64,000 nt of DNA, from contig CACYPS010000004.1 in the NCBI GenBank assembly GCA_902776305.1, positions 62,001 through 126,000 of the forward strand, read 5' to 3'. Below the pieces are notes generated by a model that saw only the letters and a list, made by a program, of their open reading frames with translations, made no database searches and was not told the DNA's origin. The stretch is from an uncultured Lachnospiraceae bacterium (lineage in GTDB: Bacteria > Bacillota > Clostridia > Lachnospirales > Lachnospiraceae). This document shows, one piece after another, positions 1-64,000 of this stretch (its first letter is position 1; each line of letters begins with the position of its first letter). The position numbers and the translations under genes are program-made.

Positions 1-93
1 CGCATGAAAAACTAATTTTACGGCAACCGTAATAGAAGAAAATTTTTTAAGGAATTAATGAAATACTACTGGTAATGAGGCGGAGGCATTTAC

Positions 94-1209
94 ATGCAGG
101 TAAGAATCATTTCTTTCACGGATCGCGGACAGCAGCTCGCTGAATCGCTTGCGGACCGGCTCTGCGGAACAGCCACCCGTTGCGGCAGAGATTGCTCACT
201 CGGCGAATGGGTAAGGGATGCCTTCGACAGTGCAGATGCACTCATATACGTCGGAGCAGTCGGCATCTGTGTGCGGACGATCGCACCGTATATCAAGAGT
301 AAAACGCGTGACCCCGCTGTCATCGTTATAGACGAGACCGGCAGATATGTGATTCCCGTTCTCAGCGGTCACCTTGGCGGTGCAAACGATCTTGCCCGCC
401 GCATTGCCCGTCTTACGGGGGCGGAACCGGTCATCACGACAGCAACAGATCTTGCCCATGCTTTTTCGGTGGATGCGTGGGCGAGGATACAGGGATGTGT
501 TGTGGAGAATCCCGGACGGATAAAAGCTGTCTCATCGAAGATCCTATCCGGGGATGATATTGTAATCGCGAGTGACTTCCCGATTTCCGGGGAGGTGCCG
601 GAGAATGTGATCGTCAGGGAATGTCGGGATGCGGAGAGCAGGAATACGTGTATACGTGGGAGAAACTGTTGTCCGGGTATGTACGGCAGCATAGATGAAT
701 ACGACGAGAGATCGGCATGTGCGGCAGAAGATGCAGACGCTGCCTTAACGATTTGCCGCAGAGACACAGAAAATGTGCAGGTCCTGCGAATCGTACCGCG
801 CGTTGTCTGTGCGGGTGTGGGCTGCAGAAGGGGTATCCCTGCAAGAAATGTTGAAAATGCAATCCGGACGGCATTTGAAGAAGCCCATATATCGGAAAAT
901 GCGCTCTGCGGAGTTTTCAGCATTGACATCAAGGCGAATGAAGAGGGGCTGCGTGAATTCTGTGAAAGCAGGAGACTTTCGCTTGTGACATTTTCTGCTG
1001 AGGATCTCATGAGCGTGACGGGAACATTCACACAGTCTGCATTTGTGAAAGAAATCACCGGCGTTGATAACGTGTGCGAGAGGAGTGCCGTGCTCGGAGC
1101 AGGCTCAGACTGTGAAGACAGTCTCATTTTCCGAAAGCATGTGTACGATGGTGTCACGGTGGCGCTTGCGGTGCGGACATTTGCACCTGATTTTCGGTGG
1201 ACGGAGTAG
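94..1209 (+). CDS. cbiG: Cobalt-precorrin-5A hydrolase CbiG
   Basis: Opens the delta-lactone ring of cobalt-precorrin-5A with loss of acetaldehyde in the anaerobic, cytoplasmic cobalamin pathway. The 371-residue protein shows the family's N-terminal domain, with GAVGICVRTIAP at residues 54-65 and SGHLGGAN at 91-98, and a C-terminal CbiG domain starting at GVGCRRG (241-247). A low-similarity, Cys/Asp-rich linker lies at about 177-228 and is longer than I expect. The ATG is chosen because GGCGGAGG sits about 8 bases upstream. The gene is followed after 2 bases by cbiH, so the two are surely co-transcribed. No promoter is visible in the 93 bases before it, so the operon probably begins upstream of the window. 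Confidence 0.93.
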   Translation: MQVRIISFTDRGQQLAESLADRLCGTATRCGRDCSLGEWVRDAFDSADALIYVGAVGICVRTIAPYIKSKTRDPAVIVIDETGRYVIPVLSGHLGGANDLARRIARLTGAEPVITTATDLAHAFSVDAWARIQGCVVENPGRIKAVSSKILSGDDIVIASDFPISGEVPENVIVRECRDAESRNTCIRGRNCCPGMYGSIDEYDERSACAAEDADAALTICRRDTENVQVLRIVPRVVCAGVGCRRGIPARNVENAIRTAFEEAHISENALCGVFSIDIKANEEGLREFCESRRLSLVTFSAEDLMSVTGTFTQSAFVKEITGVDNVCERSAVLGAGSDCEDSLIFRKHVYDGVTVALAVRTFAPDFRWTE

Positions 1210-1211
1210 AC

Positions 1212-1949
1212 ATGAAGAAATTGTATATCGTGGGAATCGGGCCCGGATCAGAAAATATGATAACACCGGAGGCGCAGAGCGCCCTTCAAGCCGCAGAGGT
1301 AATCTGCGGCTACACGGTCTATGTGGACCTTGTCAGGGAACGCTATCCCGATAAGGAATTTCTGACCACCCCGATGCGGAAAGAAATTGAGCGCTGTCGG
1401 ATGGCGCTGGAGACAGCCGATCAGGGCAGAACGGTTGCCATGATTTGCAGCGGCGATGCCGGCGTATACGGTATGGCCGGGCCGATTCTGGAGATGCAGG
1501 AGGATTTCCCGGCAGTTGAAACCGAAGTGATTCCCGGCCTCACAGCAGCCATCTCGGGCGCGGCGATCCTCGGGGCTCCGCTCATGAATGACTTCTGCGT
1601 GATTTCCCTCTCGGATCTTATGACACCGAAGGAAATGATAGAAAAAAGGCTGCGCGCAGCCGCCGAGGGGGATTTTGCGATCTGCATTTACAACCCGATG
1701 TCGAGAAAACGTCCTGACCATCTCGCATGGGCGTGCGGCATCCTTCTTGAGAAAATGTCTCCCCTCACCGTCTGCGGCTGGGTCCGCAACATCGGGCGCG
1801 ACGGTATGGAGAAAAGGCTTCTCACTCTCGGCGAGCTAAAGGACGAGAAGGTCGATATGTTCACAACGGTGTTCATAGGTAATTCGCAAACTATGAATGT
1901 ATCCGGGAAAATGGTCACACAGAGAGGTTATTCGATGGGGAGGTGTTGA
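1212..1949 (+). CDS. cbiH: Cobalt-precorrin-3B C17-methyltransferase (CbiH/CobJ)
   Basis: SAM-dependent methyltransferase that methylates C17 and drives ring contraction to form cobalt-precorrin-4. The 245-residue protein has the tetrapyrrole methylase fold signatures: the N-terminal VGIGPGS loop at residues 6-12, the CSGDAGVYGMA motif in the middle, and CIYNPMSRKRP in the C-terminal half, which is typical of CbiH. An upstream in-frame ATG at 1197 lies inside cbiG. I chose ATG 1212, 2 bases after the cbiG stop, because the protein then begins MKKLYIVGIGPGS as family members do. cobK begins 4 bases downstream, which suggests translational coupling through the whole cluster. Confidence 0.94.
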   Translation: MKKLYIVGIGPGSENMITPEAQSALQAAEVICGYTVYVDLVRERYPDKEFLTTPMRKEIERCRMALETADQGRTVAMICSGDAGVYGMAGPILEMQEDFPAVETEVIPGLTAAISGAAILGAPLMNDFCVISLSDLMTPKEMIEKRLRAAAEGDFAICIYNPMSRKRPDHLAWACGILLEKMSPLTVCGWVRNIGRDGMEKRLLTLGELKDEKVDMFTTVFIGNSQTMNVSGKMVTQRGYSMGRC

Positions 1950-1953
1950 CCTC

Positions 1954-3018
1954 ATGCAGCCATGCAAGGTAATCATATTCGGCGGCACCACTGAAGGACG
2001 TGAACTCGCCCGGATCCTGGCGGACCGCGGTGCTCTCGTTACGGTCAGTGTTGCGACCGAACTGGGAGCGGAAATGCTCGGAGACATATCCTCTGAGGAA
2101 GAACCGGGACATTTTCGCACGCTGGTCGGACGCTTGAACGTGGAAGAAATGCAGGGGATCATACGAGAATTTGATATCTGCTATGACGCGACGCATCCGT
2201 ATGCTTTGGAGGTGACGGCGAATCTCAGGGAAGCCTGTAGAAAGACGGGCACGCAGTACATCAGGGTGATACGTAAGGAAGCGGAGCGTGCAGAGTCTGA
2301 CATAGGGCAGGGAGATGTTCTGCAATCAGAAACTGCTCAGGACTCAGGAGCCGTCCAGCAATCAGAAACTGCTCAGGGCTCAGAAGCCGTCCAGCAATCA
2401 GAAAATGCTCAGGACTCAGAAGCCGTCCAGCAATCAGAAACTGCTCAGGGTTCAGAAGCCGGCCAGCAATCAGAAACTGCTCAGGGCTCAGAAGCCGTCC
2501 GGCAATCAGAAACTGTTCGAGGCTCAGAAACAGTCCCAAAATCGGAATCCGATCAGAAATCGAAAGCTGTTCAGAAACCAGAGGACTGTCAGAGATCAGA
2601 TTTCGTTATACTCGTGCGGAGTGCGGCAGATGCCGCCGCATATCTTTTTGGTACCAAGGGGAATATTCTCCTTACGACAGGCTCGAAAGAGCTGGGAGCA
2701 TATGCAGAAATTCCTCGCGAAAGAATGTATGTAAGAGTCCTGCCGACCCACGACTCCATCGCTGCATGCGAGGTAGCCGGCATCCCGCATCGTAACATCA
2801 TTGCGATGTTCGGACCTTTCTCACAGCGTATGAACGAGGCTATGCTGGAACAATACCGCATATCTTACCTTGTGACGAAGGAAGCCGGAAGGAACGGGGG
2901 TTTTGAAGAAAAGCTGCAGGCGGCGAAGCGCTGCGGCGTCAAGGCTATCGTGATTCGGAGGCCTGAGGATTCCGGTGTTACGGTAGAGGAGGCCGCCGCG
3001 ATGCTGCGCATTCCGTAA
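1954..3018 (+). CDS. cobK: Precorrin-6A reductase (CbiJ/CobK) with inserted tandem repeat
   Basis: NAD(P)H-dependent reductase of (cobalt-)precorrin-6A to dihydroprecorrin-6. The 354-residue protein is about 100 residues longer than usual. The N-terminal FGGTTEGRELA loop, the DATHPYA motif and the C-terminal half (GPFSQRMNEAML, VTKEAGRNGG) are normal. Between 'IRVIRKEAERAE' and 'SAADAAAYLFG' sits a Gln/Ser/Glu-rich insert made of 12-residue units (QSETAQGSEAVQ-like) at about residues 124-195, with a degenerate tail to about 216. Start: ATG 1954 follows GGGGAGGTG by about 8 bases. The longer frame starting at 1897 overlaps cbiH and is unlikely. The core enzyme looks intact, so the repeat probably sits on a surface loop. 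Confidence 0.9.
   Translation: MQPCKVIIFGGTTEGRELARILADRGALVTVSVATELGAEMLGDISSEEEPGHFRTLVGRLNVEEMQGIIREFDICYDATHPYALEVTANLREACRKTGTQYIRVIRKEAERAESDIGQGDVLQSETAQDSGAVQQSETAQGSEAVQQSENAQDSEAVQQSETAQGSEAGQQSETAQGSEAVRQSETVRGSETVPKSESDQKSKAVQKPEDCQRSDFVILVRSAADAAAYLFGTKGNILLTTGSKELGAYAEIPRERMYVRVLPTHDSIAACEVAGIPHRNIIAMFGPFSQRMNEAMLEQYRISYLVTKEAGRNGGFEEKLQAAKRCGVKAIVIRRPEDSGVTVEEAAAMLRIP
2323..2538 (+). repeat. 36-bp in-frame tandem repeat inside cobK (six copies)
   Basis: Six consecutive 36-bp units begin at 2323, 2359, 2395, 2431, 2467 and 2503. Each encodes a 12-residue QSETAQGSEAVQ-type unit. Copies differ by a few bases, and the last grades into a degenerate tail (to about 2600) that still repeats a 'QKSE' theme. 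The length is a multiple of three, so expansion or contraction would keep the reading frame. Confidence 0.95.
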
Positions 3019-3217
3019 ATGCGGACAGTATACGCAAATATTGCATGGATTTGCAGCACCTTCATGTCAGACACGTTTCGAGACCTTCACTGTATGCGGG
3101 CAGAGGTGCTTCCTCGTAAGGAGCAATAGGCATAGAAAGTAACTTAAAGTAAGGTCAAATCCGGGAACCCGCTAAGTATTAGAAATCAAGGAAATATCAG
3201 TAATCAGGGAAAATGCT

Positions 3218-4663
3218 ATGAATATTACTCTCATCGGAACCGGCTGCGGAACGCCGGCCACCCTGACAGAAGAAGGAAAGCACGCACTTGAGCGTGCGGA
3301 TGTGATTTTCGGCGCAGCACGGGTGCTGAATGGTCTGCCGGACGTCTGCACACGGACTAGCGATTCCTCACGCAAAAAGACGGTGCAGGCAAAACCAAAA
3401 CAGATCTGTGATCTGCTTGCCGGCTATGTTGAAGAAGGGACTATCGAAAATGCAGCCATCGCTCTCAGCGGCGACTCCGGCTTTTATTCAGGTGCCCGCA
3501 TCTTGAAGGAGAGAATACTCGAGCGCTTCGGAGATTTCTGCCCGGTAGAGATCATCCCGGGAATCTCATCTGTCCAGATGCTTGCAGCCAGGTTGGGCAT
3601 TCCCTGGCAGGACTGGAATCTGGTATCCGCCCATGGCGTAGACTGTGATCCTGTCCATGAAATCATGAAAGGCAGAGCGACTTTTTTCCTGACCGGCGGG
3701 AAATATACAGCGGATGTAATCTGCCGCGAACTTGTCGAAGCAGGACTCGGCGATCTCAGGGTGACGGTAGGAGAGAATCTTTCTTATCTGCATGAAGACA
3801 AGAATGTCAGCACAGATACCGGGCATGCGGGCAGTATCCTGACATCTGATCCGGGTACAAAAATTGAGCATGTAGACAGCTTTTCGGCATCTGATCCGGA
3901 TACGAGAAACGGGCATGTGGGCAGCATCCTGACAAGAAACGGGCATGTGGGCAGCATCCTGACATCTGATCCGGACATGAAAATCGAAAATATAGTTACC
4001 GGCACCGCATCCGAGTGCGCCGAAAGATCTTTCTCGGATCTGGCGGTTCTTCTCGTCGATACGAAGACACCGGACGGAAAGCAGCTGATTCAGTGCCGCA
4101 GGCCGGCAGGAATGCCGGACGACGTATTCGCGCGCGGAAAAGTCCCCATGACGAAGATGGAAGTAAGGTGCGTCATTCTCGGCAAGATGGCGGTCTCGGA
4201 AAACGATGTCGTCTGGGACATCGGTGCAGGCACCGGCAGCGTCAGCGTGGAGCTTGCTATGCAGGCGCGTCAGGTATGGGCTGTAGAGCGCCGCGATGAG
4301 GCAGTGGAACTCATCCGGGAAAACAGGGAGAAGTTCGGAAGGTGGAATCTCCGTATTGTGCAGGGAGAGGCACCGATGGACCTCAAAGAGCTGCCGGATC
4401 CGGACGCTGTGTTCGTCGGGGGCAGCGGCGGGCACCTCGGGGAAATCCTGCACGAGGTTTGGAGAAGGAACGAGAATGCGCGCATTTGCATAAGTGCAAC
4501 GCTTCTTGAGACGCTTCAGGAGAGTCTTGCGGCATTTGCAGAGAGGGAAATTGAGCCGGATATAGTGCAGATTGCTTTCACACGGTCTGAAAAAGTCGGC
4601 GGACGGCACATGATGAGGGCGGGAAATCCGATTTATGTTATCACCGGTTCTTACAAGCAGTAA
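3218..4663 (+). CDS. cbiET: Cobalt-precorrin-6B/7 methyltransferase-decarboxylase fusion (CbiE-CbiT, CobL-type)
   Basis: Bifunctional enzyme: the N-terminal CbiE domain methylates C5, and the C-terminal CbiT domain methylates C15 with decarboxylation of the C12 acetate. The CbiE part starts TLIGTGCGTPATL and has ALSGDSGFYSGA and the VGENLSY strand. CbiT has the SAM-binding WDIGAGTGSVSVELA near residue 330 and FVGGSGGHLGEIL. An Asp/Gly/Ser-rich repeat of about 64 residues (roughly residues 196-259) interrupts the normal 'ENLSY...E.IVTGTASE' segment near the end of CbiE. Start ATG 3218 follows a weak AGGGA site. The 199-base gap from cobK holds nothing I recognise. Confidence 0.92.
   Translation: MNITLIGTGCGTPATLTEEGKHALERADVIFGAARVLNGLPDVCTRTSDSSRKKTVQAKPKQICDLLAGYVEEGTIENAAIALSGDSGFYSGARILKERILERFGDFCPVEIIPGISSVQMLAARLGIPWQDWNLVSAHGVDCDPVHEIMKGRATFFLTGGKYTADVICRELVEAGLGDLRVTVGENLSYLHEDKNVSTDTGHAGSILTSDPGTKIEHVDSFSASDPDTRNGHVGSILTRNGHVGSILTSDPDMKIENIVTGTASECAERSFSDLAVLLVDTKTPDGKQLIQCRRPAGMPDDVFARGKVPMTKMEVRCVILGKMAVSENDVVWDIGAGTGSVSVELAMQARQVWAVERRDEAVELIRENREKFGRWNLRIVQGEAPMDLKELPDPDAVFVGGSGGHLGEILHEVWRRNENARICISATLLETLQESLAAFAEREIEPDIVQIAFTRSEKVGGRHMMRAGNPIYVITGSYKQ
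3805..3993 (+). repeat. In-frame irregular tandem repeat inside cbiET
   Basis: The stretch encodes reiterations of GHVGSILTSDPD-like units, with spacer forms such as EHVDSFSASDPDT. The clearest copies share the core GGGCATGTGGGCAGCATCC, twice in immediate succession near 3911-3961. Unit length is irregular, but all changes keep frame. Confidence 0.9.
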
Positions 4664-4678
4664 ATATATTGAAGTTAT

Positions 4679-4731
4679 GTTGCGCATTCATCATAGACTT
4701 ACATCACGAGAATTCTGCGCCGGAGATTAAA
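4679..4731 (-). repeat. Dispersed palindromic repeat, family R1 (copy A)
   Basis: On the minus strand this matches the element at 49213-49268 closely: both contain CGCAGAATTCTCGTGA followed by a TAAGTC core and GATGAATGCGCAA. The core is an imperfect palindrome (TCTCGTGA/TCATGAG-like). It lies between cbiET and the histidine kinase gene, where it may also act at the RNA level. Confidence 0.7.
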
Positions 4732-4823
4732 GTTTGCCTAAATCCGGGAAGAACGGAGCTTGAGCGAGCCGGTATTAAGTATACGAAGAGAGAAGTTTGG
4801 GCGAGCAATAACGGGAGGTAAGA

Positions 4824-7376
4824 ATGGATAGTAAGTTTCAAAAACAGCTCCTGGACGCATTCATGTCCGACTATCAAAGAGTTTATCTGGTGGATCTCCT
4901 CGAGAACCAGATATTCATGCAGGTCAACAGCGACAAGTCGAATCAGGATACGGTTCCCTGGATGCAGGCTGCGATAGATCCGACGGTTTCATTTGAAAAA
5001 TTTATACAGTACTACAGTGAGTATTCCGTGGAGGAGAAACACCGGGAATGGTTCGAGAAGCAGATGTCTCCCGAAAACATTCGTACCAATCTGCACGGCC
5101 GCAACTCGTTCAATATTTCCTATCCGCTGATTTCAGGTGACTGGAGACGAATCGAAGTGCGTCGTTTCGGTGAGGGAAGCGGTATAGCGACGACTGCCCT
5201 GATATGCATTCCGTTCAGCAGTGAGAGCGATGAAAAGGAACGGTTCATGCCCGGCGATGAATCTGTGTTCGTCGAATCCAGGTATGACAGCGATTTAGAT
5301 GAGAGTTTCACAAGACTTCTCGGTTCTATTTCCGCATGCAATGTCGACGTCACGGATTATATGCTCCTGGATGGGAACTTTGACGCCATTGACCTATTCT
5401 ATCCCGTATCGAACTTTTCGATGCCGGATGAATTCGGCATACATGTTGATAATTGGCTCGATAAGGTCCTGCCGGAAAGCAGAGAACAGGTGAAGACGCT
5501 CATGTCCCGGGAATATATGCTGCAGAGTTATGAGCTTGGAAACCGGGAGCCGTGGATCGAGTACCGAACCAGGGACCGTTTCGGGAATGAAGTATGGCTT
5601 AATCAGAAGCTTCATCTGACCAGAAATGAGGCGAACGGGCACATTATGTGTCTGGTGGTCGTGCGGGATATCACGGATCAGGTGGCGACCCGCGTGGAAA
5701 ATGAAAGGCGAATGAGTCTGATAGAGGGTCTCACTGCGGAATATTCGTCGGTGTATTTTGTTGATCTCATAAAAAACAAATATTATATTTATCGTCTAGC
5801 CGAGTATATTCGCAAACGCCTGGAAGAAGGCTTTTTTGACAGCTTTGACAGCACGATGGAGTATTTCATTGAAAATGTCGTCTATGCATTTGACGAGGAG
5901 ACCGTCAGAGAGAAGATTCTCATAGACGGGATTCGTAAGAATCTGGAAGGTCGGAGAGATTACAGCTTTATATTCCGTGCCAAGACCAAAAAAGGACTTT
6001 TCTATTACAGATGCATGGTCGTTCGAATCGATAAGAATGAGGGAGAAGCGACGGAGGCACTGGTCGGATTTGCGGATGTCAACGAAGAACAGAAATACTC
6101 GATGCGCCAGAAACAGTTGCTTGAAGATGCCCTCGAGCAGGCGAGGAACGCCGGGAAAGCAAAGACGATGTTCCTATCTAACATGTCACACGATATCAGA
6201 ACGCCTATGAATGCAATCATAGGTTTTGCCGAGATCGCACAGCTTCATCCTGACGATATCGAGACAGTACAGGATAGCCTGGGTAAAATACTGTCGTCGG
6301 GAGAACATCTGCTGCAGCTCATCGATAACATTCTGGATATAAGCCGCATTGAGAGCGGTCGTCTGGTCCTGAAGGAGGAACCCTGTTCACTGAGAGGGCA
6401 GATTGATGAGGTCATGGACATTTTCATGCCTCAGATCAGTGCACGAAAGATTGAATTCACCAAGGTGATTGCAGATGATGTGGCGGATAATATTTTCTGC
6501 GATGCTCTCAAGATGAAGCAGCTTATTATCAATCTTATGAGCAATGCCGTAAAGTACACCCCGCCTGAAGGCAAAATCGAGTTCAGAATCGAGAACGCCG
6601 AAGCGCCGGAAGGCTATGCGGGTGTTGAAATGCACCTCATTGACACCGGAATCGGAATGAGTCCTGCATTCATTCGTAAGATGTTCGTCCCGTTCGAACG
6701 GGAGGAAAATTCAGCCATCAGCCAGGTTAGAGGCAGCGGTCTCGGGATGGCGATCTGCAAGGGTATTGTGGATGCGATGGGCGGTACGATTACTGCGCTC
6801 AGCAAGCAGAATGAAGGAACCGAGATCATCGTTCATCTGGAGTTCAGGCTGCAGGACAACACAATCAGGGGAGCAGCTGAAGTTATGGCGTACGGACCGT
6901 CTGAACATGTTCGTTACAGACTCTTCAATCGCCCTCTCCTTGGTCATATATCGAAGGACAAATACAGAATACTGCTGGTCGAGGATAACCGCATGAACCG
7001 GGAAATCGCGAAGAAAATGCTCTCCCATCTGGGCTATGAGGTGAGCATGGCGGAAAATGGCGATACGGCAGTGGAAATCATGCGTGACGCCGAGGAATCG
7101 ACGTATGATCTGATTTTGATGGATGTCCATATGCCCGGTCTCAGCGGTTATCAGACGACAGAGAAGATCCGAAATCTCGGAGGAGATAATACCTGGATAC
7201 CAATCGTTGCCATGACGGCGGACGCATTCGAGAGCGATGTGCATCATGCGCTCCGGGCGGGCATGAATGCATTTATTTCAAAACCGGTGAATTTCAGGAC
7301 GCTGCAGACGGTCCTCGACAGGTTCCTGGGAGAGCCGAAGGATAGTGAAGAGGAAGCCGGAGGCGGAAATAATTGA
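4824..7376 (+). CDS. Cytoplasmic hybrid sensor histidine kinase/response regulator
   Basis: An 850-residue soluble hybrid kinase with no membrane segment. The first 440 residues hold about three PAS-like sensor modules; two begin with similar 'YxxVYxVDLxxNxxY' strands at about residues 18 and 310, and the middle one ends 'VVVRDITDQ'. HisKA follows with NMSHDIRTPMNAIIGF (phosphoacceptor H456), then HATPase_c with NLMSNAVKYTP, DTGIGM and GSGLGMAI. A receiver domain ends the protein, with VEDNRMNREI and phospho-acceptor D767 in LMDVHMPG. ATG 4824 has GGGAGG 7 bases upstream. It sits between cobalamin genes but is set off by 160-225-base gaps, so a direct link to corrinoid control is only inference. 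No separate output regulator gene is adjacent. Confidence 0.93.
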   Translation: MDSKFQKQLLDAFMSDYQRVYLVDLLENQIFMQVNSDKSNQDTVPWMQAAIDPTVSFEKFIQYYSEYSVEEKHREWFEKQMSPENIRTNLHGRNSFNISYPLISGDWRRIEVRRFGEGSGIATTALICIPFSSESDEKERFMPGDESVFVESRYDSDLDESFTRLLGSISACNVDVTDYMLLDGNFDAIDLFYPVSNFSMPDEFGIHVDNWLDKVLPESREQVKTLMSREYMLQSYELGNREPWIEYRTRDRFGNEVWLNQKLHLTRNEANGHIMCLVVVRDITDQVATRVENERRMSLIEGLTAEYSSVYFVDLIKNKYYIYRLAEYIRKRLEEGFFDSFDSTMEYFIENVVYAFDEETVREKILIDGIRKNLEGRRDYSFIFRAKTKKGLFYYRCMVVRIDKNEGEATEALVGFADVNEEQKYSMRQKQLLEDALEQARNAGKAKTMFLSNMSHDIRTPMNAIIGFAEIAQLHPDDIETVQDSLGKILSSGEHLLQLIDNILDISRIESGRLVLKEEPCSLRGQIDEVMDIFMPQISARKIEFTKVIADDVADNIFCDALKMKQLIINLMSNAVKYTPPEGKIEFRIENAEAPEGYAGVEMHLIDTGIGMSPAFIRKMFVPFEREENSAISQVRGSGLGMAICKGIVDAMGGTITALSKQNEGTEIIVHLEFRLQDNTIRGAAEVMAYGPSEHVRYRLFNRPLLGHISKDKYRILLVEDNRMNREIAKKMLSHLGYEVSMAENGDTAVEIMRDAEESTYDLILMDVHMPGLSGYQTTEKIRNLGGDNTWIPIVAMTADAFESDVHHALRAGMNAFISKPVNFRTLQTVLDRFLGEPKDSEEEAGGGNN

Positions 7377-7424
7377 AAAGTAGTAGGCGTATTCTTGTGT
7401 TTTCAAACATGAGCTTCACATAAC

Positions 7425-7520
7425 GAAGAGAAAGCCTGAGACGGTAACGTTAGGAAGGTGACGGAGAGAGACCGGAAGCGGGAATTTTTAAGATAGTGAA
7501 GAGAAAGCCTGAGACGATAA
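7425..7520. repeat. Pair of direct repeats, 73 bp apart
   Basis: GAAGAGAAAGCCTGAGACG followed by (A/G)TAA occurs at 7425 and again at 7498. The spacing is close to the 74-76 bp periods seen at other intergenic sites in this window. No function is apparent; it lies between the kinase gene and cbiA. Confidence 0.8.
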
Positions 7521-7601
7521 GATTTGAAATAACAAAGTAATTATTTTGAGACAGAAAATGTCTGCAGGTAGGAAAACAGTTCCCGGAATGGAGGAAAAAG
7601 C

Positions 7602-9221
7602 GTGAGAAGACTCATGATTTCTGCGATGAGCAGCGGCAGCGGAAAAACCGTAGTGACATGCGGTCTGCTTGCGCTGCTGAAAAAGCGCGGATATCATGTC
7701 CGGAGCGTAAAATGCGGACCGGATTATATAGACCCCATGTTCCACAGCCGAGTCCTCGGAGTGGAAGGGGAGAACGCGGATCTATTCCTGATGGGGGAAA
7801 AGAGAGTAAGAGAGATTTTCTGCGGTAACCCGGACAATACGGATGAGGGAGAAAAGAGAGTAAGAGAGGTTCTCAGCGGAAACCCGGATCATACGGACGG
7901 GAGAGTCGCAGAAGAAGAATCCTTCTGCGAAGTGTGCGTGTCTGCGGACCATACAGACGAGCGGATCGGAGAGCAAAGCTATGTTCTCGCGGAGGGTGCC
8001 ATGGGTTTTTACGATGGCATCGGCGGGACTGCGGACAACAGTGCGTGGGATATTGCTGACAGGACCGACACGCCCGTTCTTCTGGTCATCCGGTCAAAAG
8101 GGCAGAGCCTGTCGCTGGCGGCACAGGTCCGGGGCTTTCTGGATTTCAGAAAACCGAGCCATATAATCGGCGTGATTCTCACGGATTGCCATCCTTCTCT
8201 GTATGCACATCTTAAACCTATACTTGAACGGGAGACCGGACTGACAGTCTTCGGCTATCTGCCTGCGATGGCGGAAGCGGAGATCCCGTCCAGACATCTT
8301 GGGCTTGTCACGGCGGATGAGATTTCTGATTTGAGAAACCGCTTTGAGAAAATAGCCGCGCAGATGGAGAAGACGGTGGATGTTGAGGGGCTGCTGATGC
8401 ATTTTCGCGACGGAACCCGTGAGGAAGATGCGGCAGAGCCGGAAGCATCTGATTTTTGCGGCGGGGATTCCGGAAACAAGTGTGACGTCCCGGTCGGATG
8501 TGCATGGAACGATGGCGCTACCTCGGGGATAGCTGTCGGAAATGGGTTTGCGTCGAAACATGAGTGTACGGTATCTGACGGTGTGTGTCACTGCCGAGTT
8601 GCCGTTGCCCGTGATGAGGCCTTCTGCTTTTATTACGCGGAAAGTCTGCGGGCTCTGAGAGAAGCCGGCGCAGAACCGGTCTTTTTCAGTCCTGTTCATG
8701 ACAAATGTTTACCTGATGATATTTCAGGTCTCTATCTTGGCGGGGGTTATCCTGAACTGTATGCGGGAGAACTCAGCGAAAACCGGGAGATGCTTGCGGA
8801 AATCAGAGAAGCCGTCAATGCAAAAATGCCGCTGATTGCCGAGTGCGGAGGATTCCTCTATCTGCAGAAATATCTGCAAGATGAGTCAGGGACGGTGCAT
8901 GAGATGGCGGGCGCATTTTCAGGAACGGGCCGTACGACCGGACACTTGGTGCGTTTTGGCTACCTTTATATGACAGCTCTTCAGGATTCCCTTCTCTTCA
9001 GGAAAGGGGAGGTCATTCCCGCCCATGAATTCCACCATTGGGATACGGATGACAACGGCAGGGATCTTGAGGCGGTCAGAGCCCGCGGAGGGCAGTCCTG
9101 GCAGTGTGCATATGTGTCGGAATCTATGTATGCAGGGTTTCCCCATATCTCGCTTGGAGGGGAGGTTCCGCTTGCGGAGAGATTTGTGGAGCGGATGAAG
9201 GAATTTTCATGTTCAGTATAG
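7602..9221 (+). CDS. cbiA: Cobyrinate a,c-diamide synthase CbiA
   Basis: ATP- and glutamine-dependent amidation of the a and c side chains of cobyrinic acid. The 539-residue protein has an N-terminal P-loop (SSGSGKT, residues 10-16), SVKCGPDYIDP, the EGAMGFYDG motif (131-139), and a C-terminal glutamine amidotransferase domain with catalytic C415 in AECGGFLYL and the late HEFHHW motif. It is about 80 residues longer than usual. One insert at residues about 65-124 duplicates the helix GEKRVREIFCGNPDNTDE roughly 2.5 times; the inter-domain linker near 270-325 is also long. The GTG start at 7602 follows GGAGG by 7 bases. The 3' end overlaps cobU by 13 bases. Confidence 0.93.
   Translation: MRRLMISAMSSGSGKTVVTCGLLALLKKRGYHVRSVKCGPDYIDPMFHSRVLGVEGENADLFLMGEKRVREIFCGNPDNTDEGEKRVREVLSGNPDHTDGRVAEEESFCEVCVSADHTDERIGEQSYVLAEGAMGFYDGIGGTADNSAWDIADRTDTPVLLVIRSKGQSLSLAAQVRGFLDFRKPSHIIGVILTDCHPSLYAHLKPILERETGLTVFGYLPAMAEAEIPSRHLGLVTADEISDLRNRFEKIAAQMEKTVDVEGLLMHFRDGTREEDAAEPEASDFCGGDSGNKCDVPVGCAWNDGATSGIAVGNGFASKHECTVSDGVCHCRVAVARDEAFCFYYAESLRALREAGAEPVFFSPVHDKCLPDDISGLYLGGGYPELYAGELSENREMLAEIREAVNAKMPLIAECGGFLYLQKYLQDESGTVHEMAGAFSGTGRTTGHLVRFGYLYMTALQDSLLFRKGEVIPAHEFHHWDTDDNGRDLEAVRARGGQSWQCAYVSESMYAGFPHISLGGEVPLAERFVERMKEFSCSV
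7795..7970 (+). repeat. 54-bp in-frame tandem duplication inside cbiA
   Basis: Two near-identical 54-bp units encode GEKRVREIFCGNPDNTDE and GEKRVREVLSGNPDHTDG. A third, decayed copy retains only 'SADHTDERIGEQ'. The first unit covers the natural helix after the FLM motif, so this looks like a local duplication of native sequence. Confidence 0.9.
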
Positions 9222-10111
9222 TGACAGGCGGTTCCGCCAGCGGAAAAAGTGAATATGCCGAGAACCTTGTTCCGAATACAGGAAGCCGCGTGTATCTTGC
9301 CACCATGGAGCCCTTCGGGGCAGAGGCGGAGACAAGGATCGCGAGGCATCGGAAGCTGCGCGAGGGAAAGGGATTTGAAACGATCGAGTGTCCTGTGAAC
9401 ATAGAAAGAGTTCTGGAAGCATGCCGTGGCAAGGATGTGCTGCTCGAAGATCTTCCGAATCTTGTTGCAAATGAAATGTTCAGCTCTCATGCACACAGCA
9501 CAGCCGGAATAGCTGCGCAGATCTTGGATTTGGCACACATTTCAGAAAGTCTGATCTGCGTCACAGGAATCCTGACTGCGGACGGCAGGAAGTATGACGA
9601 GAGCACGATGAAATATCTGAAAGAGCTCGCTGCAATTGAGAGAACACTGGCTGCGCATGCGGACAGAGTGATTGAAGTTGTCTGCGGGCAGGGCAGCGAA
9701 CTGAAAAGAGCGTTTCGTGTGAATGAGGATATGAAGGAACAAAATATGATATTTGTCACAGGCCCGATGTTTTCCGGAAAAAGAGAGTATATAAAGTCTG
9801 CGCTGAATCTAAGTGACGAGGAGCTTGCAAAGCGAGCCGTGTGGAATGTCGAGGAACTGGTCAGTGAGAAAGCAGTTACACTCGAAGCTCTGGCGGATGA
9901 ACTGGCTTCAAAAGAAATCGTCATCGCGGATGAGATCGGCTGCGGTCTTGTTCCGCTCGATGCTTCAGAGAGGGAGAAGCGGGAGAGAGCGGGACGGCTG
10001 GCATGCATGCTTGCCGAGCGGGCGGATACGGTGATTCGCGTTGTGTGCGGGTGCCCGCAAGTTTTGAAGGGAGCAGGCGGGATTTGTGAAATAAGCGGCG
10101 AATTTTCGTGA
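9209..10111 (+). CDS. cobU: Double-length CobU-like adenosylcobinamide kinase/guanylyltransferase
   Basis: CobU phosphorylates adenosylcobinamide and then transfers GMP to it. Usual length is about 180 residues; this protein has 300 and reads as two CobU-like modules. Module 1 (1-178) has the P-loop GGSASGKSEYAE, the YLATMEPFG...RIARHRKLR segment and LLEDLPNLVANEM, but its C-terminal signature is eroded (VTGILTADGRKYD). Module 2 (179-300) starts IFVTGPMFSGKREYI, lacks the RIxxHR segment, yet keeps the C-terminal signature ADEIGCGLVPLDASEREKRE and GCPQVLKG. The ATG at 9209 lies inside the cbiA end; an upstream in-frame start would give 35 unrelated residues. Whether the two halves act together is inference. 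Confidence 0.82.
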   Translation: MFSIVTGGSASGKSEYAENLVPNTGSRVYLATMEPFGAEAETRIARHRKLREGKGFETIECPVNIERVLEACRGKDVLLEDLPNLVANEMFSSHAHSTAGIAAQILDLAHISESLICVTGILTADGRKYDESTMKYLKELAAIERTLAAHADRVIEVVCGQGSELKRAFRVNEDMKEQNMIFVTGPMFSGKREYIKSALNLSDEELAKRAVWNVEELVSEKAVTLEALADELASKEIVIADEIGCGLVPLDASEREKRERAGRLACMLAERADTVIRVVCGCPQVLKGAGGICEISGEFS

Positions 10112-10174
10112 TTTTATTCATGTGAAGTTCACATATAGGCTGTATAAATATATATAAAATTTGGGGATTAAATA

Positions 10175-11368
10175 ATGCGGTTCATAGAAAGTATATGTCT
10201 GGCATTTGTTCTGGATCTCCTGATCGGTGATCCGACCTGGATCCCGCATCCGGTCGTCCTGATGGGCAAATGCATCACCGCACTCGAACATTTTCTTCGC
10301 CCGCGTTTCCCGCAAACGCCGAAAGGAGAGCAGGCGGCAGGGAGAGTGGTTGCTGTGGTGCTGCCTGTGGTGACATTTGCCTTGACAGCAGGGATTCTTT
10401 ACGGGGCTTACAGACTGCATCCGGTGGTGGCATTTGTCCTGCATACCTTCTGGTGCGCGCAGGCGCTGGCCGTGAAGGACATGTTGAAAGAGAGCCGAAA
10501 CGTGGCGCGCGAGGTTTCGCTCGCGGATACACTCGCAAATGCCCGGAGCATGATGGGTGAAAATCTCGTCAGCGATGTTGTCCCGATTGAGGAACAGGAA
10601 GAGCCTCAGCGTTCAAAGTCGAAAAGGTCGAAGAGAAAATCGAAGAAAAAGGGCAGAAAGGCAGCTAAAAAACATGCGGGCAGCGAGTCTGCAAATACCC
10701 GTGACGATCTCATCTGGAACAATGCCCGCAGTGCTGTCGGGCGGATCGTAGGCCGGGATACTGCAGCGCTTGACAAAGCCGGTATTATCCGGGCAACTGT
10801 GGAGACAGTGGCGGAGAATTTTTCCGATGGCGTTGTGGCTCCGCTTTTCTATATGGTAATTGGCGGTGCGCCTCTTGCACTTGCTTATAAAGCCGTCAAT
10901 ACCATGGACAGCATGATCGGTTACAAGAATAAGAAGTATCTGCATTTCGGAAGTGCCGCGGCAAAACTGGATGACAGGGCGAACTTTCTTCCGTCCCGTA
11001 TGGCTGCACTGTTTCTTATTCTCTCTGCCCGTATCTGTCAGGGCTCTGAGGCTGCGAAAAGAGCCTTCAAAATATGGAAAAGGGATCGCCTTAAGCATCC
11101 GAGCCCGAATTCCGCACAGACGGAATCGGTCATGGCGGGTGCTCTGGGCGTGAGACTGCTCGGACCGACCAGTTATTTCGGAAAGCTCTATAAAAAGGAG
11201 TGGATCGGGGATAGCTTAAGAGAAGTCGAGACGAAGGATATCGCGAAGGCTTGCCATATGTTTTTGGTGGGAAGCTTTGTGGCTTTGATTTTTCTGCTTG
11301 GTGCGAGGGGGTTGTGCGCGGCGGCAGTCAGGTATGTGCCGATACTGTTCCGAAGGATTGTTGGGTGA
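10175..11368 (+). CDS. cbiB: Adenosylcobinamide-phosphate synthase CbiB with Lys-rich loop insert
   Basis: Polytopic membrane enzyme that attaches (R)-1-amino-2-propanol phosphate, made by CobD, to adenosylcobyric acid. The N-terminus AFVLDLLIGDPTWIPHPV and the core GRIVGRDTAALDKAGI, TVETVAENFSDGVVAPLFY and KKYLHFGSAAAKLDD are diagnostic. Length is 397 residues against about 310-320 for the family. The excess is a very basic stretch (residues about 136-172, many KSKK/KR runs) in a loop, flanked by a duplicated 'NARSxxG..V' segment (ANARSMMGENLVSD and NNARSAVGRIVGRD). ATG 10175 follows GGGGAT by 8 bases. It lies 63 bases after cobU and ends the first cobalamin block. Confidence 0.92.
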   Translation: MRFIESICLAFVLDLLIGDPTWIPHPVVLMGKCITALEHFLRPRFPQTPKGEQAAGRVVAVVLPVVTFALTAGILYGAYRLHPVVAFVLHTFWCAQALAVKDMLKESRNVAREVSLADTLANARSMMGENLVSDVVPIEEQEEPQRSKSKRSKRKSKKKGRKAAKKHAGSESANTRDDLIWNNARSAVGRIVGRDTAALDKAGIIRATVETVAENFSDGVVAPLFYMVIGGAPLALAYKAVNTMDSMIGYKNKKYLHFGSAAAKLDDRANFLPSRMAALFLILSARICQGSEAAKRAFKIWKRDRLKHPSPNSAQTESVMAGALGVRLLGPTSYFGKLYKKEWIGDSLREVETKDIAKACHMFLVGSFVALIFLLGARGLCAAAVRYVPILFRRIVG

Positions 11369-11383
11369 GTAGATTTCTTATAC

Positions 11384-11533
11384 TTCCCACATGGAGTATG
11401 TGAACAGTCTTATCATTAAAAAATGCATCGTCGGGATGCTTGTGCTCGCAAATTTAAAGTACCGGCCGCTCGACGACGCCCTCCGATTGCATTTTTAATG
11501 ATGTCGACTGTGCTATAGGTATGGAGTGGGAAG
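11384..11533. repeat. Long imperfect inverted repeat containing one copy of a 53-bp dispersed repeat
   Basis: Left arm (about 11384-11440) and right arm (about 11480-11533) share CTTCCCAC, ATCATTAAAA and ATGCA-type blocks in opposite orientation, so the region can fold into a large hairpin. The part 11450-11502 is identical, in inverted orientation, to 62127-62179. It lies between cbiB and the next gene, which has its own ribosome binding site downstream. Confidence 0.75.
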
Positions 11534-11567
11534 TGAATGTTAAACGGGTATGAATGGAGGTGGATGA

Positions 11568-12509
11568 ATGACCGGAAAAAACGGAAGTGAGGGATTGCCG
11601 ATGAAGAGGCAGCCTGTGTGGTTCATTCGTTTCGTGGTATTTTGCATGATGATTTCCCTGATTACCGGCTGCGGTGCCAAGGGAAATCCCGGTGAAGGAA
11701 CCGCAAGTACTGCTCAAAGTGACAGTACGAATCAGAGCGGGGCGCAGACTCAAGCAGATACTCTGCACGTTCATGTCTTTAAGATCGGCAAGGCGGATGC
11801 AATCCTGCTTATGTGTGGCGACAAGACAATGATTATCGATTGCGGAGAAGATGAGGATGGTGAAGAAATTCTTTCTTATCTGCTGGACCGGGGAATTGAA
11901 AAGGTCGATGTCCTTTTGATTACACACTACGATAAGGATCATGTGGGCGGCGCAGATTATGTGGTCAGGGAGAACAAGGTCGATCAGGTCATCCTGCCTG
12001 CATATGTAGGAACGAATTCGGAATACATGGATTTTATGAAGGCTCTGGACCAAAAGAAAATATCACGGACAGAAGTGACAGAGCAGATGGAGTTCAGTCT
12101 CGGACAGGCATCTGTCACAGTTGAGCCGCCGCAGTCCTACGTTATCCCGAATGACGGAAAGGAATACGACAATGACCTTTCCCTGATTACAACGGTGGAA
12201 TTTGCAGGGAAGCGGCTCGTATTTGCCGGAGATATTGAGAAACAAAGAATTAGCGAGTGGCTTGCGGGCGGTACTGTGCAAAAGTGTGACGTCCTCAAGG
12301 TCCCGCATCACGGCGTTTACAACAAAGCGTTGGGTGACCTGTTTGAAGCGCTGCAGCCTTCCTATGCTGTGATATGTGATTCGGATAAAAATCCCGCGGA
12401 AGAGAAGACTATGGAACTGATAAAGGACAGCGGCGCGGAGTGTCTGGAGACGAGAAACGGGGATATAAGCATAATATGCTCGGATGCCGGGATTGATGTG
12501 TATCAATAG
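11568..12509 (+). CDS. Metallo-beta-lactamase-fold lipoprotein, ComEC C-terminal-like
   Basis: Probable secreted, lipid-anchored metallohydrolase of 313 residues. The N-terminus has a hydrophobic segment ending in the lipobox LITGC (Cys near residue 38), then a low-complexity Ser/Gln linker, then an MBL fold with the metal motif THYDKDHVGG, the FAGDIEKQRIS strand and VPHHGVYN. This arrangement resembles the stand-alone ComEC nuclease-like domain found as a lipoprotein in many Firmicutes; the substrate is unknown. ATG 11568 has GGAGGTGG 8 bases upstream, although ATG 11601 would give a tighter signal peptide. It is followed after 9 bases by a nitroreductase gene. Confidence 0.85.
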   Translation: MTGKNGSEGLPMKRQPVWFIRFVVFCMMISLITGCGAKGNPGEGTASTAQSDSTNQSGAQTQADTLHVHVFKIGKADAILLMCGDKTMIIDCGEDEDGEEILSYLLDRGIEKVDVLLITHYDKDHVGGADYVVRENKVDQVILPAYVGTNSEYMDFMKALDQKKISRTEVTEQMEFSLGQASVTVEPPQSYVIPNDGKEYDNDLSLITTVEFAGKRLVFAGDIEKQRISEWLAGGTVQKCDVLKVPHHGVYNKALGDLFEALQPSYAVICDSDKNPAEEKTMELIKDSGAECLETRNGDISIICSDAGIDVYQ

Positions 12510-12518
12510 GGGGTTGGA

Positions 12519-13034
12519 ATGGATGTCATAGAAGCCATCAAAACAAGACACAGCTACAGAGGAGAATATCTCCCGGATCCGGTGCCGAGAGAAGATCTGG
12601 TCACAATCATGGAAGCCGGTTTAGCAGCACCTTCGGGATGCAATATGCAGACTACGAGCCTTGTCGCGGTTGATGACCCGGAAATGCTTGTGAAGGTAAG
12701 CGAGATTATCGGCAAGAAGGTAGGGGCCACAGCTCCTGCTATGATCTGTGTCCTTACACAGCGCCTGCCCTCATATCATGGGAGGTGTTTCGCTGTTCAG
12801 GACTATTCAGCGGCTATCGAAAATATGTTGCTTGCTATCGTTGCTCTGGGATATGAGAGCTGCTGGGTGGAAGGATATGTCACGAACCCGGACGGTAAGG
12901 GGCGTCAGATTACGCGGCTATTGGGAGTTCCGGATGAGTATGAGCTGGTGTGCTGTCTGCCTGTAGGTGTAGCGAAGGCAAGACCGATTCCTCCCAAGAA
13001 GAAGGACTTTTATGAGCGGGCATGGTTTTATTAA
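12519..13034 (+). CDS. Nitroreductase-family flavoprotein
   Basis: Small FMN-dependent oxidoreductase of 171 residues, probably cytoplasmic. The N-terminal RHSYRGEYLPDPVP and AGLAAPSGCNMQ correspond to the FMN-contacting segments of the family. ALGYESCWVEGYV and LGVPDEYELVCCLPVGVA match the conserved second half. Substrate cannot be inferred. It starts 9 bases after the lipoprotein gene with GGGGTTGG as the binding site, so the two are likely co-transcribed. Confidence 0.88.
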   Translation: MDVIEAIKTRHSYRGEYLPDPVPREDLVTIMEAGLAAPSGCNMQTTSLVAVDDPEMLVKVSEIIGKKVGATAPAMICVLTQRLPSYHGRCFAVQDYSAAIENMLLAIVALGYESCWVEGYVTNPDGKGRQITRLLGVPDEYELVCCLPVGVAKARPIPPKKKDFYERAWFY

Positions 13035-13176
13035 AAAGTATGCACTCGCGAAAGGCTTCAGGAAAGTGAGCAAATCGTTGCTCAGAAGTTGTCGCACATC
13101 ATCATTTGTGATTGAGCCATTTAATCCCAACTTGCAAAGTTTGCGACTATTTTATGCAAAATATAATGACAATGTG

Positions 13177-13205
13177 TTGACGATAGACGAGTATCTGCAT
13201 ATAAT
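13177..13205 (+). promoter_or_regulatory. Predicted sigma-A promoter of the toxin-antitoxin operon
   Basis: TTGACG (13177-13182), a 17-base spacer and TATAAT (13200-13205) give a near-consensus promoter about 25 bases before the antitoxin start codon. The position suits autoregulation by the antitoxin, which is the rule for DinJ-YafQ pairs. Confidence 0.8.
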
Positions 13206-13229
13206 TTAGACAGGATGGAGGTGTGTTTT

Positions 13230-13502
13230 GTGGCTACTACAAATTTAAATATTAGAATAGATAAAGACATCAAGGAGCAGGCTGACAGGATCTTTTCGGA
13301 GCTGGGGCTGAACATGACCACTGCCATTAATATGTTCCTCCGGACCACGATCAGAGAGAATGGAATTCCTTTTGCACTTAAGCTGGATGTGCCTAATGAA
13401 GTGACAGCTGCGGCAATCGAAGAGGGAAGACGTATAGCTTCTGACAGCAGTGTGAAGGGCTATACCAATATTGAGGATCTCAAGGCGGCACTGGAAGTAT
13501 GA
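13230..13502 (+). CDS. dinJ: DinJ/RelB-family antitoxin
   Basis: 90-residue ribbon-helix-helix antitoxin that should bind both its operator and the YafQ-type toxin encoded next. The N-terminus NLNIRIDKDIKEQADRIF and GLNMTTAINMFLR are diagnostic of DinJ. I chose the GTG at 13230, not the ATG at 13215: GGAGG lies 8 bases before the GTG and the protein then starts M-ATTNLNIRID as family members do, while the ATG would overlap the binding site. The stop overlaps the toxin start by 4 bases (ATGA), as expected for coupled translation. Confidence 0.92.
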   Translation: MATTNLNIRIDKDIKEQADRIFSELGLNMTTAINMFLRTTIRENGIPFALKLDVPNEVTAAAIEEGRRIASDSSVKGYTNIEDLKAALEV

Positions 13503-13780
13503 AGTACGAGGTAAAGTTTACAAAACAGTTTAAGAAGGATCTGAAGCTGGCAAAGAAACAGAACAAGGATCTTGATAAGCTGTTTGAGGTTGTGAGTATT
13601 CTTGCCGACGGGGGCACACTTGACGCAAGGTATCGTGACCATGATCTGTCCGGTAATTACAAAGGGACAAGAGAATGTCACATTGAGCCAGACTGGCTTC
13701 TTGTTTATGAAATCCGGGATGAGGTGCTTGTGCTCATGCTTTATCGCCTTGGAACGCACTCGGAGCTATTTAAGAAATAG
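13499..13780 (+). CDS. yafQ: YafQ-family mRNA interferase toxin
   Basis: 93-residue RelE-superfamily ribosome-dependent endoribonuclease. Features that fit YafQ are FTKQFKKDLKLAKKQ at the N-terminus, the YRDHDLSGNYKGTRECHIEPDW core with the conserved His residues, and the C-terminal YRLGTHSELF, whose His is the usual catalytic residue. The start overlaps the antitoxin stop by 4 bases. The pair sits between unrelated metabolic genes, consistent with a stress module or an addiction cassette gained by transfer. Confidence 0.93.
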   Translation: MKYEVKFTKQFKKDLKLAKKQNKDLDKLFEVVSILADGGTLDARYRDHDLSGNYKGTRECHIEPDWLLVYEIRDEVLVLMLYRLGTHSELFKK

Positions 13781-13824
13781 TCTGGGGATTGAGCTTTAAA
13801 CAGATGAATTTGGAAGGTGTAGAT

Positions 13825-14346
13825 ATGAGAAAAATACTGATTGTCATTGATATGCAAAATGATTTTATCGATGCGGCCCTTGGAACAAAGGAAGCGGTTG
13901 CCATAGTAGACGCTGTGAAAGAGAAGATTATGTCCTATCCGGCAGCTGATGTCATCGCGACCATGGATACTCACGGTGAGAATTATATGGAAACGCAGGA
14001 GGGAAAGAACTTACCTGTCATGCACTGCATCAAAGGAACGGACGGGTGGCAGATACGACCGGATATCGCTGAATTGCTCAAGGAGGCAACAATATACGAG
14101 AAGCCCACTTTCGGAAGTGTAAAACTTGCTGAAGACCTGAAGGCTCTTGCAGAGAAAGAGGAAATCGAGCTGGAACTCATAGGACTCTGCACGGATATCT
14201 GTGTTGTGTCGAATGCGCTGCTTTTGAAAGCTGCTATGCCGGAGGTAAAGATTTCGGTCGATTCTACTTGCTGTGCGGGAGTAACTCCGGAAAAGCATCT
14301 GGCTGCGCTGGAGACGATGCGGTCATGCCAGATTTATGTGAGTTAA
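13825..14346 (+). CDS. Isochorismatase-family (nicotinamidase-like) cysteine hydrolase
   Basis: 173-residue cytoplasmic hydrolase. The N-terminus ILIVIDMQNDF supplies the catalytic Asp. GLCTDICVVSNALLLKA contains the nucleophilic Cys region, and STCCAGVTPEKHLAALE is the usual C-terminal helix. It resembles nicotinamidase-related amidases, but the substrate is not certain. ATG 13825 is preferred because GGAAGGTG is 5 bases upstream; the longer frame from 13789 has no binding site. Confidence 0.88.
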   Translation: MRKILIVIDMQNDFIDAALGTKEAVAIVDAVKEKIMSYPAADVIATMDTHGENYMETQEGKNLPVMHCIKGTDGWQIRPDIAELLKEATIYEKPTFGSVKLAEDLKALAEKEEIELELIGLCTDICVVSNALLLKAAMPEVKISVDSTCCAGVTPEKHLAALETMRSCQIYVS

Positions 14347-14413
14347 GACTTTTTATCGGATCCGGGGTGTGCTTCTGATGATTAATGGATAAAGGAATTA
14401 AGGAGGAAACCAC

Positions 14414-15028
14414 ATGAAGATTACATATCTTGCTCATTCATGTTTCGCAGTGGAGGAAAATGGCTACAAGGTCGTCTTTGACCCATATGAGCCGGGATCG
14501 GTACCGGGATGCAAAGATGTCGATTTGACAGCCAATCTTGTGATTGCAAGTCATGGACACAGTGACCACAACGCGGTCAATCGCGTGAAGGTGGTTGATG
14601 GAGAGGAGTGTCCATTTGCCATCTCCACTATTGAGAGCTACCATGACGAGAGCAAGGGTTCCAAACGCGGACGTAACAACATTACGATTTTGCGGGGACA
14701 GGTTTCGCTTGCGCACATGGGAGACATCGGCTGTGAGTTGACAGATGAACAGTACAAGGAACTCGCAGGCGTTGACGTGCTTCTGATTCCGGTTGGAGGA
14801 TTTTTTACAATCGATGCGAAGACGGCGAAAGCAATGGCGGACAGGATTGGGGCTCGCGTTGTGATTCCGATGCATTACCGCGGAAAAGGTTTTGGATACC
14901 CTGTGATCGGACCTGTTACGAAGTTCACAAAGCTGTGTGACGATGTGAAGTATTACGGAGATGAGATTGAGGTGACATCGGAGACAGAGAAGCAGACGGC
15001 GGTTCTGGAGTGCAGGTTGCATAAATAA
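14414..15028 (+). CDS. Metallo-beta-lactamase-fold hydrolase (UPF0173/UlaG-like)
   Basis: 204-residue metal-dependent hydrolase of the small L-ascorbate-6-phosphate lactonase-like class. It begins ITYLAHSCFAVE and has the Zn motif SHGHSDHNAV, VLLIPVGGFFTID and the late His in VIPMHYRGKG. Function is unknown; the family includes many uncharacterised phosphodiesterase- and lactonase-like proteins. The ATG follows AAGGAGG by 8 bases, and an intrinsic terminator lies just downstream, so this is the last gene of its unit. Confidence 0.88.
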   Translation: MKITYLAHSCFAVEENGYKVVFDPYEPGSVPGCKDVDLTANLVIASHGHSDHNAVNRVKVVDGEECPFAISTIESYHDESKGSKRGRNNITILRGQVSLAHMGDIGCELTDEQYKELAGVDVLLIPVGGFFTIDAKTAKAMADRIGARVVIPMHYRGKGFGYPVIGPVTKFTKLCDDVKYYGDEIEVTSETEKQTAVLECRLHK

Positions 15029-15037
15029 AGATGTTGG

Positions 15038-15068
15038 CGGCTATTCGAGCGATCGGGTAGCCGTTTTT
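15038..15068 (+). terminator. Intrinsic terminator
   Basis: CGGCTA (15038-15043) pairs with TAGCCG (15058-15063) and is followed by five T. It is 10 bases after the metallohydrolase stop. Confidence 0.85.
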
Positions 15069-15160
15069 ATGTGTCTCGACAAGAACTCCGATGTGTTCTT
15101 GAATGGATTTTTCGTAGGTTTTATACAAAATTAAATAAAGAAATTTTGAATTTTCAATAA

Positions 15161-15190
15161 TTGCAGTTTCGATGGCTTCTTTGTTATAGT
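15161..15190 (+). promoter_or_regulatory. Predicted promoter of the Rpn nuclease-cobD unit
   Basis: TTGCAG (15161-15166), an 18-base spacer and TATAGT (15185-15190) lie in an AT-rich stretch about 105 bases before the nuclease start. Confidence 0.6.
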
Positions 15191-15294
15191 ATTTCAGTAA
15201 ATCATGAATTACATTTCTTAGGCTATCTTAGTATTTCTTTTCTTTCATTCATTTCTTTTAATCTATTTCACTCTTCATTTCTATAGGAGGCAGC

Positions 15295-16314
15295 ATGACA
15301 AAGACAAAACTGCAACAGTATTTTCCAATAATTCGCACCCGTGAACAGATTCTTCTTGAAATAAAATGCAATCCCGCGCTCAACGTCTGGTTTGAAACCC
15401 TTTCAGAAGATAGCAAGAAAGAGTTTCTTGATATATGTAGCGGAGAAAAGGGCGTCAAGATACTTTATGATAGCTTTTTTAAATCTGTAATGAATCCGGA
15501 AGTATACCCCGAGCGACTACAAGATATGCTTAGCTGTATCCTTGGAGAGGAAATTGCTTCATTTCATGTGTTAGAGAGCAGTTCTTTTGCACTTGGAGAT
15601 GAACGATCGTTGCTAATTCTGGATATTATTGTAGAGTTGATAGAAGGTTCTATTATAAATCTTGAGGTCCAGAAGATTGGATTCGATTTTCCGGGGGAAC
15701 GGGCGGCCTGCTATGCTTCGGATCTTACTCTTCGCCAGTATGCCAGAGCAAAGCGTGCAGCAACTGAGAAACCGGAGACAGATCCCGGTCATAAGTTCAG
15801 CTATCGATCCATACATCCTGTCTATACAATTGTTCTCATCGAAAAAAGCAGTAGCATCTTTACAAATTTTCCAGATACCTACATACATCGCTTCTCACAG
15901 AAATCAGACACCGGACTACATATGAATCTGCTACATAACTACATTTTCATCCCTCTTGACATCTTCAGAAAGAAACTCCAAAATAAAGATATATCCACAA
16001 GACTTGATGCATGGCTCATGTTTCTCAGTACTGATGAGCCGGACGAAATAATGCATCTGTGTGATGCATTTCCGAGTTTTAAGGAGTTATATCTGCATAT
16101 TTATGAGATATGCAAGAACATGGAGGATGTCATGGGAATCTTTTCAGAGGCACTTGCGGAAATGGACCGCAACACAGTGGATTATATGATTGATACACTA
16201 CGTAAAAATAACGAGCAGCTTCAGGGTAAGAACGAGCAGCTTCAGGGAGAGAACGAAAAGCTTCGGGAAGAAATCGCTCGAATGAGAGAAGAATTAGAAA
16301 AGTATAAAAATTAA
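15295..16314 (+). CDS. Rpn-family PD-(D/E)XK nuclease ('recombination-promoting nuclease / putative transposase')
   Basis: 339-residue protein of the PD-(D/E)XK transposase-like family common in Lachnospiraceae genomes. The nuclease core shows LILDIIVELIEGSIINLEVQ, which provides the Asp and the E-x-Q catalytic pair, then ERAACYASDLTLRQYA and the HPVYTIVLIEKS strand. The C-terminus ends in a charged coiled coil with a short NEQLQGK/NEQLQGE repeat. GGAGG 7 bases before ATG sets the start. The gene is 11 bases upstream of a small membrane protein gene that overlaps cobD, so the nuclease may be co-transcribed with cobD. No terminal inverted repeats were seen, so it is not annotated as an insertion sequence. 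Confidence 0.85.
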   Translation: MTKTKLQQYFPIIRTREQILLEIKCNPALNVWFETLSEDSKKEFLDICSGEKGVKILYDSFFKSVMNPEVYPERLQDMLSCILGEEIASFHVLESSSFALGDERSLLILDIIVELIEGSIINLEVQKIGFDFPGERAACYASDLTLRQYARAKRAATEKPETDPGHKFSYRSIHPVYTIVLIEKSSSIFTNFPDTYIHRFSQKSDTGLHMNLLHNYIFIPLDIFRKKLQNKDISTRLDAWLMFLSTDEPDEIMHLCDAFPSFKELYLHIYEICKNMEDVMGIFSEALAEMDRNTVDYMIDTLRKNNEQLQGKNEQLQGENEKLREEIARMREELEKYKN

Positions 16315-16325
16315 GAGGAGGTGCC

Positions 16326-16544
16326 ATGAAAAATCTGTTCAAGGTAGCAAACAGGTATATCGAGACCAGTGACTGGAAGATTATTGCTGTATTGAAATTC
16401 TGCTTGATTTCGCTTGGAATGATGATCGGGATGTGTATTGGCGGAAAACACAAAAAGAAGGTTTATGCGGTTGCGGGACTGGTGTTCATTGTAACGTATA
16501 TCCCGCTTATGCTGAAGTTCTACAAGATATTTAAGGAGTCGTGA
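16326..16544 (+). CDS. Small two-helix membrane protein
   Basis: 72-residue basic protein with two predicted membrane helices (about residues 22-40 and 47-64, separated by GGKHKKKV). I do not recognise the family with confidence; similar short proteins occur in Lachnospiraceae. The start has a strong binding site (AGGAGG, 6 bases before ATG). The last codons overlap the next reading frame by 4 bases, suggesting coupling with cobD. Confidence 0.7.
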   Translation: MKNLFKVANRYIETSDWKIIAVLKFCLISLGMMIGMCIGGKHKKKVYAVAGLVFIVTYIPLMLKFYKIFKES

Positions 16545-17686
16545 CATCAAGGATGTACATGGAATTCGAACATGGAGGAAACTGGGCAGATTATGAGGAG
16601 ATTTGCGGTGAAGAGATTCTTGATTTTTCCGCAAATGTATCACCATTCGGTCTACCGGAAAATGTTAGGGAGGCGGCAAGTGCCTCCCTTAAAAATGCGT
16701 ATAGATATCCCGACCCTGAGTGCCGGGATCTCAGAAATGCAATAGCCGACAAATACGGTTTGCGTAGCGAACATCTTTTATGCGGGAACGGTGCGGCTGA
16801 TTTAATATACAGAATAGCATATGCAGTGAGACCTCGAAAGGCTATAGTACCGGCACCGGATTTCAGCGAGTATGAAGGAGCGTTGCAGCAGGTCGGGTGT
16901 GAGATTGAGTATTGGGAGTGGATGCGAGGAGATTGTACTGTAGAGAAATGGCTCTACAATGGAAGGCAGGTTCTGACCACTGGGTGTGATAAGATACAGA
17001 CGTGTGTGGTTCCAGCGAGTGATTTATCTGATGATATTCTGTCCGAAAATTTAGATATGATAATGCTCAGCAATCCTAATAATCCCTCCGGCTGCTTGTA
17101 TTCCCCGGATTTTCTGAGAGAGCTCACAGCAAAGTGTGAACAGAATCAGATTCTGCTTGTCGTGGATGAATGCTTTATGGATTTTGTAGACAGTGCCCGT
17201 ACGTACAGCCTACTTGAATTCGTTGTCGACTGCAGGAATCTGGTTGTACTTCGTGCCTTCACGAAATTCTATGGAATGGCGGGGCTACGGCTCGGCTGGT
17301 GCGCCACCTCGAATGCAGATCTCATTGCGGGAATGAAGAAGGCCGGTCCGCCTTGGTCAGTCTCGATACCGGCGCAGGCTGCGGGTATAGCTGCGCTGTC
17401 AGAAGAAGCTTATGCTGATAGGCTTCGGGGGTATATCTCAGCGGAACGTCAACAACTTCAATCCGGTCTTCAGGGGTTGGGGTTCCAGGTCGTCTCCGGC
17501 GCAGCGAATTATATCTTGTTTTATACGGAAAGGACAGATCTCGCTCAGCTTCTTTTAGAGAGAGGAATTGCGATACGAGACTGTTCGAACTATGTCGGGC
17601 TTGGTCCCGGCTGGTACCGGGTGGCGGTGAGACTGAGGGAGGAGAATGAGCGGCTGCTCAGAGAGATAGCCTTCTTATTGAGGTGA
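16541..17686 (+). CDS. cobD: L-threonine-O-3-phosphate decarboxylase CobD
   Basis: PLP enzyme that makes (R)-1-amino-2-propanol phosphate, the substrate attached by CbiB. The 381-residue protein is in the histidinol-phosphate aminotransferase fold. The N-terminus FEHGGNWADYEE and LDFSANVSPFGLP is typical of CobD, with LSNPNNPSGCLY, VVDECFMDF and the PLP lysine K242 in AFTKFYGMAGLRLGW. The start is uncertain: GTG 16541 overlaps the previous stop but is only 2 bases from GGAG, while ATG 16553 or 16559 are also possible. Histidinol-phosphate aminotransferase is the alternative call, but cobalamin genes elsewhere in the window and the N-terminus favour CobD. Confidence 0.87.
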   Translation: MTSRMYMEFEHGGNWADYEEICGEEILDFSANVSPFGLPENVREAASASLKNAYRYPDPECRDLRNAIADKYGLRSEHLLCGNGAADLIYRIAYAVRPRKAIVPAPDFSEYEGALQQVGCEIEYWEWMRGDCTVEKWLYNGRQVLTTGCDKIQTCVVPASDLSDDILSENLDMIMLSNPNNPSGCLYSPDFLRELTAKCEQNQILLVVDECFMDFVDSARTYSLLEFVVDCRNLVVLRAFTKFYGMAGLRLGWCATSNADLIAGMKKAGPPWSVSIPAQAAGIAALSEEAYADRLRGYISAERQQLQSGLQGLGFQVVSGAANYILFYTERTDLAQLLLERGIAIRDCSNYVGLGPGWYRVAVRLREENERLLREIAFLLR

Positions 17687-17722
17687 ATGTCGCCACAAAG
17701 TACGTCTGCTGAAGCTGTACAT

Positions 17723-18324
17723 TACCGAAGTACAAGCAAGAATGCCGTCTGCTTCGGTAAACAGAAAGGCCTGAGCCAGGCAAGCGCATAAGGAAATACC
17801 GAAGTACAAGCAAGAATGTCGTCTACTTCGGTAAACAGAAAGGCCTGAGCCGGACAAGCGCATAAGGAAATACCGAAGTACAAGCAAGAATGTCGTCTAC
17901 TTCGGTAAACAGAAAGGCCTGAGCCGGACAAACTCATTAGGAAATACCGAAGTACAAGCAAGAATGCCGTCTGCTTCGGTAAACCGAAAGGCCTGAGCCA
18001 GGCAAGCTCATAAGGAAATACCGAAGTACAAGCAAGAATGCCGTCTGCTTCGGTAAACAGAAAGGCCTGAGCCGGACAAGCTCATAAGGAAATACCGAAG
18101 TATGAGCAAGAATGCCGTCTGCTTCGGTAAACCGAAAGGTCTGAGCCGGACAAGCTCATAAGGAAATACCGAAGTACAAGCAAGAATGCCGTCTGCTTCG
18201 GTAAACAGAAAGGCCTGAGCCGGACAAGCTCATATGGAAATACCGAAGTACAAGCAAGAATGCCGTCTGCTTCGGTAAACAGAAAGGCCTGAGCCAGGCA
18301 AGCTCATAAGGAAATACCGAAGTA
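17723..18324. repeat. 74-bp tandem repeat array, eight copies plus a partial
   Basis: Units start at 17723, 17797, 17871, 17945, 18019, 18093, 18167 and 18241; a partial unit at 18315 ends the array. Every unit carries the inverted repeat TACCGAAG ... CTTCGGTA around a conserved 21-base loop, and a second small palindrome GCCTG-AGC-CAGGC in copies that have 'CCAGG'. Copies differ at a few positions only (CCAGG or CCGGA, GCGCA or CTCAT). Because 74 is not a multiple of three, the array does not encode a periodic peptide. It fills nearly all of the 754-base gap between cobD and the amylase gene. Confidence 0.97.
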
Positions 18325-18374
18325 CGGCCCCCACACCCCCACCATTCATTTATGCTGAAATCTGTCTGAAAATA

Positions 18375-18411
18375 TGCTATAATGTAAGTCTCGTGTGCTC
18401 CATTCACACGA
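18375..18411 (+). promoter_or_regulatory. Extended -10 promoter with start-proximal hairpin before the amylase gene
   Basis: TGCTATAAT (TG at 18375-18376, TATAAT 18378-18383) is an extended -10 element with no good -35. TCGTGTG (18391-18397) and CACACGA (18405-18411) form a small hairpin at the expected 5' end of the transcript. Confidence 0.65.
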
Positions 18412-18440
18412 CAAATCACACAACAAAGGAGACTTTTACT

Positions 18441-20090
18441 ATGGCCTGGTATGACAGCGCAGTATTTTACCATATTTATCCCCTCGGACTTTGCGGCTGC
18501 CCGCACGAGAACAACGGCGAGACCGGACACCACTTCGACAAGATCACGGAGTGGAGCGAGCACGCAAAGCGCCTGGGCTGCAACGCCATTTATATCGGAC
18601 CTCTTTTTGAGTCAGGAAGTCATGGCTACGATACAACAGATTACCGCATGGTGGATCGCCGCCTCGGCACGAACTATGAGTTCAAAGCCTATGTGCAGCA
18701 CTGCCACGACATTGACCTGAAGGTCATTGTCGACGGAGTTTTCAATCACACGGGACGCGGCTTCTTCGCTTTCCAGGATCTCAAGCAGTATCGCGAAGGC
18801 TCTCGCTATCGGGACTGGTATTGCAACGTCAATTTCTGGGGAAACAACGAATACAATGACGGCTTCTCCTACGATAACTGGGGCGGCCACAATCTTCTTG
18901 TCAAGCTCAACATGTGGAACTGGGACGTCAAGAACTACCTTTTTGACACAGTCCGATTCTGGGTCAGCGAGTTCGACATCGACGGAATCCGCCTTGATGC
19001 GGCGGACGTCCTGGACTTCGGTTTTATGCGCGACCTGCGCGGTGTGTGCGACAGCGTGAAACCGGAATTCTGGCTGATGGGCGAGGTCATTCACGGAGAT
19101 TATTCCCGCTGGGCAAATGCCGGTATGCTCAACTCCGTCACCAACTACGAGCTCCACAAGGGACTTTTCTCCGGTCACAACGACCACAACTATTTTGAGA
19201 TTGCTCATTCCGTCAAGCGGCTGCTCGGAATAGTGGGAGACAAGATTCGTCTGTACACATTTGTCGATAACCATGACGTCGCGAGAATTTATTCCAAGCT
19301 GAACAACAAAGCGCATCTGGCAAATGTCATCATGCTCCTGTACACCCTCCCCGGCATCCCGTCTGTCTACTACGGTTCCGAGTTCGGAATTGAGGGAAGC
19401 AAGGAGTACGGTTCCGACTGGAATCTTCGTCCGGATCTCAATCTGGCGGACTATGATGAAAATGGCGACATCCCGAAGCTCCACAAAGCTCTCGGTAAGA
19501 TCAAAGCGCGCTTCCCGGAAGTTACATGGGGCGATTACAAGGAACTCAATCTGACCACAAGACAGTATGCGTATGCCAGAATTCTCGACGGTAAGGCGGT
19601 CATTACAGCGCTGAACAATGATGACAACCCGGCTCACATGGAGATCAGTCTGCCTGTCTACGCAAATCGTGCCCTGAATCTCCTGACTCTTCAGGACGAG
19701 ACGGAAGAGGATAAAGAGGCAGCCGCAGCGAAAGCGGCGGAGCTTCTTCTTGCTGCAAAGGAAGAGCTGAAGGATGAGGCGGAGGTCCTCTGGGATGCAT
19801 CCGGTCAGGTTCGTGACGGTATTAAAGAGCTGAAAAAGGCTGTGAAAAAGATCAAGGCCGGGAACGGCTCCCTCAAAGAGCAGATGAGCGAGTCGCTCGG
19901 TGCTCTTCGTGCGGCAATCGATGAGATGAACAAAGTCTATGAGGACTTTGCAGGCAAATGCGGCATCGAATCTCAAGTCCAGACACCCGGAAGTATGGAA
20001 GGCTGCCAGACGATGGAAATCCGCGACGGTAAGCTTGTTGTTGATTTAGCTCCGAACAGCGGGGCTGTTGCTTACATCTATAATGAATAA
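18441..20090 (+). CDS. GH13 alpha-amylase-family glycoside hydrolase with helical insert
   Basis: Intracellular (no signal peptide) 549-residue enzyme for alpha-glucans or cyclodextrins. The TIM barrel shows region I VDGVFNHTG, region II GIRLDAA with nucleophile D186, region III GEV with acid/base E215, and region IV FVDNHD with D279. It begins WYDSAVFYHIYPLG, as in cyclomaltodextrinase/neopullulanase-like members. The C-terminal beta domain is split: after 'LNLLTLQDE' a 100-residue charged helical segment (about 419-520, rich in Ala/Glu/Lys, predicted coiled coil) precedes the closing strands LVVDLAPNSGAVAYIY. ATG 18441 has AAAGGAG 8 bases upstream. A terminator follows. Confidence 0.9.
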   Translation: MAWYDSAVFYHIYPLGLCGCPHENNGETGHHFDKITEWSEHAKRLGCNAIYIGPLFESGSHGYDTTDYRMVDRRLGTNYEFKAYVQHCHDIDLKVIVDGVFNHTGRGFFAFQDLKQYREGSRYRDWYCNVNFWGNNEYNDGFSYDNWGGHNLLVKLNMWNWDVKNYLFDTVRFWVSEFDIDGIRLDAADVLDFGFMRDLRGVCDSVKPEFWLMGEVIHGDYSRWANAGMLNSVTNYELHKGLFSGHNDHNYFEIAHSVKRLLGIVGDKIRLYTFVDNHDVARIYSKLNNKAHLANVIMLLYTLPGIPSVYYGSEFGIEGSKEYGSDWNLRPDLNLADYDENGDIPKLHKALGKIKARFPEVTWGDYKELNLTTRQYAYARILDGKAVITALNNDDNPAHMEISLPVYANRALNLLTLQDETEEDKEAAAAKAAELLLAAKEELKDEAEVLWDASGQVRDGIKELKKAVKKIKAGNGSLKEQMSESLGALRAAIDEMNKVYEDFAGKCGIESQVQTPGSMEGCQTMEIRDGKLVVDLAPNSGAVAYIYNE

Positions 20091-20094
20091 AATG

Positions 20095-20146
20095 AAACAG
20101 AGTCACTGCATAACAGGGAAAGCTGCTATGCGTTGACTCTGTTTTT
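20095..20146 (+). terminator. Intrinsic terminator after the amylase gene
   Basis: AAACAGAGTCA (20095-20105) pairs with TGACTCTGTTT (20134-20144), with inner TGCATA/TATGCG pairing, and runs into a T tract. Confidence 0.85.
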
Positions 20147-20150
20147 CATT

Positions 20151-20205
20151 CGGAACCGTTGTGCGAACCCGATAATCATAATCCGGAGCATAAATGTGTT
20201 TTTTT
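20151..20205 (+). repeat. Dispersed repeat, family R2 (copy 1)
   Basis: A 55-base stretch from CGGAACCG to ATGTGTTTTTTT matches 45709-45763 at roughly three quarters of positions, including an identical 13-base block CCGATAATCATAA. It lies just after the amylase terminator. It is followed by the palindrome AAAAGTTGC/GCAACTTTT at about 20211-20231. Confidence 0.8.
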
Positions 20206-20334
20206 CTCAAAAGTTGCAGCGCAACTTTTCAAAAGATATACTATTAAGTAACTATACTGGATTGCACATTCAACTGCTTTGCGTAGAGTTTCTCATAATG
20301 CATGCTAAATAGAAAGATAAAGAAAGGAGTACAC

Positions 20335-21144
20335 ATGTATAAGCTGATAGCTGTCGACCTCGACGAGACCCTCCTGAACAACGACGGTACGATCTGTAAA
20401 CGCAATCTGGATGCGGTGCAGAAACTTATAGAAGCCGGAAAATGGTTCGTCCCCTGCTCCGGCCGCGGCTATGCCACCATTCAGGGAACGCTCAAAGACC
20501 TTGGGCTCTACCAGAAAGAGAACCAGTATATTGTCGGTTTCAACGGCGGTATGATCACCGAGAACAAAGGCAACCGTGAACTTTACTATCAGGGAATCAC
20601 ATACGATGAGACGAATATGTTCTTTCAGAAGGGAATGAATTTTGATGTCTGCATGCATATCTATACGAAAGATGTCGTATACATCTGGAATTTCAATCCG
20701 GGTGAGAGGGCATTTCTGTCCGGAAGACAGCAGACAGTAGAGCTTCAGGAACCGAGCATCGAGTTCCTTAAGAATGAGCCGTTAGTAAAAATATTATATC
20801 AGAACACAGATGTTAACTACCTTCGCAGCATCGCAAAAGAACTGGAGGATATAACCGGTCCGTTCGACGTCAGTTATTCCTCCAATCGCTATCTTGAATT
20901 CAACCGTGCCGGCATAAACAAAGGTGCAGGGCTCAGGAAACTTGCGGAAATCCTCGGAATCGATATCTCGGAGATCATCGCAGTCGGAGATAATAACAAT
21001 GATATGGCCATGATCCGCGCAGCCGGTCTCGGAGCGGGAGTTGCAAACTGCACGGATGAAGTGCGCCGAATCTGCGACTATGTGAGTGAAGCTGATAACG
21101 AGGGCGGCGGGGTAGCTGAAATCATCGAGAAGTTTATGCTGTAG
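20335..21144 (+). CDS. Cof-type HAD-superfamily phosphatase
   Basis: 269-residue cytoplasmic sugar-phosphate or nucleotide phosphatase of the Cof/YidA class. Motif I is AVDLDETLLN with the nucleophilic and acid/base Asp pair, motif II is FVPCSGR, and motif IV is VGDNNNDMAMI; the C2 cap lies between. ATG 20335 follows AAAGGAG by 7 bases. It stands alone between the amylase terminator and the convergent membrane protein gene. The physiological substrate cannot be read from sequence. Confidence 0.9.
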   Translation: MYKLIAVDLDETLLNNDGTICKRNLDAVQKLIEAGKWFVPCSGRGYATIQGTLKDLGLYQKENQYIVGFNGGMITENKGNRELYYQGITYDETNMFFQKGMNFDVCMHIYTKDVVYIWNFNPGERAFLSGRQQTVELQEPSIEFLKNEPLVKILYQNTDVNYLRSIAKELEDITGPFDVSYSSNRYLEFNRAGINKGAGLRKLAEILGIDISEIIAVGDNNNDMAMIRAAGLGAGVANCTDEVRRICDYVSEADNEGGGVAEIIEKFML

Positions 21145-21226
21145 TGTTTTGTCTTAATACGACAACCCCTCAGTTTCAGTAATAATATCATGAGCGCTTC
21201 AAGCACTGTGATATATAAATCTTAAT

Positions 21227-23605
21227 TTACTCGCGCACCTTATATAAACGATACAATCCATTTTCTGACGCAAATACCAGATCGCAGATTTCCTGAATCG
21301 GCTCCTCATTTGCGGGAACATCATCGTAATACATATTATTTTCGTACAGAATATATGTGATGCCTTCCGCTCTGAGCGTCTCAAGGAGATCATCGGCGGA
21401 CATGGAAGTGTACATCAGCTTTGCCAGATCGAACCGCGCATCCGTGTCATATCCGGCTGACCACGCATAATACGGCCATCCGCAGTAGAGGCGGCATCCG
21501 CTGACGGTGAGCTCCGAGACGGAGTCGGGACCGGAGAGGATGAGGTCGGCATTTGTAAAATTCTCCTTTGCATAAGCGGTCAGATCACTTGTCGTATCGA
21601 CCGTGATACAGTGCTTATCGTCATTGTCTCTGATAATAATCGTATAATCATATAAACCTGTCGCCGTGAGCAACAGCGAAACGACTACGGCGAGCACTTT
21701 GCCGGGCACATTGCCATATCCCGACGCATGCCCTTTCCCGGCGGGTATACCGCCGTCTTCCGACGCATGCCCTTTCCCGGCGGGCATACCGCTGTCTTCC
21801 GACGTATGCTCTTTCCCGGCGGGCATACCGCCGTCTTCCGACGTATGCTCTTTCCCGGCGGGCAAACCGCCGTCTTCCGACGCATGCTCTATCTCGGCGG
21901 ATACATCGCCTTTTTCAGGGGCATGTCCCTTCCTGTCTGTGAAGAGAGACACCACAATATCCGCCCATATAATCGAGAGATATGCCATGGCCATCATGAT
22001 ATACTTGTGGTTCACAGTGACATCCGGTGTCAGGGAAACCGTGAAGGAGAAGACGACCGGTAGCAGGAAAGACGTTATGAGGGCCCTCTGCTTTCTGTCC
22101 GCTATGAGCAGGGCAAATACGCTTCCGAGGATCGTGATTCCTGCCACTTCGGCGATATACCCGATCACACCCAGAAACGACTTGTCCTCACTGATGAATC
22201 CCCAGAAGAACGTCGGGGAAACGGCAGAACCATAGATAAAGGCTTTGGTCTGCAGTTCAGCAATCAGTACGCTGACCATCGCAAGGATCAGGTAGTCGAG
22301 CTTGTTCTTTGAGAAAATAGCAAAACCCGCAAGAATCAACAAACTGCCGATTACGCAGGCACCGTTCCAGAAGGATGTGAGTCCCAGGACTATACCGGTC
22401 ACGAGAGCAAGATCCGGAGCTTTGGGAATCCAGGCTTCTTTTGTGAGGAAGAAAGACCTGAACCAGGATGTGAAGGCATCAATCATGTTGAAAGAAGTGC
22501 CTGCATTTTTGCTTCCGCACGCCTCCTCCAGATATCCGTAGAAATACCAGATGACAGCCGTCGCGATAATCATGCCGAATCCGAGATGCCTCTGGTTCAG
22601 ATAAACATTGTAGTTCCAGAGTCCCCAGCTCTCATTGGTCGTGTAACCGATAAAGTTCTCGTTGGTCAAAAATGCCTGCACAAGGTCGCCTGCTTTTATA
22701 TGCTCGCTTATGAACAGAAAGACCGCCATACCGCTTCGGAACGTGAAGAAAATGGCCGTCAGGACCGCCGAAGCGAAACGGCCTGTGATCCGCAGGGCGA
22801 GCTGCGAGAGCATGATGAAGAAACTGAAAAGCGACAGCGTGCTTGTCAGGTTGTATGCAAATGAAAGCGGCAGCCCCAGAAATTCCATATTCCCCGTAAA
22901 GAACATGAACATAAAATGGTACTTGATGTCCTCTCCGGCGTAGAACGGGTACTCGGTCGGGTAATTTGCGAACCAGGAAAATGAACGGATGAGCGCCACA
23001 TTCGGTGCGTAATCGCTGAATACGGTAAAGCCCATCTGGATATTGCTCCCGTTCATATGGAGAACATAGTGGAAGCTGAACCAGACAAATGCCAGAACGA
23101 TCAGATAAAATATCGCCTCTTTCTTAAAGAGGGCATCATCCCGGATCAGTCCGGATGTATGCAGGACCTGCATCAATCCCTTACGAGTGGGTTTTGGTAC
23201 AGTCTCTGAGGCGGCTCCAGAAGCATCCATGGAACATGATTCCTCCGGGTTCACCCGATTGCCGAAGAATTCTGCCCCGTCTTCGACAGGAGATGATTTG
23301 TTTTCTGAATCAGATTCCTTCGAATTCTTCCGACTGCCGAAAAATGCCAGACCGAGAATGATGAGGGAGAAGCCGAGGACGATGATATTTGCATACCCGA
23401 GCGGTCTCTCGATTCCTCCTGCAACACGGAGTGTGTAAGCGGTCAGGTAGAGAGGCCATGTGATTATGAGGACGCCTACCCCGAAAGACGAAGCCAGGCG
23501 GACCCAGATGAGATTGTGGCGTGAACCTGCCCTGTCCGTTATGAACAGGTCGGTGATTTGCCAGCCGATGGCGGTTGCGATAATAAGATATAAGAATGAG
23601 AGCAT
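21227..23605 (-). CDS. Large polytopic membrane protein, GT-C glycosyltransferase-like, with repeat-bearing loop
   Basis: 792 residues with about 12-14 predicted membrane helices. The N-terminus MLSFLYLIIATAIGWQITDL is hydrophobic, and a first extramembrane segment contains YPTEYPFYAGEDIKYHFMF between helices. A soluble C-terminus (about residues 680-792) ends YILYENNMYYDDVP...ENGLYRLYKVRE. This plan, with a conserved acidic loop after an early helix and a small C-terminal domain, recalls GT-C-type glycosyltransferases, but I see no decisive motif, so the function is a guess. Just before the last helix is a hydrophilic loop of five 13-residue repeats (EHTSEDGGMPAGK type). No strong ribosome binding site is seen before ATG 23605. 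Confidence 0.7.
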   Translation of the reverse strand: MLSFLYLIIATAIGWQITDLFITDRAGSRHNLIWVRLASSFGVGVLIITWPLYLTAYTLRVAGGIERPLGYANIIVLGFSLIILGLAFFGSRKNSKESDSENKSSPVEDGAEFFGNRVNPEESCSMDASGAASETVPKPTRKGLMQVLHTSGLIRDDALFKKEAIFYLIVLAFVWFSFHYVLHMNGSNIQMGFTVFSDYAPNVALIRSFSWFANYPTEYPFYAGEDIKYHFMFMFFTGNMEFLGLPLSFAYNLTSTLSLFSFFIMLSQLALRITGRFASAVLTAIFFTFRSGMAVFLFISEHIKAGDLVQAFLTNENFIGYTTNESWGLWNYNVYLNQRHLGFGMIIATAVIWYFYGYLEEACGSKNAGTSFNMIDAFTSWFRSFFLTKEAWIPKAPDLALVTGIVLGLTSFWNGACVIGSLLILAGFAIFSKNKLDYLILAMVSVLIAELQTKAFIYGSAVSPTFFWGFISEDKSFLGVIGYIAEVAGITILGSVFALLIADRKQRALITSFLLPVVFSFTVSLTPDVTVNHKYIMMAMAYLSIIWADIVVSLFTDRKGHAPEKGDVSAEIEHASEDGGLPAGKEHTSEDGGMPAGKEHTSEDSGMPAGKGHASEDGGIPAGKGHASGYGNVPGKVLAVVVSLLLTATGLYDYTIIIRDNDDKHCITVDTTSDLTAYAKENFTNADLILSGPDSVSELTVSGCRLYCGWPYYAWSAGYDTDARFDLAKLMYTSMSADDLLETLRAEGITYILYENNMYYDDVPANEEPIQEICDLVFASENGLYRLYKVRE
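21721..21915 (-). repeat. 39-bp in-frame tandem repeat in the membrane protein gene (five copies)
   Basis: Units start at 21721, 21760, 21799, 21838 and 21877 (plus-strand coordinates). Each encodes a 13-residue (E/G)HxSEDGGxPAGK unit on the minus strand. The copies nearest the 3' end of the gene are the most alike. Confidence 0.95.
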
Positions 23606-23894
23606 AGTTTCTATTTGAATATATGTGTGCTGGCAGAAACTGCCGAGAATGGTTTCCTGTCCGCAAAACCCGTGTTTAGAACCGGTTTAACAGACTTCTC
23701 CATTTTGCGGTTTTCTTCCTGAGATGTCAAGTGGCAGCATCTCTACTTATTATATATGGGATTAGGTGGGAGTTATGACCGGTTATCGCAAAAAAGGTAT
23801 GGTCAATTTGAAAAATATGCTATAGAATATCATTCATATTTTATAGGCGTGCGCTATGAACGGTTTCAGTCGGATCAGGAAAGAGTTCCGGCCT

Positions 23895-23973
23895 AAGTTT
23901 GAAAGGATATTTTCAAACTTTGATTGGCGGGTCAGATGAACATGCAAGCATGGCCGCCTGACCCTGGAGGAGC
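23895..23973 (+). promoter_or_regulatory. Structured 5' element E79 (copy 1) before the pyridoxal kinase gene
   Basis: About 79 bases nearly identical to 45407-45485 (opposite strand). It contains hairpin 1, AAGTTTGAAA/TTTCAAACTT, the shared linker TGATTGGC, and hairpin 2, GGGTCAG...CTGACCC, with an inner ATGC/GCAT palindrome. It ends TGGAGGA, a Shine-Dalgarno-like core. Here the ATG is about 20 bases further on, so it is less clear than in copy 2 that this GGAGG is the site used. Confidence 0.75.
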
Positions 23974-23991
23974 ATATTACCGGGGATAAAT

Positions 23992-24834
23992 ATGGTTGAT
24001 CATAATCGTCAGAAAAAAATAGCAGTTATAAACGATTTTTCAGGGTTCGGAAGATGTTCCATAGCGGTTTCTCTGCCGATCATCTCCGCTATGGGGATAC
24101 AGTGCTGCCCGCTCCCGACTGCCATGTTCTCAAATCATACCGGATTTGAGAGCTTTTACCGTGTTGACTTTACCGGGCATATGAGGCAGTATATGAGCGA
24201 ATGGGACAAGCTCGGCCTTCAGTTTTCCGGCATAGCCACCGGATTTCTCGGTTCGGAGGAACAGATCGAGATCGTGGCGGATTTCCTGCAGGAATTTGCA
24301 ACGGATGATACGATCGTACTGATCGATCCGGTCATGGGTGACTACGGAAAGCTCTATCCGAGTTACAGTGAGAAGCTGGCAATGAAAATGCACCGGCTCA
24401 TCCCCTACGCGGACATTCTGACGCCGAATCTGACAGAGGCCTGCATTCTGACAAAGACAGAGTATCGGGAAGATATAACGACGGAAGAGCTGAGAGTGCT
24501 CTGTGACGAGCTGGCACGGCAGTGCGATAACGATAAGAATATTAAAATTGTTATTTCCGGGCTGAACAGAGACCGGTACCTCGAGAATTTCGTCTATGAG
24601 CGGGACACGGAGCCGCAGCTTGTCATGACACCTAAAATAGGAAGCAACCGGTCCGGTACCGGGGATGTTTTTTCATCGATCATCGCCGGGTGTGCGGTCC
24701 GCGGAATGGAATTTCGGGAATCCGTGTGGATGGCCTCGGAGTTTATCGGCAGGTGCATGAAGACGACGATGGAGATGGGGCTGCCGGGGACGGACGGGAT
24801 AGCGTTCGAGGAGCATTTGTTTGAACTCAGATGA
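23992..24834 (+). CDS. pdxY: Pyridoxamine/pyridoxal kinase family protein
   Basis: 280-residue ribokinase-fold kinase that should phosphorylate pyridoxal or pyridoxamine for PLP salvage. Signatures are the N-terminal INDFSGFGRCSI, PTAMFSNHTGF, IDPVMGDYGKLY, TPNLTEACIL and the C-terminal catalytic GSNRSGTGDVFSS, whose Asp is the base. Hydroxymethylpyrimidine kinase is the alternative, but SNHTGF fits the pyridoxal group better. A duplicated structured element lies just upstream. PLP is needed by CobD encoded earlier, but a regulatory link is only inference. Confidence 0.88.
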   Translation: MVDHNRQKKIAVINDFSGFGRCSIAVSLPIISAMGIQCCPLPTAMFSNHTGFESFYRVDFTGHMRQYMSEWDKLGLQFSGIATGFLGSEEQIEIVADFLQEFATDDTIVLIDPVMGDYGKLYPSYSEKLAMKMHRLIPYADILTPNLTEACILTKTEYREDITTEELRVLCDELARQCDNDKNIKIVISGLNRDRYLENFVYERDTEPQLVMTPKIGSNRSGTGDVFSSIIAGCAVRGMEFRESVWMASEFIGRCMKTTMEMGLPGTDGIAFEEHLFELR

Positions 24835-24853
24835 AGATTCGGATTGTGCATTT

Positions 24854-24965
24854 TGGCCGGATGCCGGCGAGAATGTACGGTGAGCATGTGTCTCAACTTC
24901 GCTGATGATTCAGTCTGTATATTTGAGTGTGGCCGGATATCGGCGAGAATGCAAGCTGAACATTT
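24854..24965. repeat. Direct repeat pair, 76 bp apart
   Basis: TGGCCGGAT(G/A)(C/T)CGGCGAGAATG and following bases occur at 24854 and 24930, and flanking GATTC-type bases are also shared, so a segment of about 55 bases was duplicated in the gap before the radical SAM gene. Confidence 0.8.
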
Positions 24966-24995
24966 TTCTGTATAAAATGAGAATGGAGATTGAGT

Positions 24996-25598
24996 ATGAC
25001 GATAACATATAAAGTAAAAAACGGAATATACGTGAACATGACGAATCGCTGCCCCTGCGCATGCACCTTCTGCCTGCGCCAGAACGGGCCGGGTGTCTAC
25101 GGATCGGACTCTCTCTGGCTTGAGCATGAGCCGAGTGTAGATGAGGTGAAGGCCTCGATTGATTCGTGGAATCTGAGTAAGTATGATGAGGTCGTCTTCT
25201 GCGGTTACGGAGAGCCGACGGAGCGTCTGCCTGAACTTCTCGAGGTGGCAGCTTACATTCGCTCCAAGTCGGACATCAAGATTCGTATCAATACCAACGG
25301 TCTGGCCGATCTTATCTGGAACCGCCCGACGGAGGCTGACCTTGAGGGGCTCATCGACACTGTATCTATCAGCCTGAATGCCAACAATGCGGAGGATTAT
25401 CTGAAGCTGACCCGCTCGAAGTTCGGTATCGGGTCGTGGCAGGCTATGCTCGACTATGCGAAGGAATGCACGAAATATGTCCCGAAGGTCGTTATGACGG
25501 TGGTCGACAAAGTCACGACGCCGAAGGAGCAGGAGGAGTCGAGGAGGATCTGTGAGTCACTCGGGGTGACACTGCGCGTGCGACCGTTTGAGAGCTGA
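24996..25598 (+). CDS. TatD-associated radical SAM protein
   Basis: 200-residue radical SAM protein of the short group often linked to tatD genes. It has NMTNRCPCACTFCLRQNG, in which the C-x3-C-x2-C [4Fe-4S] motif is embedded, then FCGYGEPTERL and IRINTNGLAD. The protein is short because this group lacks most C-terminal extensions. tatD is not in the window. The TTG frame start at 24990 is less likely than ATG 24996, which lies 7 bases after GGAG. The role is unknown. Confidence 0.85.
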   Translation: MTITYKVKNGIYVNMTNRCPCACTFCLRQNGPGVYGSDSLWLEHEPSVDEVKASIDSWNLSKYDEVVFCGYGEPTERLPELLEVAAYIRSKSDIKIRINTNGLADLIWNRPTEADLEGLIDTVSISLNANNAEDYLKLTRSKFGIGSWQAMLDYAKECTKYVPKVVMTVVDKVTTPKEQEESRRICESLGVTLRVRPFES

Positions 25599-25781
25599 AT
25601 AATGGGTGGAAGCTGATTACTGTATGACCATGTGACTGTGAACGTGTGGTCGCACGAGATCTCAGTACGTTCAGGTTACGGTTGGAATTATGCCGGCTTC
25701 GGCTGACTTGAGTTCAGCGTCAGTGATTGAGAAAGAATTAATATCAAAAAATGTCAGAGACGATTTTCCCGGTGCGGATGA

Positions 25782-26504
25782 ATAACATACACCTGCGGTG
25801 ACTGCGGAAAGTTCCTCGGAACGGAAGAAGTAGAGCCGGTCAAGGTGACGTCTGTGAGCCTCGACAGAAAATCTGCCTCGATTTATGTCGGAAAGTCACT
25901 TCAGCTCAAGGCGACCGTAAAGCCCGATGACGCGCAGAACAAGGCGGTCACATGGAAGAGCAGCAACACAGCGGTTGCGACGGTGGACTCTAAAGGCCTT
26001 GTCAAGGCTCTCAAGGTCGGAAGTGCGACCATTACTGTTACTACAAAGGACGGGAAAAAGACCGCAACCTGCAATTTCACGGTAAAGGAGGAGGCTGTTC
26101 CGATTTACAGGTTATACAACCCAAACAGCGGTGAGCATTTCTTCACAGGAAGCGCAACCGAACGTGATAATCTGATCAAACTGGGATGGAAGAATGAGAA
26201 GATCGGCTGGTACGCGGCAAAGAAATCGAGCATCCCGGTCTATCGTCTCTACAATAAGAATGCCGGAAATGATCACTTCTACACAAAGAGTGCTGCGGAG
26301 AAGGACAAGCTTGTGAAGCTGGGCTGGAAGTATGAGGGCATTGCATTCTATGCGTCTGAAACCAAGACTACGCCGGTCTACAGAGCATATAACCCGAATG
26401 CTAAGATGGGGACTCACCATTTTACGAAGAGTAAGTTGGAGTACGATACAATTGTAAAACTTGGATGGAGGGCTGAGAAGATTGCATGGTATGCGGTGAA
26501 GTGA
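25782..26504 (+). pseudogene. Remnant of a secreted cell-wall protein: Ig-like (Big_2) domain plus three YRLYNPNSGEHF repeats
   Basis: The open frame begins after a stop at 25779 with a partial 'YTCGDCGKFLG' motif, as found in cell-surface proteins of Clostridia. A Big_2 Ig-like domain follows (VTSVSLDRKSASIYVG ... ATITVTTKDGKKT), then three 43-residue repeats starting VYRLYN and ending GWYA/AFYA/AWYAVK, the DUF5648-like module. There is no signal peptide and no clear start codon with a binding site; the GTG at 25845 is a poor candidate. It most likely lost its N-terminal part. A terminator follows about 130 bases later. Confidence 0.72.
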
Positions 26505-26630
26505 TTTCGGGAATCGGCCGGAACGCTGAGTGGTTCCTTATTGAAATGAAAGCGTAAACTTTGAAACTATAAATTGTGAATTATGAGACAATGAATAAGA
26601 AAGTATATATGTGCTGAGAAGTGCGACAGT

Positions 26631-26682
26631 AAAGGACGGTCCTTCCGGGGTGTTTACATCACTTCGGAAAGACCGTCCTTTT
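26631..26682 (+). terminator. Intrinsic terminator
   Basis: AAAGGACGGTC (26631-26641) pairs with GACCGTCCTTT (26671-26681), with inner CTTCCG/CGGAA pairs, and ends in T. It separates the cell-wall protein remnant from the pilus island. Confidence 0.88.
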
Positions 26683-27415
26683 GAAATAGATTTTTACACT
26701 TGTAACGTTTTGTGGTTTTTTGTTTGGCAAAATGTATAGGCTTGTTTTGTTGTTTTGTGCGTTTTTTACAAACAATATCTCTCTATGCCGGATAAAAAAC
26801 GACATAAGAGCCCTTTACTTTTGCTTCACATTAGAGTATATTATGCATATGGACTAAAATTTTGATGAATATTTATGCGTGGATTTGTCAGAGAATAATC
26901 ATTTGGGGAGTTGTTATTGTTTCCAAAACGAAAGGCCATGCGTTTATCTAAATCGGATACTGATAATACTTGGTGTTATTAGTTCTCTTACTTTTACATT
27001 CTGTGTACAACATTGAGATAAAGAAGGGGTGTCTGTGTTGTGCGTTTTTATTTTTTTCCATTTGGTTTGACAAAATAGGTGACGAAATATCAAATGGTTT
27101 CTTTTTTATTCCCCTTGCTTTAACAAGTTAATGCACGAAACATGATACACAGAATCACTATAATGGATGATTACAATCAGTGGTGTGGCTATCTGAATGA
27201 CCGCACTCCTGTTGTTATTATTTACAAAAAATGCGAAAGGAGGGCAAAGTCGAAGAAGAAAATCACATAACAGAACTGATTGTAATGAATTTTATCGGAT
27301 GTTGCAAAGCAGCTGACGATAAAAGCCGATTTGTCGGTCGAATTTAATCATCGGGCTTATGGAGCAGTTCCGATGATAAGAAAAAACAACAAAAAACTAG
27401 AAAGGGGACTTCAAT
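26683..27415 (+). promoter_or_regulatory. Long AT-rich leader/promoter region of the pilus operon
   Basis: No gene is evident in this AT-rich stretch. Promoter candidates are TTGACA (27067-27072) with a 17-base spacer and TCAAAT (27090-27095), and an isolated TATAAT (27159-27164) without a good -35. Either gives a 5' untranslated leader of about 240-310 bases. The leader contains GGAGGGCAAAG (about 27239), TTGCAAAGC (about 27303) and a hairpin built from AAGCCGAT and ATCGGGCTT (about 27322-27359). GGGGACTTCAAT precedes the backbone pilin ATG. Confidence 0.55.
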
Positions 27416-29785
27416 ATGAAGAACACACTGAAGCGTTTAGGAGCACTGCTCATCGCGGCAATTATGATGATTGTGATGTGCGTACCGGTAATGGCCAGGA
27501 CCACCGAAACTGCATTAGAGAGCGATTATCCCACTAGTGCGGATAGTGCAGAAGTGACAGTATCCGGATTTGAGAAGGGACAGGTCAAAGAAGTATGGGC
27601 ATATCGTATTGTAGATGCTGAATATGACAAGAATGGTCAGATAGGCTTTTCCGGTTATGTTGCAGTTAAGGATCTGCTGAGAGAAGCTACTGAGCAGAAT
27701 CCAAAGTCTTCTGATCGTATTCCGATTTTCGGAAATGTATCGGTTAAGGATGCTAGCGGCAATGAGAAATATACCTATACTGCTGATGACAATACTACCG
27801 TAGAAGTATATAAGAAAGCAGATGGAACCTACATTGATGGAACCGGTGCAGCCGTTACAATTCCGAGCGGAAAAACTCCGACTCTTGTTACAGAATATAT
27901 AGCTGTTTATCCGACTTCATCTGAGATATCGCTCCTTGCAGAGGATCCGTCGATTTTAGGACAGTCAAAAGAAGGAACTGATCCTGGTACGATTCAGCTT
28001 ACTTCAACCGATGGGGGAGAGACATTTAAGGGCACCGTGACAGTTGGCGAATGGCTGGTTATTGCTGTACCTGCCGATGACAGTGAGACAGTTTACAATC
28101 CGATGCTTGTAAGTGCTTACTATGTTGTTAACAATGATGGTGCAGAAGTCGTTACAGTTGATCCGATTACAGCGAACGACGCATGGGATGGAAAACTTGA
28201 AGTCAAGGATGCATACACCAAGTCTTCGAGACCTACTGTTTTGAAGGAAATTGTAGACAACAGTAGGAATAATCCGGCACAGGATTCCGGTAATCACGGT
28301 GATGATCACGCAATTGGTGATACCGTAGATTTCAAGATTACATCGAAGATACCTTCTTACAGTGATGAGTTTCTTAAATATGTAGATGCGGTTAATAATG
28401 CTGCACAAGCAGGTAATTCTTATACAACTGCAAATACTCCGATAAAGTATGAGATTACTGATACTATGGAGAAGGGGCTCACTTATCTTCCGGCAGCGGA
28501 TGCAGAGAATTACACAATTAAGGTATATGTTGGCCCGATGAACGATGACGGAACTCCAATGGAAGGCACGGAAGAATATACGCTGGGATTACCGGGAGAT
28601 CAGGGTTTCATTGCCAAAACTTCAGATAATAAAGAAGTACTTACATATACCTATGTAAAGGACTCATCGAATAAGGTCATCGGCTACAAATTAGCATTTA
28701 ATCAGAACTATATCCTGAATAATGATAACAAGACAGTTACAGTTACTTATTCAGCAAAGCTTAATGACGATGCGGCAACAGTAAACTATGACCCGAATGA
28801 GAATACCGTAGATGTGACTTATACAATCGGCCATGAGCCGACAGAAGACTCTCAGGGTGGCTTCGTGTTCAAAGAAAAGACACTTGAAGATACAACGTAT
28901 CATTATACTTTCGAAATCGATGGAGACGTATTAGGCTCGGAAGAGAAAACGAAAGATACCGATGGCGATGGTGAGCCGGATGATTATGAACATAAGACTC
29001 ATGAGCTCCTGAAGATGGATGAGAACGGTAATACTGACGTTGACAAGACTGAAGCAGACAAGGGTCAGGGTAGTACTGAAACTGTCAAAATCTCACATCC
29101 GCTCGCGGGCGCGATCTTCTCACTTACCAGAGTTGACGCAAAGGCCAATGGTGAAGTTTACTATGCGATGTCTGACACAACAGGGCATTTTGCTGCATCA
29201 GAAGAGAAGTACAATAATAAAGATATTAATGGCTTCAAAGGTCTTGACGCAGGCGTTTATGAACTTGAAGAAGTTAAGGCTCCGTCCGGTTACTCTCTGA
29301 ACAAGACAAAATATACTATTATAATTGAAGCTGAATACTATTCAGAGGATGCTGCGGCAGATAGCACTAACCAGTATAAGAAAGGTATGCTTAAAGACTA
29401 CAGGATAGCCGTGCTGAACAATTCTTCTCTTAAAGATGAGGACACAGCAATTATTAATCAGATTAAAGCCGGAGAAAAGAAGATTGCTGATCTTGATCAG
29501 TCAAAAGTTAGCTTAACACAGCATACGGCAACTTACAAATTAACCAAAAATGACAATGATACACCGGAAGATTCTGATGACACGTATGAAACAACAACTA
29601 CAGTAGTAGATAAAGATGTTACTTTATCAGAAGTACTTCAGGATTCAACTCTCATCAAAAATACGAAGCTTACTGATCTTCCGTCAACCGGTGGCATGGG
29701 TTCCTACCTCTTCACTATCATTGGTGTTGCAGTTATGGCAATTGTAGCAGGTTCTTACTTCAGAAGCCGTGCAAAGAAAGCCTGA
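27416..29785 (+). CDS. Major (backbone) pilin, sortase-anchored
   Basis: 789-residue secreted pilus shaft subunit. A Sec signal peptide (KRLGALLIAAIMMIVMCVPVMA) is followed by several Ig-like isopeptide domains. An E-box (YELEEVKAPSGYSL) lies in the last SpaA/Cna-B-like domain, and the sorting signal LPSTGG (about residue 755) is followed by a membrane helix and the basic tail RSRAKKA. A Ca-loop-like DTDGDGEPDD occurs near residue 520. I do not see a textbook YPKN pilin motif; IAVYPTSSE is the nearest. GGGGACTTCAAT precedes the ATG. Length and position first in the operon support the backbone role. Confidence 0.88.
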   Translation: MKNTLKRLGALLIAAIMMIVMCVPVMARTTETALESDYPTSADSAEVTVSGFEKGQVKEVWAYRIVDAEYDKNGQIGFSGYVAVKDLLREATEQNPKSSDRIPIFGNVSVKDASGNEKYTYTADDNTTVEVYKKADGTYIDGTGAAVTIPSGKTPTLVTEYIAVYPTSSEISLLAEDPSILGQSKEGTDPGTIQLTSTDGGETFKGTVTVGEWLVIAVPADDSETVYNPMLVSAYYVVNNDGAEVVTVDPITANDAWDGKLEVKDAYTKSSRPTVLKEIVDNSRNNPAQDSGNHGDDHAIGDTVDFKITSKIPSYSDEFLKYVDAVNNAAQAGNSYTTANTPIKYEITDTMEKGLTYLPAADAENYTIKVYVGPMNDDGTPMEGTEEYTLGLPGDQGFIAKTSDNKEVLTYTYVKDSSNKVIGYKLAFNQNYILNNDNKTVTVTYSAKLNDDAATVNYDPNENTVDVTYTIGHEPTEDSQGGFVFKEKTLEDTTYHYTFEIDGDVLGSEEKTKDTDGDGEPDDYEHKTHELLKMDENGNTDVDKTEADKGQGSTETVKISHPLAGAIFSLTRVDAKANGEVYYAMSDTTGHFAASEEKYNNKDINGFKGLDAGVYELEEVKAPSGYSLNKTKYTIIIEAEYYSEDAAADSTNQYKKGMLKDYRIAVLNNSSLKDEDTAIINQIKAGEKKIADLDQSKVSLTQHTATYKLTKNDNDTPEDSDDTYETTTTVVDKDVTLSEVLQDSTLIKNTKLTDLPSTGGMGSYLFTIIGVAVMAIVAGSYFRSRAKKA

Positions 29786-29880
29786 TAAAGGAGTTGCTTG
29801 CGCAGAGGATTTTTCATTATGAATGCGGATGATTTAAATACAGTCCGTTGAGGTCTGTGTCATCTGCGATACGTAAAAAA

Positions 29881-29914
29881 CAGACAGGGCCGGAAATACC
29901 TCCGGTCCTGTCTG
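29881..29914 (+). terminator. Strong hairpin after the backbone pilin gene
   Basis: CAGACAGGGCCGGA pairs with TCCGGTCCTGTCTG (14 pairs, one G-T). It is preceded by six A and lacks a T tract on the plus strand, so it may act as a partial terminator or mRNA-stabilising processing site that sets high pilin to sortase ratios. In the minus orientation it would be a canonical terminator. Confidence 0.65.
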
Positions 29915-29945
29915 AAGCGAAATATCAATTGTAAATCTGACTCTT

Positions 29946-30005
29946 TATTCTTCATCGCGCAGTACACATGGCTTTAGTCATGAGATAAGCGCGTTGAGGA
30001 AAGAA
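29946..30005 (+). repeat. Dispersed palindromic repeat, family R1 (copy B)
   Basis: ATTCTTCATCGCGCAG followed by a TTTAGTCATGAGATAAGCGCG block. It aligns with 59053-59112 in the same orientation. It lies in the 309-base gap between the backbone pilin and the first sortase gene. Confidence 0.75.
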
Positions 30006-30094
30006 TACATATGTATAATAACTCGATATATGGGACTACCGAATTCTTTTAATAAAGCGTGAGATTTACATTTGAAGAACAGCAGGGAGAATAT

Positions 30095-30949
30095 ATGAAT
30101 AAAAAGCTGATTCGAAATATTGCATTTGCTGTATTTTTCCTCATTGGTATGGGAATCACTTTTTATCCGATGATCAGTAGCAGATGGAACGCATACCGTG
30201 AGTCACTTCTGGTTACGGAGTATAAGAAAACAATTGAGGCAAATGCCGGCAGCGATCATTACAAGGAAATGATTGAAACGGCCCAAGCATATAATAAAAC
30301 ACTTGACGTCCCGGCAGTACCTGATGCCTTCTCAATACGTGAGGGAATTCAGGATAAAGTATATGAATCACTTCTCAATGAGTCCGGAACAGGTATGATC
30401 GGAACGGTTGAGATACCGGCTATCAAAGTAAACATTCCGATATATCACTATACGACTTCCGCATCTCTTGAAAAAGGTGCCGGTCACCTGCTTGGAAGTG
30501 CGCTACCTGTCGGGGGTGAGAGCACGCACTGCGTAATATCTGCACACAGGGGACTGCCGAACCAGAAACTGTTTACCGATCTGAATCTGGTACGCATAGG
30601 CGATGTATTCTTCTTTCATGTGTTGGATCAGACGTTCGCATACGAAGTAGATCAGATCCTGACGGTCGAACCGTCGCAGGTCGAGTCGCTCTCGGTCGTC
30701 AACGGGAAAGACTACGCTACACTGGTAACCTGCACGCCTTATGCGGTTAACACACACAGACTCCTGGTCAGAGGACATAGGATTCCGTTTACGGATGAAG
30801 ACTATGTCGAGGCTGTTAAGAATGCAGTACCGCGATCAGATAGGAATTATATGATGATGCAGGCGCTGTGCGTATTGATAGGTATTGTAATCGCAGTCGT
30901 TATCTTCCTGGTAACCGGATGGATAGGAAAGAGAAGGAAGATGAAGTGA
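30095..30949 (+). CDS. Class C pilin sortase 1
   Basis: 284-residue membrane-anchored transpeptidase that polymerises pilin subunits. N-terminal helix (IAFAVFFLIGMGITFYPM), then the sortase barrel: GTVEIPAIKVNIPIYHY, H151 in SAHRGLPNQKLFTDL, C213 in TLVTCTPYAVNTHR and the RLLVRGHR arginine, then a C-terminal membrane helix and basic tail, which is typical of class C. The usual DPF/W/Y lid motif is not obvious in the segment before the barrel. ATG 30095 is chosen because GGGAGA precedes it. The end overlaps the second sortase start. Confidence 0.93.
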   Translation: MNKKLIRNIAFAVFFLIGMGITFYPMISSRWNAYRESLLVTEYKKTIEANAGSDHYKEMIETAQAYNKTLDVPAVPDAFSIREGIQDKVYESLLNESGTGMIGTVEIPAIKVNIPIYHYTTSASLEKGAGHLLGSALPVGGESTHCVISAHRGLPNQKLFTDLNLVRIGDVFFFHVLDQTFAYEVDQILTVEPSQVESLSVVNGKDYATLVTCTPYAVNTHRLLVRGHRIPFTDEDYVEAVKNAVPRSDRNYMMMQALCVLIGIVIAVVIFLVTGWIGKRRKMK

Positions 30950-31863
30950 AAAAAAGCGATAGTAAGAAATGGGCATGGGTGCCGCATTTACTTAGAATCA
31001 TCGGTCTTATGATAGGTGCCGGAATCCTGTTTTATCCAACGATTAGCAGTCAGTGGAATAAGTATAGGGATTCGCTGCTTATTTCCAAATATACACAGAA
31101 AGTGCAAGACTATTCCGAGGAGCAGTATCGAGATGTCTATCAGGCAGCGAAGGCTTATAATGACCAGCACTTAACTAATTATATCCTGGATGCATTTGAT
31201 GAGAGTGCCGAAGAGTACATTCTCACTCACCCTTATGATACATTGCTGAATCCTCTGGGTGATTATGTAATGGGTTATATCGAGATTCCTAAGATTGATG
31301 TGTCTCTTCCGATCTATCATGGGGTAGGTACAGCTGCATTGGAAAAAGGAGCCGGTCACATTGAAGGCACAAGCTTACCGATTGGCGGTCCCGGAACACA
31401 TGCGGTTCTTTCCGGACATCGCGGTTTGCCGGGTAGAAAACTGTTTACAGATCTTGACCTTATTCAGGTCGGAGATCAGTTTTACCTAAATGTGCTGAAT
31501 GAGACGCTGGCATATGAGGTGGATCAAATTCTCACAGTTTTGCCGCATGAGACCGAGGCACTCGACATAGTGCCCGGTGAAGATCTGGTCACGCTGGTAA
31601 CCTGCACGCCTTACGGCGTTAATTCGCACAGGCTTCTTATTCGCGGGCACCGTATTGAATACAGCAAGGCCAATAAGAACGAGCAGGAGCGAAATGTAGT
31701 TGAAAAAGTAAAGAACGCCGGTATGGAAGAAAAACTCGTCATGGTCGGATTGGCGGTTTTCTTCGGACTGTGTATCATATTCTGGATAATTTCTGAGATT
31801 ATTCGCAGGCGGCGAAGAAAGCTGAATGAAACGGATGCAGACAAAAGGAACAATGGAATTTGA
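30946..31863 (+). CDS. Class C pilin sortase 2
   Basis: 305-residue paralogue of the upstream sortase with the same plan: N-terminal helix (LLRIIGLMIGAGILFYP), MGYIEIPKIDVSLPIYH, catalytic His in SGHRGLPGRKLFTDL, Cys in TLVTCTPYGVNSHR, Arg in RLLIRGHR, and a C-terminal helix with a basic tail. The GTG at 30946 overlaps the previous stop (GTGA) and has GGAAG 5 bases upstream; an in-frame ATG at 30919 is an alternative. Two class C enzymes in one locus usually divide the work on shaft and accessory subunits. Confidence 0.92.
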   Translation: MKKSDSKKWAWVPHLLRIIGLMIGAGILFYPTISSQWNKYRDSLLISKYTQKVQDYSEEQYRDVYQAAKAYNDQHLTNYILDAFDESAEEYILTHPYDTLLNPLGDYVMGYIEIPKIDVSLPIYHGVGTAALEKGAGHIEGTSLPIGGPGTHAVLSGHRGLPGRKLFTDLDLIQVGDQFYLNVLNETLAYEVDQILTVLPHETEALDIVPGEDLVTLVTCTPYGVNSHRLLIRGHRIEYSKANKNEQERNVVEKVKNAGMEEKLVMVGLAVFFGLCIIFWIISEIIRRRRRKLNETDADKRNNGI

Positions 31864-31941
31864 TGAAGTCTGCCGGAATGAGAGCGGAGAAGCGAAAACA
31901 TTATCCGATCTTGTATTTGAGGGGAAAGACGGAGGTAAAAG

Positions 31942-32931
31942 ATGAAGAATACAGTAAAGTATATGTTGCGCCTACTTTGGATCACCTGCATCGGAATTAG
32001 TCTGCTTGCAGGTGCGACAATGTCTGTATTCGCAGCTGAAAATATGCAGGGCGATGATTCTATCAGCGGACTATCAGGTGATTCAGCTATCGAAGATCTC
32101 GCAGATAGTCCGGCCGGCACAGAGAATGGAGACACTTCCTCAGATCGCTCTACCGGTAAAAGCAATCCACTCCTTCCGGTAGAGGATTTGTCCGGTGAAC
32201 TTGCTTCGTTAAAAGTTCATCTTGTTTATGTGGATGAGGAAATTAAGGATAGCGTTCCGGTCACGGGAGCTGTAATCGATCTGTTCAAAGTTGCAGATCT
32301 TGTTACGGAGAATGGGGCAGCACACTATAATCTGACGGATGCATTTACATCATCCGGAATTGATTTTGAAGGAATGACAGCTTCGGAGTCGCTGGACGCA
32401 GCAGAGAAACTGAATGCTCTGATAAACGAAAAATCCATTCAGCCTATTGCAAATGTTACAACCAACGAGCAGGGTGATGCATTGTTTACAGACCTTGATC
32501 CGGGAATGTATCTGGGAAGACAGCGGGACCTTGTACAAATATCAAAAACTAAAAAAATCACAATGGAACCTGTTCTCTGGATGACACCGATGTATATGCC
32601 GAATGACACGCAGGATGCATATGTGTGGAACTATTCACCGGAAGTATATCCGAAAGAAGGGGAAATACAGAAGATTCCAACGGCAACGCCGACGCCGACG
32701 CCGAAGCCGACTTCCACACCGGCCCCTACCGCTACACCGAAAATAACGCCAAAGGTTACATTGACTCCGGTGCCGATGCAGCCGGCCAGAACACCGGATA
32801 CACCTTCAAAACAAACAACAACGTCAGGGACAAAGCTTGTTAAGACCGGTGACACATCACCAATTGCGTTGTATGTAGCCGTCGGAGCGGCGGCTATAGC
32901 CATTATAGTATTGCTGATCAGAAAGAAATAA
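31942..32931 (+). CDS. Small (probably basal) pilin with a variant sorting motif
   Basis: 329-residue secreted protein. A signal peptide ends near SVFAAEN, then a Ser/Asp/Gly-rich spacer. A pilin domain (LKVHLVYVDEEIKDSVPVTGAVIDL...ANVTTNEQGDALFTDLDPGMYL) resembles the small SpaB-like pilins. A Thr/Pro stalk (TPTPTPKPTSTPAPTATP) leads to a C-terminal signal LVKTGD, a membrane helix and the tail RKK. The motif differs from the LPxTGG of the other two pilins, which fits a subunit handed to another, possibly housekeeping, sortase for wall anchoring. GGAGG 7 bases before ATG sets the start. Confidence 0.82.
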   Translation: MKNTVKYMLRLLWITCIGISLLAGATMSVFAAENMQGDDSISGLSGDSAIEDLADSPAGTENGDTSSDRSTGKSNPLLPVEDLSGELASLKVHLVYVDEEIKDSVPVTGAVIDLFKVADLVTENGAAHYNLTDAFTSSGIDFEGMTASESLDAAEKLNALINEKSIQPIANVTTNEQGDALFTDLDPGMYLGRQRDLVQISKTKKITMEPVLWMTPMYMPNDTQDAYVWNYSPEVYPKEGEIQKIPTATPTPTPKPTSTPAPTATPKITPKVTLTPVPMQPARTPDTPSKQTTTSGTKLVKTGDTSPIALYVAVGAAAIAIIVLLIRKK

Positions 32932-32956
32932 CAACTTACAACGGGGGTGAGTAATT

Positions 32957-35900
32957 GTGAAAGTATACAAGCGTATTTTGGCAGGTACTATTCTTGCAGG
33001 GTTGTTATTGTCGAGCATATCAGAATGTGCAGGTGACTTATCACTGCTGTCACCTGTCTCGGCTTCGGAGAGGTTTACCTGGGGAACCGGAAGCTTTCAG
33101 GATGATTCTACGTCTGTGTCCGAAGAAGCAGTAGAACTGACTGAGAATCCGGAACAGCCGGAACAGTCAGCAGAGCCGGAATCGGAATCCGAGAAATTTG
33201 TCTGGGGTGGGGATGATCCTGCAAGTGAAGAATCGAACGAGGATATAGTAGTTGAGCCTGATCAGAATACAAGCGAAAACAGAGATAGTGCAGACGGAAA
33301 GTTTGCATGGAGATCAGGAACAGACAATTCTGATCAGATGAAGGATGCATCTGTTGCGGAGGATGCGAAAGCTTCTTTGGAAGGAGAAGATATTCTCATT
33401 GAGGACGTACTGTCTGCCGATGACGAAGCTGAAATGCTTTTAGGCGCGGGGACGCTGCCGGACGGCGTTACGGGATTGCGGCAAACGGTTGATACCAATT
33501 CTATAATGACAATCAATCTTTTTGACTATCAGGCGTATGATGGCGGTGAGTGGGATTACAGTATTAATAACTATTCCTGGAATTCCCGGGGTATTGATCA
33601 TTCGGAGAATTTCAGCGGTACTACCATAAATAAAGACGCAGATGGCAAGCGGCGTCAGTTCCGGTTCTTTCCATCCGGAACTCAGCCTTTTGCGAAGAAT
33701 AATGGGTGGTATACTATTGATAATCCATATACAATAAATAATTATTCCGGTGGTCATGACGGCCTGCAATCATCTGCCGTACAGGGAATTGTTGCGGAAC
33801 ATACAGAGGATAATTACCCGGTCCTTAAGACCGGCTATACTGATAGCACGGTGCAGTCCTGGCAGGTTAACAACGATATGAGCCTTGCCTATCTTTTTGA
33901 TCCGAACATACCTGATGCAAATGTCCCGGGAAGAACCTCCTATACGGGACTGAACCATTTATTCTATATTGATGAGCAGGGCTACTATACGTTTGACAGT
34001 TCCAAGAACTATGCATATATAAATGCAGCAGGCGGAGAAAAAGATTTTAATCTTTACAACCTGGGGAAAGACAATTCAAACAAGGATTTGATATATCATG
34101 GTTTTTACCCCCTGACAGAATATCATAAAGAATGGAACGGTAAAAGTACGTCTCAGCAGCACACGACTAAGTACAACCATCACTTCAGTTTAACGATGTC
34201 TGCTGAATTCATGATTCCCGAAGGCGGAAAAATTAACGGCCTGGATGAGATGTTCCGATTCAGCGGAGATGATGATGTATGGGTCTTCGTAGACGGCAGG
34301 CTTGTGCTGGATCTGGGAGGAATACATCAGCCGATCGGAGCCAGTATTAATTTCAGGACCGGTGAGATTACATATGAAAACGGTATAAACAGTACTGCCG
34401 GAGGCGTAAAGAAAGACTGTACAACTGTACAGGTCGGACAAAAAGACAGTCAAAAGCAAAATCCCCGTACTGAAACACAGAGTGTTCTTAAGAATATTGT
34501 GGACAACAGCACACCGGATACGGTTCATACCATTCAGTTTTTCATGATTGAACGAGGCGGCTGCGACTCTAACTGCCTGCTGCAGTTCAACCTTGCAATG
34601 TATGAAAGACTTCGTATAGGGAAGAGAGTAACCGGCAATAAAGATGAGGATGACAAAGCTGCCGATTTTGGTTTCATAGTTTATCTCGAAGATGAAAACG
34701 GTCAGTTTCAGCCGCTTTCGGGCAACACCGTAAATCAGACGGGATCCATGCTCAAACTGAGGTACGCCTCTGACAACAGCAATGTTGTATTCCGTAATGA
34801 TAATCCGAATGTGTTTAACCTGAAAGACGGTGAGGATGTTATACTCACAGGTATACCGACAGGACGAAGATATTATGTGGAGGAAGTTGGTGTTGACGCA
34901 TCCAGATATAAAGTATATCTGGGTGACGATGAGATTCACGTTGTAAATAATACTGCGCAAAGCGGGCCCAGTCCAGTGTCGGCCAGACCTGACTTCATTT
35001 ATAAAAATGAGGTCAGACCCAATAAAGATATTCGTGTTAAGAAGGTCTGGTATGATAAAGACGGCAAAGTTGAAGACGGCAGCGGCATTACAGATGCATC
35101 TGTTACGATGCGTTTGAACGCTGACGGAGTAGAGGTCGCCAGTGTTACGCTGGACGGTGTCGAAGACGAAATAGAGACAGTACCATGGGAACATACTTTT
35201 GAAAATCTTCCGGTTGAAACAGTTGATGCAGAAAGCGGTATTGAAAGAGCTATTCATTATACTGTAAAGGAAGATTCGATAGAAGGCTATTATACCCTGT
35301 TTGATACTCTTGAAGAAACAGAGGATATCTCAGGAAAGTATAACGGAAAAACGTACTGGGAGGCTGTTGAAGGAATCGGGGATCCCTCAGAATTCCCGAG
35401 AGGAACCTACCTTGTAATAGATGAAAATGTAAATGCCGACAGAGCTTTATATGCAGCCTATGATTCGGTTTCGAATGCTGATAATGTGGCAACTTTAAGT
35501 GACCCAGCTATTCTTCACAGGATGAATGATGCGCTTGAGGATGAAAACGGGATCTTCCATAATGATTATCTATGTATCGATGAAAATCTGATAAACACGT
35601 ATCTTTGGAATGTAACGGGTACGAGCGGAGGTTACAGTCTTTACAATTTAAGCAAAAATAAATGGTTGGGATATGAGACCGGATACTATGATTATAATGG
35701 ACAGTCTCTGGTTTCCAGAAAGTCTTTCGCACTAAAGGACATCGAGCCTTCTACGTATATTCTGAATTCTGACATGTACATGGAAGGCAGCAGAACCGGA
35801 GCAAGCGGACAGACCATAAAGGATTATGTTTACAATAACAGCGGAGCTGTGGAGGTTACTCAGAATAAGGCAACCGCAACACAATTCACATTCTACAGAC

Positions 35901-38116
35901 GGATCATGCCGCTTATGACCAAAACGACAACGGCCGTGGCCGTTTCCAATAAGCGGGAAATTGATCTGCCCGAGGAAGATTTCTTTATTCCGATCAGCAA
36001 AAAAATTGACGCCATGAGAGATGGCGACGACAATCCGGATACAGATTTTGAAGATGAGCTGACAGATGAGCAGAAGAAAAACCTTTATCGTCTGTATCTG
36101 GACATGGGACCTGTAAAAAATAAAAAGACAAATGTCATCCTGGTAATGGATTGCTCCGAGTCGATGTATCCGATTGTATCTTCGGATAATGAATATGCAA
36201 TAAAGGTAGGTGACAACTACTTTGACAGAAGGTATCTCATGACGGACGAAAACGGAAATTATGTGACCAGATACGATGCGATGCTGGAGGCTATGACCGG
36301 TCCGCATTCACTGGTAGACATGATCCTTCCTGACGGAAACACTAAGAATCAAATGTATGTAATCGGGCTTTCGAGTCTCGAGAAAACATCTGTACTTACA
36401 GGATGGACAACGAATTCAACAGTTGTCGAAAATGCTTTGCAGAGTGTCACTCCGTCAGGCTATGACAATTATGAAGCAGCACTTGAAAAGGCAAGAACAG
36501 CTATCAGTACAGCGCCGAGGGGTGCGGAAGAAACCTATCTGATTTTTGTCAGTGACGGTGTGCCGACTGCTTATCTTAACGGCAATGCGGAATCCGCAGG
36601 AGACGGAGCCGGGGCTGCGGTCGGAGAGATGTCTGTCCAGAATCTTGATGGTGCTCATGGCGTGATTCAGAATACACTCGAGGCAGTTCGGGCATTTAAG
36701 AATGATGTAGGTGATGTGAAGATTTCGACAGTAGCTTTTTCCAATCAGGCTATGAACGACAGAATTGAAGCCGTAGATTTAAGCTTATGGGATGATATCA
36801 GACATGATTACAAACGGGATAAACTCAGTAACAGATATGATGTTTGTCTGGAAGAGCTCGTTAAAGACGGCAAATTGTACGCAGCAGGCAGTGCAAACGC
36901 TCTGAATACTGCTGTCAGCACTGCAATACCTATTCCTCGCATTCAGGGTCCTGTAATTAAAGATCAGCTGACAGATTATGTGACTGTCAAAGGGGAAAAT
37001 GATGAGGATATAAAAGACATCAAATGTACTATGAAATATCCGGACCCTGCCGATCCGACAAAGACTCTGACAAAAGTATTGTGGGATAAGTCAGGTCCTA
37101 CATCGTATAATGTACAGTCTGACAACGAAACGCCGATTATTCAGAATTTGTCGGTGTCGGAAGAAGGGCAAGTTGTACTTACCTTTAATCCAGATTATGT
37201 GGTGCCGGATGATTATGTGTTTACCGTGTCATTCAATGTGAGAGCGACTCAGAAAGCGGAACAGGACTGGGTTGCAAACGAAATAGCATCCCGCAATAAA
37301 GATTTACCTTCTGAGGAAAGACCTGCCGATGGTTATGCCGGAGTCAAAGGTGACGAGGGAACTGATTTCAGCTATACAAACAATGAGAATCAAACGATTT
37401 CCAATGATACAAGCTCGAAGCATCCCGGGTTTCATTCCAATGTCGTAGCGGATCTTACTTACAAAGTGAACCGCGACAAATACCGTGAAGAATATAAACA
37501 TCCGGTAATACAGCCCAGTACAACTGTGGATATCACTATGATCAAGACAAGTAGTGTAGAGTTACCGCAGGCTGACGGCACAATGGCTTATGACATACTT
37601 CCCGGTGTTGAGTTTACACTTTTTGAGAAGACCATTGAGACTGTGACAGGAGGAGACGGTACTGAGACGACAAAGGAAGTTCTCACACCGGTAAAAGAGC
37701 ATATTGTATCTGATGACGGTAAGGGTTATGAAGAGGGTGCCGACGAAGAGACAATTGCGGCAGCAGCTGCTAAGAAGGGAAAAATCTTCCTGAAAGATCT
37801 TGAACGCTTCAAGACCTATTATCTCAAGGAAACGAAGGCAGCGGACGGATACTTCTTACCGGGCGGCGGATGGACAATTGTTGTCGATCCTGAAGGAAAG
37901 ATTACTATCTCGGGCGAGGATAACTATTCTGATGAGTTTGTACTTCCGGAAGAGGGCGTGTTTAAAGGCTGTTATCGTATTTCCAATGTAAAGATGTATG
38001 AACTTCCAGCTACCGGTGGTCCCGGAGACTACCTTTTCACAATTATCGGTATTTCAATCAGTTTCGTAATAGTATTGTTGAAGCTAAGAGAGCTAAAAGA
38101 AGAAAGAGCCGCGTAA
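32957..38116 (+). CDS. Giant pilus tip adhesin with fibro-slime, VWA and Cna-B domains
   Basis: 1719-residue secreted protein. After the signal peptide comes a Glu/Asp-rich stalk with three copies of a (K/R)F.W..G motif (SERFTWGTG, SEKFVWGGD, DGKFAWRSG). A fibro-slime/PA14-like domain has FRFSGDDDVWVFVDGRLVLD near residue 437. A Cna-B-like segment precedes a VWA domain with an intact MIDAS: D1065-x-S-x-S in MDCSESM and the late FVSDG. A final SpaA-like domain has YYLKETKAADGYFLP. The sorting signal LPATGG closely matches that of the backbone (LPxTGGxGxYLFTIIG). The GTG start follows GGGGGTGA. A terminator overlaps its last codons and stop. Confidence 0.9.
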   Translation: MKVYKRILAGTILAGLLLSSISECAGDLSLLSPVSASERFTWGTGSFQDDSTSVSEEAVELTENPEQPEQSAEPESESEKFVWGGDDPASEESNEDIVVEPDQNTSENRDSADGKFAWRSGTDNSDQMKDASVAEDAKASLEGEDILIEDVLSADDEAEMLLGAGTLPDGVTGLRQTVDTNSIMTINLFDYQAYDGGEWDYSINNYSWNSRGIDHSENFSGTTINKDADGKRRQFRFFPSGTQPFAKNNGWYTIDNPYTINNYSGGHDGLQSSAVQGIVAEHTEDNYPVLKTGYTDSTVQSWQVNNDMSLAYLFDPNIPDANVPGRTSYTGLNHLFYIDEQGYYTFDSSKNYAYINAAGGEKDFNLYNLGKDNSNKDLIYHGFYPLTEYHKEWNGKSTSQQHTTKYNHHFSLTMSAEFMIPEGGKINGLDEMFRFSGDDDVWVFVDGRLVLDLGGIHQPIGASINFRTGEITYENGINSTAGGVKKDCTTVQVGQKDSQKQNPRTETQSVLKNIVDNSTPDTVHTIQFFMIERGGCDSNCLLQFNLAMYERLRIGKRVTGNKDEDDKAADFGFIVYLEDENGQFQPLSGNTVNQTGSMLKLRYASDNSNVVFRNDNPNVFNLKDGEDVILTGIPTGRRYYVEEVGVDASRYKVYLGDDEIHVVNNTAQSGPSPVSARPDFIYKNEVRPNKDIRVKKVWYDKDGKVEDGSGITDASVTMRLNADGVEVASVTLDGVEDEIETVPWEHTFENLPVETVDAESGIERAIHYTVKEDSIEGYYTLFDTLEETEDISGKYNGKTYWEAVEGIGDPSEFPRGTYLVIDENVNADRALYAAYDSVSNADNVATLSDPAILHRMNDALEDENGIFHNDYLCIDENLINTYLWNVTGTSGGYSLYNLSKNKWLGYETGYYDYNGQSLVSRKSFALKDIEPSTYILNSDMYMEGSRTGASGQTIKDYVYNNSGAVEVTQNKATATQFTFYRRIMPLMTKTTTAVAVSNKREIDLPEEDFFIPISKKIDAMRDGDDNPDTDFEDELTDEQKKNLYRLYLDMGPVKNKKTNVILVMDCSESMYPIVSSDNEYAIKVGDNYFDRRYLMTDENGNYVTRYDAMLEAMTGPHSLVDMILPDGNTKNQMYVIGLSSLEKTSVLTGWTTNSTVVENALQSVTPSGYDNYEAALEKARTAISTAPRGAEETYLIFVSDGVPTAYLNGNAESAGDGAGAAVGEMSVQNLDGAHGVIQNTLEAVRAFKNDVGDVKISTVAFSNQAMNDRIEAVDLSLWDDIRHDYKRDKLSNRYDVCLEELVKDGKLYAAGSANALNTAVSTAIPIPRIQGPVIKDQLTDYVTVKGENDEDIKDIKCTMKYPDPADPTKTLTKVLWDKSGPTSYNVQSDNETPIIQNLSVSEEGQVVLTFNPDYVVPDDYVFTVSFNVRATQKAEQDWVANEIASRNKDLPSEERPADGYAGVKGDEGTDFSYTNNENQTISNDTSSKHPGFHSNVVADLTYKVNRDKYREEYKHPVIQPSTTVDITMIKTSSVELPQADGTMAYDILPGVEFTLFEKTIETVTGGDGTETTKEVLTPVKEHIVSDDGKGYEEGADEETIAAAAAKKGKIFLKDLERFKTYYLKETKAADGYFLPGGGWTIVVDPEGKITISGEDNYSDEFVLPEEGVFKGCYRISNVKMYELPATGGPGDYLFTIIGISISFVIVLLKLRELKEERAA

Positions 38117-38130
38117 GCGGCTCTTTTCTT
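38104..38130 (+). terminator. Intrinsic terminator overlapping the adhesin stop codon
   Basis: AAGAGCCGC (38104-38112) and GCGGCTCTT (38117-38125) form a 9-bp stem with loop GTAA, which includes part of the TAA stop, followed by a T-rich tract. The last codons of the adhesin gene are therefore part of the terminator of the pilus operon. Confidence 0.9.
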
Positions 38131-38160
38131 TTGAGATATATTATCTGCAAGTGACTGCGT

Positions 38161-38457
38161 TCAACGGGAACACAGCACACCGTTGTGATAGACCCGCGTA
38201 ACTCGGATGAGCAGACCGCTCGTCCGCGGAATGCGCTCCTCCTCGATCGTCCAGCCCATTCTTCCGAGTATGGAGTCGGCGGCGGTGCGGCTGTATTTTA
38301 CGCCGTTGAAAAGTAGTTCGTCTTCCTTGAGAAAGTGGCGGCGGCATGTGAAGCCGGCTCTCTCGTAAACCCATCTCGGGAAAAGATTTGCCTTTTTGGC
38401 ACGCTCTTTGATTGTGTATGAGAAGTTGTTTGATGAAAGTATGGCTGCTTCTGACAT
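38161..38457 (-). CDS. Small basic hypothetical protein
   Basis: 98-residue protein, convergent with the adhesin gene. It is rich in Arg and Lys with a compact pattern (FSYTIKERAKKANLFPRWVYERAGFTCRR ... GRMGWTIEEERIP), suggesting a small alpha/beta or nucleic-acid-binding fold, but I do not recognise a family. It has its own TATAAT (about 38 bases before ATG) and a GAGG binding site, which argues for a real gene. Confidence 0.65.
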   Translation of the reverse strand: MSEAAILSSNNFSYTIKERAKKANLFPRWVYERAGFTCRRHFLKEDELLFNGVKYSRTAADSILGRMGWTIEEERIPRTSGLLIRVTRVYHNGVLCSR

Positions 38458-38593
38458 TTTATATACCTCGCTCTATCCGAATTATAATCAATCAATCTAT
38501 ATAGGTATACGAGCCAGAAAGGATTGAGGGCTATTGATTTCGGAAAAAATGTGAGAATTTATAACCTTTTATAACTTTTATCAATGCATTATC

Positions 38594-39352
38594 TCAATGA
38601 GCCTGTATCGACTCCAGGAAATCCCTCGCCCTCTGTGTCGCCGGATTTGTAAAGAACTCCTCAGGAGTATTCTCCTCCAGAATCGCGCCCGCATCCATGA
38701 AAATGATCCTGTCTGCAACACGCTTCGCAAAGTTCATCTCATGTGTGACAATAACCATCGTCATACCCTCCGAAGCCAGCTCGGTCATGACCGCGAGCAC
38801 CTCGCCGATCATCTCGGGATCGAGCGCGCTCGTCGGTTCGTCGAAGAGCATAGCCTTCGGATGCATTGCCAGAGAGCGGGCAATTGCCACACGCTGCTGC
38901 TGCCCGCCGGACAGCTGGGCGGGTACCTTGGAAGCCTGTGAGTCAACGCCGACACGCTTCAGGAGCTGCATGGCTTCCTGCTCTGCCTCAGCCTTCGACT
39001 TTTTTAAGACCTCGCGGGGTCCTATCGTCACATTGTCGAGAATCGTTTTGTGCGCGAACAGGTTGAACTGCTGAAAGACCATCCCGACCTGCGCGCGGAG
39101 CTCTGCAAGTTTCCGCCCCTCCTTCGGGAGCGGCTGACCGTCGATCAGGATTTCGCCGGAGTCGATGGTCTCGAGCCGGTTGATTGTGCGGCAGAGTGTC
39201 GATTTGCCCGATCCGGACGGGCCGATGATAACGACGACCTCGCCTTTTTTTACGGAAAGATTTATATCTTTCAGGACATGAAGCTGTCCGTAATGCTTGT
39301 CTACATGTCTGAGCTCTATGACGGGAGTACCCGTCTGAGTAGCCTGTGCCAT
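38594..39352 (-). CDS. glnQ: Polar amino-acid ABC transporter ATP-binding protein (GlnQ/GluA-like)
   Basis: 252-residue ATPase of a PAAT-family importer. Walker [13 protein letters not shown]-loop [10 protein letters not shown], signature [16 protein letters not shown], Walker [13 protein letters not shown] and the H-loop [13 protein letters not shown] are intact. The start has AGGAG 9 bases before ATG. It is last in a four-gene operon (binding protein, permease, permease, ATPase), separated by 195 bases from the second permease gene; no separate promoter is obvious there. Confidence 0.95.
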
Positions 39353-39547
39353 ATTTTCTTCTCCTATCTAAGTGTAGTTATCGTGGTAATTCTGAAAACC
39401 TTTTCCGGCAGAAAGTGTTCATGCATATATTTTGTATTTGCAGTATGCATTTTACCTGCCTATATAAGAAGTGCAGCGTTCGTCTCATCTACAAACGATT
39501 TCTCCGGTTAATTATTCGTCGATTTACTGACGCCTGTTCCGTTAACA

Positions 39548-40372
39548 TCAACCCGCCTGCATCCGCTTTCTGCGGTTCGCCAGATACACCGACAGCTTAT
39601 TCAGCCCGTAATTGATCAGAATGTAAATGACCGCGACCACCAGATACACGGAGAGCAGTGCGTCATAATTGCTGATCATTACTCTTGCATTCTGCATGAG
39701 ATCCGCGTAGCTGACGACGTAAGCAAATGTCGTATCCTTCAGCACTATGACCAGCTCCGAGATGAGTCCCGGAATGACGATCCGGAAGGCCTGCGGGAAA
39801 ATGATCTTGAGAAAGACCGTGTGGTCCCGCATGCCGAGGGAAATCGCCGCCTCGCGCTGGCCTTTCGGTACCGCGTTGACGCCGGAACGGAGAGTTTCGG
39901 CCGTCACACCTGCTGCGGAGATAGCTACCGGAAGCGTGATCTTCCAGAATGCGGGGAGCTTAAGCCCGAATTGCGGCACGGCGAGGAAGAAGAAGTAAAT
40001 AAACAGAAGCGTCGGAATTCCGCGGCTCAGTTCAATAAACACGGTGGCGATTGTGCTGATGACTTTGTTCCGGTTGATTCTCCCGATCATCATGATCATA
40101 CCGAGGGAAAATGTCACCAGCATAGCCGCAAGTGAGACCTCCAGCGTTCCGAGAAGACCTTTTCCGAAGAAACGCCAGGTCGTAGCCCGCGTGAAAATGG
40201 ACCAGTATTTTGCATCCAGCTGTCCGTTTTCATAGAACAGGCGGATAATAACGTAGATGAGCCATGCGACGCATATGAGTGACAGGACAGTCCCGATCGT
40301 AATATAGCGCTTCGTTTTGGGACCGGGGGCTTCGTAGAGATAATCACGGATAGTAATATTTTTATTATTCAT
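39548..40372 (-). CDS. Polar amino-acid ABC transporter permease 2
   Basis: 274-residue His/Glu/Gln/Arg/opine-type permease. After a helix near residue 25-48, the core with TLEVSLAAMLVTFSLGMIM begins; the EAA loop (EAAISLGMRDHTVFLKIIFPQAFRIVIPG) that docks the ATPase is conserved. The late segment KDTTFAYVVSYADLM is typical. Its start overlaps the end of permease 1 by 4 bases, so the two subunits are translationally coupled, as expected for a heterodimeric channel. Confidence 0.93.
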   Translation of the reverse strand: MNNKNITIRDYLYEAPGPKTKRYITIGTVLSLICVAWLIYVIIRLFYENGQLDAKYWSIFTRATTWRFFGKGLLGTLEVSLAAMLVTFSLGMIMMIGRINRNKVISTIATVFIELSRGIPTLLFIYFFFLAVPQFGLKLPAFWKITLPVAISAAGVTAETLRSGVNAVPKGQREAAISLGMRDHTVFLKIIFPQAFRIVIPGLISELVIVLKDTTFAYVVSYADLMQNARVMISNYDALLSVYLVVAVIYILINYGLNKLSVYLANRRKRMQAG

Positions 40373-41028
40373 CTCAGAATCCTCACTTTCCGGTCAATCA
40401 GGTTGCCGACCTGACCTATGATGACTGCCGTTCCGCAATAGAGAAAAGCAGAGATGACAAATGCCGTGATACCTCCCACCGCATGCGTATTAATATATGA
40501 AACAATACCCGTCAGTTCCATCGGGTTAAGCGGCACCTGGGAAGCGATGGCCGTTGTCAGCATGGTCGAGACCATCAGATTGGTAAGCGGCAGAACGCTG
40601 GAGCGGATGGCCTGCGGCAGTACGACATTTCGAATCGTCTGCATAAATGTCATTCCAAGCGACCGGGATGCTTCGATCTGTCCGGGACTAATCGTATTCA
40701 TTCCGGACATCAGATATTCCGAACAGAAAGCGGACGGGATGAGAGTTGTCGCTGTCAGTACACAAGTGTAATAGGAGAGAACGATATTCAGATACGGAAG
40801 GGCGTAGACCAGTACAATGAGAAGCGAAGCACCCGGAATATTTCTGAATATCTGGACATACAGATCCGCCACGACCTTAAGAGGTGTGATGGGCGAGATC
40901 CGCATGACCGTAATGATGACCCCGATGATGAGAGCCAGACCAAAGGAGCATATGGTCAGTTTATAGGTCGTGATGAGCGCAAGGAGGTATTTGTCTCCGA
41001 ATTGAGAAAGAAGTTCAGATATGCTCAT
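40369..41028 (-). CDS. Polar amino-acid ABC transporter permease 1
   Basis: 219-residue partner permease. It has about five helices, FRNIPGASLLIVLVY, and the EAA motif (EASRSLGMTFMQTIRNVVLPQAIRS). I use ATG 41028 (MSISELLSQ) because GAAAGG lies 7 bases upstream; the in-frame TTG 41043 and ATG 41034 are too close to that site. It overlaps permease 2 by 4 bases. Confidence 0.92.
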   Translation of the reverse strand: MSISELLSQFGDKYLLALITTYKLTICSFGLALIIGVIITVMRISPITPLKVVADLYVQIFRNIPGASLLIVLVYALPYLNIVLSYYTCVLTATTLIPSAFCSEYLMSGMNTISPGQIEASRSLGMTFMQTIRNVVLPQAIRSSVLPLTNLMVSTMLTTAIASQVPLNPMELTGIVSYINTHAVGGITAFVISAFLYCGTAVIIGQVGNLIDRKVRILR

Positions 41029-41125
41029 AATCATGCCTTTCAAAGAGTTTCGAAATCAAAGAGTGTCGGAAGGGAAAGCTATTGCGGGCCTAAAACGTCT
41101 ATGCGACCGCAATTGCTTCTTCGAA

Positions 41126-41213
41126 AAAGCTGCCGCACGAGCAGCAGCATATCCTGCGGATAAGATATAAACACGTATCCTCAGGTTATGATGTTGCTTT
41201 ATGCGGCAGCTTT
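41126..41213 (-). terminator. Leaky terminator/stem-loop between binding-protein and permease genes
   Basis: AAAGCTGCCGCA (41126-41137) and TGCGGCAGCTTT (41202-41213) are a 12-bp perfect inverted repeat around a 64-base loop with further pairing. Read on the minus strand the stem runs into TTTTT. Such an element would let the binding protein be made in excess over the membrane parts. Confidence 0.7.
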
Positions 41214-41237
41214 GATTATACAAATTTAATCTCTGAA

Positions 41238-42215
41238 TTAGCCGATTGCCGGAGCTGCCGGTGCCGTATCAATACCTGTACGGTCGCCGAGGCTGATCAT
41301 CCAGAGTTTCTCCCAGGTTCCGTCGGCCTCAATCTTTTTGAGCCAGTTGTTTACAAATTCGACGCCGTCCGAATCCAGCGGAAGACCGATACCGTAGTTG
41401 TCTTCCTCGCCGAATGTGTCGCCTGCGATCTCAAATGCACCCGGATTCTTTACGATTGCATTGAGGAGCAGTGTGTAGTCTGTCACATATGCATCGACGC
41501 GTCCCTGCTCAAGAGCTGTTCTGGCTTCCGTATCGTTCTTGAATTCCTGAACGACAGCTTCCGGAGCGAACTCAGCCAGGATGACAGGACCAGTGGAACC
41601 GGACTGGGTGGCTACAGTCTTGCCTGCAAGAGAATCAATGCCCGTGATGTCCTTGTTGCCTGCCTTGACCATTACGGCCTGCTGGGATGTATAGTACGGT
41701 CCGCCGAAGGAGATAAGTTTCTGACGCTCTTCCGTGATGGAATAGGTTGCAAATACAGCATCCACCTGATCGCTCTGCAGCACGGACTCACGTGTGGTGG
41801 AGTCGATCTGTGTGAGTTCCCATTTGCTCTCGTCGCCGAGAATGTAGCGTGTCAGAAGCTGCCACAGACCTGCATCGAAGCCGCGGATTCCGTTGTCTGT
41901 TTCATCCAGCTGGCTGAAGAGGAATGATGTTGGGGTGCTGCCTACGCGGAAGACTCCTGCATCCTTGATGGACTTAGCCCATGCATTGGCCTCGATCTCC
42001 GCATCATCTGCAACTGCACCGGATGCAATCAGAGAATCGAATGCTTCCTTGTCGATGGCTACGGATGCCGTCTCTTCTGTAGCTGACGCTGCGGTCGTGG
42101 ACTGATCTGCAGCAGTTTCAGCGGGTTCGGTTGCTGTGGAGGATGATCCTCCGCATGCTGCCATGCTTACTGCGAGGCCGGCTGCCAGAAGCAGACTGAG
42201 TACTTTCTTTTTCAT
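41238..42215 (-). CDS. Amino-acid ABC transporter substrate-binding lipoprotein
   Basis: 325-residue extracellular binding protein of SBP family 3 (glutamate/glutamine/aspartate type). The signal peptide MKKKVLSLLLAAGLAVSMAAC ends in a lipobox Cys at residue 21, followed by a Ser/Thr/Glu linker. The binding domain has FRVGSTPTSFLF, GIRGFDAGLWQLL, ERQKLISFGGPYY and VATQSGSTGPVI. The longer frame from 42293 is rejected: GGAGGG lies 6 bases before ATG 42215. First gene of the operon. Confidence 0.92.
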   Translation of the reverse strand: MKKKVLSLLLAAGLAVSMAACGGSSSTATEPAETAADQSTTAASATEETASVAIDKEAFDSLIASGAVADDAEIEANAWAKSIKDAGVFRVGSTPTSFLFSQLDETDNGIRGFDAGLWQLLTRYILGDESKWELTQIDSTTRESVLQSDQVDAVFATYSITEERQKLISFGGPYYTSQQAVMVKAGNKDITGIDSLAGKTVATQSGSTGPVILAEFAPEAVVQEFKNDTEARTALEQGRVDAYVTDYTLLLNAIVKNPGAFEIAGDTFGEEDNYGIGLPLDSDGVEFVNNWLKKIEADGTWEKLWMISLGDRTGIDTAPAAPAIG

Positions 42216-42317
42216 GGTATTCCCTCCTTGGAATGTTTGATAAACGGTGAGCCTGTGAACATGCTCCGTTTTATTACTGTACCATATTAACACAGAAAAG
42301 ACAGACTGAAAATATTA

Positions 42318-42363
42318 AAAACCGGCTTATTCCGATGATTAAGCAAAGGAATGTGCCGGTTTT
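42318..42363. terminator. Bidirectional terminator-like hairpin
   Basis: AAAACCGGC (42318-42326) pairs with GCCGGTTTT (42355-42363), with inner ATTCC/GGAAT pairs. On the minus strand it is followed by TTTTT and AT-rich bases and lies upstream of the transporter operon. It shields the divergently placed operons or may be part of a transporter leader. Confidence 0.6.
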
Positions 42364-42454
42364 AGTGAATTCTTATAGTTTATATTATGAATACTTACAT
42401 CCATTTTATAGCATTCCGCGAATGGAAACAATATGCATTCTCCGGATAAAAGGA

Positions 42455-42508
42455 GCGCTCTGTTTTGTGCAACTGCGGCTTGACATGCAAGAGCGCGTAT
42501 CATACATT
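42455..42508 (+). promoter_or_regulatory. Promoter with flanking inverted repeat before the FUSC-HAD gene
   Basis: TTGACA (42480-42485), a 17-base spacer and TACATT (42503-42508) form a good promoter. GCGCTCT (42455-42461) and AGAGCGC (42490-42496) are inverted repeats flanking the -35, a plausible repressor site. The expected leader is about 170 bases. Confidence 0.65.
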
Positions 42509-42685
42509 TTTTAAAAAGAATACTGATTTTCGCAGCTATTCATATTTAATAGTCCTCTCGAGGCTGACGTGAAAGACCGATTTCTGTCATAACCGGCCGG
42601 TTAGAAAATGCTGCGGAAAACAGTGCAGACAGAATCGTTCAGATAAAACAGGTCAGTCAGAACAGGTCAGAAAGTATGTGAAAAG

Positions 42686-44053
42686 ATGAATATTAAGAAT
42701 ACAGCCGAAAACACAGATAGAAGCATTAAGCTGCCGGTACCGGGGCAGAGAATCCTGCGATCGGTGCTCGCGGCGCTATTGTGCGTGGCGATATACTTCC
42801 TGCGCGGAAGGAGCGGCGCGCTGTTTTATTCCATAATAGCTGCGCTTCAGTGTATCCAGCCTTACACCGCCAATATGCTCAAGGTAGGCAAGAACAGAAT
42901 AATCGGAACACTGATCGGAGCGTTTTGGGGTGCAGTTGTTCTGTTCGGAGCACTCTGGATCACCGGCGGTCAAGTTGACTACGATACCACACTTATCTAC
43001 TATATTATACTGGCATTATTTATAGGAATCGTACTCTACTCGACGGTTGTTCTTAAAGTCACGACTTCATCGTATTTTTCCTGTGTGGTGTTTATGAGTA
43101 TAACGCTGAATCACATAGGGGATGCAAATCCGTACATGTTCGTATTTAACAGAACAATGGATACAATCATCGGTGTGGGTGTTGCCATATTGGCGAATTC
43201 GGTACATTTTTCGAGAACCAGAGACACGGAGACATTGTTCGTCTCGGGAGTCGACCACGTTCTGTTCAGGGAGGATCGCAACCTTTCACCGATAACAAGG
43301 ATACGGTTGAATCGTTTTATTCAGGAAGGCATGCAGTTTTCCGTATCAACGAAGCAGACGCCGGCCACAGTGCGGGAATTAACCGAGGGAATCGGTCTTC
43401 GGCTTCCGATCATAGCTATGGATGGGGCTGTCCTGTATGATATGAATTCGAAGACTTATATTCGCACGGTGACGATGACCAGAGGACTTGCGTGCGATGT
43501 CACAAGATTCCTTCTGGAGGAGAATGAGCCGTATTTTGTGAGTAAGGTCGAAGAGAATCTGCTCGTGATTTACTGCAGAGGATTTAAACCGGGCGGACCG
43601 GAGCCCGATAAGGGAAGCCCTGAGGAAGCGATGTATGCGCTTTATATGAAAAAGAAGGATTCGCCGTATCGGAATTACGTCAGTACGACGGAAGACATTG
43701 TGGACGGCGTGCTGTATTTTCTTATCATTGACCGCAGGGAAAGAGTCGAACAGCTTTGTGAGACGCTTCACAGACAGCCATGGGCGAACATGGTCAGGAC
43801 TGTATATGACTCGTTCGACTGCAGAGATGGCGAGCTGATGCTCCGAATATATTATTGCGGCGCGACAAGAAGACTAATGCTGGAGGAGCTTCGCCAGTAC
43901 ACCGGGGCTCCGCAGACAGTACTTTTCGGAATTGATAAGGCGGAGTGTGATGTGGTGATATCGGATGCCGGCGGCGGGCATATGGTCAGGGAGCTCAGGA
44001 AGAGATTTGAGCCGGTGAGCCTTAAGGGGTGGCGGAGAATTATACACTTTTAG
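42686..44053 (+). CDS. FUSC/aromatic-acid exporter-like membrane domain fused to a degenerate HAD domain
   Basis: 455 residues. Residues about 24-170 form about six helices with the ArAE/FUSC pattern (ALLCVAIYFLRGRSGALFYSIIAALQ, GKNRIIGTLIGAFWGA). The remainder resembles a Cof-type HAD phosphatase: LSPITRIRLNRFIQEG, the FSVSTKQTPATVRELTEGIG motif II region, and LPIIAMDGAVLYDMNSK. The catalytic motifs are lost: motif I (DxDGT) reads GVDHVLFRED, and the GDxxND motif IV reads GIDKAECDVVISDAG. The soluble part may thus be a ligand-sensing or scaffold domain, not an enzyme. The start ATG is preceded by a weak GAAAAG. Confidence 0.8.
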   Translation: MNIKNTAENTDRSIKLPVPGQRILRSVLAALLCVAIYFLRGRSGALFYSIIAALQCIQPYTANMLKVGKNRIIGTLIGAFWGAVVLFGALWITGGQVDYDTTLIYYIILALFIGIVLYSTVVLKVTTSSYFSCVVFMSITLNHIGDANPYMFVFNRTMDTIIGVGVAILANSVHFSRTRDTETLFVSGVDHVLFREDRNLSPITRIRLNRFIQEGMQFSVSTKQTPATVRELTEGIGLRLPIIAMDGAVLYDMNSKTYIRTVTMTRGLACDVTRFLLEENEPYFVSKVEENLLVIYCRGFKPGGPEPDKGSPEEAMYALYMKKKDSPYRNYVSTTEDIVDGVLYFLIIDRRERVEQLCETLHRQPWANMVRTVYDSFDCRDGELMLRIYYCGATRRLMLEELRQYTGAPQTVLFGIDKAECDVVISDAGGGHMVRELRKRFEPVSLKGWRRIIHF

Positions 44054-44077
44054 TCAGTAATGTTAGCCTCTTTCAAT

Positions 44078-44107
44078 AAAAGCAGCCGCTTTCGCGACTG
44101 CTTTTTT
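44078..44107. terminator. Terminator between convergent genes
   Basis: AAAAGCAG (44078-44085) pairs with CTGCTTTT (44098-44105), with inner CGC/GCG, then a T tract on the plus strand and an A tract on the other side, so it can serve both convergent genes. Confidence 0.85.
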
Positions 44108-44131
44108 CTATATCTGGTTGTTTCCGGTTAA

Positions 44132-44392
44132 TTAAAGACCAAGCAGGCTTCCTGCGACCCAGCCCCTGCCGTTCTTGATGGCGATCTCGTACCATGTGTA
44201 ACCGTCCTTGTGGACTCTCTTGCCGGTTGTGTTGACCTTGCGGCCGTTGCTGATCTTGCCAAGGACTCTGCTCTTAAGACCCGGCTGAATTCTTACAAAT
44301 GCGTATCCGACTGATGTGTTCTTTACTGTGCGGACTGCTCCGCCTACGATTGTCTCAAGTGCTGCATCATTTATCATTGTCATTCCTGTCAT
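44132..44392 (-). CDS. Double-glycine-leader small protein with an SH3b domain
   Basis: 86 residues. Start: ATG 44392 lies 9 bases after AAGGAG; the ATG at 44410 overlaps that site and cannot be used. The N-terminal 18 residues, MTGMTMINDAALETIVGG, match bacteriocin-type leaders (Leu at -7, Ile at -4, Gly-Gly at -2/-1), which C39-peptidase ABC transporters cleave on export. The 68-residue remainder is a bacterial SH3 (SH3b) domain (VRIQPGLKSRVLGKISNGRKV ... WYEIAIKNGRGWVAGSLLGL) with no cysteines. No C39 transporter is in the window. It may bind peptidoglycan or a protein outside the cell; bacteriocin activity is not shown. Confidence 0.82.
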   Translation of the reverse strand: MTGMTMINDAALETIVGGAVRTVKNTSVGYAFVRIQPGLKSRVLGKISNGRKVNTTGKRVHKDGYTWYEIAIKNGRGWVAGSLLGL

Positions 44393-44540
44393 GGTATTAA
44401 TCTCCTTCATATTCTTTTTGATTTATTTTAATTTTTATTTTCTGTTTTATCGGGCTTGTCTTTTGCCCTGACATATTTATATACGAAGGATATAGCGGTG
44501 GGGCTAATGAAAATATATTTTTTTGCGGATTTCATTTTTT

Positions 44541-45401
44541 TCAGCAATTCCCCGTGTACACATAGGTCAGATTCCTGCGTGCGACCTCGGCAAGACGATA
44601 CACCAGCCTGACTTCGGTAGCCCGTCTGTCCTGCATATGAAATCGCGGGAAGAACCGGGAAATATGAAGCGGAATACTCTGCCCGATCCTCTCGCCTCTC
44701 TCATCCGTGAGGCCGGCAATCCAGCTGCTGAGGGCATCCATTTCCTCCTCCGAATCATTTTCCCCGGGAATAATCAGAGTAGTGACCTCAACGTGACAGA
44801 CTTGGGAGGCTCTTGCGATAAAGTCCATAACCATTTTCCGGTCACCCTTAAGCACTTCCCTGTAATACCTGTCCGTAAAACCTTTGAGGTCAATATTCAT
44901 AGCATCAATGTACGGAGCGAGCTTTTCCAGCACATTAAGTTCCGCGGTGCCGTTTGTGACGAGCACCGTTTTCATGCCAAGCTTCTTTATAAGCTTTGCT
45001 GTATCTAATATGAACTCATAACCGATCAGCGGCTCATTGTAAGTGAAGGCGATACCGATATTTCCCTGATTTTGATAATAGGCAGCCGCTCTCGCAAGAT
45101 CTTCCGGGGTACATACGTCGGCTGTCTTCGCGAATTTCCGGGCTTCTTCTGACCAGGATATCTCATAGTTCTGGCAGAAGGGACAGCGCAGATTGCACCC
45201 GTAGCTTCCTGCGGACAGGATAAGGCTTCCCGGGTAGAACCGATTCAGAGGCTTCTTCTCGATCGGGTCGAGAGCGAGGGATGTGATCCGCCCGTAATTT
45301 GCCTGAACCACTTTTCCGTTTTCACACGTTCTTGCTCCGCAGAAGCCAAGTTTTCCATCTGCAATCACGCAGTGTCTGAAGCATACATCGCATTTTGCCA
45401 T
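44541..45401 (-). CDS. amrS: AmmeMemoRadiSam-type radical SAM enzyme (AmrS-like)
   Basis: 286-residue radical SAM protein related to pyruvate formate-lyase activase. The N-terminus has a Cys cluster (C4, C7, C11, C21), and the [4Fe-4S] motif C69-x3-C73-x2-C76 lies in GCNLRCPFCQN. NYGRITSLALDPIEKKPL, FTYNEPLIGYEF and FPRFHMQDRRAT are characteristic. In many genomes it is encoded with AMMECR1 and Memo genes, which are not adjacent here. GGAGG is 8 bases before ATG and is part of a duplicated structured element. Confidence 0.9.
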   Translation of the reverse strand: MAKCDVCFRHCVIADGKLGFCGARTCENGKVVQANYGRITSLALDPIEKKPLNRFYPGSLILSAGSYGCNLRCPFCQNYEISWSEEARKFAKTADVCTPEDLARAAAYYQNQGNIGIAFTYNEPLIGYEFILDTAKLIKKLGMKTVLVTNGTAELNVLEKLAPYIDAMNIDLKGFTDRYYREVLKGDRKMVMDFIARASQVCHVEVTTLIIPGENDSEEEMDALSSWIAGLTDERGERIGQSIPLHISRFFPRFHMQDRRATEVRLVYRLAEVARRNLTYVYTGNC

Positions 45402-45406
45402 AATTT

Positions 45407-45485
45407 GTTCCTCCAGGGTCAGGCGACCATGCTTGCATGGTCATCTGACCCGCCAATCAAAGTTTGAAAGTTTACTTTCAAACTT
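45407..45485 (-). promoter_or_regulatory. Structured 5' element E79 (copy 2) before the amrS-like gene
   Basis: Same sequence as 23895-23973 with only a few changes, read here on the minus strand. Changes in the loops keep pairing: ATGAACATGC becomes ATGACCATGC and GGCCGC becomes GGTCGC, which forms GACCATGC/GCATGGTC. It ends in GGAGGAAC, which is the ribosome binding site of the following gene, 8 bases from its ATG. Confidence 0.8.
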
Positions 45486-45708
45486 GTTCCACCTCACATA
45501 TAATGGTGACCTGTAACACTAAAGCGGTCTTTCCCCGGCAGCTCTTTGCGAAACTTCCGATATATTTAGTATACAGTCAAAAGGACCTTTCTTCCAGTAT
45601 TGTAATGCACGGGATTGTCTACATAATGCGGCAGTTTTTACTCGCGGGGAAATAGCAGATGTAGTATGATGAAAGCTGAAAAGTTCCAAAAAGCATAGAT
45701 CATATTAT

Positions 45709-45763
45709 CGGAACCGCTTTGCTGATCCGATAATCATAATTCAGCGCATAAATGTGTCTTTTT
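45709..45763 (+). repeat. Dispersed repeat, family R2 (copy 2)
   Basis: Matches 20151-20205 in the same orientation. It lies 37 bases before the CobW-like start codon, within a 399-base gap that otherwise holds element E79 and no further gene. Confidence 0.8.
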
Positions 45764-45800
45764 GTTCAGAATAACTGGGACTTCGTTAAAGGGGAATATT

Positions 45801-46742
45801 ATGATTAAAGTGGATTTGATTACCGGATTTCTCGGGTCCGGAAAAACGACTTTCATGAAGAAATACGTACAGCATCTGGTCAATTCCGGCAAGAATACCG
45901 GCATTATAGAAAATGACCACGGTGCCGTCAATGTCGATTTAATGCTGTTGCAGGAACTATTCGGTCCGCTCTGTGATATGGAGATGGTTACCGGTGGAGA
46001 TGGTTACGAGACGCACATCAGGAGGCTGAAAGCAAAGCTGATTGCATTTGGAATGAGAAGGGTCGACAGAGTTGTGATCGAGCCTTCGGGAGTCTTTGAT
46101 GTGGACGAATTTTTCGATGTGCTGTACGAGGAACCGCTTGACCGTTGGTATGAGGTAGGAAATGTGATCGTGGTCGTGGATGCCAAGTTGGAGGATGATC
46201 TGTCCGAGCAGAGCGACTACCTGCTCGCCTCGCAGCTTGCAAATGCAGGACGAATCATCCTGAGCCGTACGCAGGATGCTACGGACAAGGACATCGAGCA
46301 TACGGTGCGGCATATGAATGAGGTGATGGAAAAGTTCGGGTGCAGCAGACGATTTGACAAAGAGATAGTTACGAAGCCCTGGGACGAGTTTACGGATAAG
46401 GACTTTGAGGATATCGAAAGCTGTGGCTATGTACTGGAAAGTCATGTGAAGTTGCCGGTGTCACAGGAGAATTCGTTTGAGTCGCTGTATTTCATGAATT
46501 ATCATATGAGCGAGGCGGAACTCCGGGAGAAGAGCGCAGCTATGATGCAGGATGAAGCTTGTGGGAATGTGTTCCGCATCAAAGGCTTCATGCCGGTCGA
46601 AGATGGCTGGATCGAAATCAACGCGACACACCGCGAGATCAATATTAAGCCTATTGAGAAGGGGCAGGAAATTGTGATCGTAATCGGCGAGGATCTGGTT
46701 GAAGAGAGGGTGCGCGAATACTTTGAGGCAGCCGGGAAATAA
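45801..46742 (+). CDS. CobW/COG0523-family GTPase lacking the CxCC motif
   Basis: 313-residue P-loop GTPase. Walker A TGFLGSGKTT (8-17), IIENDHGAVNVD, and RVVIEPSGVFDVDEFFD follow the family. The signature GCxCC metal-binding motif is replaced by VTGGDGYETH, with no cysteine, and the usual NKxD guanine motif reads SRTQDAT. The C-terminal domain (GNVFRIKGFMPVEDGWIEIN) is present. Canonical members are metallochaperones for Zn or Co; loss of the Cys motif makes metal delivery by that route unlikely. It is immediately upstream of cobQ, so a cobalamin-linked role is possible. GGGGAATATT precedes ATG. Confidence 0.82.
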   Translation: MIKVDLITGFLGSGKTTFMKKYVQHLVNSGKNTGIIENDHGAVNVDLMLLQELFGPLCDMEMVTGGDGYETHIRRLKAKLIAFGMRRVDRVVIEPSGVFDVDEFFDVLYEEPLDRWYEVGNVIVVVDAKLEDDLSEQSDYLLASQLANAGRIILSRTQDATDKDIEHTVRHMNEVMEKFGCSRRFDKEIVTKPWDEFTDKDFEDIESCGYVLESHVKLPVSQENSFESLYFMNYHMSEAELREKSAAMMQDEACGNVFRIKGFMPVEDGWIEINATHREINIKPIEKGQEIVIVIGEDLVEERVREYFEAAGK

Positions 46743-46830
46743 TTTGCACGGATCTCAGTCTCTTTCATCACAGAAAAATGGCTGACTTCTGAGATGTATC
46801 GGCAGGATGAGAACATCAAGGAGAACTTTC

Positions 46831-48420
46831 ATGGCAAAATGCATCATGATTCAGGGCACCATGTCCGGTGCCGGCAAAAGCCTGCTTGTGACAGCCCTGT
46901 GCCGCATATTTCGCGAGGACGGTTACCGTGTCGCGCCTTTCAAAAGCCAGAATATGGCTTTGAACAGTTATATTACAAAGGATGGTCTCGAAATGGGACG
47001 GGCCCAGGTCGCGCAGGCGGAGGCAGCGGGTAAAGAGCCGGACGTGCGCATGAACCCCATTCTCCTGAAGCCGACGAGCGACGTGGGGAGCCAGGTCATC
47101 GTGAACGGGAGAGTGCTCGGTACTTACAGAGCCGGGGAGTATTTTAAAATGAAGACCACCCTGATCCCCGATATCTTACATGCCTATAAAAGTCTGGCTG
47201 AAGAAAATGATATTATTGTCATCGAAGGTGCCGGCAGCCCCGCCGAGATCAATCTCAAGGCGGATGATATAGTAAATATGGGGCTTGCTAAGCTTGTGGA
47301 CGCCCCGGTCCTCCTTGTAGGAGATATCAATCCGGGCGGCGTTTTTGCACAGCTGTACGGAACGATCGCACTTCTGGAGGAAGATGAACGTGCGAGAATT
47401 GCCGGGACGGTGATCAACAAGTTCCGGGGAGATGTGGAAATTCTGAGGCCGGGCCTCAAAATGCTTGAAGAACTGACGAGAGTACCTTGCCTCGGAGTGG
47501 TTCCGTATACGGATGCTGATATCGATGACGAGGACAGCCTGTCCTCCAGACTTCTGACATCGAGCCATGAGAAGGTGATCGACATTGCGGTCATCCGACT
47601 TCCGAGAATCTCAAATTTTACGGATTTCGCTCCACTTGAAGAGCATCCGGCACTGGGTCTCCGCTATGTGAATCGGCGCGATGAACTCGGGAATCCGGAC
47701 ATGATCATTCTTCCCGGCACGAAGAGCACGATGGCCGATCTGCGCTGGCTGCGTGAAAGCGGCCTTGAGGCCCTGATTCTGAAAAAGGCAGATGCCGGCA
47801 CGCCTGTTCTCGGTGTCTGCGGAGGTTATCAGATGCTCGGGGTGAGTCTTAAGGACCCGGAAGGCGTCGAGAGCGGTCAATCTCTCGGTGTCGTTGGCGG
47901 TGGTCATGTGAACGGGATGAGCCTAAAGGATGCCGAAGGCATCGAAAGCAGTCATTCCGCATCAAAGGAAGTGGCAGGTCCGTCAGAGCTTCCCGGCATG
48001 GGACTGCTCCCGGTCTCTACAATATTTTCCGCTGAGAAGTGTCGTACTCGAGTTCAGGGTCTCGTCATCGGCGGTCCTTTAGAAGGCGTTCATCTCGATG
48101 GGTATGAAATCCATATGGGCAGGACAAAGCAGCTTTCGGGGAAAGGTTCTTCCTTTATAAGGCTTGAAGACGGGCGTATGGACGGATGCTGTTGCGGCAA
48201 CGTATTCGGAACTTACCTGCATGGTCTGTTCGATACGGGAGAGCTGACAGATGCGGTGGCAGAATATCTTTTGGAGCGAAAAGGGATAGATCCGGAGAAT
48301 TTTCATGTAGAGAGCAGGGCGGAGTACCGCGAGAGACAGTACCGAAAGCTGGCGGAGACGGTGCGGGAGAGTCTTGACATGAGTGAAATATATCGAATCA
48401 TAGGATTGCGTGTCGGATAG
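46831..48420 (+). CDS. cobQ: Cobyric acid synthase CobQ (CbiP)
   Basis: ATP/glutamine-dependent amidation of side chains b, d, e and g of adenosylcobyrinate diamide. The 529-residue protein has the P-loop [35 protein letters not shown], and the glutamine amidotransferase domain with C330 in [10 protein letters not shown] and the late YLHGLFD. A local duplication after the Cys motif ([12 protein letters not shown] and [12 protein letters not shown]) adds about 45 residues. ATG 46831 follows AAGGAG by 8 bases; the in-frame start at 46807 has no site. Confidence 0.94.
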
Positions 48421-48460
48421 GCATATAGTGCGTCATTGTAATGCACTCTGTATAAGACAT

Positions 48461-48600
48461 GTAGAACATCAATATGATGCACGCGGAATAGGCATGCAAA
48501 ACATCACTGTAATGCATACTAAACAGATATGCAGAGAATTAATGCAATGTACGCCGAACGGACATGTAGAATTCCATTCGTGTACATACTGAAAAAATGA
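48461..48600. repeat. 35-bp degenerate tandem repeat upstream of cobO
   Basis: Units begin at 48461, 48496, 48531 and 48566, each opening G(T/C)AGA or GCAAA and ending with a GCAT-, ATAT- or ACAT-like end; a decayed unit may precede at about 48426. Identity is moderate. It fills most of the 233-base gap between cobQ and cobO. Confidence 0.8.
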
Positions 48601-48653
48601 CATCGTAGGAAACACATCGATAGAACCGGGACAAGCTTTAAGAAAGGAAACTT

Positions 48654-49217
48654 ATGATACATCTCTACTGCGGTGATGGAAAAGGAAAAACAACAGCAGC
48701 CATGGGGCTTGCGCTCCGCGCCATCGGACATGGAAAGCGGGTCGCAGTCGTGCAGTTCCTGAAAAACGGAAAGAGCGGGGAATTGGCACCGCTCAAACTG
48801 CTCGGGGCATTTGTATTATCCGGTAAGCCCGAAACGAAGTTTTACAAGAATATGAGCAAGGCGGAGCGGGATGAGACGAGACATTTGAATGATGAAAATC
48901 TGAAGAAAGCTCTCGCATTTCCGTGCGACGTGCTGATTCTCGATGAAGTCTGTGCAGCCTGCCGGCTCGGGATGGTCGATGAGGATCTTCTTCGAGACTA
49001 TGTGACCGGAAATAGGGGGCGGAGAGATAGCGAGTTCAATACAGCATCTGAAGGTGAAGATATTCCGGATAATTTACGTAATATACCGGAAGTCGTGCTT
49101 ACCGGAAGAGAACCCGCGCAATGGATGCTTGATGCGGCGGACTATATAACCGAGATGAAGGCGGAGCGGCATCCCTATGAGCATGGGGTGCGGGCGAGAG
49201 AGGGAATAGAGTTTTAA
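48654..49217 (+). CDS. cobO: Corrinoid adenosyltransferase (CobO/BtuR type)
   Basis: Transfers the adenosyl group of ATP to cob(I)yrinic acid a,c-diamide or related corrinoids. The 187-residue protein has YCGDGKGKTTAAMGLALRA at the N-terminus (P-loop residues 7-14), VAVVQFLKNG, LILDEVCAACRLGMV and LTGREPAQWMLDAADYITEM, all typical. It contains a short non-conserved segment (GRRDSEFNTASEGEDIP) in a loop. AAAGGAAACTT precedes ATG. Confidence 0.93.
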   Translation: MIHLYCGDGKGKTTAAMGLALRAIGHGKRVAVVQFLKNGKSGELAPLKLLGAFVLSGKPETKFYKNMSKAERDETRHLNDENLKKALAFPCDVLILDEVCAACRLGMVDEDLLRDYVTGNRGRRDSEFNTASEGEDIPDNLRNIPEVVLTGREPAQWMLDAADYITEMKAERHPYEHGVRAREGIEF

Positions 49218-49314
49218 TCTCTGACGCAGAATTCTCGTGACTTAAGTCGTGAGATGAATGCGCAAAGTGATACTTGTCTCTGACATGGGATACAAACCCG
49301 CGTCAGAGATTAAA
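49213..49314 (+). repeat. Dispersed palindromic repeat, family R1 (copy C), inside a 16-bp inverted repeat
   Basis: TTTTAATCTCTGACGC (starting at 49212) and GCGTCAGAGATTAAAA (ending about 49315) are perfect inverted repeats. They enclose the R1 core CTCGTGACTTAAGTCGTGAG and can form a long stem just after the cobO stop. The left part matches copy A at 4679-4731. Confidence 0.8.
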
Positions 49315-49333
49315 AGCCTCCGGCGGATCGCAG

Positions 49334-49432
49334 CCGCGCATTAAGGAAGGTGCTTCGCACCATGCGCGGCCGCGCATTAAGGAAGGTGCTTCGCACCATG
49401 CGCGGCGCGGCAAGAACGCCGAGGCGTTCTTG
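49334..49432. repeat. Two tandem 36-bp GC-rich palindromes plus a third palindrome
   Basis: Units 49334-49369 and 49370-49405 are identical. Each folds as CCGCGCAT ... ATGCGCGG with an inner GGTGC-TTC-GCACC hairpin. A separate perfect palindrome CAAGAACGCC-GA-GGCGTTCTTG lies at 49411-49432 and recurs with one change at about 59119-59140. A shorter relative of the first type (CGGCGGTTCGCAGCCGC) is at about 50246. These lie between cobO and the VWA gene. Confidence 0.85.
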
Positions 49433-49565
49433 ATAAACAAAATGTCGCCCCGCGGACGACCATATCCCTTCTTATTCAGGATAGAATAAACTCATCAAAA
49501 GACAGAAAGACATGCAGGGACAAAAGACCTGCAGGGCCGGCAGCAGATAAGAAGGGAGAATTATC

Positions 49566-50243
49566 ATGAAAGCAAATCTCACAGAACTCGTATTTATTAT
49601 TGATAAGAGCGGCTCCATGAGCGGGCTTGAGAAGGATACAATAGGAGGCTTCAACTCCATGCTGAAGAAGCAGAAACAGGAGGAGGGGGAAGCGTATCTC
49701 TCCACAGTACTCTTCGACACAAGGGAGACAGTCCTCTATGACCGCATCGATATCGGGAAAGTTCCTGAAATGACTGATCGGGATTATATCCCGGGCGGAT
49801 GTACCGCACTCCTCGATGCACTCGGCGGAGCTATTCATCACATCGCTACCATCCACAAATATGCTCGGGAGGAGGACAGACCTGCTAAGACCATGTTCAT
49901 TATTATCACGGACGGATATGAAAACTCCAGCAGGCGTTACGGAGTAGAAGAAGTTCGCGCGATGATCAAGAAGGAGCAGGAGAAGTACGGATGGGAATTC
50001 CTCTTCCTCGGTGCCAATATAGATGCGGTTGCGGAAGCAGCAAAGTACGGAATCGAGGCAGAGAGAGCTGTCAACTATTGTCCGGATGCACAGGGGACAC
50101 AGCTTAATTATGACAGCGTGAGCGAGGCAATGAGCTGCGTAAGGCAGGCGCGGCCGCTCGGTGCTTCCTGGAAGTCGGATATCGAGAAGGATTACAATAA
50201 GAGGTCAGGGAAAAAGAGAGGATTTTTCAGCCGGAACAAGTAA
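49566..50243 (+). CDS. VWA-domain protein (cytoplasmic)
   Basis: 225-residue stand-alone von Willebrand A domain with no signal peptide. The MIDAS is complete: D13-x-S15-x-S17 in IIDKSGSMSG, the Thr in GGCTALLDALGGA and the late Asp in IITDGYENSS. A basic C-terminus (KRSGKKRGFFSRNK) follows. Such proteins in Firmicutes are often linked to stress or tellurite-type gene sets. Its partner here may be the macro-domain gene 105 bases downstream. AGAAGGGAG precedes ATG. Confidence 0.9.
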   Translation: MKANLTELVFIIDKSGSMSGLEKDTIGGFNSMLKKQKQEEGEAYLSTVLFDTRETVLYDRIDIGKVPEMTDRDYIPGGCTALLDALGGAIHHIATIHKYAREEDRPAKTMFIIITDGYENSSRRYGVEEVRAMIKKEQEKYGWEFLFLGANIDAVAEAAKYGIEAERAVNYCPDAQGTQLNYDSVSEAMSCVRQARPLGASWKSDIEKDYNKRSGKKRGFFSRNK

Positions 50244-50348
50244 ACACGGCGGTTCGCAGCCGCACAATCTGAGAAGGTGCGGAGCATCTATAATGATAAC
50301 AGGCAGCATACAGAGGAATTTGCAAAACAATGACAGGGAGGTATCTGC

Positions 50349-51590
50349 ATGCCACTTCAGATCGTCAGGAACAATATTGTAAATATGGATGTGGATGCCA
50401 TTGTGAACACCGCCAACCCGGAACCTCAGGTTGGCGGCGGTACTGACTTTGCAATCTATGAGGCAGCGGGGTATGATCGTCTTCTTAAAGCTCGTCGGAA
50501 GATCGGTGTGATAGATCCCGGCGAAGCCGTTGTTACAAGGGGGTATAGTCTGCCGGCAAAGTATATCATACATACGGTCGGACCGGTGTGGCAGGGCGGC
50601 GACAAAGGTGAGCGGGAGATTCTTCGCGATTGCTTCCGCAATTCTCTGGAGATAGCTAAAAGGAAACGCTGCCGGTCTGTGGCATTTCCGCTGATTTCGG
50701 CAGGCGTTTACCGCTTTCCGAAGGAGGAAGCGCTTGATATTGCGGTCTGCTCAATTCGCCGATTTCTCGAAACATCGGAGATGACAGTCTATCTGGTTGT
50801 TTTCGGCAAGGAGGAGTACGAGCTCTCCGGCAAAATATTTGAGGGCGTAACTTCCTATATAGATGAGCATTACGTGGACAGGCAGCGCCAAAAAGAGTAT
50901 GCGATTGATCATCCTGACGGCAGATCTGAGAGAGACAGAAACGAAATTCGCTACAGAAAACCTTATGGTTCTCATGTGGCGGATGCTACAGGGCGAAGAA
51001 GAGTATATGACGCCGCAGAACAGAGCAGAGTACTGAATCAATATACCCGTTTTGATCCGTATACAGGGAAACCGCTTTTTCTAAATGAAAGTGCGGACAC
51101 TGACAGCAGGATAAATGATGAAGAACTGACTATAGCAGAACAATCTGCCCCCTGCGCTGCGCCGATGCAATCGGCGGAGCTTAAGAATGCACCGGGTTCT
51201 TTTGGCAGCATGGCAAAGCGCCGCTCTCTGGATGAGGTAGTGTCTTCTCTTGGGGAGAACTTCCCTGAAATGCTGTTTCGTCTTATCGATGAGCGGGGAA
51301 TGACGGATGTCGAGGTATATAAGAGGGCTAATATCGACCGCAAACTGTTCTCAAAAATCAGAAGTAAAAAAGGGTATCAGCCAAGCAAGAAGACGGCAAT
51401 CGCTTTGGCCATCGCTCTGCGGCTTAATCTCGATCAGACCAAGGACCTGCTTTCGCGGGCCGGTTACGCGCTGTCCCCGGGCAGCATGTTCGACGTGATT
51501 GTAGAGTATTTTATTACCGAGGAAGTGTATGATATAGACCAGATAAATTTCGTGCTCTTTGATTATCATGAGCAGCTGCTGGGCGCATGA
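50349..51590 (+). CDS. Macro-domain protein with C-terminal helix-turn-helix-like domain
   Basis: 413 residues. The N-terminal macro domain (about 1-175) should bind or hydrolyse ADP-ribose or its derivatives: IVNTANPEPQVGGGTDFAIYEAAG and FPLISAGVYRFPKEEAL cover the binding loops, with the usual Asn and Asp kept. A charged, poorly conserved linker follows. The C-terminal 120 residues (MTDVEVYKRANIDRKLFSKIR ... YQPSKKTAIALAIALRLNLDQ) look like an Xre-type HTH. GGGAGG 9 bases before ATG sets the start. Confidence 0.88.
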   Translation: MPLQIVRNNIVNMDVDAIVNTANPEPQVGGGTDFAIYEAAGYDRLLKARRKIGVIDPGEAVVTRGYSLPAKYIIHTVGPVWQGGDKGEREILRDCFRNSLEIAKRKRCRSVAFPLISAGVYRFPKEEALDIAVCSIRRFLETSEMTVYLVVFGKEEYELSGKIFEGVTSYIDEHYVDRQRQKEYAIDHPDGRSERDRNEIRYRKPYGSHVADATGRRRVYDAAEQSRVLNQYTRFDPYTGKPLFLNESADTDSRINDEELTIAEQSAPCAAPMQSAELKNAPGSFGSMAKRRSLDEVVSSLGENFPEMLFRLIDERGMTDVEVYKRANIDRKLFSKIRSKKGYQPSKKTAIALAIALRLNLDQTKDLLSRAGYALSPGSMFDVIVEYFITEEVYDIDQINFVLFDYHEQLLGA

Positions 51591-51784
51591 GGCGATGTGA
51601 TAGCGCTCAATGTTAACGGTGCATTATGGTCAAGAACAGAGAAACTATTTTAGAAACTCTATTGTCAGGATGGCGTATAAATGCTAAAATATAGTCGAAC
51701 AGATGTTTTGCATCGGAGCTGTTGAGAAGAGAGCATGATGGATCTGCTTCTACTACTTCTATATGGGTTGTGATTACTGTGAAT

Positions 51785-53161
51785 ATGTTACGGGATATAT
51801 TTGAGAAAACCAATGAATATAACAGCATGCAAACTGCTGAATCGAAAAAAAAGAAAGGCCAGTATTTTACCGGTCTTCGTACAGCAGAATTCATGGCTGA
51901 TATGGCAATAGTAAAACAAAATACTGAATTGCATATTTTAGACCCGGGCGCAGGAAATGGAGTGCTGGGTCTATCAGTGATGCAGAGAGCGATCGAAGAA
52001 GGATGCACACAATGTACTGTAACATTTTACGAGAATGATAATGAGTGCATCAACCTGCTCAATCAATCAATAGAATTAGCGAAAAGATTTTGCCTTGAAA
52101 AGGGAGTGACAGTAGATTTCGTGTTAAAGGCAGAGAACTTTATTTTGTCGGATGATGATAAAAAATATGATATTGTTATCAGTAATCCGCCATATAAAAA
52201 ACTACGCAAGGACAGCAATGAATCGAAGAAGATGGCTGAGTATGTATATGGGCAGCCTAATCTTTACGCTCTTTTTATGGCTAAAGGTATGGAGATGCTG
52301 AAGGAAAACGGCAGGTTTGTATATATTGTGCCGAGATCATGGACTTCAGGTGCATACTATAAGAATATAAGAAAGGTGCTTATTTCAGAACTTGACATTG
52401 ATCAGATACATATATTCGGATCCAGAAACGATGCATTTTCGGCAGAAAGTGTTCTGCAAGAAACCATGATTATTTCAGGCACTAAGAGCAAGGGACAGAG
52501 AGAGGACATCACGATAACTTCAAGTACTACGGGAGATATGGAGGTTGTCTCGAGTCTTAGCGTAGAATCCGATGCATGCATTGGAATGACAGAAGATTCA
52601 TATATTATGATACCTGCAACCGAACATGAAGCAGATGTGTTAAAAGATATGTCTGCGAATAAGAGTACACTTGGGAAGCAGGGGTATAGGTTTTGTACAG
52701 GTCCGGTAGTCGAATTTCGGAACACCGATACAATTAGTATTGAGCCTAAGGATGATTATGTTCCGATGCTGCGTTCCGCTCACGTAACAGAGGGAACATT
52801 CAGATTTCCTGTTGATGTGAGAAAGGCTCAATATGTAGATCGGAGAAATAAAAAGGTAGTACTCAGAAACTCGCCAACGATTCTTATCAGACGAATATCT
52901 GCAAAAGAGGAAACTCGCCGTCTGCAGATGTGTATATATACGCCTGACATGATTAATGTGGATTCTGACATGATTTCAATAGAAAACCATGTCAATTACC
53001 TAACTCATTCGGATGGAACGGCATTAACGATAAATGAAGTAAATAGAGTTTTTCAAATTCTTAGTCAACGAAAATATGATGAATACTATAGAATTCTTAA
53101 TGGAAGTACTCAGGTTAATGCATCTGAACTGAATCTTTTGCCGGTACCGTTTAACCTCTGA
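51785..53161 (+). CDS. N6-adenine DNA methyltransferase of a BsuBI/PstI-type system
   Basis: 458-residue class I SAM methyltransferase. KKKGQYFTGLRTAEFMADM and LDPGAGNGVLGLSVM form the SAM pocket, and ISNPPYKK is the catalytic NPPY motif of gamma-type adenine methylases. The C-terminal part should recognise the target. Size and the adjacent PstI-like nuclease gene fit M.BsuBI/M.PstI, which act at CTGCAG; the target here is inferred only. The start is uncertain, as no strong binding site precedes ATG 51785; TTG 51722 is in frame. The pair is AT-richer than its neighbours. Confidence 0.88.
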   Translation: MLRDIFEKTNEYNSMQTAESKKKKGQYFTGLRTAEFMADMAIVKQNTELHILDPGAGNGVLGLSVMQRAIEEGCTQCTVTFYENDNECINLLNQSIELAKRFCLEKGVTVDFVLKAENFILSDDDKKYDIVISNPPYKKLRKDSNESKKMAEYVYGQPNLYALFMAKGMEMLKENGRFVYIVPRSWTSGAYYKNIRKVLISELDIDQIHIFGSRNDAFSAESVLQETMIISGTKSKGQREDITITSSTTGDMEVVSSLSVESDACIGMTEDSYIMIPATEHEADVLKDMSANKSTLGKQGYRFCTGPVVEFRNTDTISIEPKDDYVPMLRSAHVTEGTFRFPVDVRKAQYVDRRNKKVVLRNSPTILIRRISAKEETRRLQMCIYTPDMINVDSDMISIENHVNYLTHSDGTALTINEVNRVFQILSQRKYDEYYRILNGSTQVNASELNLLPVPFNL

Positions 53162-53236
53162 AATAGAATTTTTGATACATATAATAGATTACAGCCACAT
53201 TGTATGCGATGATTTGATTTCTACAGGAGTTTGGGA

Positions 53237-54175
53237 ATGCCATCAGAAAAAGTAAAAGAAATGCAAAGCATTTTAATTGATATAGAAATGCCGCAAAAGC
53301 TTACTAATCTCAGATCGGTACTTACGCTTCTTGCTATGGCAAAATTAACAAACGATAAGAATTGGAAACAAACGTCAGAAGATTATTCGCGAATTCATGA
53401 TTTAATTGCGTTTATAAATGAGCATTATCCGGATAAAGACGGGACTGATTCGAAACGTGGAGGATATAGTGAGAATTCCCGGGAATCTTTCAGAAAAGAG
53501 TCAATTGCACTGTTCAGAGATGCGGAAATAATTGAGGACAGCAATGAAGCTTCAACAAACAGTGGCAATACTTCCTATAGACTTAGGAGTGAAACAGCGC
53601 GTTTGTTCAAATCATTCGGAAGCGATAGATGGGAAGATGAGCTGTCCAGATACAAGAGATATCACGAAGCCTATAAAGATAAATACAACCAATTGAGAAA
53701 AATCGATAAAGGTCTTTCTGTTCAATATGGTGGGAAAGAGTTTACATTAAAGCGATCATCTCATAATAAGCTGCAAAAGATGATTCTTGACGAATTTGCG
53801 ACAAGGTTTGCCTCCGGCGCAGAGCTTTTATACATAGGTGATGCAGCAGACCGGGATACTGTAAAGAACATTGACAGGATGGAAGAACTGGGTATACATG
53901 TTTTCAATAAGTCTGCTTTATTGCCTGATATAATACTTTTTGATAATGCCAAGAACAGAATATTGTTTATCGAAGCTTATGATAGCACGGGAGAAATGAC
54001 TTTTATGCGGGTTGCAAAACTTAAAGAATTATGCAGCGTTCCGGAAAACATAGAGTTATATTTTGTGACAGCTTTTCTTACAAAGAAAAAAATGATATCA
54101 AAACTATTAAATATTGCATGGGAAACGCATGTGTGGGTGGCAGAAGAACCGGATCATATGATTCATCTGGATTGA
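53237..54175 (+). CDS. BsuBI/PstI-family type II restriction endonuclease
   Basis: 312-residue endonuclease, the same length class as R.BsuBI and R.PstI. The C-terminal catalytic region shows LLYIGDAADRDTVKN, LPDIILFDNAKNRILFIEAYDSTGEM with the Asp and Glu of the PD-(D/E)XK core, and RVAKLKELCSVPENIELYFVTAF. ATG 53237 follows AGGAG by 7 bases; the in-frame TTG 53231 is too close to it. It follows the methylase by 75 bases. Confidence 0.88.
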   Translation: MPSEKVKEMQSILIDIEMPQKLTNLRSVLTLLAMAKLTNDKNWKQTSEDYSRIHDLIAFINEHYPDKDGTDSKRGGYSENSRESFRKESIALFRDAEIIEDSNEASTNSGNTSYRLRSETARLFKSFGSDRWEDELSRYKRYHEAYKDKYNQLRKIDKGLSVQYGGKEFTLKRSSHNKLQKMILDEFATRFASGAELLYIGDAADRDTVKNIDRMEELGIHVFNKSALLPDIILFDNAKNRILFIEAYDSTGEMTFMRVAKLKELCSVPENIELYFVTAFLTKKKMISKLLNIAWETHVWVAEEPDHMIHLD

Positions 54176-54240
54176 TATGAATCATATTTTGTGCGATAAT
54201 TTTAGATGCGCTATTAGTCCTGACGAGAAGGAGATTAAAA

Positions 54241-54906
54241 TTGCAGCACACAAAACCCTCGGATATTGAAAAGATGAGCATACAAACCATTACGCAGGAG
54301 CTTTCGGCTGCCGGTATTATCATTACCGAGGAAAATGATGCCGTTGTGAAGCGTGTTATACATGCGACAGCTGATTTTGATTTCGCAAAGAACCTGGTTT
54401 TTACTGACAATGCCGTGGAATATGGGGTGAAAGCCCTACAGTCCCATACCCCTATCATTACCGATACCAATATGGCTCTGGCCGGTGTCAGCAAGCCTTC
54501 TCTGGAAAAATTGGGTTGTGAAGCTCACTGCTTTATGGCGGATCCGGAAATAGCTGCCGGGGCGAAAGCAAATGGAACAACACGAGCTGTCTGCGCGATG
54601 GAATATGCTGCTGAAAGGTATCCCGGAGCCGTGCTTGCGGTTGGAAATGCGCCCACGGCGCTTTTTAAAATTGCCGAGCAGATCAGGGATGGTCTCAGGC
54701 CGGCGCTTGTGATTGGCGTGCCGGTGGGTTTTGTAAATGTTGTTGAGGGAAAAGAAACAATTTGGAATACCTGCCTGCAATATGATGTACCGGCAATCGT
54801 GGCTATGGGACGTAAAGGCGGAAGTACTGTCGCAACGGCGATATTGAATGCCTTGCTCTATAGTGCGACGGGAACGCTTGAGCCTGACAAGAGGGGCTGG
54901 AACTGA
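54241..54906 (+). CDS. cbiC: Cobalt-precorrin-8X methylmutase CbiC
   Basis: Moves the C11 methyl group to C12 to give cobyrinic acid. The 221-residue protein starts at TTG 54241 after AAGGAGATTAAAA, giving the family-type N-terminus KPSDIEKMSIQTI. HATADFDFAKNLVF contains the conserved His base. TDTNMALAGVSKP, VGNAPTALFKI, and VGFVNVVEGKE then MGRKGGSTVA are all diagnostic. It is separated from the other cobalamin genes by the restriction system. Confidence 0.94.
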   Translation: MQHTKPSDIEKMSIQTITQELSAAGIIITEENDAVVKRVIHATADFDFAKNLVFTDNAVEYGVKALQSHTPIITDTNMALAGVSKPSLEKLGCEAHCFMADPEIAAGAKANGTTRAVCAMEYAAERYPGAVLAVGNAPTALFKIAEQIRDGLRPALVIGVPVGFVNVVEGKETIWNTCLQYDVPAIVAMGRKGGSTVATAILNALLYSATGTLEPDKRGWN

Positions 54907-54999
54907 AAATACAAGGTAGTAAATGCGAGTCGAAACCGCTCCGATTGCAACTGCGCTTAAGATATGGAGTGGGAAATAAGATAAGATTGGAAGGTGACT

Positions 55000-56316
55000 A
55001 TGAAGACATTATATCTGGATTTGGGAATGGGTGCCGCAGGAGATATGCTGACTGCGGCACTTCTTGAGTTGCTGCCTGATAAAGAGCAGGAGCGCTTTAT
55101 CGAGGAGATGAACAGCCTTGAAATACCGGGCGTTGAGATTTCCAGAGAAATCGTGATGAAGAGCGGGATTCGGGGAAGTCAGATGCGGGTGATGATACAT
55201 GGCGTTGAAGAGGGTGAAGACCATAGTCATGAAGAAGAGCATGAGCATGGCCACCATGGGCACGGACATGACCACGATCACGAGCATGGTCACAATCATG
55301 ATCACGGCCACGACCATCATCATGGGCATCATCACACTTCCATGCGGGACATTGAGGAGCTCGTATACGGGCTGGCAATCGAGGAAGACGTTAAGAAAGA
55401 TGTCATGGCCGTTTATAACCTCATCGCGGAAGCGGAAAGCCATGCGCATGGAAGGCCGGTGACGGAAATCCATTTCCATGAGGTAGGAATGATGGACGCC
55501 ATCGCCGATGTTACGGCGGTATGTCTGCTTATGCACAGGCTCTCTCCGGAGCGTGTAATCGCTTCGCCGGTACACGTGGGCAGCGGTCATGTGCACTGTG
55601 CACACGGTATCATGCCGGTTCCTGCACCTGCGACAGCTTATATCCTGAGAGATGTGCCGATTTACGGAGGCAGTATAAAGGGTGAGCTCTGCACTCCGAC
55701 CGGAGCTGCTCTCATTAAATACTTCGCTGATTCATTCGGAGATATGCCGGTCATGACGACAGAGGCAATCGGTTACGGAATGGGCAAGAAGGAATTCTCA
55801 CAGATGAATTGCGTGAGGGTACTGCTTGGAGAAGAGTGGGAGAGCGAAAAGATACAGGATAAGAATACCGAACCTGTTAAAGGGGATGAGATCATTGAGC
55901 TTATATGCAATGTAGATGATATGACCGGTGAAGAAATAGGCTTTGCCGTGAACCGTCTCTTTACTTTCGGTGCCCGCGAAGTCTTTACAGTGGCAGTCCA
56001 GATGAAAAAAGCGAGACCGGGAGTGATGCTTCACGTTCTCACGGATGCTGTAAGAAAGGATGAGATGGTGAGGCGCATTTTCGCACTGACCAGCACGATC
56101 GGAATCCGTGTTGTCCCTGCGGAGCGATACATATTGGAACGCAGAGAGGAGAGTGTAAAGACATCTCTCGGAACTGTCAGGCGCAAAATCTGCAGCGGTT
56201 ATGGGGTCGAAAGATACAAGTGGGAATACGATGACGTGGAAGCCATCGCGAGAGAGCAGAATATGAGCGTGCGTGAAGTGCGAGAAATTCTGGACACGGA
56301 TGAGACGCAGAACTAA
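55000..56316 (+). CDS. larC: Nickel-pincer cofactor nickelochelatase LarC
   Basis: CTP-dependent nickel insertion into the pyridinium dithiocarboxylate mononucleotide (NPN) cofactor. The 438-residue single frame covers both LarC1 and LarC2 parts, with no frameshift such as the one known in Lactobacillus. N-terminus LYLDLGMGAAGDMLTAALLE; a His-rich metal-binding loop at about 73-113 with HGHDHDHEHGH-type runs; IHFHEVGMMDAIADV; CTPTGAALIKYF; NVDDMTGEEIGFAV. The ATG follows GGAAGG by 5 bases. larB is 12 bases downstream. larA and larE are not in the window. Confidence 0.94.
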   Translation: MKTLYLDLGMGAAGDMLTAALLELLPDKEQERFIEEMNSLEIPGVEISREIVMKSGIRGSQMRVMIHGVEEGEDHSHEEEHEHGHHGHGHDHDHEHGHNHDHGHDHHHGHHHTSMRDIEELVYGLAIEEDVKKDVMAVYNLIAEAESHAHGRPVTEIHFHEVGMMDAIADVTAVCLLMHRLSPERVIASPVHVGSGHVHCAHGIMPVPAPATAYILRDVPIYGGSIKGELCTPTGAALIKYFADSFGDMPVMTTEAIGYGMGKKEFSQMNCVRVLLGEEWESEKIQDKNTEPVKGDEIIELICNVDDMTGEEIGFAVNRLFTFGAREVFTVAVQMKKARPGVMLHVLTDAVRKDEMVRRIFALTSTIGIRVVPAERYILERREESVKTSLGTVRRKICSGYGVERYKWEYDDVEAIAREQNMSVREVREILDTDETQN

Positions 56317-56328
56317 AGAAGGTAGTAT

Positions 56329-57180
56329 ATGGAGCAGAGAGAATTGAGGCAAATGCTGGAAGGCGTAAAAAACGGTGATGTCGACGTTGAGGAAGCTGTG
56401 AAGGCATTGAAAATGGCACCTTTTGAAGATCTCGGATACGCTAAAATCGATCACCATCGGGCAATCCGTCAGGGTGCAGCCGAGGTCATTTACGGTGCCG
56501 GAAAGACCCCGGAGCAGATTGTTGGGATTGCAAGGGTGATGCGGGAACGCGGTCAGAGGAGAATCCTCATCACGAGAATGAGTACAGAGGCCGCAGCTGT
56601 TTTGTATCGAGACATTTACGAAACAAATGGTCTGAAGAGTCAGACCGAAGAGTCGGGAATCGGAGATCAGGAGGTGGCCGCTTCTGACCGGAAGGATGCA
56701 ACAGAGCCGTTCGTTTCTTTCAGCTATGATCCGCTGAGCCGGGTAGGAATCGTGGGTGAAATCCCTGAACCGGACGGGATCGGTACTGTCGTAGTCGCAA
56801 CCGGCGGAACCAGCGATATACCTGTCGCGGAGGAGGCTGCGAAAACCGCAGAGATCCTGGGTAACCGCGTGGTCAGACTATTTGATGTCGGTGTTGCAGG
56901 AATTCACCGCCTTATGGCTCACCGGGAGGAGATCATGACGGCGGAAGTTATTGTCGCTATTGCCGGTATGGAAGGGGCGCTGGCTTCCGTAATCGGCGGG
57001 ATGGCGGATTGTCCGGTCATCGCGGTTCCGACAAGTGTCGGATACGGTGCGTCTTTCGGAGGTCTATCAGCACTTCTGTCGATGCTTAATTCATGCGCCA
57101 GCGGGGTCAGTGTCGTAAATATCGACAATGGCTTTGGAGCCGGTTATCTGGCGAGCATGATTAATCACAGACGTATATGA
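56329..57180 (+). CDS. larB: NaAD carboxylase LarB of nickel-pincer cofactor synthesis
   Basis: Carboxylates the pyridinium ring of nicotinic acid adenine dinucleotide, the first step to the NPN cofactor. The 283-residue protein has DLGYAKIDHHRAIRQGAAEVIYG, the PurE-like core with ATGGTSDIPVAEEAA, DVGVAGIHRL, GMEGALASVIGG, TSVGYGASFGG and MLNSCASGV with the substrate-binding Cys. A non-conserved loop of about 25 residues (around 103-128) makes it slightly long. GAAGGTAGT precedes ATG. Confidence 0.94.
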   Translation: MEQRELRQMLEGVKNGDVDVEEAVKALKMAPFEDLGYAKIDHHRAIRQGAAEVIYGAGKTPEQIVGIARVMRERGQRRILITRMSTEAAAVLYRDIYETNGLKSQTEESGIGDQEVAASDRKDATEPFVSFSYDPLSRVGIVGEIPEPDGIGTVVVATGGTSDIPVAEEAAKTAEILGNRVVRLFDVGVAGIHRLMAHREEIMTAEVIVAIAGMEGALASVIGGMADCPVIAVPTSVGYGASFGGLSALLSMLNSCASGVSVVNIDNGFGAGYLASMINHRRI

Positions 57181-57186
57181 TCAGAG

Positions 57187-57204
57187 TAAGAGGCTGTCGC
57201 ATTA
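57187..57204 (+). repeat. 18-bp repeat shared with 61263-61280
   Basis: TAAGAGGCTGTCGCATTA occurs here and, in inverted orientation, inside the stem after the LemA-like gene. It lies 6 bases after the larB stop. Confidence 0.85.
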
Positions 57205-57256
57205 GGCATTGCTGCATTCTTCATCACGAGATTGTACTCACGATGAAGCCAAATTT

Positions 57257-57313
57257 CACTTTGCGCGCGTATCATAGACTCACGTCACGAGAATTGCGCA
57301 ATGAAGAATAAAT
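57257..57313 (-). repeat. Dispersed palindromic repeat, family R1 (copy D)
   Basis: On the minus strand: ATTCTTCATTGCGCAATTC, then TCGTGACGTGAGTC and ATACGCGCGCAAAG. It shares the outer part with copies B and E and the inner core with copies A and C, so it links the two subgroups. Confidence 0.75.
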
Positions 57314-57315
57314 AA

Positions 57316-57359
57316 ACGGGGGATATGCAGATTTATCATTGTATCTGCATATCCCCCGT
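57316..57359. terminator. Long perfect hairpin between convergent genes
   Basis: A 17-bp perfect stem (from ACGGGGGATATGC at 57316 to GCATATCCCCCGT at 57359) with a 10-base loop lies between larB and the convergent NrtR-like gene. T tracts are poor on both sides, but the position suits bidirectional termination. Confidence 0.8.
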
Positions 57360-57363
57360 AAAA

Positions 57364-58137
57364 CTATTCTGTCTCTTTCGCCGGGTTCTCAATGTAACGG
57401 AATGTCGATGCGGGCCGTCCCGCGTGCTCCATTTCCATACGGTCATCGGCATTATTCACGACTTTGCCTGTTATGATATACCGGCTCTTAATAAAGCGCC
57501 TGAAATTACCTACATCACTGCGAGCCCCTTTTACAGCGTCGTAGATATAGCGGAGCTCTGTCAATGTAAAGCGCTCTGTGTTGTTCAGGAACCGGAAGGC
57601 GATTTCCGAATAGTCAATTTTTCCTGCCATCCGATCGAGCGCTGTCTGGATCATCTGTGCGTGGTCGAAGAGCAGTTCGCTTTTCTCCAGTCGGATTTCT
57701 CCTGCTTCGGAATCTGAATAGAGATAAAAACCATCCTCGGTACGGACTACGTCAAACAGTACGGCTTTTAGGTCAGAAGATTCTTTAAAATGAGATAACT
57801 TGCATTCGGGAACCATGGCAATATAGCTGACCATGATGATTCTGAGCGCAGGGTTTCGCGCTACGTCCGAGAAGGTGTATAGCTGCTCGATACTGACATC
57901 CGTTATCCCTGTCCGGTCTTTGAGACACCTCAGGGCAGCCTCGTCTGCGGTTTCTTCAAGTCGAATGTAAGAGCAGGGAAGACACCACTTGTCGATGTGA
58001 GAGTATTCAGGACACTTGATCAGAGCAACCTGGAGTACATCTTTTTTTGTTGTGAATACGAGCGTGCTGACTGCGACGGATGGATAGTGCGATCGGTATG
58101 AGTCACTGCTTGTCAGGTGTTCTTCTTCTGTGTGCAT
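57364..58137 (-). CDS. NrtR-like Nudix-fold transcriptional regulator
   Basis: 257 residues. The N-terminal Nudix domain (AVSTLVFTTKKDVLQVALIKC ... WCLPCSYIRLEETADEAALRCL) has a degraded Nudix box: the G and RExxEE residues needed for hydrolysis are missing. The C-terminal winged helix (ERFTLTELRYIYDAVKGARSDVGNFRRFI) is that of NrtR, a repressor of NAD metabolism that senses ADP-ribose-like ligands. LarB uses an NAD precursor, so the neighbourhood is suggestive, but the target operator is not visible. AGGAGG precedes ATG by about 6 bases. Confidence 0.85.
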   Translation of the reverse strand: MHTEEEHLTSSDSYRSHYPSVAVSTLVFTTKKDVLQVALIKCPEYSHIDKWCLPCSYIRLEETADEAALRCLKDRTGITDVSIEQLYTFSDVARNPALRIIMVSYIAMVPECKLSHFKESSDLKAVLFDVVRTEDGFYLYSDSEAGEIRLEKSELLFDHAQMIQTALDRMAGKIDYSEIAFRFLNNTERFTLTELRYIYDAVKGARSDVGNFRRFIKSRYIITGKVVNNADDRMEMEHAGRPASTFRYIENPAKETE

Positions 58138-58224
58138 AAGGTATCCTCCTTTTAATCAAGGGTGTTTTTATCTGAGGGTACTCTTGGATACGTAAATTCA
58201 GAGACTGTTTTTAGAACTCCTTGT

Positions 58225-58998
58225 TCAGAACCATCCATGGATTTTACATGCTTTGTAGATTCCGTCGTCAACATTTTTTTCTGCAATATAATCTGCTTTC
58301 TCTTTGAGCGCTTCCTTGCCGTTGCCCATGGCTACGCAGTAAAAGCGTTCATCGAACATTGCCAGATCATTTGTATCATCACCGAAAACAATCACATCAT
58401 CGGGATTGCCGTTCACAAGCTCAAGCATTTTCATAATACCGAGTTTTTTGTCATCATGCTGAAACATGACGTATTCCGGGACGAATCGCATATGACCGAC
58501 TGTGTCAAGCAGTGTGAGACGATTTTCCTCCTCTTTCGGACATGAAATATACATTTTATATATGACGCCTTTGTCTTCAGGATCGTAATTCTCGTCAATC
58601 ACATAAGTTGTCGGCTCCTGACGAGGTCCGACCTGGTCATAGAACGTGAAATCTTTCGCACATACTTTCTGAGAATCCTCGTCTGCGACGAGAACACCGT
58701 AACCGAGTGAGATAGCCTGACGGTATATGGCGAGGCTCTTATGGTAATCTATCGGTTCATTTGTGATCACTTCACCGTTCAGTACGATGCCGTGCCCGCC
58801 GTTACAGACCATATTTGCGAAATTGTGCGCTTTTCGGAAGGGTTCGGACTTGTACAGTGCACGGCCTGTGCAGATGGATACGAAATGACCTGCTTCCTGA
58901 AGTTTATTGACAGCTTCCTGAGCCGACGGAATGATTTTACGCGTTGTGAGATCAGTAAGTGTGCCGTCTATATCAAAGAAGAAATATTTTTTTTTCAT
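58225..58998 (-). CDS. Cof-type HAD-superfamily phosphatase
   Basis: 257-residue soluble phosphatase. Motif I FFDIDGTLTDL, motif II VSICTGRAL and motif IV FGDDTNDLAMF are intact, with a C2 cap between. It ends PDDVIVFGDD...VDDGIYKACKIHGWF. The start ATG 58998 is preferred over the 23-residue longer frame because the protein then begins MKKKYFFFDIDG. Substrate is unknown; it is not closely similar to the HAD protein at 20.3 kb. Confidence 0.9.
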   Translation of the reverse strand: MKKKYFFFDIDGTLTDLTTRKIIPSAQEAVNKLQEAGHFVSICTGRALYKSEPFRKAHNFANMVCNGGHGIVLNGEVITNEPIDYHKSLAIYRQAISLGYGVLVADEDSQKVCAKDFTFYDQVGPRQEPTTYVIDENYDPEDKGVIYKMYISCPKEEENRLTLLDTVGHMRFVPEYVMFQHDDKKLGIMKMLELVNGNPDDVIVFGDDTNDLAMFDERFYCVAMGNGKEALKEKADYIAEKNVDDGIYKACKIHGWF

Positions 58999-59052
58999 AC
59001 AGTTTCCTGAGACATGTCTATAGTTGAGCAATATTTGCGTATATTGACAGTC

Positions 59053-59112
59053 CGTTTTATTCTTCAACGCGCAATATTCGTGATTTTAATCATGAGATAC
59101 GCGCTGAGCATG
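59053..59112 (+). repeat. Dispersed palindromic repeat, family R1 (copy E)
   Basis: ATTCTTCAACGCGCAATATTC, then CGTGATTTTAATCATGAG and ATACGCGC. It aligns with copy B and is followed by GTCGCATCAAGAATGCCGA, where the palindrome also seen at 49411-49432 begins. Confidence 0.8.
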
Positions 59113-59321
59113 TCGCATCAAGAATGCCGAGGCGTTCTTAATAATTATCAATGAGAATGAAAGACAGGTGTGCCAATCATTTATGCATCATTATATTTTA
59201 TAATATCTGTTGTCGCAAGTTAATTTGCTAAAATACTAAAAAAAATACATACAGGGTAAACTATTGAGAATATATGACATTTCTGTTAAAATAATTGCCG
59301 TATATACGCCCGAGTATGTAG

Positions 59322-59463
59322 TCAACGTAAAAGCAATTTGACGTTGCCTATAATGCTCTGCGAGGATGCGCACGGATTTGCAGTGGGAGCATGCCGCAGG
59401 ATGCGGCGTAAATCCGACGCAGTAAACGTCAAAGTAAAAATTACTTTGTCGTTTACTATTTTT
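59322..59463 (+). promoter_or_regulatory. Attenuator-like structured leader before the zinc-ribbon gene
   Basis: A terminator hairpin (59421-59437 with 59441-59457: 17 pairs with one T-T mismatch, then five T) ends 14 bases before the start codon. TTTGACGTT (59337-59345) can pair with AACGTCAAA (59425-59433) inside its left arm, an antiterminator; CAACGT (59323-59328) can in turn pair with ACGTTG (59341-59346). Between lie CGGATTT/AAATCCG, GCCGCA/TGCGGC, ATGCTC/GAGCAT and CTGCG/CGCAG pairings, that is, a compact folded domain. This is the layout of a riboswitch or transcription attenuator; no known class was recognised. Confidence 0.7.
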
Positions 59464-59476
59464 AATAGAGGTATTT

Positions 59477-61099
59477 ATGGATAATAAGGTGGCTTGCAAG
59501 TATTGCGGCGAGATGATTGATCCCGACGCGGGGTATTGTCCTGTCTGCGGCGCTGTTAATCAAGATTTGATCGGGCACGATCCGAATAAGGAGTATTGTA
59601 AATTCTGCGGATCTGAGCTGTCAGGAAATGAGACATTTTGTCTGGTATGCGGAACTCCTGTGAGACGGGTACTCGCAGGAAACGGTACGAAGCGATCTTC
59701 TATAGATGATATTGTTCCGGACCTTAAGAAAAAAGAGAAAACGGAAATACCAAAACCGGAGAATGAGGATTTACAAGCTGCTTCCGACGACGAAAGGGGA
59801 GCCGGCAAGGAAGAAGAGCCTCTTAATTTTCTGGAGAAGGCAGCGAGAAAGCAGCAACAATACGCCCGACGCGAAGAAGAGCTGGAACAACGCCGCATTG
59901 AAGAGACAAGGGCTTTTAATGAAGAAAAAGAAAAGTTAAGAGTTTCGGCAACACAGGCTTACGGCGATGCACGTCAGACGACTCAGACATACGGGGCAGG
60001 GCGTCAGACGACTCAGATATACGGGGCAGGGCGTCAGGCGACACAGACCTACGGCGCAAACGTATCTCCGGACAAAGCCGTTTCCCAAACTACTAAGAGC
60101 TATGAAAGCGCCTCATCGCAGCAGGAAGACGCCGATTATGAGAGGCTGAAGAGTCAGGCGGAGGAAGCGGGTGTTTCCGTCGAGGAAATGAGGCTTTTCG
60201 AACAGGTAAAAGCCAACTTCGAGACAGAGAACGAGACATATCCGGACGATTATAATGTAAATGATTATGCACAGTTCGACTATGCGCAGTCCAGATACGG
60301 GGCTTTTAACATAGGCAGTCTGGAACTGGAGAGCATGCAGTATCAGAATCAGGAGGCGAAGACAGAGACACCGGAACCGGTTGCTGCCGAACCGCCCCGC
60401 AAAGAGAAGGTTGAGCAGGGCGTGATCGGCGTAAAGCAGAAAAAGACCCCTCTGGGAACCCGAATACTGGTGTTCTTTGTTGCAATAATTGCTGTTGCCG
60501 GTCTTGCGGGAATTATTCTTTACATTGTTCCGATGGCCAAACAGGTACATCCAGAAGATATTCTGCTGGAAGAGAGTGTGGATACGGGAGAGTTGACGAT
60601 CACTCCGATCTCTGCGGCAACGTCTACGCCGACTCCGACAGTTTCTCCGACCCCGACGACGGCTCCGACCCCGACAGTGGACGCCATTATTCCGCAGTCT
60701 GTCACACCGACTGCTGAGCCGGTGAATACTCAGGTCAGTGAGACGGATGAAGATGTGGAAGCCTGGAATGAGGAAGACGAACTCGAAGGTACGGTACCGG
60801 AAGCGATAAGCAGTGAGCCTCCGGAATCAGGTTTTCTCGTCCCGGACAGTGATACACGGGTGATGGATCCGTCAGAACTTGACGGATTGTCATCGGATGA
60901 GATCAGACTGATTGCCAATGAGATTTATGCCAGATATGGATACGCATTCCGGAGTGAAGAGATTGCGGACTACTTTGGCCAGTTCGACTGGTACGATCCG
61001 ATTTATGATCCCGAAGATTTTCCGGATGATATTATGAGTGAAGCTGCGCAGGCGAATCTGAATATGATTGCCGAGTATGAAGCTGAGCACGGGGATTGA
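59477..61099 (+). CDS. Zinc-ribbon membrane protein with YARHG domain
   Basis: 540 residues. Two zinc ribbons at the N-terminus (CKYCGEMIDPDAGYCPVCG and CKFCGSELSGNETFCLVCG), a charged helical region, then a 10-residue tandem repeat (QTTQTYGAGR type, about residues 157-192), an acidic stretch, one membrane helix (about 328-352), a Thr/Pro-rich stalk (TPTPTVSPTPTTAPTP) and a C-terminal YARHG domain (LIANEIYARYGYAFRSEEI). Topology is likely ribbons inside, YARHG outside. Function is unknown; YARHG domains are extracellular. Binding site: AGAGG 9 bases before ATG. The leader just upstream looks regulatory. Confidence 0.85.
   Translation: MDNKVACKYCGEMIDPDAGYCPVCGAVNQDLIGHDPNKEYCKFCGSELSGNETFCLVCGTPVRRVLAGNGTKRSSIDDIVPDLKKKEKTEIPKPENEDLQAASDDERGAGKEEEPLNFLEKAARKQQQYARREEELEQRRIEETRAFNEEKEKLRVSATQAYGDARQTTQTYGAGRQTTQIYGAGRQATQTYGANVSPDKAVSQTTKSYESASSQQEDADYERLKSQAEEAGVSVEEMRLFEQVKANFETENETYPDDYNVNDYAQFDYAQSRYGAFNIGSLELESMQYQNQEAKTETPEPVAAEPPRKEKVEQGVIGVKQKKTPLGTRILVFFVAIIAVAGLAGIILYIVPMAKQVHPEDILLEESVDTGELTITPISAATSTPTPTVSPTPTTAPTPTVDAIIPQSVTPTAEPVNTQVSETDEDVEAWNEEDELEGTVPEAISSEPPESGFLVPDSDTRVMDPSELDGLSSDEIRLIANEIYARYGYAFRSEEIADYFGQFDWYDPIYDPEDFPDDIMSEAAQANLNMIAEYEAEHGD
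59955..60060 (+). repeat. 30-bp in-frame tandem repeat in the zinc-ribbon gene
   Basis: Three and a half 30-bp units encode 10-residue (A/T)YG(A/D)(G/A)RQTTQ units. The core ACGGGGCAGGGCGTCAG occurs twice, exactly 30 bases apart. Confidence 0.9.
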
Positions 61100-61182
61100 G
61101 AGCTTCCGTCGTGCCTAAGCATGCGTAACAATGCTCCGGTGGAGCATTGTGCAGCTGAGGCTTATGATGAAAATGAAAAAAC

Positions 61183-61280
61183 GGCTGTCGCATCAGATCA
61201 GCACGATTCTTTATATGGCAGATATTTGTAAACAAATGTTGCTATATATAGTGTTGCTGAGTTAATGCGACAGCCTCTTA
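61183..61280 (-). terminator. Stem-loop terminator of the LemA-like gene
   Basis: GGCTGTCGCAT (61183-61193) and ATGCGACAGCC (61265-61275) are perfect inverted repeats around a 71-base loop. On the minus strand the stem is followed by GTTTTTT, a canonical terminator downstream of the LemA-like gene. A separate palindrome, ACAATGCTCC-GGT-GGAGCATTGT, lies at about 61128-61150, after the zinc-ribbon gene. Confidence 0.75.
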
Positions 61281-61380
61281 TTTATTCAGATAATATATAT
61301 GGTATCTGCAGAAACAGTACATGCTGCTGTGCTGCCTTTAGATGCTACGGAAGGCGAAAAAGGTAATCAGCACGCTCCGG

Positions 61381-61914
61381 TCAGTTCAGCGTGAAAATGG
61401 GGAATTCTGCGTAACCGCCCAGTTTTGCAACGATATTGTAAGGAAACTTGACGATCTTCTCATTCAGAGCCTGAGCCTCCTTGTTATAAGCAACGGCAGC
61501 GTCCTCAGCGGTTGACATAGCCTCACGCATAGCTTTTGCGGGAGCCGTTTTATCGGATGAATGCTTTTCAAGGATGTCGGCAACTTCTCTGTAGGCGTCT
61601 ATCTTTTCCCGAAAGCTACCGTTCGCGAACGTGTCGGCTGCGTCGGTAAGTGCATCAGCCTCGGAGCTGCCTGCTGCCATCGTCTGTGCATAAGCGGGAA
61701 TTGCTTTGACGACTTCTGCGAGGGTTTCCGTGACAGTGGCCTCGGCTGCGGAGGCTGCCAGTGTGTGTCTGTCCAGATACTCCTGCGCAGTGATGAAGAT
61801 TCCGAGTATGATTGCACAGACAGAGATGATGGCAAGAGATTTCTGGGAGACTTTACCTCTCGGATTTTGTCCGGCGGAGGGACGCATTTTCCCGTTATAT
61901 TTGTTTTTGGACAT
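61381..61914 (-). CDS. LemA-like membrane-anchored protein
   Basis: 177 residues: a basic N-terminus, one membrane helix (about 27-45, SLAIISVCAIILGIFITAQ) and an extracytoplasmic helical domain. The C-terminus YNKEAQALNEKIVKFPYNIVAKLGGYAEFPIF closely resembles the end of LemA proteins, although the first part has diverged and the protein is slightly short. LemA-like proteins form antiparallel helical bundles of unclear role. The terminator downstream is on the same strand. Confidence 0.72.
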   Translation of the reverse strand: MSKNKYNGKMRPSAGQNPRGKVSQKSLAIISVCAIILGIFITAQEYLDRHTLAASAAEATVTETLAEVVKAIPAYAQTMAAGSSEADALTDAADTFANGSFREKIDAYREVADILEKHSSDKTAPAKAMREAMSTAEDAAVAYNKEAQALNEKIVKFPYNIVAKLGGYAEFPIFTLN

Positions 61915-62095
61915 ATTTTACCTCACTGCTTATTACTTCATTTATATGCTTTGCGTACTGTGCGTTTATTCGACAGCGCAAAACCAATCCTAATCATAGC
62001 ATAGATTTCCGCCAAATCCTATAGATATATTCTTAACGCAGGCATCCTGTTTTGAGCCTGAATGCTGCCGCAATTATCAAAAGACAGTTACTCAA

Positions 62096-62179
62096 ACTTC
62101 CCACTATGTTTCTAAAACATAGTCGAATCATTAAAAATGCAATCGGAGGGCGTCGTCGAGCGGCCGGTACTTTAAATTT
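62096..62179. repeat. Second copy of the 53-bp dispersed repeat, with a hairpin
   Basis: 62127-62179 is identical (53 of 53 bases) to the reverse complement of 11450-11502. It is preceded by CTTCCCA and a perfect hairpin CTATGTTT-CTA-AAACATAG (62104-62122). The similarity to the 11.4-kb region extends weakly over about 85 bases. It occupies the gap between the LemA-like and LysR genes. Confidence 0.95.
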
Positions 62180-62218
62180 TCAAGCGTAAGCGCCGAAAAT
62201 TTATTAAGTTTTAGTTAC

Positions 62219-63118
62219 CTACTCCCCGTAAGTCAGCAGCTCCCGGACATACTCCTCAGCCAGCTGCGAGAGCGGCAGACGCTTCTTCTTAATATACCCG
62301 ATTGTCATCGTATCGTCCGTCTCCAGCGGGACCGCACGGTAATATTCACCGTTCAGATCCTCACAGATAATGCCCGAACACAAGGTGTAGGCATTGAGAC
62401 CGACCATCAGATTCAGCATAGTAGCGCGGTCATCCGCCTTGATGATCTGATCGTAATCATAGGTGGAGAGCACTTCCTCCGCAAAATGGAAAGAGTTGTT
62501 CTCACCCTGTTCAAAAGACAGACACGGGTAGGGCTTCAGCTGTTCAATTGCTATGGACTTCATTTCCGCAAGAGGGTGATTTTTCCAGAAATATACGGAA
62601 ATAGGGCAATCGAATAAAGGGATGAATTCCAGATCACTGTCGCGGAAGAGCTTCATGAGCACTTTGCGGTTGAAGTCATTGACGTAGAGGACGCCGATCT
62701 CGCTGTTCAACGTGGCGACGTTGCGGATCACTTCGTAGGTCCGCGTTTCATGGACCGCAAAGGCATACTGGTGGTCCTGATGTCTTTTAACGAGGCGAAT
62801 GAAAGCCTGAACTGCGAACGTATAGTGCTGCATGGAGACACTGAATTTTTTTCGACGCTGTTCGGGGGAGATGAACTTGTCTTCCATCAGACGATACTGT
62901 TCGAGGATCTGCCTGGCGTATCCGAGGAACTCTGCTCCTTCCGGGGTGATGGTAATGCCTCTGTTGGAACGCAGGAAGAGCGTGATATCCAGCTCATTTT
63001 CGAGATCTTTTATGGTTCCGGAGAGGGACGGCTGCGATATGAAGAGCTTTTTGGCTGCTTCATTGATGCTGCCGCAGTCGGCAATTTCAACAGCGTAGCG
63101 CATTTGCTGAAGAGTCAT
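62219..63118 (-). CDS. LysR-family transcriptional regulator
   Basis: 299-residue regulator. The N-terminal HTH (MTLQQMRYAVEIADCGSINEAAKKLFISQPSLSGTI, given here in part) is canonical, and the effector domain spans residues about 90-295. ATG 63118 lies 7 bases after AGGAGG; the 7-residue longer frame overlaps that site. It is divergent from the cation transporter gene, which is its likely target. Confidence 0.92.
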   Translation of the reverse strand: MTLQQMRYAVEIADCGSINEAAKKLFISQPSLSGTIKDLENELDITLFLRSNRGITITPEGAEFLGYARQILEQYRLMEDKFISPEQRRKKFSVSMQHYTFAVQAFIRLVKRHQDHQYAFAVHETRTYEVIRNVATLNSEIGVLYVNDFNRKVLMKLFRDSDLEFIPLFDCPISVYFWKNHPLAEMKSIAIEQLKPYPCLSFEQGENNSFHFAEEVLSTYDYDQIIKADDRATMLNLMVGLNAYTLCSGIICEDLNGEYYRAVPLETDDTMTIGYIKKKRLPLSQLAEEYVRELLTYGE

Positions 63119-63142
63119 GATCGTTCCTCCTAAACACATTTA

Positions 63143-63234
63143 CCTACTGAATAGATAGGAATATAGTATCCTTGTACCGCCCGTTTGTCAAGTTCGCGGG
63201 AGACATTGACATCTCAATCCGGATGCTTTAGAAT
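63143..63234. promoter_or_regulatory. Divergent promoters of the LysR and cation-transporter genes
   Basis: Minus strand: TTGACA (63191-63186), 17 bases, TACTAT (63168-63163) for the LysR gene. Plus strand: TTGACA (63206-63211), 17 bases, TAGAAT (63229-63234) for the transporter. CCTA-N9-TAGG at 63143-63159 overlaps the expected LysR transcript start and is a plausible binding half for autoregulation. Confidence 0.75.
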
Positions 63235-63274
63235 TCACTCAACCGCGCAAGAATAGGATGAAGGAGGCAGTCTC

Positions 63275-64000
63275 ATGAACAATCGAGAAGAACTGGAAAA
63301 GCGCATTCTGCGATTTTCTTTCCTGGGAAGCTGCGTCCTCTCGGGGGCAGAAGTTCTGATGGCTATCATTCTGCACTCGTATTCCATCCTGATGGACGCA
63401 ATATTCGATTCAGCGGAACTCTTTATGATGGGTCCGTTTCTTGTCCTCGTACCGCTTTTATACAGACCGGTCAATGAGCGTCATCCGTACGGATACGCAC
63501 AGGTCGAATCGCTGTTTCTGATAATCAAATATATGGTGCTTCTGGCATTGATTCTTATTATGGTCAATACCAATGTGAATGTCATTCTCAGCGGAGGGCA
63601 CCTGGTCAATCTGGGAGGTATCGCTTCGTTCGAGATCGCTCTCTGTATAGGGAGTATACTTATGTACCTCTTTCTGCAGCATATGAGCCGTAAATATGAA
63701 TCCCCGACGATCCATGCAGAACTCTATCTGTGGAAGACCGATATCGTGGGAAGCTGCGGCATAGCGGTCGCTTTCCTCGCTCAAAATCTTCTCGGAGATT
63801 CCATTCTCGCTCCGCTCGCACCCTACATCGACTCGGTAGTTGCGATAGTCATGTCGATTTTACTGATCATTGAACCTGTACAGGAACTTATCAGGGGATT
63901 TAAGCAAATGATGCTCTTCTCTCCGCCGCAGGACGTTATGGACAAGGTGCATGAAGTCGTAAAGCGCGATCTGGAAGGCCTTCCGTACGAGGCGACGTTC
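63275..64000 (+). CDS. Cation diffusion facilitator family transporter (3' end beyond window)
   Basis: The first 242 residues of a CDF-type metal/H+ antiporter in the cell membrane. Helix 2 has the metal-site pattern MDAIFDSAELFM, followed by the HPYGYAQVESL motif typical of the family. Four to six helices are visible (residues about 12-36, 45-65, 80-100, 112-130, 150-170, 180-200), and the C-terminal cytoplasmic domain begins near 215 (SPPQDVMDKVHEVVKRDL). GGAGG lies 7 bases before ATG. The metal is unknown. Confidence 0.88.
   Translation, partial: MNNREELEKRILRFSFLGSCVLSGAEVLMAIILHSYSILMDAIFDSAELFMMGPFLVLVPLLYRPVNERHPYGYAQVESLFLIIKYMVLLALILIMVNTNVNVILSGGHLVNLGGIASFEIALCIGSILMYLFLQHMSRKYESPTIHAELYLWKTDIVGSCGIAVAFLAQNLLGDSILAPLAPYIDSVVAIVMSILLIIEPVQELIRGFKQMMLFSPPQDVMDKVHEVVKRDLEGLPYEATF

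Follow-up and report, generated by a model that had tools for sequence, protein, structure and literature searches.

Within the window, the 64,000 nucleotides analysed here from a gut Lachnospiraceae bacterium (genome G000), almost the same structured sequence precedes two genes on opposite strands, one for a kinase-type protein and the other for a radical-SAM protein. This raises a question: Do the two genes share a regulatory leader, or has one piece of DNA moved in front of both? The sequence-only reading favoured a cis-regulatory RNA (a riboswitch, protein-binding leader or translational switch) and named a mobile repeat bringing a binding site as the alternative. Comparison with the sister species G011 and with other Lachnospiraceae genera (G080, G304 and the pair G333/G439) supports that alternative.

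The Two Copies in the Window

The resemblance of the two segments is real, with 92% identity over 85 nt between 23895-23979 on the plus strand and 45401-45485 on the minus strand. Each copy folds into two hairpins (z = -2.9 and -6.0 against 200 dinucleotide shuffles) and carries GGAGG close to its 3' end, and the genes behind them fall into the Pfam families PF08543 (kinase) and PF04055 (radical SAM). The features are as follows.

23895-23974, plus strand: copy 1, an 80-nt mobile unit (empty orthologous site in G011; 93% to the consensus)
23895-23920, plus strand: hairpin 1 of copy 1, of the AAGTTTGAAAG..CTTTCAAACTT type, from its fold; the sequence recurs in other genera
23929-23964, plus strand: hairpin 2 of copy 1, with two pairs broken (fold, alignment)
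23966-23970, plus strand: GGAGG Shine-Dalgarno (SD) core of copy 1, from sequence, 21 nt before the ATG at 23992
23975-23983, plus strand: 3' target flank of copy 1, TATTACCGG, also found in the empty site
23992-24834, plus strand: kinase-type gene downstream of copy 1 (Pfam, PF08543)
44541-45401, minus strand: radical-SAM gene behind the element's SD (Pfam, PF04055); 45401 is the A of its ATG
45397-45405, minus strand: 3' target flank of copy 2, AATTATGGC, which includes the start codon at 45399-45401
45406-45485, minus strand: copy 2, an 80-nt mobile unit between the native SD and the start codon (empty site in G011)
45410-45414, minus strand: element-borne GGAGG of copy 2, from sequence, 8 nt before the ATG
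45416-45451, minus strand: hairpin 2 of copy 2 (fold)
45460-45485, minus strand: hairpin 1 of copy 2 (fold)
45489-45495, minus strand: displaced native SD, GAGGTGG, upstream of copy 2 (sequence, empty site)

Two earlier statements need correction. The repeat had been given as 79 nt, whereas the empty site of copy 2 defines an inserted unit of 80 nt; the bounds of copy 1 are set by analogy with copy 2, and the AATTA or TATTA that follows belongs to the target. Moreover, the differences in hairpin 2 had been said to preserve pairing, but between the window copies two pairs are lost, becoming A-C and A-G in the copy at 23895. The two genes also differ in their relation to the element. Judged by its spacing, the GGAGG of copy 1 is too far from the ATG at 23992 for normal use, and the kinase gene, whose start is among those misplaced by our home-made gene caller, has an SD-like GGGG of its own, its ATG lying 17 nt beyond the end of the unit. 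Since the GGAGG of copy 2 lies only 8 nt from its ATG, the element's SD is normally spaced only at the radical-SAM gene.

Insertion and Target

The element is mobile. Copy 2 has an empty counterpart at G011:C74:79776, where GAGGTGGAAC is followed directly by AATTATG, and relative to this site exactly 80 nt have been inserted without target duplication; the G011 site orthologous to copy 1 is likewise empty, with some further differences just upstream. Altogether, 14 site comparisons gave nine empty orthologous sites (seven occupied in G000 and two in G011), one site occupied in both species and four without result. Occupied and empty sites differ by a few bases at the junctions of L019, L023, L035, L036, L059 and L064, and copy 2 is therefore the sole exact insertion; target duplication is absent at its exact junctions, and none can be seen at the remaining empty sites, part of them with such junction differences. 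The situation recurs in a second genus, where locus L256 of G333 is occupied between SD and ATG and its G439 orthologue is empty.

The target is one-sided. The right flanks of 46 copies share AATTAYGGA immediately 3' of the element, and the left flanks of 37 copies carry at most 0.31 bits, with a G at -4/-5. Duplication of an SD target, suspected at three relatives, is unsupported at the resolved empty sites, and guide-target pairing of the linker with the 3' flank fits G000 but by eye is inconsistent in G333 and G304.

Distribution of the Element

G000 contains 36 copies, far above chance, a count from which matches short of column 50 were dropped (the hairpin-1-only places L039-L041) and in which six copies miss their left part. 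The sister species has at least 23, and the element was not matched in the other 40 of the 42 genomes of the genus, nor in the phage, plasmid and viral collections. Copies occur singly or as direct head-to-tail tandems, the later one beginning directly behind the SD of the earlier. With their empty orthologous sites, these 36 dispersed copies make the mobile repeat the better reading of the locus.

In related elements of other Lachnospiraceae genera hairpin 1 is conserved and hairpin 2 is different; those with two hairpins measure about 65-106 nt as far as the start codon, as against the 80-nt unit of G000. A first survey, in which two candidates were scored per genome and 18 loci taken, found the architecture in 15 of the 18 (it is absent in L189, L191 and L192). 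The subsequent pattern search yielded 57 rows, 47 with an open reading frame of at least 60 aa, and matched nothing in L242 and L243; it picked the strand by the longest reading frame, which biases it towards starts and was wrong once (L249), and the recounts in G000, G080 and G333/G439 were made with the strand fixed beforehand.

Placement at Start Codons

Start codons are occupied in excess in four genera, with the element's SD at working distance. In G000, 11 of the 36 copies lie at starts (the eleventh, L033, was overlooked by the gene caller and added afterwards), compared with 3 of 122 noncoding WATTAY sites that open a reading frame of at least 50 aa (p = 5e-6), or 1 of 122 when the background is taken from called starts (p = 2e-7). 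For G080, G333 and G439 the matches listed come from a maximum of 40 scored candidates per genome. Among those of G080, 21 of 27 copies, or 21 of 26 distinct sites, are at starts against 20 of 72 noncoding YATG (p = 4e-6), three fragments without 3' end being excluded; the pattern-found sites alone gave 12 of 12, and 12 further places were then added. The non-start cases of this genome comprise, among others, the upstream members of tandems, a copy truncated where its locus ends, L370, and L278, whose reading frame the pattern search had accepted at a longer distance and which counts as a miss with the strand fixed. G304 has 9 of 11 sites at starts against a background of 3 of 31 (p = 2e-5), with the strand still taken from the longest reading frame and the first copy of one tandem left out. 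Among the matches listed for G333/G439, the figure is 36 of 55 copies, or 28 of 42 distinct sites, against 49 of 173 (p = 9e-6), excluding four loci with a non-aligning 3' end (L254-L256 and L392); 50 of these 55 copies, including most of those that lack a long reading frame, have an ATG that begins no more than 5 nt from the junction.

Conservation had been said to run into the SD core, and this agrees with the relatives: among the matches listed, most sites of G080, G304 and G333/G439 stand immediately in front of start codons, where ribosomes probably use the element's SD. A predominance of intergenic copies in random orientation, which had been proposed as evidence for a REP-like repeat, is found in part, since 25 of the 36 G000 copies lie off start codons, the next gene running in the same direction in 15 and in the opposite one in 10; it does not extend to those relatives. 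Given these 25 copies, the start preference may partly reflect the target motif combined with selection against insertion in genes. An SD-like signal to the left of off-start copies is as frequent as in the control (16% in both at dG <= -5, p = 0.09), the 'other' class still containing three copies of G011 whose orthologues are start sites, and copies at start codons are not more strongly conserved than the rest.

Hairpins and Shine-Dalgarno Core

Between comparable types of element, hairpin 2 shows compensatory changes. Across genera, 7 of its 15 pairs are altered on both sides and its covariation score is 0.378 against 0.170 when shuffled, with none of 500 shuffles as high; the shuffles are not exceeded by the count of pairs in which both sides changed (67 of 500 as high) or by the further pair types (500 of 500). 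Hairpin 1, in 36 sequences, has 12 compensatory, 12 wobble and 38 broken cells, 23 of the broken ones in its two foot pairs, which is no strong support for covariation. The GGAGG is retained in 11 of 13 start-codon copies versus 29 of 34 elsewhere, hence not better at starts, and the SD is largely paired in the predicted folds of both occupied and empty leaders.

Neighbouring Genes and Regulatory Readings

A riboswitch is rejected on the Rfam results, the unrelated genes and the empty sites taken together, and the wider cis-regulatory reading from which we started loses ground on the same evidence. No Rfam family matched at gathering score in the window and 15 relative loci; with the limit relaxed to E <= 5, copy 2 gave a single chance match, mir-9256 (E = 4; 13.4 bits where the cut-off is 80). 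Among 50 neighbouring proteins scanned, 46 have a Pfam match at E <= 0.001, including EPSP synthase, GlgB-type, RecX, riboflavin kinase/FAD synthetase, RhaA and ketoacyl synthase proteins, and inspection reveals no common pathway. A metabolite riboswitch responding to PLP or SAM-related compounds would account for the 5' position at two genes and for the two hairpins, but it can practically be discounted when many unrelated genes, or none, stand behind the copies and the kinase gene, starting 17 nt past the unit, is preceded by an SD-like GGGG of its own.

Search for a Parent Element

Neither a mobilising enzyme nor a longer parent with the element's ends was found among the eight Y1-transposase matches of G000 and G011, none of which has a listed copy on its own contig less than 10 kb away. 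Five of the eight have a common left end, TCAAG followed by AAGAATAGGC, unlike that of the element, and three could not be delimited; most of the matches are cut at contig ends. A repeat at contig ends, next to hairpin 1, seems to be a different mobile element that landed on hairpin 1, and not the parent. The ends of our element, AAGTTTGAAAG and TGGAGGARCA, do not form an inverted repeat; a MITE of DDE type was rejected on this lack of terminal inverted repeats and of a target duplication at copy 2.

Comparison with Known Systems

Mobile elements near bacterial genes are chiefly familiar as sources of promoters or terminators and as causes of gene disruption, and the open-access literature searched contained no account of an element of the present kind. 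IS200/IS605 elements have hairpins near both ends, a short one-sided target and no target duplication, and a non-autonomous member of this family would resemble ours in all these respects; it would differ in that ours carries an SD and favours starts, with no autonomous element of matching ends among the eight Y1 matches in G000 and G011. MITEs such as MITEAba12, reportedly small non-autonomous mobile DNA, are similar in this general sense but not in the inverted terminal repeats, which our element lacks, as copy 2 lacks a target duplication. REPINs are described as pairs of REP sequences linked to RAYT genes, and REP and REPIN sequences are, like our element, short, hairpin-forming, dispersed noncoding mobile DNA with lineage-specific sequences and tandems (PMC3116915); unlike these, ours occurs singly or head to tail, bears an SD with a start bias and revealed no RAYT link among the Y1 matches of G000 and G011.

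The closest precedent lies in the start-associated sequences of mycobacteriophages. According to the accessible part of their description, the 13-bp SAS of cluster K phages presents an SD core a few nucleotides before the starts of many genes, about half of which have an upstream inverted repeat (ESAS), with a consensus that varies by subcluster; there, RNA pairing of the inverted repeats is little supported and mobility is not mentioned (PMC3203893). The likeness is in the repeated SD core a few bp before starts, as in the relatives and in 11 of 36 G000 copies. As far as that description goes, our element differs in being bacterial, in its 80 nt and two hairpins that show compensatory changes from type to type, in its empty sites and in its sequence, which is unlike the SAS consensus and has no match in phages and viral contigs.

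A Mobile Element That Probably Brings Its Own Ribosome-Binding Site

What, then, explains a mobile sequence that ends in an SD? With a probability of about 0.72, we consider these sequences to be mobile elements of miniature size, probably non-autonomous, which prefer translation starts and bring along a spare SD. We infer that a putative enzyme would move them in trans, recognising the conserved hairpin 1 together with the structurally conserved hairpin 2, and would insert them directly 5' of a short A/T-rich target with TAYG or ATG, no target duplication being evident. Because such a target contains TAYG or ATG, the unit would often land in the spacer between SD and start codon. The native SD would then be stranded some 80 nt upstream, and translation would continue from the SD at the element's 3' end, at working distance; since this SD would replace the native one, such insertions could be tolerated. 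A bolder version, to which we give somewhat less than even odds, holds that the insertion machinery itself selects the SD-to-ATG spacer and that the element is a portable 5' leader rewiring the initiation of housekeeping genes, possibly controlled by a binder of hairpin 1.

Two other explanations account for part of the same evidence. The sequence could be an ordinary REP- or MITE-like repeat whose target happens to hold TATG, the start copies being what selection left and the SD a coincidence. The one-sided TAYG/ATG target, the mixed orientation of off-start copies in G000, the equal SD frequencies to their left and the even retention of GGAGG all suit this view; yet the excess at starts persists over noncoding YATG and WATTAY backgrounds in four genera, and the SD keeps its working spacing even in lineages whose hairpin 2 differs in sequence, which makes it rather unlikely. 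Alternatively, the hairpins may bind a protein or small RNA in a translational regulon, mobility merely spreading the leader. The conserved architecture with its compensatory changes speaks for such a leader, as do the start-codon positions of most sites among the matches listed for G080, G304 and G333/G439 and a linker between the hairpins predicted to pair with SD or spacer in several copies; by eye, however, that pairing lacks consistent covariation between copies. We consider this explanation quite improbable, for the neighbouring genes are unrelated, close relatives lack the element at the orthologous genes, 25 of the 36 G000 copies are off starts, GGAGG is retained no better at starts and Rfam has no family at gathering score.

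To return to the spare-SD reading, on this view an 80-nt element may rewrite how genes start translation without shutting them off. If true, insertion inside a ribosome-binding site by DNA with its own SD would be a direct route from mobile DNA to rewritten initiation of metabolic and housekeeping genes. The element would also point to a putative mobilising enzyme whose choice of target is unusual, and the sister species supply paired occupied and empty leaders, a natural set for measuring the effect on expression of adding a structured leader together with a new SD.

The two copies in the window

The element is a unit of 80 nt comprising two hairpins and a 3' GGAGG, and two of its copies lie in the window among several other features:

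23895-23974, plus strand: copy 1, preceding a kinase gene (PF08543)
45406-45485, minus strand: copy 2, preceding a radical-SAM gene (PF04055)
11438-11502 and 62127-62191: dispersed repeat, 65 nt, 94%
20150-20205 and 45708-45763: dispersed repeat, 56 nt, 84%
4696-4731 and 49213-49248: dispersed repeat, 36 nt, 89%
17649-18462: tandem array of 74-nt period, for the most part in the gap separating two called genes
27416-38116: putative cell-surface cluster (ORFs named by eye), with large proteins bearing LP.TG-like C-termini and two membrane proteins that resemble sortases

The sequence-only reading had described the two copies as nearly identical, folding into two hairpins and ending in GGAGG. 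This description holds: as inverted arms they are 92% identical over 85 nt, two hairpins are predicted in each and GGAGG lies close to both 3' ends. The further claim, that differences in hairpin 2 preserve pairing, is wrong for these copies, the one at 23895 having two broken pairs.

Distribution and placement within the genus

BLAST found 40 matches in the genome of the window, G000 (4.08 Mb, 128 contigs), of which 36 copies were left after the places were fetched and palindromic echoes and hairpin-1-only fragments discarded; they include two head-to-tail pairs, and six lack the left part. Only two of 42 genomes of the genus carry the element, namely G000 and its sister species G011, which share long stretches at about 88-96% identity and have some element sites in common and others not. 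Over 2.6 kb, G000 matches a contig of RUG12442 at 99.96% identity.

Eleven of the 36 copies end exactly at a gene's ATG, and nine of the 11 proteins have Pfam matches, including GlgB-, TrkH-, RecX-, EPSP-synthase- and radical-SAM-type proteins. As background, 3 of 122 noncoding WATTAY sites in the G000 sequence open an ORF of at least 50 aa (p=5e-6), or 1 of 122 by called starts (p=2e-7). For the 25 copies off start codons, the next gene runs in the same direction in 15 cases and the opposite in 10, and their left flanks are no more SD-like (Shine-Dalgarno) than controls.

Empty sites and target

The element is mobile. The flanking sequences of copies in either genome, G000 or G011, were searched for in the other and then aligned. 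Nine of 14 orthologous comparisons showed an empty site, one showed an occupied site and four had no clear outcome. Copy 2 is the clearest case: the empty GAGGTGGAAC|AATTATG corresponds to the occupied GAGGTGGAAC-[80 nt]-AATTATG, so that exactly 80 nt were added with zero duplication, between the native SD and the ATG of the radical-SAM gene. The empty site of copy 1 reads GGCCT|TATTACC, with some further upstream differences, and at six further sites the junction bases of occupied and empty forms differ by a few. Right flanks define the target AATTAYGGA (46 copies), left flanks (37 copies) nothing more than a weak G at -4/-5, and in tandems the second copy starts where the first copy's GGAGGAGC, or its variant, ends.

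Other repeats adjoin the element. Contig ends of G000 (L042-L052) carry a repeat that is unassembled and probably represents an insertion sequence; it adjoins or interrupts hairpin 1 at four of six right-end contigs (L042, L043, L044, L047); its other end meets the hairpin-1 palindrome on four of five contigs (L048, L049, L050, L052), and it seems to take hairpin 1 as its landing site. Some copies (L012, L016, L055, L061, L076, L068) lie next to other palindromic repeats (TTACCGAAG.. in G000; in G011 TTACGGAAG.. together with partners of the ACTTCCGTAA type), whose ends resemble the target AATTAYGGA.

Relatives in other genera

Across the family, BLAST with the element matched 17 of 397 genomes and the hairpin-1 pattern (at most three mismatches) 16, the reversed-pattern control matching a single place in each of three. 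Among the matches listed, 15 of 18 fetched loci combined hairpin 1 with another hairpin, an SD and a start codon; a second fetching round also added copies with diverged hairpin 1. Three genomes outside the genus are multi-copy, G333 (14), G080 (13) and G304 (12), and their units share hairpin 1, each having its own hairpin-2 sequences and its own SD at the end (GGAGGACAA, GGAGGTTAA, mostly GGGGGTATAA or GGAGGTATAA), and a start codon comes next. Among the matches listed, the element's SD leads into an ORF of at least 50 aa at 21 of the 26 distinct sites of G080 and 28 of the 42 distinct sites of G333/G439; in G304, nine of 11 are start-codon sites, and all these fractions exceed the noncoding YATG background. 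Since 50 of 55 G333/G439 copies among the matches listed have an ATG beginning no more than 5 nt from the junction, ATG seems to be part of the target there. One G333 insertion, at a site empty in G439, likewise lies between SD and ATG. G395, related to G080, has element-free leaders at the same genes, with upstream divergence too large for exact junctions.

Structure, mobilization and function

Hairpin 2 has one architecture in the G000, G333/G439, G121 and G225 types. In a 17-sequence alignment, 93.7% of cells pair, both sides have changed in seven of 15 pairs, and the covariation score is above all 500 shuffles; neither the pairs changed on both sides (67/500 shuffles as high) nor further pair types (500/500) are in excess, and the changes represent few events between lineages. 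Predicted folds of 16 representatives lie 2.2 to 6.9 standard deviations below dinucleotide shuffles. Hairpins of this kind would suit RNA as well as single-stranded DNA that a transposase recognises. The Y1 transposase copies with readable left ends in G000 and G011 have ends different from those of the element, and several mobile elements coincide with breaks in the assembly. One Y1 match (L168, contig C51 of G000) lies directly after a putative group II intron maturase and a domain V-like sequence.

No common pathway stands out among 50 neighbouring proteins scanned, the 46 with Pfam matches being unrelated, and Rfam returned no family at gathering score and one chance match. GGAGG is retained equally in start-codon copies (11/13) and other copies (29/34), and hence gives no evidence of post-insertion selection on the SD.

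The nearest published pattern that we found is the start-associated sequence (SAS) of cluster K mycobacteriophages (PMC3203893), while REPINs (PMC3116915) share the character of mobile hairpins; as far as the consulted parts of these accounts go, neither combines mobility, an SD and placement at start codons. Most simply, this is a mobile element whose one-sided target frequently falls at start codons, where its built-in SD would make insertions tolerable.
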